Under the pieces are notes generated by a model that saw only the letters and a program-made list of their open reading frames with translations, did no database searches and was not told where the DNA came from. A DNA stretch of 36,291 nt from the NCBI GenBank assembly GCA_950097245.1, contig CATNCS010000019.1:1-36291 (forward strand), in the 5' to 3' direction. Origin of the DNA: an uncultured Oscillospiraceae bacterium. Its GTDB lineage: Bacteria; Bacillota; Clostridia; Oscillospirales; Oscillospiraceae. Below are positions 1-36,291 of this stretch, piece after piece. A program made the position numbers and the translations under genes. Position 1 is the stretch's first letter. Each line of letters begins with the position of its first letter.

Positions 1-615
1 CCCAAGACTGTGCTGCGGGTAATGAAGAAATATGAGGTGCTGGCGGAGATTCGCAGGCCGAGGAAATGGCAGCAGATGGGGCAGCAGGTCCGCAAATATG
101 AAAACCTGCTTAACCGGGAGTTTCACGCAGACAAGCCCAATAGCAAGTGGGTGACGGACATCTCCTACCTCCAAACCAGGCAAGGCATCTTGTATCTGTC
201 TATGATCCGGGACCTCTACGATAACAGCATTGTGGCCTATAAAACTGCCACGCGCCAGACTGTAGCTTTGGTGCTGGATACTGTTCGCCTTGCCGTACAA
301 AAGGAGAAGAAGACAGTCGCTGCGGAGTTGCAGCTCCACAGCGACCAGGGTGGTCAGTATACGTCCCAAGAGTATTTTGACCTGACTAAAAGATACGGCA
401 TCACGCCCTCCATGTCAAGACGCGGAAATTGTTATGACAATGCGATGGCAGAAAATTTCTTCTCCATCCTCAAGACAGAGTGTATCTACCGACAGAAAAT
501 TGCCACGTTCCGGCAAGCCAGGGCGTTAATTGATGATTTTATCTATTTTTACAATCATGAGCGCATCCAGATAAAGACTGGAGTGGCGCCGCTTTCGCTG
601 CGCCACTCCGCCTAA
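1..615 (+). CDS. IS3-family transposase (OrfB, DDE integrase), 5'-truncated by window edge
   Basis: This is the catalytic half of an IS3-family transposase, which cuts and joins the ends of its own element. The frame is open to base 1, so the true start lies outside the window. Numbering from the GTG at base 10, the DDE residues are D50 (in WVTDISY), D112 (in LHSDQGGQY) and E148 (in NAMAENFF), with the 35-residue D-E spacing of the rve integrase core. The C-terminus (YNHERIQ...PLSLR) is typical of IS3/IS150 OrfB. In this family OrfB is usually made by frameshifting from an upstream orfA, which is not visible here. The gene is clearly lower in GC than its neighbours, as expected of a transferred element. 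The copy looks intact as far as it can be seen. Confidence 0.93.
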   Translation, partial: PKTVLRVMKKYEVLAEIRRPRKWQQMGQQVRKYENLLNREFHADKPNSKWVTDISYLQTRQGILYLSMIRDLYDNSIVAYKTATRQTVALVLDTVRLAVQKEKKTVAAELQLHSDQGGQYTSQEYFDLTKRYGITPSMSRRGNCYDNAMAENFFSILKTECIYRQKIATFRQARALIDDFIYFYNHERIQIKTGVAPLSLRHSA

Positions 616-648
616 ATCCTTATTTTTCCTGCCTGTGGTCCCTTTTTT

Positions 649-677
649 GTACTGTCCGCACAATTTGGGGCGGTTCA
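649..677. repeat. Putative right terminal inverted repeat of the IS3-family element
   Basis: Some 35 bp after the transposase stop, the sequence from TGTACTGTCCGCAC to GGGGCGGTTCA has the look of an IS3/IS150-group right end: it terminates in CA, and its reverse complement begins TGAACCGCCCC. The left end and the target-site duplication are outside the window, so the exact boundary is inferred. Confidence 0.5.
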
Positions 678-730
678 AATTACCCGGGGCCCTTTGTGGG
701 GCGTTTCGGTTTGGATAAACGACAACCGCT

Positions 731-1651
731 TTACTTAATCATGGAGGCGACCTCGGCGGCGAAGTCATCTTCCTTCTTCTCAATACCCTCGCCGGTGGCG
801 AAGCGGGTAAAGGCCTTCACGGTGATCTTGCCGCCCAGCTCCTTGGCCACGGCGGCCACGTGCTTCTCCACGGAGATTTTGTTCTCCTTGACGAAGGCCT
901 GCTGGAGCAGGCAGTTCTCCTCGTAGTACTTGCCCAGCTTGCCCATGACGATGCCCTCCTTCACCTTCTCAGGCTTGGCGGCCATCTTGGGGTCGTTGGC
1001 CATGATGGCCAGCTGGATTTCCTTCTCCTTGTCCAGCACCTCCTGGCTCACGTTGGACTTGTCCAGATAGGTGGGGTTCATGGCGCAGATCTGCATAGCC
1101 ACGTCCTTGCCCAGCTCCACGACCTTATCGGCGTCGATGCCCTCGACCTCCAGGTTGACCAGCACGCCCACCTTGCCGTTCATGTGGACATAGGGGACGC
1201 TGACGCCCTCAGCGTAGCGGACAAAGCGGCGGATCTGAATGTTCTCGCCGATGGCCAGCACCTTGTCGGCGGTGACGTCGGCGATGGTGCGGTCGGTGCC
1301 GGGGTACTTGCAGGCCTTCAGGGCCTCCACGTCGGCGGGGTCGTCCGTGGCCACCACAGAGGCCACGTCCTTGACAAAGCCCTGGAACACGTCGTTCTTG
1401 GCCACAAAGTCGGTCTGGGAGTTGACCTCAATGAGAACGCCCACGCCGTTGTCGGCGGCGATAGCCAGGGACACGCCCTCGGCGGCCACCTTGCCGGCCT
1501 TCTTGGTCTGGGCGGCAAGTCCTTTCTCACGCAGCCACTCAATGGCCTTGTCGAAGTCGCCGTCGGCCTCTACCAGGGCCTTCTTGCAGTCCATCATGCC
1601 AACGCCGGTCATCTCGCGCAGCTTCTGTACGTCTTTCGCAGTGATTGCCAT
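731..1651 (-). CDS. tsf: Translation elongation factor Ts
   Basis: EF-Ts is the nucleotide exchange factor that regenerates EF-Tu-GTP in the cytoplasm. The 306-residue product has the N-terminal UBA-like domain with the family signature LREMTGVGMMDCKKAL (residues 12-27) and the core signature NSQTDFVAKND (about residues 77-87), followed by the dimerisation repeats. The length is normal for Firmicutes. The start is set by a good GGAGG RBS seven to nine bases before the ATG. It follows rpsB on the same strand, the classic rpsB-tsf operon, but the gap carries a palindromic REP pair (1686-1748). No convincing terminator was seen after the stop. An IS3-family end lies only about 50 bp downstream, so the native 3' region may have been disturbed. 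Confidence 0.98.
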   Translation of the reverse strand: MAITAKDVQKLREMTGVGMMDCKKALVEADGDFDKAIEWLREKGLAAQTKKAGKVAAEGVSLAIAADNGVGVLIEVNSQTDFVAKNDVFQGFVKDVASVVATDDPADVEALKACKYPGTDRTIADVTADKVLAIGENIQIRRFVRYAEGVSVPYVHMNGKVGVLVNLEVEGIDADKVVELGKDVAMQICAMNPTYLDKSNVSQEVLDKEKEIQLAIMANDPKMAAKPEKVKEGIVMGKLGKYYEENCLLQQAFVKENKISVEKHVAAVAKELGGKITVKAFTRFATGEGIEKKEDDFAAEVASMIK

Positions 1652-1685
1652 AATATATTACCTCCAAATTGATTGATATCGCAAT

Positions 1686-1748
1686 GTAGGGGCCGCCGCC
1701 CTCGGCGGCCCGTTTGCGATGCGGGGCGGCGAGGGCGCCGCCCCCTAC
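1686..1748. repeat. REP inverted pair A (between rpsB and tsf)
   Basis: Two GTAG-hairpin units face outward. The left unit is GTAG then GGGCCGCC / GGCGGCCC with loop GCCCTC. The right unit, on the opposite strand, pairs GGGGCGGC with GCCGCCCC around GAGGGC, the complement of the left loop, and ends CTAC. The pair will be transcribed in the rpsB-tsf message, where it could affect mRNA stability or the rpsB:tsf ratio (inference). Confidence 0.8.
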
Positions 1749-1766
1749 AAAATGTCTGTTGTTTTA

Positions 1767-2501
1767 TTATTCCGCAACGGCGGGAGCGGCCTCGGCCTCA
1801 GCGGCGGGGGCGGCGTCCTGGCCCTGGCGGCCCTCCTGGATGGCGTTGGCCATGACGGAGGAGATCAGCTTGATGGCGCGGATGGCGTCGTCGTTGCCGG
1901 GGATGACGTAGTCAATCTCGTCGGGGTCGCAGTTGGTGTCTACGATGGCCACGATGGGGATGTGGAGCTTGCGGGCCTCGTTGATGGCGTTGCGCTCCTT
2001 CCGGGGGTCCACCACGAACAGGGCGCCGGGGAGCTTGCGCATCTCGGTGACGCCGCCCAGGTACTTCTCCAGCTTGGCGATCTCGCCCATGTGCTTGATG
2101 ACTTCCTTCTTGGGCAGCATGTCGAAGGTGCCGTCCTCCTGCATCTTCTTCAGCTGGGCCAGACGCTCCACCCGGCCCCGCATGGTCTTAAAGTTGGTGA
2201 GCATACCGCCCAGCCAGCGGGCGTTCACCCAGTACATGCCCACGCGGCTGGCCTCTTCCTTGATGGCCTCCTGGGCCTGCTTCTTGGTGCCCACGAACAG
2301 CAGGGTCTCGCCCTTCTCCCCCAGGGAGCGGACGAAGTTGTAGGCCTCCTCCAGCTTCTTCACCGTCTTCTGGAGATCGATGATGTAGATCCCGTTGCGC
2401 TCGGTGTAAATGTAGGTGGCCATTTTGGGGTTCCACCGGCGGGTCTGGTGGCCGAAGTGGACCCCGGCCTCCAGCAGCTGCTTCATAGATACGACTGCCA
2501 T
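1767..2501 (-). CDS. rpsB: 30S ribosomal protein S2
   Basis: Ribosomal protein S2 sits on the head and body junction of the 30S subunit. The 244-residue protein begins [19 protein letters not shown] and contains the family blocks RRWNPKM, GTKKQAQ and RWLGGMLTN, then VDPRKE and VDTNCDPD. The length is typical, with an Ala/Glu-rich C-terminal tail. The start has a strong AGGAGG RBS. It is the first gene of the rpsB-tsf operon. A well-formed sigma-A promoter lies about 115 bp upstream, and the leader between has competing hairpins that could support autogenous control. Confidence 0.98.
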
Positions 2502-2551
2502 AGTTTGTTTCCTCCTGTTTTTCAGTTAGTCTTCTGGGGGCATCATGTCCT

Positions 2552-2592
2552 CCGCCAACCCGGTTTGCCCGGGCACCGGGCGGATGATCCGC
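2552..2592 (-). promoter_or_regulatory. Structured leader of rpsB mRNA, possible autoregulatory element
   Basis: In the transcribed leader, CCGCC (2552-2556) can pair with GGCGG (2579-2583), enclosing a second stem CCCGG / CCGGG (2559-2563 with 2569-2573). The same GCGG at 2580-2583 can instead pair with CCGC at 2589-2592 to make a small hairpin. The two folds exclude each other. S2 leaders are autoregulated in some bacteria; that this one is regulatory is inference from structure only. Confidence 0.35.
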
Positions 2593-2615
2593 ACTCCCAC
2601 GCATAATGCCTTGGT

Positions 2616-2644
2616 AGTATACCACAACTGTTTTTCTATTGCAA
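2616..2644 (-). promoter_or_regulatory. Sigma-A promoter of rpsB-tsf
   Basis: On the minus strand, a -35 TTGCAA (2639-2644) and a -10 TATACT (2616-2621) are separated by exactly 17 bp. Transcription should start near 2609, giving a leader of about 108 nt. Confidence 0.75.
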
Positions 2645-2742
2645 CAGTTTTTTCCTGATTTTCCGAAAAATATTCCGTGATATGCGTCTTTCGCCACAAG
2701 AAGCGTCCTTTCCGGTGGATTCTTTTGCCCCCGCCGCATAGA

Positions 2743-3306
2743 ATGGCAGGAGAGGGGGCGGAGACGTTGGAGGAGCGGCTGAACATGGGGGGCGGCGGGG
2801 TGCTGACCCTGCGGCAGGAGGGCCCGCAGGTACATATGAAAGCGGAGCGGCCGGCGGACGGGAAGGGGCTATATAAGGTGTGGCTCCACGGCGACCAGGG
2901 GGGCCAGCTGCTGCTTGGCACCCTGGTTCCGGAAAACGGGACTCTGCGGCTGGGCCGCACCCTGTCCGTCGGCGCCCTGGAGCGGGCGGGCTGCTGGCCC
3001 CGGTTCCGGGCGGAGGCGGTGCTGGCCTTCGCCTTCGGCGCGCCCTCCGGGGGGCGGTGGTACTGCGAGCAGCACCCGGACCAGCTGGTGGCCGACCCGG
3101 TGCTCCGGGCCCGGCTCCGGGGGGCCATGCTCTGCCGGAGAGGGGAGGAGGGCTTCTCCCTGTCCGCCCCCTTCCGCACCGACCGGCCCGTGTCCCTGGC
3201 CGCCCTGTTCTGTCTGGCCCGGGTGGAGCGCCGGGAGGGCCAGCTCCATATGGTCTGGGAATTTGATTCGGAGGGCAATCCAAAAGTTCCGCATAAGAAG
3301 GAATAA
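2743..3306 (+). CDS. Conserved-type hypothetical protein
   Basis: I do not recognise this as a named family. The product from the ATG at 2743 is 187 residues, soluble, without signal peptide or membrane segment, rich in Gly, Arg and Leu. It starts MAGEGAETLEERLN, followed by a segment alternating hydrophobic and charged residues (GVLTLRQEG, LYKVWLHG, LLLGTLVPENGTLRLGRTLSV) that reads like a beta-sheet domain. The start is uncertain. An in-frame ATG at 2677 lies further up, a TTG at 2767 has a purine-rich RBS, and an ATG at 2785 has the best RBS (GGAGGAG, 9 bp away). It lies divergent from rpsB and 58 bp upstream of a small gene and a CotF-like gene, so a sporulation link is possible but unproven. 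Confidence 0.6.
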   Translation: MAGEGAETLEERLNMGGGGVLTLRQEGPQVHMKAERPADGKGLYKVWLHGDQGGQLLLGTLVPENGTLRLGRTLSVGALERAGCWPRFRAEAVLAFAFGAPSGGRWYCEQHPDQLVADPVLRARLRGAMLCRRGEEGFSLSAPFRTDRPVSLAALFCLARVERREGQLHMVWEFDSEGNPKVPHKKE

Positions 3307-3364
3307 CTTGGACAGACTAACTGCCAGTAACGGAGAATTTCTCCGCTTGAAAGGAGGCAGTTTT

Positions 3365-3550
3365 ATGCCCAATCTCACCAGCAAGGAGCTCACCGCCCTG
3401 TCCGACCAGCTGGACTTCGAGCGGGTGCTTCACTGCAAGTACCTCTCCGCCGTCCAGGAGAGCCAGGACCAGGAGCTGAAGGACAAATTTCAGTCCTGCG
3501 CCAGCCTTCACCTGCAAAACTACAACACCCTGCTCACCCATCTGCGTTGA
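3365..3550 (+). CDS. Small 61-residue protein, companion of CotF-like coat gene
   Basis: A 61-residue protein (MPNLTSKELTALSDQLDFER...) with a strong AAAGGAGG RBS eight bases before the ATG. It is mostly helical in appearance, with a repeated pattern of Leu and charged residues and one HCKY motif, and ends in NTLLTHLR. It is followed 16 bp later by a CotF-family gene with its own RBS. In Clostridia CotF genes often come with a short helical partner of this kind, and the two are probably co-expressed during sporulation. Function is inferred only from that pairing. Confidence 0.72.
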   Translation: MPNLTSKELTALSDQLDFERVLHCKYLSAVQESQDQELKDKFQSCASLHLQNYNTLLTHLR

Positions 3551-3566
3551 CAAAGGAGGAACCGCC

Positions 3567-3824
3567 ATGAACGACCAGGAACGAATCACGGATTTTCTGT
3601 GCAGTGAGAAGAAGATGAGCGCCAACTACGACACCTTCGCCTCGGAGTGCGTCAACCTGTCCCTGCGGGACGACTTTCTCAACATCTTCAACCAGAGCCA
3701 CCAGACCCAGAGCGACCTGTTCAAGCTGGCCCAGTCCAAGGGCTGGTACCAGGTGGAGCAGGCCCCCCAGAGCAAGGTGAGCCAGGCCTACACCAGGTTC
3801 TCCAACCAGCAGCCCACGGCGTAA
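3567..3824 (+). CDS. Spore coat protein, CotF family
   Basis: An 85-residue CotF-type (PF07875-like) spore coat protein. The chain is helical, with DFLCSEKKMSANYDTFASE near residues 10-28 and the family-style ending SDLFKLAQSKGWYQVEQAPQ (GWY at about 59-61). These proteins are structural coat or ferritin-like helical-bundle proteins deposited on the forespore. A GGAGG RBS precedes the ATG. The upstream 61-residue gene and this one are tightly spaced and end at tandem terminators. Its presence argues that the host forms spores or descends from spore formers. Confidence 0.82.
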   Translation: MNDQERITDFLCSEKKMSANYDTFASECVNLSLRDDFLNIFNQSHQTQSDLFKLAQSKGWYQVEQAPQSKVSQAYTRFSNQQPTA

Positions 3825-3830
3825 TATACT

Positions 3831-3872
3831 CAGCGGGGGTTCTGCATCGGCAGAGCCCCCGCTGTCTCTCTT
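3831..3872 (+). terminator. Rho-independent terminator after the cotF-like gene
   Basis: A 14-bp stem (3832-3845 with 3850-3863, one G-T pair) with an ATCG loop is followed by GTCTCTCTT. It ends the small-gene/cotF unit. Confidence 0.75.
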
Positions 3873-3888
3873 GACGGATTATTCCTTC

Positions 3889-3910
3889 TCCCCCGGCGGG
3901 GGAATTTTTT
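3889..3910 (+). terminator. Second, backup terminator before convergent trxA
   Basis: TCCCCC / GGGGGA with a GGC loop is followed by ATTTTTT on the plus strand. It backs up the preceding terminator and overlaps the last codon of convergent trxA. Confidence 0.65.
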
Positions 3911-4220
3911 ACAGGTGCTCCTCCAGCACCTGGACAAAGGCGTCGGGGGGCATGACCCCCACCTTGCGGTCGATCTCCCTGCCGTCCTTGAAAAAGATGA
4001 CCGTGGGGATGCCGCTGACCTGGTAGCCCATGGCCAGCTCCGGCTCCTCGTCGGTGTTCACCTTGCCGATGACGGCCCTGCCCTCATATTGTTCCGCCAG
4101 GCTCTCAATCACCGGACCCAGCATCTGACAGGGACCGCACCACTCGGCCCAGAAGTCCACCATCATCAGCCCGCCCTCAGCCAGGGCCTTGTCAAAGGTC
4201 TCCTTGTTAAAATGAATCAT
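3909..4220 (-). CDS. trxA: Thioredoxin
   Basis: A small cytoplasmic dithiol-disulfide oxidoreductase. The 103-residue product contains the redox motif WCGPC (C28, C31) in the context VDFWAEWCGPCQ, the conserved GKVNTDEEPELA stretch, and the cis-proline loop SGIPTVIFFKDG. The length is standard. An upstream in-frame ATG at 4376 is rejected: the extension is Arg/Gly-rich and overlaps the reductase gene in another frame, whereas the ATG at 4220 has a GGAAGGAG RBS. It follows the thioredoxin reductase gene by 50 bp, so the two form an electron-transfer operon. A single REP hairpin sits between them. Confidence 0.96.
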   Translation of the reverse strand: MIHFNKETFDKALAEGGLMMVDFWAEWCGPCQMLGPVIESLAEQYEGRAVIGKVNTDEEPELAMGYQVSGIPTVIFFKDGREIDRKVGVMPPDAFVQVLEEHL

Positions 4221-4257
4221 TGCGCATTGCTCCTTCCTGTTTGTAAAATATTGTCCT

Positions 4258-4281
4258 GTAGGGGCGCATATCATGCGCCCG
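4258..4281 (+). repeat. Single REP unit B at the trxB stop codon
   Basis: GTAG followed by a perfect 8-bp stem GGGCGCAT / ATGCGCCC with loop ATC. The stop codon of the minus-strand reductase gene (complement of 4271-4273) lies in the loop and stem edge, so the last codons of that protein are written by the REP. Confidence 0.7.
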
Positions 4282-5131
4282 CGGGCGGATTCGCGTCCAG
4301 ATATTCGCAGGCGGACAGGGCGGCCACGTGGCCCTCTCCCACCGCCTTGGAAATCTGGAGCGGCCCGCCGGTGCAATCCCCGGCGGCAAAGACGCCGGCC
4401 ACATTGGTGGCCATCCGCCGGTCCACCCGGATAAACCCCTCCTCCGTCTCCAGGGCAGGGAGCAGGTCGGTGGGGGCCACCGCCCGGCGGAGGATGAACA
4501 CCCCGGCACAGGGGAGGAGGGCGCCGTCTGCCTCCAGCCCGGTGACGGTCTGTTCCCCCTTGACGGCCAGCTTTCCCGCCTGCACGCAGGGGATGTCCTT
4601 GTCCAGCCCCTCAGGCCGGAGGGGGGAGACGTAGGTCACCTGACAGCCAAGGGATCTCAGGTAGTTGGCCTCCTGGGGGGCGTCCGGGGCCAGGCCCACC
4701 ACAGCCACCGGCCGGTTCCGGTAGAGCATCCCGTCGCAGGTGGCGCAGTAGCTCACCCCCCGGCCCAGGTACTCCGCCTCGCCGGGGTACTTGGCGTTCC
4801 GGACCACCCCGGGGGCCAGAATCAGAGCCTTTCCCTGGCAGACCTGGCTGCCCACGGTGAGAGAAAAGCCCTTCCAGGCCAGCAGGGACAGCGCTTTGCC
4901 CACAACAAAGTCCGTCCCCAGGGCCTGCGCGTGGCGGACAAACTCCTCCAGCAGCTCCAGGCCCGTGCGTCCGGGGAGACCGGGGTAGTTGTCCACCCGC
5001 TCCGCCTTCGCCAGGGGGCTGTCCTGCCAGCGGCCGCCGATGACCAGAACGGACTTGTCCCGGCCCCGGGCGGCCACCGCCGCCGCCAGCCCCGCGGGGC
5101 CGGAGCCCAGCACCATAATATCGTAGCTCAT
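4271..5131 (-). CDS. trxB: Thioredoxin reductase-like flavoprotein lacking usual NADPH motifs
   Basis: An FAD enzyme that should reduce the adjacent thioredoxin. The 286-residue chain has an N-terminal FAD Rossmann motif GSGPAG (9-14), the redox pair CATC (129-132) in SYCATCDG, and the C-terminal FAD motif GVFAAGDCTGG (246-256). What is missing is the NADPH site: the usual GGGxSA is replaced by VVGLAPDAPQEA (144-155), and the HRRxxxR ribose-phosphate motif by VSPLRPEG. The chain is also shorter than the roughly 310-320 residues of NADPH enzymes. Clostridial ferredoxin-dependent flavin thioredoxin reductases (FFTR) show this kind of loss, so ferredoxin or an unknown donor is plausible. The C-terminus ends inside a REP hairpin. 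The ATG is preceded by GGGAGGG. Confidence 0.88.
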   Translation of the reverse strand: MSYDIMVLGSGPAGLAAAVAARGRDKSVLVIGGRWQDSPLAKAERVDNYPGLPGRTGLELLEEFVRHAQALGTDFVVGKALSLLAWKGFSLTVGSQVCQGKALILAPGVVRNAKYPGEAEYLGRGVSYCATCDGMLYRNRPVAVVGLAPDAPQEANYLRSLGCQVTYVSPLRPEGLDKDIPCVQAGKLAVKGEQTVTGLEADGALLPCAGVFILRRAVAPTDLLPALETEEGFIRVDRRMATNVAGVFAAGDCTGGPLQISKAVGEGHVAALSACEYLDANPPAGA

Positions 5132-5183
5132 ACCGTCCCTCCCTGTACCTGATTATCATGCCCCTTTTAGGGAAAAGCTTTCA

Positions 5184-5224
5184 TAAAAAGCCGGACGCGG
5201 CTCTCCATATCACAGGGAGTCCGG
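5184..5224 (-). terminator. Terminator of the SLH/hydrolase gene
   Basis: On the minus strand CCGGAC pairs with GTCCGG, with an inner TCC/GGA, followed by CTTTTTAT. It lies just after the stop of the gene at 5226-6302 and insulates it from trxB-trxA. Confidence 0.6.
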
Positions 5225-5225
5225 A

Positions 5226-6302
5226 TCAGAAGGGATACCGGGTGCGGACATAGAAATTCTCCTCCTCCAGCTCCTGACGGGTGATCTCCCGGTCCCAGTG
5301 AATCGTTTCGTCGTAGTTTCCCTCGGTCACGATCACGCTGTCTTCGCGCTTCTCCAGCACCACCACCGTATGGGTGTCCTCCCGCGTCCGGAGAATGTCC
5401 CCCGCCCGGAGCCTGTCGAAATTGGAGTGGACGGCGGTGAGCGGCAGCGCTCCAAACACCGTGTCGCTGAGCAGGAATGCGAAGGCAGCACAGCCGTGGC
5501 CCCTGAAATACAGCGTCTGAGAGGTGTAGTGGTTGTCCTCGTTGGTCCAGCGCATTCCCTCCGGATAGCTGCGCCGCAGGCCGTTTATGATCTCACGGAC
5601 GTTGTCCTCCGTAATCTCCTTCCCGTTGGCCAGCCGCGCGTCTGTCTGCGCCTTCCGGTCCGCCCCCGTTGTGACGGCGTCGTAGAGGGAGCAGAGCACG
5701 GTGGCGGCCTGGGCCCGGTCCATGGTGGCCTCGGGGGAGAAGCCGCTGCCCGTGCCGCTGAGCAGCTTCATAGACCAGCAGGTGAGCACGGCGTCCCTGT
5801 TCCGGCCCGTCACGTCGTTCACATCGTCGATTTCCATTCTGGCCCAGGCCTTGTCCACCTCGGTGGGCAGCTGCTTGTTCTCCGCCTGGAGGTAGTTGTA
5901 CATCATCTGCGCCATGATTTCACGGGGGACAGGCTGGCCGCTCTGACTGTCCCACGCGTCTCGATTGGCCATGACGGTGCCGTCCCACAGCCCGTGGCTG
6001 TCGGCCACGGCGCAGTAGGGCGCCCACCACGCCCCGGTGTTTCCCTCCGCGGCCCGCTTCACCTCGTCCCGGTAGCGGATGGAGCACAGCATCACGGCGT
6101 ACTCCCGATAGCTCACCTTGCTGTCCGGGGCGTAGCGCCCGTCGCCCATGCCGTTGACCAGGCCCAGGGAGGCGGCCCGCTCAATATAGGGGGCGGCCCA
6201 GTTGCCCTCCTTCACGTCGGTGAAGGTCCCCGCGGCAAGGGCGGGGGTGCACAGCCCCAGACACAGTGCCAGTGACAGCAGGGCGGAGATCACTTTTTTC
6301 AT
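5226..6302 (-). CDS. Secreted SLH-domain protein with C-terminal cysteine-hydrolase-like domain
   Basis: An exported surface protein of 358 residues. Residues 1-24 are a signal peptide with an AxA-type cleavage site (PALAAG). Three S-layer homology repeats follow (roughly 25-75, 85-140 and 150-200), with the typical FTDV..GNWAAPYIERA and the weaker PEATMDRAQAATVL; these bind secondary cell-wall polymers. The C-terminal 100 residues contain GHGCAAFAFLLSD, then a DILRTREDTHTVVVLEK block and VIVTEGNYDETIHWDREITR. This Cys...His arrangement looks like a papain-fold or CHAP/NlpC-type amidase, which would make it a wall-bound peptidase or amidase. The catalytic assignment is inference. It has its own promoter and terminator and is divergent from glnS. 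Confidence 0.8.
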   Translation of the reverse strand: MKKVISALLSLALCLGLCTPALAAGTFTDVKEGNWAAPYIERAASLGLVNGMGDGRYAPDSKVSYREYAVMLCSIRYRDEVKRAAEGNTGAWWAPYCAVADSHGLWDGTVMANRDAWDSQSGQPVPREIMAQMMYNYLQAENKQLPTEVDKAWARMEIDDVNDVTGRNRDAVLTCWSMKLLSGTGSGFSPEATMDRAQAATVLCSLYDAVTTGADRKAQTDARLANGKEITEDNVREIINGLRRSYPEGMRWTNEDNHYTSQTLYFRGHGCAAFAFLLSDTVFGALPLTAVHSNFDRLRAGDILRTREDTHTVVVLEKREDSVIVTEGNYDETIHWDREITRQELEEENFYVRTRYPF

Positions 6303-6342
6303 CGGTCTGCTTCCTCCTTATATTCTGCTGGAATCAAGACCA

Positions 6343-6371
6343 AATATAGCACATTTTTTTGGAGATGGCAA
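6343..6371 (-). promoter_or_regulatory. Sigma-A promoter of the SLH/hydrolase gene
   Basis: Minus-strand -35 TTGCCA (6366-6371) and -10 TATATT (6343-6348) with a 17-bp spacer. An AGGAGG RBS follows before the ATG at 6302. Confidence 0.7.
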
Positions 6372-6386
6372 GGGAGAAGGAAATAC

Positions 6387-6415
6387 TTGCAAGACGGACG
6401 TTTCTGGTGTAAAAT
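6387..6415 (+). promoter_or_regulatory. Sigma-A promoter of glnS
   Basis: -35 TTGCAA (6387-6392), 17-bp spacer, -10 TAAAAT (6410-6415). The predicted start gives a leader of only about 23 nt, which leaves no room for a T-box riboswitch. Confidence 0.7.
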
Positions 6416-6444
6416 AACCCCATTGACAAAGGAGGAGAGAGCCC

Positions 6445-8151
6445 ATGTCTGACGAGATCAAAACCGCCGCCGGGGAGGAGACCCCGGAGAGCCAGAACTT
6501 TATCCACCAGTTTATTGCGGAGGACATCGCCGAAGGGGGGCGCTGCGCCGGGATGCGGGTCCACACCCGTTTCCCCCCTGAGCCCAACGGCTATCTGCAT
6601 ATCGGCCACTGCAAGGCCCTGATTATCGACTTCGGCTCCGCCGAGAAGTTCGGCGGCATCTGCAACCTGCGCATGGACGACACCAACCCCGCCAAGGAGG
6701 ACACCGAGTTTGTGGACGCCATCAAGGAGGACATCCACTGGCTGGGCTTCGACTGGGGGGACCGGTTCTTCTACGGCAGCGACTACTTTGAAAAGACCTA
6801 CGAGCTGGCCGTGGGCCTGATTAAGAAGGGGCTGGCCTACGTCTGCGAGCTCACCCCCGAGCAGTTCCGGGAGTACCGGGGGGACGTGAACACCCCCGCC
6901 CGCTCCCCCTGGCGGGACCGGCCTATCGAGGAGAGCCTGGACCTGTTCCAGCGCATGCGGAACGGGGAGTTTCCCGAGGGCAAATACACCCTCCGGGCCA
7001 AGATCGACCTGGCCAGCGGCAACTTCAACATGCGGGACCCGGTGCTCTACCGCATCCGCTATATCGAGCACCACCGCCAGGGCACCAAGTGGTGCATCTT
7101 CCCCATGTACGACTTCGCCCACCCCATCCAGGACGCCCTGGAGGGCATCACCCACTCCCTGTGCTCCCTGGAGTATGAGGACCACCGGCCCCTGTACGAC
7201 TGGGTCATCAACAACACCGACGTGCCCTCCAAGCCCCGGCAGATCGAGTTTGCCCGGCTGGGCATCAACTACACCGTCATGTCCAAGCGGAAGCTGCGCA
7301 AGCTGGTGGAGGAGAAATATGTCTCCGGCTGGGACGACCCCCGCATGCCCACCCTGTGCGGCCTGCGCCGCCGGGGCTACACCCCCGCCGCCATCCGGAA
7401 CTTCTGCGACCGCATCGGCGTGGCCAAGAACACCTCCACCGTGGAGTACGGCTTTCTGGAGCACTGCCTGCGGGAGGACCTGAACGACCACGCCAAGCGG
7501 GTGATGGCCGTGCTGCGGCCCGTCAAGCTGGTGATTACCAACTACCCCGCCGGCCAGAGCGAGAAGCTCACCGTGGAGAACAACCCCCTGGACCCCTCCG
7601 CCGGGACGCGGGAGGTGACCTTCTCCCGGGAGCTGTGGGTGGAGGCGGAGGACTTCCTCCCTGAGCCCGTGCCCAAGTACAAGCGGCTCTACCCCGGCGG
7701 CCCCGAGTGCCGGCTGAAGGGGGCCTACCTCATCAAATGTGTGGGCTATGAGACCGACGAGGCGGGCAATGTCACCGAGATTGCCGCCGAGTACGACCCG
7801 GACAGCCGGGGGGGCGACCCCGCCGACGGCCGGAAGGTGAAGGGGGCCACCATCCACTGGGTGGACGCCTCCACCGCCGTGGATGCGGAGGTCCGCCTGT
7901 ACGACAACCTCTTTGCCGACGAGAACCCCGACGGCGGCGACAGGGACTTCCTGGACTGCCTGAACCCCGGCTCTCTGGAGGTGCTCACCGGCTGCAAGCT
8001 GGAGGCCTCCCTGGCCGCCGCCCAGCCGGCCGACCGGTTCCAGTTCCTCCGCCTGGGCTACTTCTGCGCCGACTCCAAGGACTCCAGGCCCGGGGCTCTG
8101 GTCTTTAACCGGGCAGTCAGCCTGAAGGACAGCTTCAAGCCCGGAAAATAA
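6445..8151 (+). CDS. glnS: Glutaminyl-tRNA synthetase
   Basis: A class I synthetase that charges tRNA-Gln directly with glutamine. The 568-residue protein has the HIGH motif in PPEPNGYLHIGH (44-55), the MSK version of KMSKS in YTVMSKRKLRKLV (about 276-288), the catalytic-domain block RMDDTNPAKED, and a C-terminal anticodon-binding beta-barrel region with a PGGPECRLKGAYLIKC stretch. The length matches bacterial GlnRS (about 550 residues). Most Firmicutes make Gln-tRNA through the GatCAB amidotransferase, so a GlnRS points to one of the clostridial groups that acquired it. It is monocistronic: its own promoter, an AAAGGAGGAG RBS, and a hairpin at the end shared with the convergent amylase gene. 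Confidence 0.97.
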   Translation: MSDEIKTAAGEETPESQNFIHQFIAEDIAEGGRCAGMRVHTRFPPEPNGYLHIGHCKALIIDFGSAEKFGGICNLRMDDTNPAKEDTEFVDAIKEDIHWLGFDWGDRFFYGSDYFEKTYELAVGLIKKGLAYVCELTPEQFREYRGDVNTPARSPWRDRPIEESLDLFQRMRNGEFPEGKYTLRAKIDLASGNFNMRDPVLYRIRYIEHHRQGTKWCIFPMYDFAHPIQDALEGITHSLCSLEYEDHRPLYDWVINNTDVPSKPRQIEFARLGINYTVMSKRKLRKLVEEKYVSGWDDPRMPTLCGLRRRGYTPAAIRNFCDRIGVAKNTSTVEYGFLEHCLREDLNDHAKRVMAVLRPVKLVITNYPAGQSEKLTVENNPLDPSAGTREVTFSRELWVEAEDFLPEPVPKYKRLYPGGPECRLKGAYLIKCVGYETDEAGNVTEIAAEYDPDSRGGDPADGRKVKGATIHWVDASTAVDAEVRLYDNLFADENPDGGDRDFLDCLNPGSLEVLTGCKLEASLAAAQPADRFQFLRLGYFCADSKDSRPGALVFNRAVSLKDSFKPGK

Positions 8152-8165
8152 GGAAAAATAATTCT

Positions 8166-8190
8166 GGCCCGCCCCCGATGGGGGCGGGCC
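8166..8190. terminator. Convergent terminator between glnS and the GH13 gene
   Basis: A perfect 11-bp GC stem, GGCCCGCCCCC / GGGGGCGGGCC, with a GAT loop. On the minus strand it is followed by AGAATTATTTTT, so it ends the amylase gene best; on the plus strand the T-run is weak. Confidence 0.65.
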
Positions 8191-8196
8191 TTGCTG

Positions 8197-9483
8197 TCAG
8201 GCTCTGCCGGACTCAAAAATAACGGGATATCCCTGGCAGCTGACCATGCCGCTCTTTACCTCCACAGTCCCCTCCCCGGCCAGATTCTCATACCGGCCGT
8301 CGGGGGCGTCCACGGGGACAGGGACACAGCTCCCACGGACGCTGAAGACGCCCACCAGCTGCCGGTCCCCCTGGCGGTGGACGGCCCGCAGCACCTCTCC
8401 GGGCAGGGCATCCACCTGGTAGACGCTGTCGGTGAACAGGGGGTGCTTCTTCAGGGCACACAGCCGGCGCAGCTGCCGGGAGCGGTCCGGGCCGGACCAG
8501 TCCACCGGGTCCCGGTCGAAGAGGCTGGGCAGGTGGCGGTCCCCCGCCTCCTGGCCGCCGTAGAGCAGTGCGGCCCCCTTCTGGAAGAAGAGGAAGGCGG
8601 TCCAGTTGTCCAGGGCCCGGCTGTCAGGGATGAGGAAGGCCGCCCGGGGCTGGTCGTGGTTCTCCAGATACCGCAGCTTCACGTAGTTGCCGGGGTAGAT
8701 GGTCTCCTGCTGGCTGACGGCCCGGGCGTACTGCTCCAGGGGGAGCTCCCCCTTCAGACAGGCCGTAAAGGTGTGGTAAACATCGTACTCATAGCAGATA
8801 TCGAAGGCCTCAAAGGCCTGGGAGTCGGACAGGCAGCTGTGGCCCAGCCCCCGCATGGCGGAGATGAAGGGGGGCTCCACCGTCTCAGCCAGCCAGAGGC
8901 AGCCCGGGCGGACCTGCTCCACCTGGGCCCGCGCCTCCTTCCAGAAGTCCAGGGGCACCAGGGAGGCCACATCGCACCGGAAGCCGTCCACCATGGAGGC
9001 CCAGTATTTCAGCGCCCCGATCAGATAGTCCCACAGCCCCCGGTGGGTGAAATCCAGGTCGATAATGTCGGACCAGTCGCCCACCTTATTGCCGAAGGAG
9101 CCGTCCGGCTTGTGGAAAAACCACTCCGGGTGCTCCCCGGCCAGAAGGGAGTCGGGAGAGGTGTGGTGATACACCACGTCGATGATGCACCTCATGCCCA
9201 GGCCGTGGATGTCGTCCACCAGGCGGCGAAAGTCCTCCAGGGTTCCGTACTCCGGATTGACGGACAGGTAGTCCCGGATGGCGTAGGGACTGCCCAGCGA
9301 GCCCTTGCGGGCCTTCTCCCCGATGGGGTGGATGGGCATCAGCCAGATCACGTCCGCCCCCAGCTCTTTGATTCGGGGCAGGTCCCTCCGCACCCCCTCA
9401 AAGGTCCCCTCCCGGGTATGGTTGCGCACATAGACGGAGTAAATTACCTGATTGCGGTAAGCTTTGCTGGTCTGTTCTGCCAA
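8197..9483 (-). CDS. Cytoplasmic alpha-amylase-family glycoside hydrolase (GH13)
   Basis: A GH13 (beta/alpha)8-barrel enzyme acting on alpha-glucans or related oligosaccharides; the exact substrate cannot be read. The four family regions are visible: DVVYHH (102-107, region I), GFRCDVAS with nucleophile D171 (region II), LAETVE with acid/base E200 (region III), and LENHDQ with transition-state stabiliser D277 (region IV). There is no signal peptide, so the enzyme is intracellular. At 428 residues it is short for the family but has a small C-terminal beta domain. The start is TTG at 9483, chosen because AGGAGGAA lies eight bases upstream and no ATG is available. Promoter and terminator make it a single-gene unit between glnS and liv. 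Confidence 0.92.
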   Translation of the reverse strand: MAEQTSKAYRNQVIYSVYVRNHTREGTFEGVRRDLPRIKELGADVIWLMPIHPIGEKARKGSLGSPYAIRDYLSVNPEYGTLEDFRRLVDDIHGLGMRCIIDVVYHHTSPDSLLAGEHPEWFFHKPDGSFGNKVGDWSDIIDLDFTHRGLWDYLIGALKYWASMVDGFRCDVASLVPLDFWKEARAQVEQVRPGCLWLAETVEPPFISAMRGLGHSCLSDSQAFEAFDICYEYDVYHTFTACLKGELPLEQYARAVSQQETIYPGNYVKLRYLENHDQPRAAFLIPDSRALDNWTAFLFFQKGAALLYGGQEAGDRHLPSLFDRDPVDWSGPDRSRQLRRLCALKKHPLFTDSVYQVDALPGEVLRAVHRQGDRQLVGVFSVRGSCVPVPVDAPDGRYENLAGEGTVEVKSGMVSCQGYPVIFESGRA

Positions 9484-9518
9484 GGCTGGATTCCTCCTTA
9501 CAGCTTCATTTCCAACGT

Positions 9519-9547
9519 ATTATAGCACATGAAAAAACGGACTTCCA
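9519..9547 (-). promoter_or_regulatory. Extended -10 promoter of the GH13 gene
   Basis: On the minus strand TGCTATAAT (9519-9527) is a perfect extended -10. The -35 at 17 bp is poor (TGGAAG), as is usual for extended -10 promoters. Confidence 0.65.
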
Positions 9548-9556
9548 GCCGTTTGA

Positions 9557-9596
9557 GGAAAAAAATCCCGGGCTCCGGACGGACCGGAGCTCGGGA
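9557..9596 (-). terminator. Terminator of the liv operon
   Basis: On the minus strand CCCGAGCTCCGG pairs with CCGGAGCCCGGG (one mismatch, 5-nt loop) and is followed by ATTTTTTT. It lies 12 bp after the livF stop. Confidence 0.82.
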
Positions 9597-9608
9597 CTGA
9601 CAGAGGGC

Positions 9609-10316
9609 TTATCCGCCCAGGTAGGCCTCCTTGACCTGGGGATTGACAATCAGCTTGTCCGCGCTGTCCGACAGCACGATCTCGCCGGTCTCAATGACGT
9701 AGCCCCGTTTAGCAATGCGCAGGGCCTGATTGGCGTTCTGCTCCACCAGCAGGATGGTGGTGCCCGTCTTGTTGATGTTTACAACGGTGTCGAAGATCTG
9801 GTCCACCAGCAGGGGGGACAGGCCCATGGAGGGCTCGTCCAGCAGCAGCAGCCTGGGGGAGGACATCAGGGCCCGGCCCATGGCCAGCATCTGCTGCTCG
9901 CCGCCGGACAGGGTGCCGGCCAGCTGATTTTTCCGCTCCAGCAGGCGGGGGAACATCTCATAGATGTGATCCAGGTCCTTTTTCACGCCCTCCTTGTCCT
10001 TCCGGCTGTAGGCGCCCAGCAGCAGGTTGTCCTGCACGGAGGTGCGCACAAACACCCGCCGGCCCTCGGGAACCATGGTCATGCCCATCTTTACGATGTC
10101 CCGGGTGCCGGCCTGGTCGATGGCCTTCCCCTGGAAGGAGACGGAGCCGGTGTAGGGCAGCTGGTGCATCAGGGAGGTGAGCAGGGTGGTCTTGCCCGCG
10201 CCGTTGGCCCCGATGAGGGAGACGATCTCCCCCTCCTCGATGGACAGGCTCAGATCCTTCAGCGCGTGAATTTTTCCATAAAAGACGTTCAGGCCCTTTA
10301 CCTCAAGCAGTGCCAT
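9609..10316 (-). CDS. livF: Branched-chain amino-acid ABC transporter, ATP-binding protein LivF
   Basis: One of two cytoplasmic ATPases that drive uptake of leucine, isoleucine and valine. The 235-residue chain from the ATG at 10316 has Walker A GANGAGKTT, ABC signature LSGGEQQMLAMGRALM and Walker B LLLLDEPSMGLSP. The short C-terminus ending KEAYLGG is typical of LivF rather than LivG. The reading frame opens further up at 10349, but family members begin at MALLEVKG, so 10316 is preferred. It overlaps the end of livG by 14 bases, indicating translational coupling. It is the last gene of the livJ-H-M-G-F operon and is followed by a strong terminator. Confidence 0.95.
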   Translation of the reverse strand: MALLEVKGLNVFYGKIHALKDLSLSIEEGEIVSLIGANGAGKTTLLTSLMHQLPYTGSVSFQGKAIDQAGTRDIVKMGMTMVPEGRRVFVRTSVQDNLLLGAYSRKDKEGVKKDLDHIYEMFPRLLERKNQLAGTLSGGEQQMLAMGRALMSSPRLLLLDEPSMGLSPLLVDQIFDTVVNINKTGTTILLVEQNANQALRIAKRGYVIETGEIVLSDSADKLIVNPQVKEAYLGG

Positions 10317-11079
10317 TTCCCGACGCCCCCTTTCCCAGATAGGACTCAATTACCACCGGATCGTTCTTGACCTCTTCCGGCTTGCCCTCGGCAATCTTCT
10401 GCCCGTGGTCGAAGACCACCACCCGCTCGGCGATATTCATCACCATGCGCATGGCATGCTCAATGAGGATGATGGAGTAGTTGTCCGACTTGAGCCGCAG
10501 GATAATCTCCACCAGCTCGTCCTTTTCGTGGGGATTCATGCCGGCGGCGGGCTCGTCCAGCAGGATGAGGCTGGGCTCGGTGGCCAGCACCCGGGCGATT
10601 TCCAGCCGGCGCTGCATGCCGTAGGGGAGGTTTTTGGCGATCCAGTCCTTCTTGTCGTAGATGCCCACGTAGTCCAGGCACTTCTTCACAAACTCCTCGT
10701 TGGTGGCTATCTCATCCCGCTGCCGCTTGCTGTTGACAACGGCATCCCAGATCCCGGTGTGCCGGCGGCAGTGGCGGGCGATAACGATGTTTTCCGCCAC
10801 GGTCAGGTTGCCAAACAGACGGATGTTCTGGAAGGTCCGGGCCATGCCCAGCTCGGTGATCTTTTCCGGGTGCATGTGGGTGATGTCCTTGCCCTTGAAG
10901 ACCACCTGGCCGGAGGTGGCGGAGGAGATACCGGTAATCACGTTGTAGAAGGTGGTCTTTCCGGAGCCGTTGGGGCCGATGATGGCGACAATCTCGCCCT
11001 CGTCGATATGGAAATCAATTTCGCTGTTGGCCTTCAGGCCGCCAAAGGCCTTGGTGACTTTATGTGTTTCAAGCAGCAT
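10303..11079 (-). CDS. livG: Branched-chain amino-acid ABC transporter, ATP-binding protein LivG
   Basis: The second ATPase of the Liv importer, 258 residues. Walker A is GPNGSGKTT. The signature is the LivG type (PYGMQRRLEIARVLA), followed by Walker B LILLDEPAAGMNPHE and switch histidine in LIEHAMRMV. The ending VVIESYLGKG is family-typical. The start has an AAGGAGG RBS and lies 13 bp after the livM stop. It pairs with LivF to form the heterodimeric motor below LivH and LivM. Confidence 0.96.
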   Translation of the reverse strand: MLLETHKVTKAFGGLKANSEIDFHIDEGEIVAIIGPNGSGKTTFYNVITGISSATSGQVVFKGKDITHMHPEKITELGMARTFQNIRLFGNLTVAENIVIARHCRRHTGIWDAVVNSKRQRDEIATNEEFVKKCLDYVGIYDKKDWIAKNLPYGMQRRLEIARVLATEPSLILLDEPAAGMNPHEKDELVEIILRLKSDNYSIILIEHAMRMVMNIAERVVVFDHGQKIAEGKPEEVKNDPVVIESYLGKGASGNGTA

Positions 11080-11092
11080 TTTTTTGACCTCC

Positions 11093-12112
11093 TTACCCTT
11101 CGTCCTTTTCCTTCCGGCCCCAAATGCCCTGAGGACGTACCCGCATCATAACCACCAGCAGCAGGCCGTACAGGATATTCCAGGGGTCGAAGCTCAGGCC
11201 CGCCATGTCCTTGACGGAGTGGAATACCTCGGGCAGGATGGTCATCAGTGAGCCGCCCAGGATCATGCCCTTGATGCTCATCCGTCCGCCAATGACCACC
11301 ATGGAGAAAATCTGAATGGATTTGGTGGAGCTGAACAGCTCGGGGCTCACCATGGTGGCGAAGGCCGCCTGGATGCTCCCGGCGATGCTGCAGATGGCGG
11401 CGGAGATGACCATAGCCAGGGTTTTGTAGTACTTCACATTGATGCCCATGGCCTCGGCGGCGATCTCATCCTCCCGGATGGCGGCGAAGGCGTAGCCCAC
11501 CCGGGAGCGCTGCACCCGCCAGGAGAAGAAGGCCGCCACCGACACCAGCAGGAACAGCAGAATCATGTAGCCGCCCTTGTTGGTAGCGGCAAGCTTGGTG
11601 ATGCGGACCCCGAAGACCTCAGGGGCCTTCAGGCCGGCCATGCCGCCGGTGCCGCCCAGGACGGGGACGTTAATGGCGATATAGCGGAAAATCTCGCAGA
11701 AGGCGTAAGTAATGACCACCAGGAACTGGCCCTTGACCCGGAGAGAGGCGGCGGCCAGGGGGATGGCCAGCAGCATGGACATGAGCATGCCCACAAAGAT
11801 GGACAGCCAGAAGTTCAGTCCGGTATAGGTGAGCAGCACGGCGGTGGTGTAGGCGCCGATGCCGTAGAAGGCCGCGTGGCCCAGGGAGGTCTGGCCCAGA
11901 TAGCCGGAGATGAAGTTCAGCCCCAGGGCCAGCAGGGCGGAGAGCAGGCAGGTAACCAGAATATGCTGGGTGTAGGAGGGTATCCAGGCCTTACCGCCAT
12001 GGAATTTGTCCACAAAGCAGACGAACAGAATCAGAATGGCGGAGATCAGGAAGGTCACGCGGCCGCTCAAGCCGAACAGCCACTCGCCGCTGTTGATGCG
12101 CAGTTTCTTCAT
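11093..12112 (-). CDS. livM: Branched-chain amino-acid ABC transporter, permease LivM
   Basis: A polytopic membrane permease of 339 residues, about nine to ten hydrophobic segments. Family hallmarks are GLNFISGYLGQTSLGHAAFY (about 60-80) and the cytoplasmic coupling loop AIREDEIAAEAMGINVKYYK (about 220), which docks on the ATPases. The N-terminal extension is short and basic (MKKLRINSGEW). It starts 15 bp after livH with a G-rich RBS. With LivH it forms the translocation channel. Confidence 0.96.
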   Translation of the reverse strand: MKKLRINSGEWLFGLSGRVTFLISAILILFVCFVDKFHGGKAWIPSYTQHILVTCLLSALLALGLNFISGYLGQTSLGHAAFYGIGAYTTAVLLTYTGLNFWLSIFVGMLMSMLLAIPLAAASLRVKGQFLVVITYAFCEIFRYIAINVPVLGGTGGMAGLKAPEVFGVRITKLAATNKGGYMILLFLLVSVAAFFSWRVQRSRVGYAFAAIREDEIAAEAMGINVKYYKTLAMVISAAICSIAGSIQAAFATMVSPELFSSTKSIQIFSMVVIGGRMSIKGMILGGSLMTILPEVFHSVKDMAGLSFDPWNILYGLLLVVMMRVRPQGIWGRKEKDEG

Positions 12113-12127
12113 GAATTTCCGCCCCCC

Positions 12128-13024
12128 TTACACTTTTTCTTCAAACTTATAGCCCATCAGGCCGGAGGGCTTGATCAGCAGGATGAAGATCATAATGGCA
12201 AAGCCGATGGCGTCCTTGTAGCCGGTGGAGATAAAGCCGGCGGTGAGGCTCTCGGCGATGCCCAGCAGGATGCCGCCCACCAGAGAGCCGGCGATGCTGC
12301 CGATGCCGCCCAGAATGGCGCAGGACCAGCCCTTCAGGCCGGCCAGGGCCCCCATAATGGGGTCGATGGCGTAGAGCAGGCCGATGAAGAAGCCGGCGGC
12401 GGCACCCAGCGCGCCGCTGATGGCGAAGGTAATTTTAATCAGCAGCTCGGCGTTGACCCCCATCAGGCCCAGGGTCTGCATGTCCTGAGAGGCGGCCAGC
12501 ATAGCCTTGCCGGTGAGGGTCCGCTTCATGAACAGCTCCAGAGCCACCATGATAACAAAGGTGCCGATGAGGATAATCAGGTGCAGGGAGCTGATGGTGA
12601 TGGCCGAGTCCCCTACCCGGAACAGGGTGAGCAGCTCCTGCTCAATCAGCTCGGGGTAGGCGCGGGGGTTAACGGTAAAGGCCGCGCTGGCGGAGTAGCG
12701 CAGAATGGTGGACAGGCCCAGAGCCGTAATAAAGCCGGTGGCCGCCAGAACGCCCCGCTTGCGCAGGGGCCTATAGCCTACCTCATCCACCAGGACCGCG
12801 ATGACCATGCCGGCCAGCATGGAGACCAGCAGCGCCGGAATCAGAGGGAGATGGAGGAAGGTTGTCACAAAGTAGCCCACATAGGCCCCCAGCATGTAAA
12901 CCTCACCGTGAGTCCAGTTGATGACGCCTACAATGCCGAAAACAGTGGTCCAGCCGATGGCAATCAGGGAGTAGATGCCGCCCTGGGCCAGGCCGTTGAT
13001 AATCTGCTGTAAGAACACAAACAT
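12128..13024 (-). CDS. livH: Branched-chain amino-acid ABC transporter, permease LivH
   Basis: The first permease of the Liv system, 298 residues with about eight membrane segments. The N-terminal signature QQIINGLAQGGIYSLIAIG and GVINWTHGEVYMLGAYVGYF, and the coupling region ASQDMQTLGLMGVNAELLIK, identify the family. The RBS is a weak GGTGGTGA. Upstream, between livJ and livH, a perfect 16-bp hairpin probably cuts downstream expression relative to the binding protein. Confidence 0.96.
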   Translation of the reverse strand: MFVFLQQIINGLAQGGIYSLIAIGWTTVFGIVGVINWTHGEVYMLGAYVGYFVTTFLHLPLIPALLVSMLAGMVIAVLVDEVGYRPLRKRGVLAATGFITALGLSTILRYSASAAFTVNPRAYPELIEQELLTLFRVGDSAITISSLHLIILIGTFVIMVALELFMKRTLTGKAMLAASQDMQTLGLMGVNAELLIKITFAISGALGAAAGFFIGLLYAIDPIMGALAGLKGWSCAILGGIGSIAGSLVGGILLGIAESLTAGFISTGYKDAIGFAIMIFILLIKPSGLMGYKFEEKV

Positions 13025-13083
13025 ATATTCACATTCACCACCCGAATCTGTCTAAATATGAAAGATACCTCAGGGTAAATAAG

Positions 13084-13119
13084 ATATGGCCGGCGGCAGG
13101 CCTCTGCCGCCGGCCATAT
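13084..13119 (-). terminator. Intercistronic hairpin between livJ and livH (attenuator or stabiliser)
   Basis: A perfect 16-bp stem (13084-13099 with 13104-13119) closed by a 4-nt loop. The following CTTATTTA is only moderately U-rich. Such hairpins usually leave the binding-protein mRNA more abundant than the permease part by partial termination or 3'-end protection. Confidence 0.7.
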
Positions 13120-13129
13120 GATAGAAGGA

Positions 13130-14344
13130 TCAGCCCTCGTAGCGGACGTACTCGCCGTCCTTAACAGTCAGGACCAGGTAATCACGGATCCACTCGCCGT
13201 CCTCGTTAAAGGTGACGGTGCCGGTGATGCCGTCGTAGTTGCTGGCGCGCAGGCCCTCAGCCATGGTGGCCCGGGTCAGCTCGCCGTCGTTGGCCTCCAT
13301 GGCCCGGGCGGCGGCCTCAGCGATGACATACATCTGGTCATAGGCCAGAGCGGCAAAGTGGTCGGGGACCTCGTTGTACTTGGCCTTGTAGCTGGCAACG
13401 AACTGCTGCACCCGCTCGTCGGGGTCGTTGGCCACGAAGGCGCCCACAGCCAGGATGCCCTCAGAGGCGGAGCCGGCGATGTCGATGATGTTCTGGTTAT
13501 ACACCCCCGGAGGGCCCATGATAACGGCCTCGATGCCCATCTGGCGGGCCTGCTTGATCAGCAGGGCGCTGTCAGTGGTGGTGCCGCACAGGGCGAGACA
13601 CTCGGGGTTCATGCTCTTCACGTTGGTGAGGATAGCGGAGAAGTCCTGATCGGTGGCCTGGTACTCGATGGCGTCCAGAACCTCGCCGCCGTTGCTGAAC
13701 TCCTCAACGAAGCTCTCCTTCAGGCCGATGCCGTAGTCGTTGTTGGGGTACAGGGCGACAGCCTTGGTGTAGCCCATGTTCTTGAAGTTACGGGCGATGT
13801 TGGGGCCCACCTGAGCGTCCTGCACGGCCATGCGGAAGAAGTAGTCGCTCAGGCCCAGCAGGGAGGCAGCGCTGGAGCTGACCACCATTTCAGGCAGGCC
13901 GGCGTCGCCGGAGATGGGCAGCATGGCGGCGGTGCAGGAGGTCAGGCAGCAGCCGCCCATGACCATAACCTCGTCGTCGTCGGCGAACTTCTGAGTGCCG
14001 GAGGCGGCGGTGGCGGGGTCGCCGGCGTCGTCATAGGACTCCAGCACCAGCTGGGCGCCGTAGATGCCGCCGTTGGCGTTGATCTCATCCATAGCCAGGC
14101 GGTAGCCGTTCTCCTGCTTCACGCCGTAGGTGGCGTTGTTGCCGGACAGGGGGGCCACCAGGCCGATCTTAATGGTGTCGGACTTGGCGGTGATCTCGCC
14201 GGAGGGCTGGGAGCCGCTGGCGGCGGGAGTGCTGGTGGTGGGGTTGCTCTTCGCGGGGGTGGAGCTGTTGCCGCCGTCGGAACAGCCGGCCATGGTCAGA
14301 ACCATCGCCAGAGCCAGTGCGGCACTGAGGTACCTTTTCTTCAT
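13130..14344 (-). CDS. livJ: Branched-chain amino-acid ABC transporter, substrate-binding lipoprotein
   Basis: The extracytoplasmic receptor of the Liv system, 404 residues. It has a lipoprotein signal with lipobox TMAGC (C21), then a Ser/Thr/Pro-rich linker (residues about 22-50) that lifts it off the membrane. The type I periplasmic-binding fold (Peripla_BP_6) begins at DTIKIGLVAPLSGNNATYG. The region GGCCLTSCTAAMLPISGDAGLPEMVVSSS matches the ligand cleft of Leu/Ile/Val receptors; ligand specificity is not provable from sequence. A GAGGAGG RBS precedes the ATG. As the promoter-proximal gene followed by a hairpin, it should be the most highly expressed of the operon. Confidence 0.94.
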   Translation of the reverse strand: MKKRYLSAALALAMVLTMAGCSDGGNSSTPAKSNPTTSTPAASGSQPSGEITAKSDTIKIGLVAPLSGNNATYGVKQENGYRLAMDEINANGGIYGAQLVLESYDDAGDPATAASGTQKFADDDEVMVMGGCCLTSCTAAMLPISGDAGLPEMVVSSSAASLLGLSDYFFRMAVQDAQVGPNIARNFKNMGYTKAVALYPNNDYGIGLKESFVEEFSNGGEVLDAIEYQATDQDFSAILTNVKSMNPECLALCGTTTDSALLIKQARQMGIEAVIMGPPGVYNQNIIDIAGSASEGILAVGAFVANDPDERVQQFVASYKAKYNEVPDHFAALAYDQMYVIAEAAARAMEANDGELTRATMAEGLRASNYDGITGTVTFNEDGEWIRDYLVLTVKDGEYVRYEG

Positions 14345-14477
14345 TTTCTTTCCTCCTCAATAACTGTAGGTTGGGGTAGGGATTTTGCTGTTTATGTAAT
14401 ACCATGCCGGGAACAGCCGGTCAGGCATAACATACAGGATGGGACTTTTATTACACTGCGTGGATAAAGAAAAAACA

Positions 14478-14655
14478 TTTGTCCATGCTACTCGTACAAT
14501 TATCTTCGCAAAAATTAAACATCAAGATTGTCCATAATTCAATGGACAAATTGTACAAAATTTCGCCTAAATCATGGACAATTCGGATTGAATCGCCCGG
14601 GAAAAGCACGCTTGACTGGACAAAAAGTATAAAAACAAGGAAAATTTTGGACATT
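14478..14655. promoter_or_regulatory. Array of six TGGACA/TGTCCA operator-like sites
   Basis: ATTGTCCAT (14527-14535) and ATGGACAAA (14542-14550) form a near-perfect palindrome. Further copies lie at 14478-14486 (TTTGTCCAT), 14574-14582 (ATGGACAAT), 14617-14625 (TGGACAAAA) and 14648-14655 (TGGACATT). The four same-strand TGGACA starts (14543, 14575, 14617, 14648) are 32, 42 and 31 bp apart, which is three, four and three helical turns. Cooperative binding of a regulator on one DNA face is inferred. Confidence 0.5.
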
Positions 14656-14921
14656 GTGTAGCTTTGGCCTGCCGGCGGGGGGACGTTTTGTCGATGCCCC
14701 CTCCAAGAGAAAAAGAGCAGAGGCAGCCCTTCCGGACGCCTTTGCCCTTCAAAACGACAGATACCATCCGCGCCGACAACCGACGCCGGATTTTTCATTA
14801 TTATACGACATTCCGGGGCTGGCCGCAAGGGATAAATCCAATAAAATGCGTTGGCTCAGCGCAGGGATATGGATCATATTGCACAAGATCGGAGAGGAAA
14901 ACTGAATGCCGGCCCGGCCGG

Positions 14922-14981
14922 GACGAAAATTTATTCATGATTAAGAAAATTTCCCCGGGTTTTTATGAATATTTATTCTCA
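14922..14981. promoter_or_regulatory. Two ARG-box-like palindromes upstream of the aminotransferase promoter
   Basis: The 18-mer at 14964-14981 (centre ATGAATATTTATTC) fits the ArgR/AhrC consensus at all but one fixed position. A second, weaker site on the opposite strand is at 14922-14939 (CATGAATAAATTTT). Their centres are 42 bp apart, four helical turns. They sit just upstream of the -35 at 14989. ArgR control is inference from the motif alone. Confidence 0.4.
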
Positions 14982-14988
14982 ATTGCCC

Positions 14989-15018
14989 TTGACCAACGGG
15001 CTGCGGACACTGTATGAT
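14989..15018 (+). promoter_or_regulatory. Promoter of the aminotransferase operon
   Basis: -35 TTGACC (14989-14994), 18-bp spacer, -10 TATGAT (15013-15018). Transcription would start near 15025. Confidence 0.65.
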
Positions 15019-15072
15019 ACTCAGGAAGAATCCCCTCTATATTGAAAGATGAGAGAAAAGAGGTTTTGTCAT

Positions 15073-16251
15073 ATGCCAGGCTTGAGCAATCGGGTGCAGA
15101 CCTTTACCGACTCCGTCATCCGCCGCATGACCCGCATCAGCGACGAGCACGGGGCCATCAACCTGTCCCAGGGCTTTCCGGACTTCGACCCGCCCAGGGA
15201 GATTCTGGACACGCTGGCCAAAGCGGCCTACGCCGGCCCTCACCAGTACTCCATCACCTTCGGCGCGGAGAACTTCCGCCAGGCCCTGGCCAAGAAGCAG
15301 GGCAGGGCCATCGGCCGGGAGATCGACCCGGAGACCGAGATCGTGGTCACCTGCGGCGGCACCGAGGCCATGATGTGCGCCATGATGACCATCTGCAACC
15401 CCGGGGACAAGGTGCTGGTTTTCTCCCCCTTCTATGAAAACTACGGCGCAGACGCCATCCTGTCCGGGGCCGACCCCATCTACATCCCCCTGGTGCCCCC
15501 GGAGTACCACTTCGATATGGGGCTGGTGGAGGAGGGCTTCCGGCAGGGGGCCAAGGCCATCATCGTTTGCAACCCCTCCAACCCCTGCGGCAAGGTGTTC
15601 TCCCGGGAGGAGCTGCTGGGCATCGGGGAGCTGGCCCTGAAGTACGACGCCTTTGTGGTCACCGACGAGGTCTATGAGCACATGGTGTACGCCCCATACA
15701 AGCACACCTGCATGGCCTCTCTGCCCGGAATGTTTGACCACACCATCACCTGCAACTCCCTGTCCAAAACCTACTCCATCACCGGCTGGCGGCTGGGCTA
15801 CCTGGTGGGGCCGGAGGAGGTGGTGGAGGGGGCCAAGAAGGTCCACGACTTCCTCACCGTGGGGGCGGCCGCCCCCCTTCAGGAGGCCGCGGTCACCGGC
15901 CTGGAGTTCCCCCGGAGCTACTACGACCAGCTGCTGGACACCTACACCCGCAAGCGGCAGTACTTTCTGGACGGCCTGGACCGCATCGGCCTGAAGCACA
16001 ACGTCCCCCAGGGCACCTACTTCGTCCTCATCGACATCCAGGATTTTCTGGACCTGCCCCGGCTCAAGGGCTGGACCGACCTGGAGTTCTGCGAGTGGAT
16101 GATTGTCAACATCGGGGTGGCCGCTGTGCCCGGCTCCAGCTTTTTCAAGGAGCCGGTAAATCACCTGATCCGCCTCCACTTCGCCCGGGAGGAATCCACC
16201 ATTGACGAGGCCCTCTCCCGCCTGTCCAGGCTGACGGAGCTGCTGAAATGA
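15073..16251 (+). CDS. PLP-dependent class I/II aminotransferase
   Basis: A fold-type I aminotransferase of 392 residues that moves an amino group from an amino acid to a 2-oxo acid. Visible features are the substrate-binding LSQGFPDFDPP (31-41), the PLP-phosphate region TCGGTEAM, NPSNPCGK (168-175), the PLP-ring aspartate D198 in TDEVYEHM, and the Schiff-base lysine K232 in NSLSKTYSITGWRLGY. The overall style is that of the MtnE/KAT/AraT-like group; substrate cannot be assigned. The ATG at 15073 is preferred over one at 15049 because AAAGAGG lies about ten bases upstream. Its stop overlaps the next start (ATGA), so it is translationally coupled to an alcohol dehydrogenase, with a permease third. 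Confidence 0.9.
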   Translation: MPGLSNRVQTFTDSVIRRMTRISDEHGAINLSQGFPDFDPPREILDTLAKAAYAGPHQYSITFGAENFRQALAKKQGRAIGREIDPETEIVVTCGGTEAMMCAMMTICNPGDKVLVFSPFYENYGADAILSGADPIYIPLVPPEYHFDMGLVEEGFRQGAKAIIVCNPSNPCGKVFSREELLGIGELALKYDAFVVTDEVYEHMVYAPYKHTCMASLPGMFDHTITCNSLSKTYSITGWRLGYLVGPEEVVEGAKKVHDFLTVGAAAPLQEAAVTGLEFPRSYYDQLLDTYTRKRQYFLDGLDRIGLKHNVPQGTYFVLIDIQDFLDLPRLKGWTDLEFCEWMIVNIGVAAVPGSSFFKEPVNHLIRLHFAREESTIDEALSRLSRLTELLK

Positions 16252-17330
16252 TGGAGACAAAATCTGTATTTTTCTGCAATTACTCCGTGGGGACAGAGGT
16301 GTACAGCCTGGTCCCGGAGGTGTGCCGCCCCTTTGGCACAAGGGCGCTGCTCATCGGCGGCAGGAAGGCCATGGCGGCCGGCCTGTCCGGGCTGGAGGCG
16401 GCCCTGGCGGGCAGCGGGCTGGAGATTCTTCAGGCGGCGGAGTTCGGCGGGGACTGCACGGTGGAGCAGGGAGAGCACTGGGCCCGGTGTGCCAAAGCGT
16501 CGGGGGCGGATATGATCTTCGGCATGGGGGGCGGCAAGGCCCTGGACACCGCCAAGCTGGCTGCCTTCCAGGCCGGTCTGCCGGTGTTCACCTTCCCCAC
16601 CATCGCGGCCACCTGCGCCGGCACCACCGCCCTGTCGGTGGTCTACCGGGAGGACGGGAGCTTCTCCCACTTCGCCTTCTACCCCCGGCCCGCCCGGCAC
16701 TGCTTTATCCACCTGGACATCCTGGCCCGCGCCCCCTGGCAGTACCTCCAGGCGGGGATGGGAGACACCATGGGCAAGTTCTTTGAGTGCCACTTCGCCG
16801 CCCGGGGGGACGCCCTGGCCCACAGCTCCGCCCTGGGGCGGGAGATCAGCAACATGTGCTACGCCCCTCTGGTGGAGCACGGGGTTCAGGCCCTGGCCGA
16901 CTGCAAGTCGGGCCGGGCCACCCACGCCCTGGAGCAGGCCGTGCTGGCCAACGTCGTCAGCACAGGGCTTGTCTCCCTGCTGGTGCTGGACCAGTACAAC
17001 TGCGCCGTCGCCCACTCGGTTTACTACGGACTGGTCCTCCTCCCCGGCTTTGAGGAGAAGTATCTCCACGGCAATGTGGTGGCCTACGGCGTGCTGGTCC
17101 AGCTGGCGGTGGACCGGGACTGGGACCGCGCCCGGGAATTGAAGGCCTTTCTCCGTCAGCTGGACATCCCCGCCACCCTGGGGGAGATGGGCGTCCCCCT
17201 GAACCGTGAGGTCCTGGCGCCCGTCCTGCGGGAGACGGTGGCGGGCCCGGACATGGAGCACATCCCCTACCCGGTGACAGAGGACATGATCTATCAGGCC
17301 ATGGAGGCCGTGGAGCGTATGACCCTGTAA
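16248..17330 (+). CDS. Iron-containing alcohol dehydrogenase family / glycerol dehydrogenase-like oxidoreductase
   Basis: A group III (Fe/Zn-dependent, NAD(P)-linked) dehydrogenase of 360 residues. The nucleotide-binding loop is GMGGGKALDTAK (92-103). Metal-ligand candidates in family order are D173 (GMGDTMGKF), H256 (NCAVAHSVYYGL) and H274 (YLHGNVVAYG). The closest style is glycerol dehydrogenase or the short Fe-ADHs acting on small hydroxy compounds; the substrate is unknown. The start ATG overlaps the aminotransferase stop by four bases, so both are made in step. Together with the permease they suggest an uptake-transamination-reduction route for an amino acid (inference). Confidence 0.87.
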   Translation: MMETKSVFFCNYSVGTEVYSLVPEVCRPFGTRALLIGGRKAMAAGLSGLEAALAGSGLEILQAAEFGGDCTVEQGEHWARCAKASGADMIFGMGGGKALDTAKLAAFQAGLPVFTFPTIAATCAGTTALSVVYREDGSFSHFAFYPRPARHCFIHLDILARAPWQYLQAGMGDTMGKFFECHFAARGDALAHSSALGREISNMCYAPLVEHGVQALADCKSGRATHALEQAVLANVVSTGLVSLLVLDQYNCAVAHSVYYGLVLLPGFEEKYLHGNVVAYGVLVQLAVDRDWDRARELKAFLRQLDIPATLGEMGVPLNREVLAPVLRETVAGPDMEHIPYPVTEDMIYQAMEAVERMTL

Positions 17331-17355
17331 TTTGTTGCAAGGAGAGAGAAATACC

Positions 17356-18699
17356 ATGACAAAAAGCTATGTTAACAGCAAAAACATGATGAAATTCCTT
17401 TTGGGCTCCGCCCTGGGCATTCTGATGTTCCTGGTGCCCATCCCCCAGGGTGACTCCTTTACCACCCTGCTGGATTTTGTCAAGTCCTTTCTCAAGGACC
17501 TGTTTGGGGCCAGCCTGAACTACATCCTGGTGGTCATTATTGTGGGCTCCGCCGTTCTGACGGTGTACGACTACATCTGCAAGCCGGACTGGATTCGGAA
17601 GAACCACTACTTGAGCAAGGCCTTCTGCTCCACCCCCCTGTATCTGGTCTCCAAGATTCTGGGCGCGGTATTCATCGTGATGGTGGTGTTCCATGTTGGG
17701 CCGGAGTACATCACCTCCGTGGACACCGGGGCCACCATGGCGGACCTGTGCGCCACCCTGTTCTGCATTGTGCTGGGCTTCAGCTTCTTTCTCCCCTTCC
17801 TGACGGACTGCGGAATTATGGAGTTTCTGGGCGTTCTCCTCAAGCCGGTGGTGCGGCCCCTGTTCCACGTGCCCGGCCGGGCCTCCATCGACCTGATCGC
17901 CTCCTGGTTCGGCGCCTCCAACGCCGCCGTCATCCTCACCCGGGAGCAGTACATGAAGGGCTTCTACACCAAGCGTGAGGCCGGCTATATTATGACCAAC
18001 TTCTCCATCGTGTCCATCCCCTTCTGCCTGCTGATTGCCAACACTGTGGGTATCTCCAGCCTCTTCCCGCCCTTCTACCTGTGCATCTGTGTGGTGGGTG
18101 TAATTCTGGCCGTGGTCCTCGCCCGGATTCCCCCTATCCGCACCCTGCCCGACACCTATCAGGAGCAGGTGGGCAAGCAGATTAACGAGGATGTCCCCCA
18201 GCAGACCAGCCTGATGAACTACGCCCTGGAGAGCAGCTGCAGGCGGGCGGAGAGCTTCCGGCTGAAAAACGTGGTCTCCGGCGGCATGGAGGTGCTGATG
18301 GGGATGTACTTTGATCTGATCCCCATTGTCATCTCCTGGGGCACCATTGTGCTGATGATCGCAACCTACACCCCTCTGTTCCAGTGGATTTCCTACCCCA
18401 TGGGGCTGTACCTCCAGCTTTTCGGTGTGGAGGAGGCCTTCGCCGTGGCCCCCGCCACCCTGATCGGCTTTACCGATATGTTCGTCCCCGCCCTGCTCAT
18501 CACCGGCGTCTCCGCCGTAAAGACCAAGTTCATCATCGGTGTGCTCTCCCTGGTGCAGATCATCTATATGACAGAGGTGGGAGCCATCATCATTAAGAGC
18601 GAGATCCCCCTGAATTTCATCAAGCTGTTTATCATCTTTATGGAGCGCACCCTGATCGCCATTCCTCTGATTGTCCTGTTCGCCAACCTGGTTCTGTAA
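17356..18699 (+). CDS. YjiH-family membrane protein (nucleoside-recognition/Gate domain transporter)
   Basis: A 447-residue integral membrane protein with about ten hydrophobic segments. It carries the Gate-domain (nucleoside recognition) pattern, with FSFFLPFLTDCGIMEFLG and an internal second half MEVLMGMYFDLIPIVISWGTIVLM, and the family-typical FTDMFVPALL. YjiH proteins are uncharacterised or weakly characterised transporters. Gene context suggests this one carries the amino acid or keto-acid handled by the preceding two enzymes. The ATG at 17356 has an AAGGAGAGA RBS, 25 bp after the dehydrogenase stop. Confidence 0.85.
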   Translation: MTKSYVNSKNMMKFLLGSALGILMFLVPIPQGDSFTTLLDFVKSFLKDLFGASLNYILVVIIVGSAVLTVYDYICKPDWIRKNHYLSKAFCSTPLYLVSKILGAVFIVMVVFHVGPEYITSVDTGATMADLCATLFCIVLGFSFFLPFLTDCGIMEFLGVLLKPVVRPLFHVPGRASIDLIASWFGASNAAVILTREQYMKGFYTKREAGYIMTNFSIVSIPFCLLIANTVGISSLFPPFYLCICVVGVILAVVLARIPPIRTLPDTYQEQVGKQINEDVPQQTSLMNYALESSCRRAESFRLKNVVSGGMEVLMGMYFDLIPIVISWGTIVLMIATYTPLFQWISYPMGLYLQLFGVEEAFAVAPATLIGFTDMFVPALLITGVSAVKTKFIIGVLSLVQIIYMTEVGAIIIKSEIPLNFIKLFIIFMERTLIAIPLIVLFANLVL

Positions 18700-18717
18700 A
18701 AAACGCTCCCTGGCAGG

Positions 18718-18749
18718 CGGCGCCTCCCCCAAATACGGGGGAGGCGCCG
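18718..18749. terminator. Terminator after the YjiH gene, convergent with the next gene
   Basis: A perfect 13-bp stem CGGCGCCTCCCCC / GGGGGAGGCGCCG with loop AAATAC. The following TCCTATATAGG is only partly T-rich. It can serve both converging genes. Confidence 0.65.
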
Positions 18750-18751
18750 TC

Positions 18752-19213
18752 CTATATAGGCGTGGGACCCAGCTTTTCCGGCGGGAGGCCCAGCAGCAGC
18801 AGCGCCCCGGCGGCGGCCAGGGCGGACAGCTCATCCTCCCCCGGCGCCAGGGAGACGGGGAACTCCTGCCGCTCCACCACCTGGCCGTCCACCGTCACCA
18901 GCTCCCGCTGGAGAGCGGCCCACAGAGTATCCCCCTCCCGGCTGGAGATGGTCAGGCTGTCCCGGGGTGAGGACCCGTAGCTCACCGCGCTGGCCGCCTG
19001 GGGAGGCGTCCCCCTCATCCCGCCGGGCAGGAGCACTGTGCGGCACTGCCTGGGCAGGGGGATTCCCCTGGCCGCGGCCTGAGGCGACACCACCAGCAGC
19101 GCCGGATGGTCCACGCTGGCGCACTGGCCCCGCAGGCCGCCCCAGGCCCGCAGCTGCCGCAAAATGGACTGCTCAATGCCCTCTCCGGCCTCCAGTACCT
19201 GTAAACACTCCAT
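18752..19213 (-). CDS. Hypothetical protein
   Basis: A 153-residue protein that I do not recognise. It begins MECLQVLEAGEGIEQSILRQL and has an alternating hydrophobic middle (ALLVVSPQAAARG, TVLLPGGMRG) and a C-terminal DELSALAAAGALLLLGLPPEKL. The last stretch is hydrophobic but short and Pro-bounded, so it is not clearly a membrane helix. The start has an AGGAAAGGAGAG RBS. It lies alone on the minus strand between two rightward operons. Codon use is like that of its neighbours, so it is probably a real lineage-specific gene. Confidence 0.68.
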   Translation of the reverse strand: MECLQVLEAGEGIEQSILRQLRAWGGLRGQCASVDHPALLVVSPQAAARGIPLPRQCRTVLLPGGMRGTPPQAASAVSYGSSPRDSLTISSREGDTLWAALQRELVTVDGQVVERQEFPVSLAPGEDELSALAAAGALLLLGLPPEKLGPTPI

Positions 19214-19264
19214 AATTCCTCTCTCCTTTCCGGTGAGTTTGCGCAGTTTCGCCCATTTTATGCG

Positions 19265-19294
19265 TTGACTTTTCCCCCGCCTTTCTGGTAATAT
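19265..19294 (+). promoter_or_regulatory. Promoter of the topoisomerase operon
   Basis: -35 TTGACT (19265-19270), 18-bp spacer, -10 TAATAT (19289-19294), about 50 bp before the ATG at 19347. Confidence 0.65.
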
Positions 19295-19346
19295 GTAGGC
19301 TGATAGATTGGGTTTATATGCTCAGTGGAAAATGTGAGGTATCACC

Positions 19347-21329
19347 ATGGCACAGAAGAAAAACTACGGCAACGACTCCATCTCCGCCCTGAAGGGGGCC
19401 GACCGGGTGCGCAAGCGCCCGGGAGTTATCTTCGGCTCCGACGGGCTGGAGGGCTGCGAGCACGCCGTCTTTGAAATCATGTCCAACGCCATCGACGAGG
19501 CCCGGGAGGGCCACGGCTCTCTGATTACCGTCACCCGGTTTGAGGACGGCTCCATCCAGGTGGAGGACCAGGGCCGGGGCTGTCCGGTGGACTGGAATGA
19601 GAAGGAGCAGAAGTTCAACTGGGAGCTGGTCTTCTGCGAGCTCTACGCCGGCGGCAAGTACGACAACGAGGGCGGGGACAACTACGAGTACTCCCTGGGC
19701 CTCAACGGCCTGGGCTCCTGCGCCACCCAGTACGCCAGCGAGTTTATGGACGTCACCGTGTGGCGGGAGGGGAAAAAGTATTCCCTCCACTTCGAGAAGG
19801 GGGAGAACATCGGCGGGCTGAAATCCGAGCCCACCGACCGGGGCAAAAAGACGGGCACCACCATCCGCTGGAAGCCCGACCTGGAGGTGTTCACCGACAT
19901 CAGCATCCCGGTGGACTACTACCTGGACGTGATGAAGCGCCAGGCGGTGGTCAACGCCGGGGTGACCTTCCGGTTCCGGAACCAGGCGGGTGGAAAATTC
20001 GAGACCACCGACTTCCAGTATGAAAACGGCATTGTGGACTATGTCACCGAGCTGGCCGGAGAGGACGCCCTCACCACCCCGGTGTTCTGGCAGACCGAGC
20101 GGAAGGGCAAGGACCGGGCGGACAAGCCCGAGTACAAGGTGAAGCTGTCTGTCTCCTTCTGCTTCTCCAACAAGGTGCAGGTGGTGGAGCACTACCACAA
20201 CTCCTCCTGGCTGGAGCACGGCGGCTCCCCGGAGAAGGCCATGCGCTCCGCCTTCGTCTCCGCCATCGACGGCTGGCTCAAGGGGCAGAACAAGTACACC
20301 AAGGGTGAGAGCAAAATCACCTTCCCCGACATCCAGGACGCCCTGGTGCTGGTGAGCAACAACTTCTCTACCCAGACCTCCTACGAGAACCAGACCAAGA
20401 AGGCCATCAACAACAGGTTCGTCCAGGAGGCCATGACGGAATTTCTCCGGGCTCAGATGGAGGTCTACTTCATCGAAAACCCCGCCGACGCCCAGAAGAT
20501 CGCCGAGCAGGTTTTAATCAACAAGCGGGCCCGGGAGAACGCGGAAAAGACCCGGCTGAACATCAAAAAGAAGCTCACCGGCTCCATGGACATCTCCAAC
20601 CGGGTACAGAAGTTTGTCCCCTGCCGCACCCGGGACGTGAACCGCAGCGAGCTGTATATCGTGGAGGGCGACTCGGCTCTGGGCAGCGTGAAGCAGGCCC
20701 GGGACGGGGAGTTTCAGGCCATCATGCCCATCCGGGGCAAGATTCTCAACTGCCTTAAAGCGGACTACGGCAAAATCTTCAAGAGCGAGATCATCACCGA
20801 CCTGCTGAAGGTGCTGGGCTGCGGGGTGGAGGTCCACGACAAGCGGGCCAAGGACATGGCCGCCTTTGACCTCAGCGCCCTGCGGTGGAACAAAATCGTC
20901 ATCTGCACCGACGCCGACGTGGACGGCTTCCAGATCCGCACCCTGGTGCTCACCATGCTCTACCGCCTCACCCCCACCCTGATTCAGGAGGGGTACGTCT
21001 ATATCGCCGAGTCCCCCCTGTTCGAGATCACCTGCAAGGAGAAGACCTGGTTCGCCTACTCCAACAAGGAGAAGGACGACATTGTGGCCACCCTCCAGGG
21101 GAAAAAGTACGACGTCCAGCGCTCCAAGGGCCTGGGCGAGAACGAGCCGGAGATGATGTGGCTGACCACCATGTCCCCCGACACCCGGCGGCTCATCAAG
21201 GTGGTGCCCGAGGACATCGAACAGACCGCCCGGATGTTTGACCTCCTCCTGGGGGACGACCTCACCGGCCGAAAGAACCACATCGCCGACCACGGCCACG
21301 AGTTTTTGGAGCTGGCGGATATTTCGTAG
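19347..21329 (+). CDS. Type IIA DNA topoisomerase subunit B, divergent ParE/GyrB-like
   Basis: The ATPase subunit of a type II topoisomerase, 660 residues. The GHKL ATP site is present: E43 and N47 in VFEIMSNAIDEA, VEDQGRGC (73-80) and a modified lid GLNGLGS (119-125; usual GxHGVG). The transducer lysine is in ENQTKKAI (K352). The TOPRIM motifs are EGDSALGS (441-448; usual EGDSAGGS) and DADVDG (523-528). These departures place it outside standard gyrase and topoisomerase IV, so it is probably the extra clostridial pair. Its partner is at 22365. Unusually, two other genes separate the pair, one of them a RAYT transposase. Confidence 0.9.
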   Translation: MAQKKNYGNDSISALKGADRVRKRPGVIFGSDGLEGCEHAVFEIMSNAIDEAREGHGSLITVTRFEDGSIQVEDQGRGCPVDWNEKEQKFNWELVFCELYAGGKYDNEGGDNYEYSLGLNGLGSCATQYASEFMDVTVWREGKKYSLHFEKGENIGGLKSEPTDRGKKTGTTIRWKPDLEVFTDISIPVDYYLDVMKRQAVVNAGVTFRFRNQAGGKFETTDFQYENGIVDYVTELAGEDALTTPVFWQTERKGKDRADKPEYKVKLSVSFCFSNKVQVVEHYHNSSWLEHGGSPEKAMRSAFVSAIDGWLKGQNKYTKGESKITFPDIQDALVLVSNNFSTQTSYENQTKKAINNRFVQEAMTEFLRAQMEVYFIENPADAQKIAEQVLINKRARENAEKTRLNIKKKLTGSMDISNRVQKFVPCRTRDVNRSELYIVEGDSALGSVKQARDGEFQAIMPIRGKILNCLKADYGKIFKSEIITDLLKVLGCGVEVHDKRAKDMAAFDLSALRWNKIVICTDADVDGFQIRTLVLTMLYRLTPTLIQEGYVYIAESPLFEITCKEKTWFAYSNKEKDDIVATLQGKKYDVQRSKGLGENEPEMMWLTTMSPDTRRLIKVVPEDIEQTARMFDLLLGDDLTGRKNHIADHGHEFLELADIS

Positions 21330-21338
21330 GAGGCTGCA

Positions 21339-21767
21339 ATGAAAAAAAGAGTGCTTCCCATTCTCTGCGTTCTGCTTTTGGTCTCCACCGCCGTCTTCGC
21401 CGCGCTCTGGCGGCAGGAGGCGGCCCGGAACGAGGATACCCTGCGGCGGATGTGGCTTTCCGCGGCATCGTCGGGGGAGAGCATCGTAACAGAGTACCGG
21501 CAGGCCGGCTTGGAGATTCCATACTGTCAGGTTATCTCTGAGCTGCTGGTGATGGAGCGTGCCCTCCTATTGGCAGAGGGTACGGGACCGGACTACACCG
21601 ATTTAAATGCGGTTTACGGAATTTTGTCCCTGTACCCGGAGCGGTGCCCCGATGTGACAGAGGAGCTGCTCCTGGTCTTTCAGACCGCCTCTCAAGAGGA
21701 GCTGGACGGCTCAAATTGGCCTCTGCGGGTGAACGAACTGCGGAATATATTGGAGTATGGACGATGA
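21339..21767 (+). CDS. Membrane-anchored hypothetical protein
   Basis: A 142-residue protein with an N-terminal hydrophobic anchor (MKKRVLPILCVLLLVSTAVFA) and a helical exported region rich in Leu, Glu and Arg. No known domain is recognised. An AGGAGG RBS precedes the ATG, which lies nine bases after the topoisomerase B stop. Its stop overlaps the start of the RAYT gene as ATGA, suggesting translational coupling. It could be a cell-surface protein or a signal-anchored regulator; nothing in the sequence decides this. Confidence 0.72.
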   Translation: MKKRVLPILCVLLLVSTAVFAALWRQEAARNEDTLRRMWLSAASSGESIVTEYRQAGLEIPYCQVISELLVMERALLLAEGTGPDYTDLNAVYGILSLYPERCPDVTEELLLVFQTASQEELDGSNWPLRVNELRNILEYGR

Positions 21768-22390
21768 AGGAGGAACTGCGGACCCGAAAAGAAACCCGGC
21801 TGAAAAATTATGACTACAGCCAGGTGGGATATTATTTTGTCACGATTTGCACCCAGGTGCGGTATGAAAATATCCTGTGCGAAATTGTGCCTTTCTCTTG
21901 CGAACGGCCGGCCACAGAGGGTCGGCCCTACAGGGGTGCTGTTCCTTCGGTAGGGGGCGGCCTCTGTGCCGCCCCGCTTTCCCCAAACCGTGCCGCCCCG
22001 CTCCTCCAACCTATGGCATCTATCACATTAACAAGCTTAGGACAATTTGTTCACACTTCTATCAACCAAATCCCTGTTATAAATCCCGGCGTTTCTGTTG
22101 ATACCTACACAATCATGCCAGATCATATCCACATGGTCTTAAATCTGACGGGGCGGCACGGAGGCCGCCCCCTACCCAGCATTATTGGACGATTCAAGTC
22201 TTACACAGATCACTGCTATCGAAAAAACGGCTCTCCCCTCGGCCCGTACTTTTGGCAAGAGGGCTATCACGACCACATTATCCGCAACGACGCTGATTTA
22301 CAGGCAATTCGTGAATACATTCAAAACAATCCGCTCAAATGGATTTTAGATAGGACGGAAGCAAATGGCCAAGAAGAAAACGCCAAATGA
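21764..22390 (+). CDS. REP-associated tyrosine transposase (RAYT, IS200/Y1-like HUH nuclease)
   Basis: A 208-residue single-strand DNA nuclease of the Y1_Tnp/RAYT class, which in other bacteria cuts REP hairpins. The N-terminus has the family opener RLKNYDYSQVGYYFVTICTQ (12-31). The metal-binding HUH motif is MPDHIHMVL (H121, H123), and the catalytic tyrosine candidate is Y168 in WQEGYHDHIIR, followed by the RAYT-typical REYIQNNPLKW (183-193). The reading frame carries three REP hairpins, which encode residues about 48-73 and 129-138, so two surface loops are REP-derived. It overlaps the upstream gene by four bases and the topoisomerase A start by 26. Whether it is domesticated or still mobile is unknown; no terminal IS ends are visible. 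Confidence 0.9.
   Translation: MKEELRTRKETRLKNYDYSQVGYYFVTICTQVRYENILCEIVPFSCERPATEGRPYRGAVPSVGGGLCAAPLSPNRAAPLLQPMASITLTSLGQFVHTSINQIPVINPGVSVDTYTIMPDHIHMVLNLTGRHGGRPLPSIIGRFKSYTDHCYRKNGSPLGPYFWQEGYHDHIIRNDADLQAIREYIQNNPLKWILDRTEANGQEENAK
21906..21931 (-). repeat. REP unit C1 inside the RAYT gene
   Basis: Read on the minus strand it is GTAG then GGCCGACC / GGCCGGCC (one mismatch) with loop CTCTGT, the loop shared with copies C2, D and E. It is in frame within the transposase coding region. Confidence 0.65.
21950..21977 (+). repeat. REP unit C2 inside the RAYT gene
   Basis: GTAG followed by GGGGCGGC / GCCGCCCC with loop CTCTGT. It is almost identical to the left unit of element E at 30311. 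It encodes part of VGGGLCAAP in the transposase. Confidence 0.8.
22149..22175 (-). repeat. REP unit C3 inside the RAYT gene
   Basis: A reverse-oriented unit ending in CTAC, stem GGGGCGGC / GCCGCCCC around ACGGAG. With C2 it forms a split inverted pair about 170 bp apart that brackets the HUH motif of the gene. It encodes GRHGGRPLP. Confidence 0.75.
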
Positions 22391-24608
22391 AAACAAGAAG
22401 CGTGCCGCCGACCCCAACGTGATGGGTCTGCGGGCGGAGGTGCTGGAGCAGCCCATCACCCAGACCCTGGAGATCAACTACATGCCCTACGCCATGTCGG
22501 TCATCATCTCCCGGGCCATCCCGGAGATCGACGGCTTCAAGCCCTCCCACCGGAAGCTGCTGTACACCATGTATCAGATGAAGCTGCTGGGGGGCGGGCG
22601 GACCAAGTCGGCCAACATCGTGGGCCAGACCATGAAGCTCAACCCCCACGGGGACGCCGCCATCTACGACACCCTGGTCCGGCTCAGCCGGGGCTATGGG
22701 GCGCTGCTCCACCCCCTGGTGGACTCCAAGGGTAACTTCGGAAAGGTCTACTCCCGGGACATGGCCTACGCCGCCAGCCGGTACACCGAGGCCCGGCTGG
22801 ACCCCATCTGCGCCGAGCTGTTCCGGGACATCGACCAGGACACGGTGGACTTCGTGGACAACTACGACGGCAAGCTGAAGGAGCCCACCCTGCTGCCCAC
22901 CACCTTCCCAAACGTGCTGGTCTCCGCCAACAAGGGCATCGCCGTGGGCATGGCCAGCGACCTGTGCGGCTTCAATCTGGGGGAGGTGTGCGACACCACC
23001 ATCGCCTTTTTAAAGGACCCGAACCACGATATTATGTCAACTCTAAAGGCCCCCGACCTGCCCACCGGCGGCGAGCTGCTCTACGACGCGGCCGCCCTGG
23101 CGGACATCTACCGCACGGGCCGGGGCTCCTTCAAGGTGCGCTCCCGGTGGCGCTATGTGAAAGAGGAGAACCTCATCGAGGTCTATGAGATTCCCTACTC
23201 CACCACCTCTGAGGCCATCATCGACAAGGTGACCGAGCTGCTCAAGGCCGGGAAGCTGAAGGAGATCGCCGACATGCGGGACGAGACCGACCTGTCCGGC
23301 CTGAAGCTGACCATCGACCTGAAGCGGGGCACCGACCCGGAGAAGCTGATGGCCAAGCTCTTTAAAATGACCCCCCTGATGGACAGCCAGTCCTGCAACT
23401 TCAACATCCTCATCGCCGGCTTCCCCAAGGTGCTGGGGGTGCGGGAAATTCTGGAGGAGTGGACCGCCTGGCGGATGGACTCGGTGCGCCGCCGGGTATA
23501 CTTCTCCATGAACAAGAAGAAGGAGAAGCTGCACCTGTTAAAGGGCCTGCGGCGGATTCTCCTGGACATCGACCGTGCCATCCAGATCATCCGGGACACC
23601 GAGGAGGACGCCGAGGTCATCCCCAACCTGATGATCGGCTTTGGCATCGACCAGGTTCAGGCGGAATATGTGGCCGACATCCGGCTGCGGAACATCAACA
23701 AGGAGTACATCCTCAAGCGCACCCAGGAGGTAGACACGCTGGAGGATGAGATTGCCGACCTGGAGGACACTGTCAACTCTCCCAAGCGCATCCGGAAGAT
23801 CATCGTGGACGAGCTGGCCGAGGTCAAAAAGAAATACGCCGTCCCCCGGCGGACGGAAATTGTCTACGACCACATGGACGAGCCGGTGATGACGGTGGAG
23901 GACGAGACCCCCGACTACCCCGTCCACCTGTTCTTCTCTAAGGAGGGCTACCTCAAGAAGATTACCCCCCAGTCCCTGCGGATGGCCAGCGAACAGAAGT
24001 ACAAAGAGGGGGACGGCCCCTATCTCCAGTGGGAGGCCAATAACCGGGACGAGCTGTTGGTGTTTACCGACCGGCAGCAGTGCTACAAGACCCGGCTTTC
24101 TGACTTCGACGACACCAAGGCCAGCGCCCTGGGGGACTTCCTGCCCTCCAAGCTGGCCATGGACCCGGAGGAGAAGGCCCTGTGGGCCTGCCTGGCCGGG
24201 GACTACTCGGGCCACCTGCTCTTCTTCTTTGAGAACGGCAAGGCAGCCCGGGTGGAGCTGTCCGCCTATCAGACCCAGACCAGGCGGAAGAAGCTCACCG
24301 GGGCCTACTCGGACAAGTCGCCGCTGGTGGCCGCCTTCCTGCTGAAGGAGGACTTCGAGGCGGCGGTGGTCTCCACCGAGGGTCGGTGCGTGGTGTTCCA
24401 CACCGCCAGCCTCAACCCCAAGACCACCCGGAACACCCAGGGCGTCAATGTGATGACCCTGAAGCCCAAGTATAAGGTGGACAAGGTGCTGCCTCTGGAC
24501 CGCACCCACATCCAGAACGCCGCCCGCTACCGGGCCCGCTCCCTGCCCGTCGCCGGCGCCCTCCTGAGGGAGGAGGACCGGGGGGAGGAGCAGCTGACGC
24601 TGCTGTGA
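22365..24608 (+). CDS. Type IIA DNA topoisomerase subunit A, divergent ParC/GyrA-like
   Basis: The DNA-cleaving subunit partnering the gene at 19347, 747 residues. The catalytic tyrosine is Y140 in AASRYTEARL, and the winged-helix region has DGFKPSHRKLLYTM (57-70), close to gyrase and topoisomerase IV. The C-terminal beta-pinwheel region shows QTRRKKLTG but no GyrA-box (QRRGGKG), so DNA-wrapping gyrase activity is unlikely and decatenase-like action is more plausible. The chain is shorter than GyrA (about 820). The ATG overlaps the transposase stop by 26 bases, and its RBS (AGGACGGA) is modest, so its expression may depend on translation of the transposase frame. Confidence 0.9.
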   Translation: MAKKKTPNENKKRAADPNVMGLRAEVLEQPITQTLEINYMPYAMSVIISRAIPEIDGFKPSHRKLLYTMYQMKLLGGGRTKSANIVGQTMKLNPHGDAAIYDTLVRLSRGYGALLHPLVDSKGNFGKVYSRDMAYAASRYTEARLDPICAELFRDIDQDTVDFVDNYDGKLKEPTLLPTTFPNVLVSANKGIAVGMASDLCGFNLGEVCDTTIAFLKDPNHDIMSTLKAPDLPTGGELLYDAAALADIYRTGRGSFKVRSRWRYVKEENLIEVYEIPYSTTSEAIIDKVTELLKAGKLKEIADMRDETDLSGLKLTIDLKRGTDPEKLMAKLFKMTPLMDSQSCNFNILIAGFPKVLGVREILEEWTAWRMDSVRRRVYFSMNKKKEKLHLLKGLRRILLDIDRAIQIIRDTEEDAEVIPNLMIGFGIDQVQAEYVADIRLRNINKEYILKRTQEVDTLEDEIADLEDTVNSPKRIRKIIVDELAEVKKKYAVPRRTEIVYDHMDEPVMTVEDETPDYPVHLFFSKEGYLKKITPQSLRMASEQKYKEGDGPYLQWEANNRDELLVFTDRQQCYKTRLSDFDDTKASALGDFLPSKLAMDPEEKALWACLAGDYSGHLLFFFENGKAARVELSAYQTQTRRKKLTGAYSDKSPLVAAFLLKEDFEAAVVSTEGRCVVFHTASLNPKTTRNTQGVNVMTLKPKYKVDKVLPLDRTHIQNAARYRARSLPVAGALLREEDRGEEQLTLL

Positions 24609-24642
24609 TGGATGGCCCTATATTACGAAATCAGGAGGAGCT

Positions 24643-25515
24643 ATGACTAAATCAAGCCTTTCCAAGCTGCTGCGTAGCTACCTGTGGATTACCGTCGGCG
24701 CGGCCATCTACGCCCTGGGCTTTGTGTGGTGCTACGCCCCCAACGCCATCGCCTTCGGGGGCATCACCGGCGTGGCCCAGATCATCCACCATTTTGTTCC
24801 CGCCGCTCCGGTGGGCGTCACCATCATCGTCCTCAACATCCCCCTGTTTCTCCTGGGCTGGAAGCTGCTGGGCGGGGGAATCCTGGTGTCCTCGCTGTAC
24901 ACCATGTTTATCTCCTCCGTCTTTACCGACCTGTTCGGCCTCTACCCCTGGCAGCCCATGGACCAGCCCCTGCTGGCCTGTATCTTCGGCGGGGTGCTGA
25001 TGGGATTGTCCATCGGCTTTGTGTTCCAGCAGGGGGCCACCACCGGCGGCACCGACCTCATCGCCCGGCTGCTGAAGCTGAAGCTGAAATGGCTGCCCAT
25101 GGGCAAGCTGCTGATGGCGGTGGACCTGGCTGTCATCCTGCTGGTGGCGGCGGCCTTTCGCACCCTGAACGCCGCCATGTACGGCATCGTGGCGCTGTAT
25201 ATCGCCACCATGGTGATGGACCAGGTGCTCTATGGCATGGACCAGTCCAAGGTGGCCTATATTGTCACCGACTGCCCCCGGCCCCTGGCCGCCGCCATTG
25301 ACGAGCAGCTGGACCGGGGCTCCACCCTCCTCTACGGGGAGGGTGGCTTTACCGGCCAGGACCGGGTGGTGCTCATGTGTGCCTTCAAGCAGCGGCAGAT
25401 CGTCCCTCTGAAGGCTCTGATTCACCAGATGGACCCCCAGGCCTTTGTCATTGTCTGCAACGCCCACGAGGTGCTGGGCCTGGGCTTCCGGCGGTATCAG
25501 CAAAACGACATTTAA
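24643..25515 (+). CDS. YitT-family membrane protein
   Basis: A 290-residue protein of the YitT (DUF161 plus DUF2179) family. Five or six membrane segments cover residues 10-215, with the family-style GFVWCYAPNAIAFGGITGVAQII and FVFQQGATTGGTDLIARLL. A soluble C-terminal domain (about 225-285; STLLYGEGGFTGQDRVVLMC) corresponds to DUF2179. Function is unknown in the family; transport has been suggested. An AGGAGG RBS precedes the ATG. It follows the topoisomerase A gene by 34 bp and may share its transcript. Confidence 0.92.
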   Translation: MTKSSLSKLLRSYLWITVGAAIYALGFVWCYAPNAIAFGGITGVAQIIHHFVPAAPVGVTIIVLNIPLFLLGWKLLGGGILVSSLYTMFISSVFTDLFGLYPWQPMDQPLLACIFGGVLMGLSIGFVFQQGATTGGTDLIARLLKLKLKWLPMGKLLMAVDLAVILLVAAAFRTLNAAMYGIVALYIATMVMDQVLYGMDQSKVAYIVTDCPRPLAAAIDEQLDRGSTLLYGEGGFTGQDRVVLMCAFKQRQIVPLKALIHQMDPQAFVIVCNAHEVLGLGFRRYQQNDI

Positions 25516-25519
25516 ATTT

Positions 25520-25570
25520 CCTCATCCGTCATTTGCTTCGCAAATGCCACCTTCCCCTAAAGGGGAAGGC
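25520..25570. repeat. Palindromic repeat, family 2 (single unit)
   Basis: Starts CCTCATCCGTC, has a hairpin CATTTGC-TTC-GCAAATG, then CCTTCCCC-TAAA-GGGGAAGG. The second hairpin and the CCTCATC head recur in an inverted pair at 31320-31435. It lies between the YitT and LUD genes. Confidence 0.7.
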
Positions 25571-25594
25571 TTAATGATAAAAGGAGTGCTTATT

Positions 25595-26185
25595 ATGACA
25601 GACTGGACCAATTTGACCAAAAATCTGGAGCGGCGGGGCTTCACCCCCAAGGTCTTCGCCTCCAGGGAGGAGGCCGCCGACTATCTGGACCGGGAGATTG
25701 ACGGGGTGAGCGTGGCCTTTGGCGGCTCCATGACGGTGCAGGAGATGGGGCTGTACCCCCGGCTGGCCGCCCATAACAGGGCTCTCTGGCACTGGAACAA
25801 GGACGGCCTGGCCGATGCCGCCGGGACAGACGTGTACATCTGCTCGGTCAACGGCTTGGCGGAGACAGGCGAGCTGGTCAACATCGACGGCGTGGGCAAC
25901 CGGGTGGCCTCCACCATTTTCGGCCACAAGCGGGTCTACTTTGTAGTGGGCAAAAACAAGGTTGCCCCCGATTACGACCAGGCCCTGTGGCGGGCCCGGA
26001 ACATCGCCGCCCCCAAAAACTGCCGGCGGCTGGGGCTGAAAACCCCCTGCGCCGTCAAGGCGGACAGGTGCTACAACTGCTCCAGCCCGGAGCGCAGCTG
26101 CCGGGCTCTGGTGGTGCTCTGGGAGAAGCCCCGGGACGTGGAACGGATGGAGGTCATCCTCATCGACGAGGAGCTGGGGTATTGA
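25595..26185 (+). CDS. LUD-domain (LutC-like, DUF162) protein
   Basis: A 196-residue protein with the LUD fold of lactate-utilisation factors. SVAFGGSMTVQEMGL (39-53), ICSVNGLAETGELVNIDGVGNR (82-103) and GKNKVAPDYDQALWRARN are family blocks. The C-terminus has a cysteine cluster (C143, C152, C159, C162, C169) that could bind a metal or cluster. No LutA or LutB partner is nearby, so a lactate role is not supported; stand-alone LUD proteins are of unclear function. The ATG at 25595 is chosen over one at 25574 because AAAGGAG lies correctly before it. A family-2 repeat lies just upstream and a REP pair downstream. Confidence 0.88.
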   Translation: MTDWTNLTKNLERRGFTPKVFASREEAADYLDREIDGVSVAFGGSMTVQEMGLYPRLAAHNRALWHWNKDGLADAAGTDVYICSVNGLAETGELVNIDGVGNRVASTIFGHKRVYFVVGKNKVAPDYDQALWRARNIAAPKNCRRLGLKTPCAVKADRCYNCSSPERSCRALVVLWEKPRDVERMEVILIDEELGY

Positions 26186-26194
26186 TATCCATCC

Positions 26195-26269
26195 GTAGGG
26201 GGCGGCCTCCGCGCCGCCCCGCTCTTTCAAAAGCGCTTACAATAAGGCGGCACAGAGGCCGCCCCCTAC
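26195..26269. repeat. REP inverted pair D
   Basis: Left unit GTAG plus GGGGCGGC-CTCCGC-GCCGCCCC; right unit GGCGGC-ACAGAG-GCCGCC ending CTAC. The two are about 20 bp apart, in the gap between the LUD gene and the following lipoprotein gene. Confidence 0.8.
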
Positions 26270-26285
26270 AGCAAGGAGGGAAAAC

Positions 26286-27368
26286 GTGAAAAGAACCCGT
26301 ATCACAGCAACCCTTTTGGCCTCCGCCCTCCTGCTGACGGGCTGCTCCGCCCTGCTGGAGCGGGACTACTCCTCCGTCACCCCCCACAATGCCGTCCCCG
26401 CGACAGAGGGAGACCCCTCCATCCTCCGGGCGGACAGCTATCAGGAGCTGGTCAACGCCCTGGTCTATCTGGTCAGCGGCGGCGTGGAGGAGGGGACGAT
26501 CCGCCTGTATACCGACACAGAAAACGTGGAGCCCTTTCTGGATAACGCCTGCCTGGAGGTGGTCCAGGAGGACCCCCTGGGGGCCTACTGCGTGGAGTTC
26601 ATCCGATACACGGTAAACCCGGTGGTCGCCTACTCCCAGGCGGACGTCCGCATCACCTACCGCCGCACCCGGGAACAGGTGGCCTCCATCGTCCAGGCCA
26701 CCGGTGTTACCGCCATCCGGGGCGAGCTGAAGTCGGCCCTCACCTCCTTCGCCCCGGAACGGGTGCTGCGCATCAGCTACTTTGAGGAGGACGAGGCCTT
26801 TATTCAGGACCTGGCCCGCCAGGCCTACTGCGACGTCCCCACCTTTGCCCTGGGGATGCCGGAGGTATCGGTGTCCATCTATCCCAGCACCGGGCGGCAG
26901 CGGATTGTGGAAATTCTGCTGGACTACCCTTTGGAGCGCGCTGAGCTGGAGGAGCGCCGGGGCAAGCTGGCCTGGGAGCTGCAGCTGCTGACCCGGGAGC
27001 TGGTGGGCGACGGCCAGCCCCCCCGGGTTCTGGACGCAGCCCGGGCCCTGCTGGAGAAGGGGGATTACGACCCGGAGGGGGGCGCCACCCCATACGACCT
27101 CTTCAGCACCGGATCGGCCAACAGCGAGGGACTGGCCCTGGCCTTTGCGGCCCTGTGCCAGGAGCTGGAGCTGCCCTGCCGGGTGGCCCAGGGCACCCTG
27201 GACCGGGAGCCCCGCCTCTGGAACGTGGTCCAGACCGGGGAGGGCTGGCGCCATCTGGATCTGTCCGCCCCGGCGGAGGAGGACATCCCGCTCTATACCG
27301 ACCAGGACCTTCAGGAGCTGGGCTATCTCTGGGAGGAGGGCTCCATCCCGGCCTGCCAGGCGCGGTAG
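26286..27368 (+). CDS. Lipoprotein with degenerate transglutaminase-like domain
   Basis: An exported lipoprotein of 360 residues. Lipobox LLTGC gives C20. The middle part has no recognised domain. Residues about 268-330 resemble the transglutaminase-like core (LALAFAALCQELELPCRVAQG ... LWNVVQ ... WRHLDLS), but the expected catalytic Cys is S280 (ANSEG) and the expected His of the HxWN motif is R310. D325 is retained. The protein is therefore probably a non-catalytic binding domain. The start is GTG with an AAGGAGGG RBS; REP pair D lies just upstream. Confidence 0.75.
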   Translation: MKRTRITATLLASALLLTGCSALLERDYSSVTPHNAVPATEGDPSILRADSYQELVNALVYLVSGGVEEGTIRLYTDTENVEPFLDNACLEVVQEDPLGAYCVEFIRYTVNPVVAYSQADVRITYRRTREQVASIVQATGVTAIRGELKSALTSFAPERVLRISYFEEDEAFIQDLARQAYCDVPTFALGMPEVSVSIYPSTGRQRIVEILLDYPLERAELEERRGKLAWELQLLTRELVGDGQPPRVLDAARALLEKGDYDPEGGATPYDLFSTGSANSEGLALAFAALCQELELPCRVAQGTLDREPRLWNVVQTGEGWRHLDLSAPAEEDIPLYTDQDLQELGYLWEEGSIPACQAR

Positions 27369-27401
27369 CCATGCCAAATTCTTACTGTTGTGTTACAGCC
27401 C

Positions 27402-27430
27402 TTGTCAAGGCAGGAAAAATTAAGTATAAT
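27402..27430 (+). promoter_or_regulatory. Sigma-A promoter of the SLH protein gene
   Basis: -35 TTGTCA (27402-27407), 17-bp spacer, consensus -10 TATAAT (27425-27430). Confidence 0.75.
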
Positions 27431-27468
27431 ATGCTTACCCTATCCCCGGCCCCAGAAAGGAGTGCCCT

Positions 27469-28644
27469 ATGAAAGCTATCACGCAATGGATGACCGCCGC
27501 GCTGGCCGCCGTGCTGACCGCGTCCCTCTCCATTGGCCCCGGGCTGGCCGCCCCACCGGCGGAGCCCTTTGCCGATTTCCGCATCGACGCCGCCAGTATG
27601 GACGTCCCCGACCGCGATATTTCGGTCTGTCTCTGCCAGCGGGACAGCGGCGGCGCCTTTCAGGCGGACGGCGTTCAGGAGTACAGCTGCAAGCTCAACC
27701 GTGTGACAGAGGACGCCAGCTTTTACATCCAGCCCCGGACAGACGGCGTCTGGGTCACGGTGGACTACCTCACCGATGTCAATGGCGACGGCGTCTATGA
27801 GCTGCTGGACGGAGGCGGCGCCCCGGTATGGGACGTGATGGATGAACAGGGCGGCCTGGCCCAGGGAGAGGCGGTTCTCCTGTCCAGCGGACAGACCTAC
27901 ATCCTGTCTACCCGGACGCTGGCCGACCGCTATCAGCAGGCTGTCCAGCGGAATGCCGGGGAGCTGGGCCTGGAGGCCCCCGACCGGAAGGACTTTCCCC
28001 TGTGCCGGATTACCCTGCGCCACACCGATCCCGCTGACGGACAGAGCTATGAGCAGCTCTATTATCTGGAGCTCTACGGCAAAATTCTTCTCCCCTTCGA
28101 CGTCTCCCCCGACCAATGGTACTACAGCGCGGTGGAGTACGGACTGGCCCGGGGCTGGTTTACCGGCCTGGAGGACGGCCGCTTCGGCCCCGACGAGCCG
28201 CTGAACCGGGCTCAGCTGGCCCAGGTGCTGTGGACCATGGACGGCTGCCTGGAGGCGGAGGGCAGCAGCTTCTCCGACGTGGAGCCCGACGACTGGTTTG
28301 CCAGGGCGGTGTCCTGGTGCCAGGAAAAAGAGCTGATTTCCGGCCACGCGGACGGCGCCTTCCTTCCCGACGCCCCCCTGACCCGGGAACAGCTGGCCGC
28401 AATTCTCTATCGCTACGCCCAGTACTCCGGCTCCAGCCTGCGGACCAACGCCAGCCTGTCCGTGTATGAGGACCGGGACGACGTCTCCTCCTGGGCCTAT
28501 AACAGCGTGTGCTGGGCCATGACCAACCGCCTGCTCACCACCTCCGACCATCTCCTGCGCCCCGGAGAGACGGTGACCCGGGCTGAGCTGGCCTCGGCGC
28601 TGTACTCCTACGACATCAATCTGGGTGCGCGCAGCACCTGGTAA
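27469..28644 (+). CDS. Secreted SLH-domain protein
   Basis: A surface protein of 391 residues. A signal peptide covers residues 1-28 (ends GLAAPP). The N-terminal 200 residues are a beta-rich region with no recognised family. Three SLH repeats fill the C-terminus (about 205-252, 265-320 and 330-385), with WYYSAVEYGLARGWFTG, GHADGAFLPDAPLTREQLAAILYR and AELASALYSYDI as characteristic pieces. The SLH repeats should attach it to cell-wall polymer. AAAGGAG precedes the ATG. It has its own promoter and ends at a strong bidirectional terminator. Confidence 0.88.
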   Translation: MKAITQWMTAALAAVLTASLSIGPGLAAPPAEPFADFRIDAASMDVPDRDISVCLCQRDSGGAFQADGVQEYSCKLNRVTEDASFYIQPRTDGVWVTVDYLTDVNGDGVYELLDGGGAPVWDVMDEQGGLAQGEAVLLSSGQTYILSTRTLADRYQQAVQRNAGELGLEAPDRKDFPLCRITLRHTDPADGQSYEQLYYLELYGKILLPFDVSPDQWYYSAVEYGLARGWFTGLEDGRFGPDEPLNRAQLAQVLWTMDGCLEAEGSSFSDVEPDDWFARAVSWCQEKELISGHADGAFLPDAPLTREQLAAILYRYAQYSGSSLRTNASLSVYEDRDDVSSWAYNSVCWAMTNRLLTTSDHLLRPGETVTRAELASALYSYDINLGARSTW

Positions 28645-28654
28645 ATGGCGGCTC

Positions 28655-28684
28655 CCCGCCCGGCAAAATTTCCGCCGGACGGGG
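28655..28684. terminator. GC hairpin after the SLH gene
   Basis: CCCCGCCCGGC can pair with GCCGGACGGGG (one mismatch) around AAAATTTCC. It lacks a T-tract, so on its own it is a weak terminator; it precedes the main one. Confidence 0.3.
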
Positions 28685-28710
28685 AACAGACTCTATCCGG
28701 GACAACAAAA

Positions 28711-28740
28711 ATGCTCCGCCGGCCGGCGGAGCATTTTTTT
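28711..28740. terminator. Bidirectional terminator
   Basis: Perfect palindrome ATGCTCCGCCGG / CCGGCGGAGCAT with A5 on the left and T7 on the right. It ends the SLH gene and the convergent DUF1540 gene. Confidence 0.88.
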
Positions 28741-28921
28741 ACTTTGCACCCAGCTTGAAGGAGGCGCACTCGGTGCCCTCGCACTTGGTGGGGGAGCAGT
28801 CGCAGCAGCCCACCTTGATGGAGTCCAGAGAACAGCAGTTCTGGGCGCCGGAGTGGTAGGCGCAGGTGTCCACAGAGCAGCGGATGCTGGTGTTGCAGGT
28901 TCTTTTTTCGTTCATGTTCAC
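28739..28921 (-). CDS. DUF1540 cysteine-rich protein
   Basis: A 60-residue protein with nine cysteines. The pattern SIRCSVDTCAYHS then CCSLDSIKVGCCDC matches the DUF1540 repeat found in many Clostridia, likely metal-binding, of unknown function. The start is GTG at 28921, favoured by a GGAGGG RBS nine bases upstream; an in-frame ATG lies two codons further in. It is a single gene ending at a bidirectional terminator. Confidence 0.88.
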   Translation of the reverse strand: MNMNEKRTCNTSIRCSVDTCAYHSGAQNCCSLDSIKVGCCDCSPTKCEGTECASFKLGAK

Positions 28922-28976
28922 AGGTTTAAACCCTCCTTGTTTCGGATGGGTCTAGTATGAGGCGCTCCGCCCCGTT

Positions 28977-29867
28977 CTATTCCTCAGGCGGAGAAGATTT
29001 TTTCTCCTTTTTAAAAAATTTCGGCTGGCGGGGATTGATGTCCTCCGGCTGGACCTCCACCACTTGAGGGATGAACCGGCTGGCAAATTTGCCGTGGCCC
29101 CGGGTCTTCACATAGAAGTAGCCGATGACGGAGAAGACCACCGCGCCGATAAAGTTGACAAACAGGTCCTTCATGGTATCCAGAATCCCGATGTCCAGAT
29201 ATCCCCCCAGGCCCAGGGAAATCTGCTGTCCGTCCGCTGTCACCACAATGGTGTCCACAATGTTTTCAATGAGCACCCGGTTGTTCCCCCCGGAGGGGTC
29301 CAGCATAACGGAGGAGATGGAGTGGACCACCGCGTCCTTCTGCATATCCAGGGCCATCAGCTGGTCCATGCCGCACTCAAAAAACTCCCACAGCACGCCG
29401 ATGGTCATGGAGAAGCAGAAGGCCACAATGGACATGAAGACAGGGGAGAGGGACAGGGAGAACTTCTCCGTCCGGTTGAGCATATCCACCAGGGCGAAGC
29501 CGATGGCGGCGCACAGGAAGCCGTTGATGGTGTGGAGGATGGTGTCCCAGCCCTTGAAGGTGGTGTAGAAGGAGCTGATCTCCCCCAGAATTTCCGCGGC
29601 GAAGATAAACAGCATAATGATGATCTCCATGGTGTTGGGCAGGTCGATCATCAGCGCCCGCTCGAAAACCGTGGGCAGCAGGAACAGCACCAGCGTCAGG
29701 CCGCAGAGGAACACGCTTTCAAAGTCTCCGTTGAAAAACTGGGCCACCATCATCACAATAACCAGAATACGCAGGGTGAAATAGACCACCGCCACCGTGC
29801 GCTTGCGGCGCAGGGCGTTGTGGGCCGCGGACAGTGCGGCGCGCACCCCTTTTTTCTTTTTTGCCAC
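28977..29867 (-). CDS. DUF2238/YjdF-like multi-spanning membrane protein
   Basis: A 296-residue membrane protein with six or seven hydrophobic segments between residues 24 and about 245. The blocks KGWDTILHTINGFLCAAIGFALVDMLN and IGVLWEFFECGMDQ resemble the YjdF-type DUF2238 family, whose role is unknown. Basic residues at the N-terminus (MAKKKKGVRAA) and at the charged C-terminus (KKEKKSSPPEE) suggest both are cytoplasmic. The start is GTG, with a GGGGG RBS. It has a clear promoter of its own. Confidence 0.8.
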   Translation of the reverse strand: MAKKKKGVRAALSAAHNALRRKRTVAVVYFTLRILVIVMMVAQFFNGDFESVFLCGLTLVLFLLPTVFERALMIDLPNTMEIIIMLFIFAAEILGEISSFYTTFKGWDTILHTINGFLCAAIGFALVDMLNRTEKFSLSLSPVFMSIVAFCFSMTIGVLWEFFECGMDQLMALDMQKDAVVHSISSVMLDPSGGNNRVLIENIVDTIVVTADGQQISLGLGGYLDIGILDTMKDLFVNFIGAVVFSVIGYFYVKTRGHGKFASRFIPQVVEVQPEDINPRQPKFFKKEKKSSPPEE

Positions 29868-29908
29868 AGAAGGCGCCCCCTTTATTTAAGGAAATCTTAA
29901 CAGATACA

Positions 29909-29937
29909 AGTATAGTCCCCCCGCTTGGGAAAGTCAA
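29909..29937 (-). promoter_or_regulatory. Sigma-A promoter of the DUF2238-like gene
   Basis: Minus-strand -35 TTGACT (29932-29937), 17-bp spacer, -10 TATACT (29909-29914). Confidence 0.75.
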
Positions 29938-29981
29938 GGCGGAGGTGCCGGGAGGGGTGTCCTGCACCCGGAGCTTTTAGC

Positions 29982-30014
29982 CGGGCTTCCCCCGCCTTCG
30001 GCGGGGGAAGCCCG
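29982..30014. repeat. Orphan 15-bp perfect palindrome in a divergent gap
   Basis: CGGGCTTCCCCCGCC and its exact complement flank a TTC loop. It lies upstream of genes on both sides and has no T-tract, so it is not an ordinary terminator. Its CTTCCCC core recalls family 2 repeats, but the head is different. Confidence 0.5.
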
Positions 30015-30091
30015 CAAATGAATCTTCTCAACGGCACTCCTTTGTCAAGGCTCAGCCGGCAGCGGCATAGACTGTGCTGGAGGTGATTTAC

Positions 30092-30304
30092 ATGAATTTA
30101 CGCGACAAGCAGATCACGGTAGGCGAGCTGCTGGACAATCCCAGGTCAAAGGCCGTGTTCCAGCGCCGCTTCGGCCGGTTTATGAAGCACCCCATGGTGA
30201 GTGCAGCCCGCACCCTCTCCCTGGAGCAGCTGGAGGAGATGGCGTCCATCTATCTGCCCCGGCAGACCATTCAGGAGACGCTGCGGGAGCTGGAGCAGCT
30301 GTAA
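30092..30304 (+). CDS. Small DUF1858-like protein
   Basis: A 70-residue soluble protein, MNLRDKQITVGELLDNPRSKAVFQRRFGRFMKHPMVSAARTL. The opening VGELLD plus an RRF/HP motif is reminiscent of DUF1858-type or small helical proteins; the match is loose. The ATG at 30092 has GGAGGTG eight bases upstream. It is preceded by a divergent membrane protein gene and followed by REP pair E. Confidence 0.7.
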   Translation: MNLRDKQITVGELLDNPRSKAVFQRRFGRFMKHPMVSAARTLSLEQLEEMASIYLPRQTIQETLRELEQL

Positions 30305-30310
30305 TATTCC

Positions 30311-30383
30311 GTAGGGGGCGGCCTCTGTGCCGCCCCGCTGCGGTATTTTGGAGAGTCGGGGCGGCGCAGAGGCCGCCCCCTAC
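30311..30383. repeat. REP inverted pair E
   Basis: Left unit GTAG plus GGGGCGGC-CTCTGT-GCCGCCCC; right unit GGGGCGGC-GCAGAG-GCCGCCCC ending CTAC. It is the most regular copy, six bases after the small gene's stop. Confidence 0.85.
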
Positions 30384-30440
30384 TGGCAGTTTGCCCCGCT
30401 TCTTTGGAAAAAATATGCTCCATTTCTCCCTTGTTATGGG

Positions 30441-30469
30441 TTGCTATCCGGCAGATTTTAGGCTAAAAT
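30441..30469 (+). promoter_or_regulatory. Promoter of the YlmD/PgeF-like gene
   Basis: -35 TTGCTA (30441-30446), 17-bp spacer, -10 TAAAAT (30464-30469), about 32 bp before the ATG. Confidence 0.6.
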
Positions 30470-30500
30470 AAAATATCATTGCTGCAATGGAGGAGACGTC

Positions 30501-31316
30501 ATGGAGATTACAAAACAGGAGCGCTGTGGCGTCCCTTTTTATGCCTGCCCGGACCCCGCCTGGGCGGGGGCGGCCCACGGCTTCTCCACCCGGCAGGGGG
30601 GCGTGTCCCCCGCGCCTATGGACAGCCTGAACCTTGGCGCCAACCGGGGGGACGACCCGGCCAACGTCCGGGAAAATTTCACCCGGTTCTGCGCCGCCGT
30701 GGGCGCCGACCCCAACGCCCTGGTGAAAAACCACCAGATTCACAGCGATATCATCCGCCCCGTCACCCGGGCAGACGTGATGGACTCCCCCGAGGCCCCC
30801 GGCACCTTTGAGGCCGACGGACTCATTACCGACGAGCCCGGGGTGTGCCTGACCGTCTTCTCCGGGGACTGCATCCCCATCCTGCTCTACGACCCGGTCC
30901 GGCGGTGCGTCGCCGCCGCCCACGCCGGCTGGCGGGGGACCGCCGCCGGCATCGCCGCCCGGGCGGCGGAGGCCATGGTCCGGGACTACGGCTGTCAGGC
31001 GGGCAATATCCTGGCCGCCATCGGGCCGGGCATCGGCCCCTGCTGCTTCGAGACCCATATTGATGTCCCCGACGGTCTGCGGGCCGGGCTGGGCCCTGAC
31101 GCCGAGGCCTTCATCCGCCCCCTGTCAAAGGAGGGAAAGTTCTCCGTGGACCTGAAGGGGGCCAACGCCAGGTGGCTGGAACGGACAGGCCTTCTCCGGG
31201 AGCACATCGCCCTCTGCACCGCCTGCACCGCCTGCAATCTGGAGGAGTTCTGGTCCCACCGGGTCCAGGGAGGGCAGCGGGGCAGCATGGCGGCGATGAT
31301 CCAGCTGGTTTTGTAA
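30501..31316 (+). CDS. pgeF: PgeF/YlmD-family polyphenol oxidase (purine nucleoside phosphorylase-like)
   Basis: A cytoplasmic enzyme of the Cu-oxidase_4 (PF02578) family, 271 residues. Members act on nucleosides (adenosine deaminase and phosphorylase activities) and also correct peptidoglycan precursors carrying serine. The metal ligands are H78 and H81 in NHQIHSD, C124 in SGDCIP and H141 in HAGWRG. Length and order are normal. A GGAGGAG RBS precedes the ATG. It appears monocistronic, followed by a family 2 palindrome pair. Confidence 0.92.
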   Translation: MEITKQERCGVPFYACPDPAWAGAAHGFSTRQGGVSPAPMDSLNLGANRGDDPANVRENFTRFCAAVGADPNALVKNHQIHSDIIRPVTRADVMDSPEAPGTFEADGLITDEPGVCLTVFSGDCIPILLYDPVRRCVAAAHAGWRGTAAGIAARAAEAMVRDYGCQAGNILAAIGPGIGPCCFETHIDVPDGLRAGLGPDAEAFIRPLSKEGKFSVDLKGANARWLERTGLLREHIALCTACTACNLEEFWSHRVQGGQRGSMAAMIQLVL

Positions 31317-31319
31317 GGA

Positions 31320-31435
31320 CCTCATCAGTCACCGCCTTTGGCGGCGCCAGCTTCCCCTAAAGGGGAAGCCTTTGGGGTACGTATTTTAGGCCTTCCCCTT
31401 TAGGGGAAGGTGCCCCCGAAGGGGGCGGATGAGGC
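31320..31435. repeat. Palindromic repeat family 2, inverted pair
   Basis: The left unit starts CCTCATCAGTC, has ACCGCC-TTT-GGCGG, and ends in CTTCCCC-TAAA-GGGGAAG. The right unit is the mirror copy (CCTTCCCC-TTTA-GGGGAAGG, CCCCCGAAGGGGG, ending GGATGAGG). The shared core and head match the single unit at 25520-25570. It fills most of the gap before the next gene. Confidence 0.75.
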
Positions 31436-31471
31436 CGTCCCCCCTACATCCAATTTACAAAGGAACTGCCC

Positions 31472-32986
31472 ATGAAACGATACCGTATTACCGCTTTTTT
31501 CCTTGCGCTCCTCCTGTCCCTGTCTGCCTGTGCGGGAGGCCCCGTCCCTGACCTGTCCGCCTCCTTTTCAGGAGGAGACGCCAGTCAGCCGGAGGACCCG
31601 CCCCAAAAGGCCCTCCCCTTCACCCTGGCTGTCTATCCGGAATACAGCCTCCACCCCGCTCTGGCCGGCAACCGGGCCAACCTGACACTGGCCCCCCTGC
31701 TCTATGAGAGCCTGTTCACGGTGGACGCCTCCTTCCAGGCCCGGCCGGTGCTGTGTCAGGGCTGGTCGGCCAGCGAGGACAAGCTGGTATGGACCTTTAC
31801 CCTCCACGCCGGGATTACCTTCTCCGACGGCACGCCCCTCACCGGCCAGGAGGCGGCTGACGCTCTGAACCTGGCCCGCTCCTCCGGGAGCCGGTACCGG
31901 GAGCGGCTGTCCGACATCACCGCTGTTACCGCCAGCCAGGAGGCCCCCTATCAGCTCACCATTACCCTCCGGCGGCCCAACGGCTCCCTGCCCCTGCTGC
32001 TGGACGTCCCCATCGCCCTGGGGGCGGATGACTGCCCCGCCGGCACCGGGCCCTATGTGCCGGCGGAGGACGGACTGTCTCTCACCGCCCGGAGCGGCTG
32101 GTGGCAGAAGAACAAGACCCTGCCGCTTCAGTCCATCCCGCTTCGGGCTGTCACCCGCAGCGACGAGCTGATCTACGACTTCGACTCCGGGGACATCTCC
32201 CTGGTGGACGTGGACCTGATGGCCACCAACGCCATGGGCTACGGGGGCAACTACCAGACCTGGGACTACCCCACCAGCGATTTTCTCTACCTGGGCTTCA
32301 ACACCCGGAGCGGGGTCTTCCGCACTGCCGCCGCCCGGCGGGCGGCCTGGCTGGCGGTGGACCGGGACGCTGTCGCCACCACCGTCTACTCCAACCACGC
32401 GATTTCCACCCTCCTTCCCGTCCATCCGGCCGGCGGGCTGTACCGGCCCGGCCCGGACTCTCTCACCTATGACCCGGAGGGGCTGGCCGCCAAAATGGAG
32501 GAGCTGCGGCTCCAGGGCAGCGAACTGGTGTTTCTGGTGAACAGCGAGAATGTGGCCAAGACCTCCGCCGCCCAGCTCATCGCCTATCAGCTGGAGGCGG
32601 CCGGGTTTGCCGTGGAGCTGAAGCAGCTCCCCTTTGAGGACTACACCGCCGCCCTGGCCGCAGGGGAGTTTGACCTGTACCTGGGGGAGACGGCCTTCAC
32701 CGCCGATTTCGACCTGGCCCCCCTGCTCTCCTCCACCGGCGCCCTCAACTACGGCGGCTGGTGGGCGGAGGGAGCCGACGCCCTCCTGGCCGCCATGCAG
32801 GGGGCCGCTCCGGAGGAGAAGCCCGTCCACGCCGAGGCGTTCTTTACCTTGTTCAGCGAACAGGTGCCCATTGTCCCCATCGCCTTTAAAAACGGCTCTG
32901 TCCTCACCCAGTGGGGCCAGCTGTCGGGGCTGTCGCCGGTGCGGGGCAATGTGTTTTACCAGATCGAAAATTGGACCGTTTCGTAG
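31472..32986 (+). CDS. ABC transporter substrate-binding lipoprotein (SBP_bac_5, peptide/nickel type)
   Basis: A 504-residue extracytoplasmic receptor. The signal peptide ends in lipobox LSAC (C20). The mature part has the family's opening block (LYESLFTVDASFQARPVLCQGWSAS), the HAGITFSDGTPLTGQEA signature and a C-terminal WTAGxx-like AFTADFDLAPLLSSTGALNYGGWW. Ligand is not evident; oligopeptide or nickel are the usual choices. No permease or ATPase is nearby, so it is an orphan or works with a distant system. Its TAG stop is the first part of a REP (GTAG), so its end is REP-derived. Confidence 0.92.
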   Translation: MKRYRITAFFLALLLSLSACAGGPVPDLSASFSGGDASQPEDPPQKALPFTLAVYPEYSLHPALAGNRANLTLAPLLYESLFTVDASFQARPVLCQGWSASEDKLVWTFTLHAGITFSDGTPLTGQEAADALNLARSSGSRYRERLSDITAVTASQEAPYQLTITLRRPNGSLPLLLDVPIALGADDCPAGTGPYVPAEDGLSLTARSGWWQKNKTLPLQSIPLRAVTRSDELIYDFDSGDISLVDVDLMATNAMGYGGNYQTWDYPTSDFLYLGFNTRSGVFRTAAARRAAWLAVDRDAVATTVYSNHAISTLLPVHPAGGLYRPGPDSLTYDPEGLAAKMEELRLQGSELVFLVNSENVAKTSAAQLIAYQLEAAGFAVELKQLPFEDYTAALAAGEFDLYLGETAFTADFDLAPLLSSTGALNYGGWWAEGADALLAAMQGAAPEEKPVHAEAFFTLFSEQVPIVPIAFKNGSVLTQWGQLSGLSPVRGNVFYQIENWTVS

Positions 32987-33049
32987 GGGCGGATATTATC
33001 TGCCCGTAAAGCCTGTCTGTCGAAACGGGCGGATGGTATCCGCCCCTAC
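32983..33049. repeat. REP inverted pair F
   Basis: Left unit GTAG plus GGGCGGAT-ATT-ATCTGCCC (one mispair); right unit GGGCGGAT-GGT-ATCCGCCC ending CTAC. The stems differ from the other copies but still pair. The TAG of the left head is the stop codon of the preceding gene. It ends just before the purL RBS. Confidence 0.8.
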
Positions 33050-33072
33050 AAATAAAGAGAAGGAGAAAGAAC

Positions 33073-36000
33073 ATGAGTGTTTACCGCTGTTTTTCCAAGA
33101 AAAAAGAGGGCTTCGATGTGGAGGCTCAGGGCCTGTGCAGGCAGCTGCGGGAGCAGCTGGGCATCGACGGGCTCCAGTCTGTCACGATCCTGAACCGGTA
33201 CGACGTGGAGCAGATTGATCGGGAGGTCTATGAGCGGGCCAAGGATATCGTCTTCTCCGAGCCCCAGGTGGATGTGGTCTACGACGAGGACTTCCCCATG
33301 CCCCGGATTGCGGGAGCCTTTTTCGCGGTGGAGGCCCTGCCGGGGCAGTTCGACCAGCGGGCGGACTCCGCCGCCCAGTGCATCCAGCTCATGGCGGGGG
33401 TAGACCGGCCCCTCATCGCCTACGCCAAGGTCTACTTCCTGGAGGGACACCTGTCTCAGGAGGAGCTGGACAAGATCAAAGGCTTCCTCATCAACCCGGT
33501 GGAGAGCCGGGAGGCCTCTCTGGACAAGCCGGAGACCCTGGTGCGGGAGCACGCCGCCCCCGACCGCGTGGATACAGTGGAAGGCTTTACCTCTATGGAT
33601 GACGGCGCCCTGTCCGCCCTTCTGGACAGGCTGGGGCTGGCCATGGACCTGGACGACCTGAAATTCCTGCAAACCTACTTCCGGGACGAGGAGGGACGGG
33701 ACCCCACCATCACCGAGGTCCGGGTGGTAGACACCTATTGGTCCGACCACTGCCGCCACACCACCTTCTCCACCCATCTGGACGACATTCAAATCGACGA
33801 CCCCGCCGTGAAGGCCGCCTATGAGCGGTATCTGGCCGCCCGGGTGGAGGTCTACGGCGAGGAGAAGGCCGCCCAGCGGCCCCAGACCTTGATGGACATC
33901 GCCACCATCGGCACCAAGGTGCTGAAAAAGCGGGGCCTGCTCCCCGAGCTGGACGAGAGCGAGGAGATCAACGCCTGCTCCATCCACGTTCCCGCCCAGG
34001 TGGACGGCGAGACCCAGGACTGGCTGCTCATGTTCAAGAACGAGACCCACAACCACCCCACCGAGATTGAGCCCTTCGGCGGCGCGGCCACCTGTATCGG
34101 CGGCTGCATCCGGGACCCCCTGTCCGGGCGGGTGTACGTCCATCAGGCCATGCGCTTTACCGGGGCCGGCGACCCCCGGGTCCCCTTTGACCAGACCCTG
34201 GAGGGCAAGCTGCCCCAGCGCAAGCTGTGCCAGACGGCGGCGGCGGGCTACTCCTCCTACGGCAACCAGATCGGCCTGGCCACCGGCCACGTGGCCGAGG
34301 TGTATCACGAGGGCTACATCGCCAAGCGGCTGGAGTGCGGCGCCGTGGTGGGCGCGGCCCCGGCGGAGAACGTGCGCCGGGAGCGGCCCGCGCCCGGGGA
34401 CGTGGTCATCCTCCTGGGCGGCCGCACCGGTCGGGACGGCATCGGCGGGGCCACCGGCTCCTCCAAGAGCCACAACAAGAAGTCGCTGACCACCATGGCC
34501 TCCGAGGTCCAGAAGGGCAACGCCCCCGAGGAGCGGAAGATTCAGCGGCTGTTCAGGGACGGGGAGGTCACCCGGCTCATCAAGCGGTGCAACGACTTCG
34601 GGGCCGGGGGCGTCAGCGTCGCCATCGGCGAGCTGGCCGACGGGCTGGAGATCGACCTGGACGCGGTGCGCAAGAAATACGACGGTCTGGACGGCACCGA
34701 GCTGGCCATCTCCGAGAGCCAGGAGCGGATGGCGGTGGTGGTGGCCCCCGAGGACGAGGCCCAGTTCATCGCCGCCGCCGAGAAGGAGAACCTGGAGGCC
34801 TACCGGGTGGCTACCGTCACCGAGAGCCCCCGGATGGTGATGCACTGGAAGGGGCAGAAGATTGCCAACCTGTCCCGGGCGTTCCTCAACACCAACGGCG
34901 CGGTGAAGCACGCCAGAGCTCATGTAGGGGGCGCCGCCCTCGGCGCCCCGCATACCTGCCCCGAGCCCAACGGGCCGGCGAGGGCGCCGGCCCCTACATT
35001 GCGGGAAATGGCCTCCAGCCTGAAATGCGCCTCCCGGCGGGGGCTGACGGAGCGGTTTGACAGCACTGTAGGGGCGGGGTCCGTCCTTATGCCCTTCGGC
35101 GGCAGGTATCAGGCCACCCCTGCCCAGGCGATGGCCGCCCTGCTGCCCGTCCTGCCCGGCCAGGAGACCGACCAGGCCAGCGTCATGGCCTGGGGCTGCG
35201 ACCCGGACGCCCTGTCCGTCGACCCCTACCAGGGGGCCTACAAGGCAGTGACCACCTCTATTGCCAAGCTGGTGGCCGCAGGGGCGGATTATAAGAAGGT
35301 CTACCTCACCTTGCAGGAGTTCTTTGAGAAGCTCCGGGACGAGCCCGTCCGCTGGGGCAAGCCCGCCGCCGCCCTGCTGGGGGCGCTGTCCGCCCAGCTG
35401 GACTATGGCGCCGCCGCCATCGGCGGAAAGGACTCCATGTCCGGCTCCTTCCTGGACAAGGACGTGCCCCCCACGCTGATCTCCTTCGCCATCGCGCCCA
35501 TCAAGGCTGGGGAAGTGATTACCCCCGAGTTTAAGGAGGCGGGACACGCCGTATATCTCTTCTATGGCGGCGATACAGCGGAGGAACAGAGGACCGCTTG
35601 GGAAGAGTTTGAGGTGTTCCGCGAAAAAGGAGAGGTCAAAGCCGCATGGGCAGTTGAAAACAGTCTGGAAGAGGCTGTTATGAAGATGTCCTTCGGCAAC
35701 CGGATCGGCTTTACTTTGAGTGGCGGAGGAAAGCTCTGGTCAAAGCCTTTGCCCGGCGCAATCGTAGCAGAGCTGACAGTAGACCTCGGAAACGAGTGGC
35801 ACTGGTTTAAAATCGGAGAGACTACCGCCGATCCGGTGATTGACTTGGGCAACGGCGACTCTGCCGCCATCGACGAGCTGCTCAAGCTCAACGAGGGCGT
35901 GCTGGAGGAGGTCTACCCCACGAAGGCGGGAACCTGTGAGGAAGTGCAGACCATCTCCTGGGACAAGCGCTCCCCCGCTGTCTGCAAGCACAAGGTGGCC

Positions 36001-36291
36001 CATCCCAAAGCGGTGATTCCTGTCTTCCCTGGCACCAACTGCGAGTACGACACAGCAAAAGCCTGCATCCGGGCGGGCATCGACCCGGAGATCGTAGTGG
36101 TGCGCAACCTGACCACCGACTTCCTGGCCCAGTCCGCCCAGGCCCTGGAGGCGGCCATCCGCTCCGCTCAGATAGTGGTCCTCCCCGGCGGCTTCTCCGG
36201 CGGCGACGAGCCCGAGGGGTCGGGCAAGTTCATCGCCTCCTTCCTCCGCAACCCCGCCCTCAGCGACGCCATTATGGACCTGCTCCAGCAC
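33073..36291 (+). CDS. purL: Phosphoribosylformylglycinamidine synthase, large type (3'-truncated by window edge)
   Basis: FGAM synthase converts FGAR and glutamine to FGAM in purine synthesis. The visible 1073 codons are open to the last base; the large single-chain type is about 1,200-1,300 residues, and the missing part should hold the catalytic Cys of the glutaminase domain. The signature NETHNHPTEIEPFGGAATCIGG is at about 322-343, with a second synthetase half at LERFDST-VGAGSVLMPFGG and GGKDSMSGSF, and the start of the glutaminase domain at VIPVFPGTNCEYDT. A complete REP pair lies in frame at residues 617-642, between the halves. Bases 35540-35880 have lower GC and different codon choice. 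RBS AAGGAG. Chain order and length match Clostridia PurL. Confidence 0.95.
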   Translation, partial: MSVYRCFSKKKEGFDVEAQGLCRQLREQLGIDGLQSVTILNRYDVEQIDREVYERAKDIVFSEPQVDVVYDEDFPMPRIAGAFFAVEALPGQFDQRADSAAQCIQLMAGVDRPLIAYAKVYFLEGHLSQEELDKIKGFLINPVESREASLDKPETLVREHAAPDRVDTVEGFTSMDDGALSALLDRLGLAMDLDDLKFLQTYFRDEEGRDPTITEVRVVDTYWSDHCRHTTFSTHLDDIQIDDPAVKAAYERYLAARVEVYGEEKAAQRPQTLMDIATIGTKVLKKRGLLPELDESEEINACSIHVPAQVDGETQDWLLMFKNETHNHPTEIEPFGGAATCIGGCIRDPLSGRVYVHQAMRFTGAGDPRVPFDQTLEGKLPQRKLCQTAAAGYSSYGNQIGLATGHVAEVYHEGYIAKRLECGAVVGAAPAENVRRERPAPGDVVILLGGRTGRDGIGGATGSSKSHNKKSLTTMASEVQKGNAPEERKIQRLFRDGEVTRLIKRCNDFGAGGVSVAIGELADGLEIDLDAVRKKYDGLDGTELAISESQERMAVVVAPEDEAQFIAAAEKENLEAYRVATVTESPRMVMHWKGQKIANLSRAFLNTNGAVKHARAHVGGAALGAPHTCPEPNGPARAPAPTLREMASSLKCASRRGLTERFDSTVGAGSVLMPFGGRYQATPAQAMAALLPVLPGQETDQASVMAWGCDPDALSVDPYQGAYKAVTTSIAKLVAAGADYKKVYLTLQEFFEKLRDEPVRWGKPAAALLGALSAQLDYGAAAIGGKDSMSGSFLDKDVPPTLISFAIAPIKAGEVITPEFKEAGHAVYLFYGGDTAEEQRTAWEEFEVFREKGEVKAAWAVENSLEEAVMKMSFGNRIGFTLSGGGKLWSKPLPGAIVAELTVDLGNEWHWFKIGETTADPVIDLGNGDSAAIDELLKLNEGVLEEVYPTKAGTCEEVQTISWDKRSPAVCKHKVAHPKAVIPVFPGTNCEYDTAKACIRAGIDPEIVVVRNLTTDFLAQSAQALEAAIRSAQIVVLPGGFSGGDEPEGSGKFIASFLRNPALSDAIMDLLQH
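34924..34997. repeat. REP inverted pair G, in frame within purL
   Basis: Left unit GTAG plus GGGGCGCC-GCCCTC-GGCGCCCC; right unit GGGCCGGC-GAGGGC-GCCGGCCC ending CTAC. Both stems are perfect. It is translated as HVGGAALGAPHTC...ARAPAPT in the linker between NTNGAVKHARA and LKCASRRGLTERFDST. Confidence 0.85.

Follow-up and report, generated by a model that had tools for sequence, protein, structure and literature searches.

The locus described here raises the question of how a single-copy RAYT (REP-associated Y1/HUH transposase) and many dispersed REPs remain matched over long times. It lies in a stretch of 36,291 nt, referred to below as the window, from an uncultured Oscillospiraceae bacterium, a gut bacterium with dozens of tiny DNA hairpins. 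The explanation favoured here, with moderate confidence, is a subclass 2.4-type REP/RAYT system whose substrate is carried inside the transposase gene itself.

A hairpin scan of the window gave 18 matches; all 14 GTAG-hairpin units of the first-pass annotation were recovered at their positions, and the four extras (26569, 26808, 31421 and 35221) were weak. At a score of at least 8 there were 11 matches, every one among the 14 units, compared with none in 20 first-order Markov sequences of window length, which gave a mean of 2.35 matches at any score; the 14 REP units are confirmed as real and far above chance. By stem and loop they form at least three families, namely a 26-nt form with a CTCYGY loop, a 26-nt form with a GCCCTC loop, and a shorter one of 23 nt whose loop has 3 nt, and the stems are imperfect in units 21906, 26244 and 32983. 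The CTCYGY-loop family includes REPINs at 26195–26269 (units 26195–26220, plus strand, and 26244–26269, minus strand, the latter starting at 26245 in the scan and decayed at its stem end) and at 30311–30383 (30311–30336, plus; 30358–30383, minus); the GCCCTC-loop family includes REPINs at 1686–1748 (1686–1711, plus; 1723–1748, minus) and 34924–34997 (34924–34949, plus; 34972–34997, minus); and the 23-nt family includes a REPIN at 32983–33049 (32983–33005, plus; 33027–33049, minus) and a single REP at 4258–4280 on the plus strand. Six inverted pairs had been claimed; five have outward GTAG feet, but the sixth (21906, minus, with 21950, plus) faces inward, and the outward pair at the RAYT is 21950 (plus) with 22150 (minus), 174 nt apart. 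A scan of the window for GTAG feet only found no GTAG REP outside the RAYT gene within 1 kb of it. The whole genome to which the window belongs (G000) has at least 151 matches to REP model R1, a floor with 150 of 12,190 candidates scored; among the 150 matches listed, closely spaced neighbours (under 100 nt) comprise 36 outward pairs, 4 inward pairs and 2 on the same strand. The REPs are thus a genome-wide family, often present as inverted pairs, the pattern by which RAYT systems are recognised.

The RAYT claimed at 21764 is borne out by two agreeing lines of evidence: the 208-aa product of the gene at 21764–22390 (plus strand) matches Pfam Y1_Tnp (1.1e-9), and its predicted fold has E. coli TnpA-REP (4er8) as best match. 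The match to NCBIfam REP_Tyr_transpos (NF047646) reaches 61.7 bits, under the cut-off of 80, which is a model threshold and no defining trait of the RAYT class; its best stretch covers only residues 110–192, downstream of the loop called site 1 below. H121, H123 and Y185 are invariant across the 57 rows of alignment A6, and Y185 would, from its place, be the catalytic Tyr; the protein has the HUH motif and the Tyr in a Y1 fold by which a RAYT or TnpA-REP is known. FWQ and R174 occur in the window RAYT, with Q165 and R174 in at least 90% of the 57 rows; these residues are candidate counterparts of W94, Q95 and R104, the conserved residues that contact GTAG in E. coli. As regards a possible IS200/IS605 insertion sequence, which would be a mobile multi-copy unit whose ends flank tnpA, the assembly has one intact RAYT, that of the window, and one broken RAYT, and the locus is the same in related genomes; the broken gene (G000:C9:36224-36701) is split over two frames and carries an internal REP that resembles the 23-nt family in form.

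Three units (21906, 21950 and 22150) lie within the RAYT reading frame and are translated, which the first-pass annotation overlooked. The REP of site 1 (21950–21975, plus) occupies a predicted loop that joins two strands ahead of the HUH codons, and is read GTA GGG (Val-Gly); that of site 2 (22150–22175, minus) lies in frame between HUH and Y, in a predicted loop between the HUH strand and the next helix, and forms the outward pair with 21950. Both have GTAG followed by GGG/CCC, giving three G-C pairs at the base of the stem. The third (21906–21931, minus) is an extra copy in the site-1 loop with one stem mismatch; its counterpart is perfect in loci L032 and L033 and missing from L034.

Placed by these REP features, the window system is of the tnpA-REP subclass 2.4 type, a subclass equated in the available text of PMC6006769 with RAYT group 4 of Bertels et al. 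2017. That paper already describes REPs lying in frame within genes of this subclass: in the text at hand, the REPs are of the long canonical or double-foot kind, the frame is kept, the foot is GT[AG]G, three G-C base pairs stand at the stem base, and the insertions lie 'generally' between the HUH and Y motifs, i.e., at site 2. What differs here, as far as that text extends, is that a second fixed site precedes HUH and has a partner that is inverted and matched in sequence. According to the same text, the great majority of genes of subclasses 2.2, 2.4, 2.5, 2.7 and 2.8 have REPs within 1 kb; flanking REPs are thus usual, not strictly defining, for subclass 2.4, and the window RAYT is without them. 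In the portions consulted, the REPs of E. coli TnpA-REP (REPtron, subclass 2.2, 4er8) flank the gene and are bulged, whereas those described here lie within the reading frame and are for the most part perfect palindromes. The Stenotrophomonas maltophilia REPtron (group 3; PMC8266576) has a 23-nt REP with an 8-bp perfect stem and a 3-nt loop, like the 23-nt family here, but the available part of its description, unlike the present case, has no internal REPs. Intragenic REPs and Rickettsia palindromic elements (accessible text of PMC3733652) are palindromes translated in frame, as here, but the examples given concern unrelated genes such as uvrA, whereas here fixed sites are used in the enzyme thought to mobilise them. 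Neither a two-site REP pair nor a RAYT in a topoisomerase operon was found in the accessible main text, as opposed to the supplements, of PMC6006769, PMC3733652, PMC8266576 and PMC8049555, and against that published main text, as far as it is readable, the two-site inverted pair is new. The claimed REP/RAYT system in Oscillospiraceae stands; the accompanying statement that such systems are described mostly in Proteobacteria needs qualifying, subclass 2.4 being scattered across several phyla in the available text of PMC6006769.

Both sites are filled in 36 of 53 clostridial RAYT loci, and site 1 in none of 27 non-clostridial loci, the split being our own, by record titles. Across 88 non-redundant clostridial RAYT genes, a sample enlarged by 40 genes found by profile in family genomes, a plus REP before and a minus REP after the HUH codons are present in 54, a set that leans to good hairpins because the scan tolerates at most one mismatch. 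In a further 8 the partner is decayed (edit distance at most 3), with changes that are uncompensated or hit the foot; 12 have a single site and lack a partner at 3 edits or fewer, L107 and L111 being still nearer than any shuffle; 3 have another arrangement; and 10 are without a hairpin (11 as counted, L045, with three hairpins, having been scored 'none' for want of a recognised HUH). These counts leave out L192, L196, L202 and L203 (no HUH by pattern), L204 (partial), six near-duplicates and smaller RAYT fragments; L192 and L196 nevertheless carry both REPs. The internal REP pair is common, not essential, in clostridial RAYT genes. Hairpins number 1.57 per real gene vs 0.002 per codon-shuffled gene, and their density is 3.3 per kb in 81 RAYT genes vs 0.16 per kb in the flanks (3.05 vs 0.12 per kb at a second equal threshold). 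Site 1 is plus in 67 genes and minus in 3, and site 2 is minus in 61 and plus in 4; a plus REP and a minus REP of one family are carried in two fixed RAYT loops bracketing the HUH codons.

A possible, though not likely, explanation of this arrangement is passive tolerance with homogenisation, in which REPs enter two permissive loops, since the gene of the enzyme is the first that it meets, and are kept similar by continued copying from one REP to another, with no use to the gene or host. It is consistent with both sites being loops in the predicted structure, with a pLDDT below 50 at residues 55–73 (the site-1 stretch), with the gain of extra units in site-1 loops (the window, L032 and L033 vs L034) and of three minus units at site 2 in L201, with the in-frame REPs in unrelated genes in the accessible text of PMC3733652, and with the decay of some internal copies. 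The strongly biased orientation argues against it, although orientations are inherited and not independent; moreover, the minus orientation would be easier to read through at site 1, plus having a TAG in one frame, and the internal pair of L034 is intact in a genome without an exact dispersed copy as source. That genome contains exactly two exact copies, which by their coordinates are the two REPs inside its RAYT; L034 is a seed-like case, or the dispersed copies of its genome may simply have been lost.

The two internal copies change together. REP identity of the two sites is 0.965 in the same gene vs 0.677 ± 0.013 in shuffled genes (n = 54), and at 30–50% core identity REPs are 0.65–0.67 identical between genes and 0.96 within a gene. 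Third codon positions agree at 0.902 inside internal REPs vs 0.557 outside in 35 gene pairs, which share genes. Where the copies of one gene differ in their stems (9 genes, with L037 left out for unequal length), 10 of 11 base pairs are compensated, the single uncompensated difference being in L068. The cognate internal pair is very probably kept as DNA; continuous homogenisation with no function could give the same conservation. It is unlikely, on balance, that the pair serves autoregulation, the internal REPs enabling either the RAYT or an extended mRNA duplex of the two copies to damp RAYT expression. Continuous selection of this kind would account for the third-position conservation, and RNAfold pairs site 1 with site 2 (at least 15 bp) in 49 of 54 genes, but such pairing follows because the copies are inverted repeats, which counts against the proposal. 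A long mRNA duplex as the conserved feature is rejected: stem changes are compensated within each hairpin, so that conservation does not concern the duplex.

The internal REPs also correspond to REPs elsewhere in the same genome. The CTCYGY family has 60 exact copies in G000 and none in 99 other family genomes, 27 of them with a RAYT; similarly, the family of the internal REP of G014 has 82 copies there and none in 31 other genomes. Colidextribacter sp. OB.20, a relative with a RAYT of the same class as that of the window, has 47 exact copies. Among the 66 loci with an internal REP, flank REPs at least 90% like the locus's own internal REP number 59, vs 0.33 for other loci, although only 22 of the 66 have such a REP in their flanks. 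Locus L035, from a close relative, has the same flanking genes as the window, the upstream ORF matching at 95%, and a different RAYT body with GTGG internal REPs; outside the RAYT gene, G000 has 58 CTCYGY and 8 GTGG copies and the genome of L035 has 3 and 9, respectively (Fisher p 2e-5, copies not being independent). In most sampled clostridial genes, internal REPs are kept as DNA hairpins, change in concert and have a matching family dispersed through their own genome. The RAYT–REP match is readable without going beyond the gene: the family that a RAYT serves is suggested by the internal pair, a simple way of assigning REP families to RAYTs in Clostridia.

The first-pass annotation had also expected REP copy number to track RAYT presence. 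Across 100 family genomes, at least 5 REP matches are found in 24 of 28 genomes with a RAYT (A3 profile match at E < 1e-10) vs 11 of 72 RAYT-less ones, and REP number differs by RAYT presence (Mann–Whitney p 7e-11, genomes not being independent); for REP models R2 and R3 at most 77 and 80 candidates per genome were scored, so that high counts are floors. The association holds with exceptions both ways: RAYT genomes G001, G045, G054 and G061 have 0 to 4 matches, and RAYT-less genomes such as G021, G032 and G078 are rich in REPs. Since 6 of the 72 RAYT-less genomes have at least 20 matches, REPs can persist beyond a detected RAYT or exist in its absence. Ten genomes with weak A3 matches (E 1e-7 to 1e-3) were classed as RAYT-less; all ten have Pfam Y1_Tnp matches of 2e-12 or better, and these proteins were interpreted as IS200-type. 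When the 11 RAYT-less genomes having at least 5 REP matches were searched again at a relaxed threshold (E up to 10), four weak matches appeared, in three of the genomes. Pfam Y1_Tnp itself was dropped as a RAYT counter, as it does not separate RAYTs from IS200 elements and gives RAYTs low scores.

The co-location of RAYT and REPs and the tracking of copy number with RAYT presence are what an ordinary REPtron would give, in which, as first proposed, one RAYT made and recognises all 14 units. This is improbable here: the window has at least three unit families, and therefore one RAYT probably did not make all 14; the same genome has the second, broken RAYT with another internal REP, as well as the GTGG-foot copies; and the window RAYT has no GTAG REP within 1 kb outside the gene. 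The claim that this RAYT made the elements is supported for the CTCYGY family, which matches its internal REPs, and not for the other families; the assembly yielded no cognate RAYT for the GCCCTC family. Least probable is that the REP-encoded peptides matter as parts of the protein, e.g., in REP recognition, for although 40 of 44 site-1 plus REPs in the 53 clostridial loci share one frame (Val-Gly...), third positions are more conserved inside than outside REPs, site-2 minus REPs use three frames (33, 6 and 1), the site-1 loop is predicted with low confidence, and the model in the available text of PMC6006769 locates the insertion of subclass 2.4 at a distance from the DNA site. Retention of the REPs solely as peptide code is rejected because of the third-position conservation.

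In the favoured system with an internally carried substrate, the RAYT would, by analogy, bind single-stranded GTAG hairpins, nick beside them and spread REPINs; binding and nicking of REP hairpins by TnpA-REP have reportedly been shown for E. coli and Stenotrophomonas. The internal pair would stay cognate because the same protein recognises both REPs. Transfer of the gene, or its swap into the locus, would bring in the enzyme along with seed copies of its substrate; a new dispersed family could then grow, and the old family would be left behind to decay. Inheritance, change and exchange thus appear to affect enzyme and target jointly, and an enzyme-plus-substrate cassette is a plausible, if somewhat less than even, candidate for the reason why the cognate pair is kept. 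More tentative still is the wider proposal that the Oscillospirales RAYT is such a cassette, with a REPIN in the transposase ORF whose halves are forced to be cognate, in which a horizontal swap alters enzyme specificity and substrate at once, founding a new dispersed family, and which, in at least two lineages, lies within type IIA topoisomerase operons. With many natural pairs, cognate specificity, family turnover and allele replacement become directly testable; if the proposal is true, the operon setting could tie the cassette to supercoiling or decatenation.

The window RAYT stands between two such topoisomerase genes. Upstream lies a gene for a type IIA topoisomerase B subunit (ParE/GyrB-like; 19347–21329, plus strand), which is below the cut-offs of all NCBIfam models matched, followed by a 142-aa ORF (21339–21767, plus) with no Pfam or NCBIfam match; downstream lies the A-subunit gene (ParC/GyrA-like; 22365–24608, plus), the first 26 nt of which are shared with the 3' end of the RAYT gene. 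A B or A subunit is found within 3 kb of the RAYT in 21 of 99 loci: the parE-RAYT-parC-like order occurs in 10, the window among them, and the RAYT precedes a gyrB-like gene in 10, the A subunit of L057 being further away; L109 has only the A subunit near the RAYT, and L209 is an additional topoisomerase case. On the tree, with 66 unlabelled rows left out, one change suffices per topoisomerase group; L209 is placed apart from the other parE-C rows, and the events are few.

A hairpin scan of the window recovered all 14 of the GTAG-hairpin units listed by the first-pass annotation, and the score reached by 11 of them was never attained in 20 Markov sequences. The proposed arrangement of six inverted pairs plus others had to be revised: five pairs face outward, one unit stands alone and the remaining three lie within the RAYT ORF. 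The RAYT placed at 21764 proved to be a Y1 transposase (ORF 21764–22390, 208 aa), whose predicted structure has a mean pLDDT of 80 and finds its best match in TnpA-REP bound to a REP hairpin. The three internal units, which had been overlooked, lie in the RAYT reading frame at 21906 (minus strand), 21950 (plus) and 22150 (minus). The last two form an outward-facing pair, 174 nt apart, with the HUH codons in between; in the predicted structure, site 1 (21950) encodes the loop between two strands ahead of the HUH strand and site 2 (22150) the loop from the HUH strand to the next helix. The extra unit at 21906 is found in the related RAYT loci L032 and L033 but not in L034, which points to its origin by insertion into the site-1 loop. 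At another locus, L201, site 2 carries three successive minus-strand REPs, suggesting that the loop can grow through repeated insertion.

Among 80 related loci from one scan of genome contigs, the 53 classed as clostridial carry a plus-strand REP at site 1 in 44 cases, a minus-strand REP at site 2 in 39, both in 36 and none in 5. In the 27 other loci, site 1 has no REP at all, and the site-2 hairpin is read on the minus strand in 20 and on the plus strand in 18, often as a single palindrome readable both ways (none in 6). This fits the published description of tnpA-REP subclass 2.4; PMC6006769 reports that in-frame REPs within tnpA-REP genes are unique to this subclass and generally lie between HUH and Y. 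Meanwhile, a RAYT profile (A3) detected RAYTs in 28 of 100 genomes of the window's family; of 45 genes drawn from these, 40 were scorable (site 1 plus in 27, site 2 minus in 25, both in 21, none in 7). Merging the sets and removing near-copies left 88 genes, with site 1 plus in 67, site 2 minus in 61, both in 54 and none in 11; 8 further genes of the 88 have a decayed partner (edit distance ≤3). Real genes hold 1.57 hairpins each, compared with 0.002 after codon shuffling (the chance level), and across 81 loci at one threshold RAYT genes contain 3.3 per kb, their flanks 0.16 per kb. The usual orientation is not absolute, as the pair is reversed in L078, with minus ahead of HUH and plus behind.

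The two REPs of one gene are 96.5% identical, against 67.7 ± 1.3% for shuffled partners. In gene pairs with only 30–50% core identity, the REPs are 0.65–0.67 alike, the shuffled level, whereas each gene's own two REPs still agree at 0.96. L046 and L052 of Ruminococcus flavefaciens share 78% of the core, their stems differ, and both copies are altered alike. At third codon positions, agreement is 0.902 inside REPs and 0.557 outside (35 gene pairs with at least 60% core identity, some sharing genes); between the window and L033 it is 16/16 inside and 0.61 outside. RNAfold favours a duplex between sites 1 and 2 in 49 of 54 genes. Among 53 genes with equal REP lengths, 9 have stem differences between copies, and 10 of the 11 base pairs concerned are compensated (the exception is L068), a result not forced but biased in that direction by a scan that tolerates one mismatch per stem; decayed partners outside this set show uncompensated or foot changes. 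The compensated changes suggest that the hairpins, rather than the long duplex, are the conserved feature.

The internal pair also matches a dispersed REP family. Exact copies of the window's CTCYGY-loop family number 60 in the window's own genome, and none occurs in the other 99 genomes of the taxonomic family, of which 27 have RAYTs; in ten genomes of named loci, there are 6 (L032), 47 (L033), 2 (L034), 3 (L035), 2 (L039) and 0 in five. The two in L034's genome, which has 10 matches of any family to REP model R2, are its two internal REPs. Similarly, the internal REP of genome G014 occurs in 82 copies in that genome and is absent from 31 others, among them the RAYT-less sister G078; the REPs at four inspected places in G078 belong to other families, one also present in G014, so on this small look the family matching the G014 RAYT is the one its sister lacks. 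Flank REPs at least 90% like the locus's own internal REP number 59, against 0.33 expected from other loci, and occur at 22 of 66 loci. In L215 and L216 of G014, REPs of two families share one orientation and are offset by 81 nt, a spacing that recurs between R2 matches and G014-family copies; this would make a composite unit that differs from the usual REPIN.

REP copy number was expected to track RAYT presence, and largely does, with exceptions both ways. Models R2 and R3, whose high per-genome counts are lower bounds, gave a median of 39 matches in the 28 RAYT-bearing genomes and 0 in the other 72 of the same 100; at least 5 matches occur in 24 of 28 and 11 of 72, respectively. The latter (G021, G032, G078 and eight others) could be explained if the RAYT was lost, the assembly is incomplete or a RAYT acts in trans, and a loose RAYT search of these 11 yielded only four weak matches, in three genomes. 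Conversely, G001, G045, G054 and G061 have a RAYT and 0 to 4 matches.

An apparent allele swap was found at L035. Upstream of its RAYT, 389 of 408 aligned bases are identical to the window (21301–21709), and the topoisomerase B and A subunits share 97% and 95% of residues, but the RAYT body agrees at 30–62% of bases per 60-column block (21798–22257), rising to 77–100% from 22258 onward. The L035 RAYT clusters with Oscillibacter L038 and contains GTGG-footed REPs. Outside the RAYT gene, the window's genome (G000) has 58 CTCYGY and 8 GTGG copies and L035's has 3 and 9 (Fisher p 2e-5, the copies not being independent). On the simplest reading of these sequences, the gene body was replaced, the resident allele's REP family dominating and the earlier one left as residue. 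The RAYT type matching the eight GTGG REPs of G000 is known from L035 and L038 and was not found in the window's assembly; these REPs are possibly relics of a replaced allele. G000 has had at least two RAYTs, because at a second locus, L171 (G000:C9:36224-36701), both sites hold the same 23-nt REP hairpin, and the frame breaks at the foot of the site-2 copy. The window's 23-nt units are closer in form to this REP than to those of the window RAYT.

At the sequence level, the REP units, their families, the internal pair and its conservation as DNA can be regarded as established, as can the match, in the genomes examined, between this pair and a dispersed family. Continuing recognition by the RAYT likely keeps the REPs cognate, and the pair may serve as a seed or as an autoregulator, or may be no more than a tolerated insertion. 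PMC3733652 reports REPs within other genes, and PMC8266576 reports that proteins of E. coli, Stenotrophomonas and Marinomonas cleave next to GTAG hairpins; in the available text of the literature searched, no account was found of such cleavage by a subclass 2.4 protein or of a two-site internal pair.

In one lineage, the RAYT lies between the two subunit genes (B and A) of a type IIA topoisomerase, in parE-C-like order (window 19347–24608; L032–L035, L037–L039, L041, L051, L209), and in Ruminococcus flavefaciens it lies upstream of gyrB-gyrA-like genes (L042, L043, L046, L050, L052, L053, L057, L064, L066, L070); L109 is a further locus, with an A subunit only. A RAYT–topoisomerase link is worth considering because E. 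coli REPs are gyrase sites, as cited in PMC6006769. The last bases of the RAYT gene (22365–22390) also form the start of the A-subunit gene, in a different frame, and the RAYT tail is common to L032–L035 because of this overlap.
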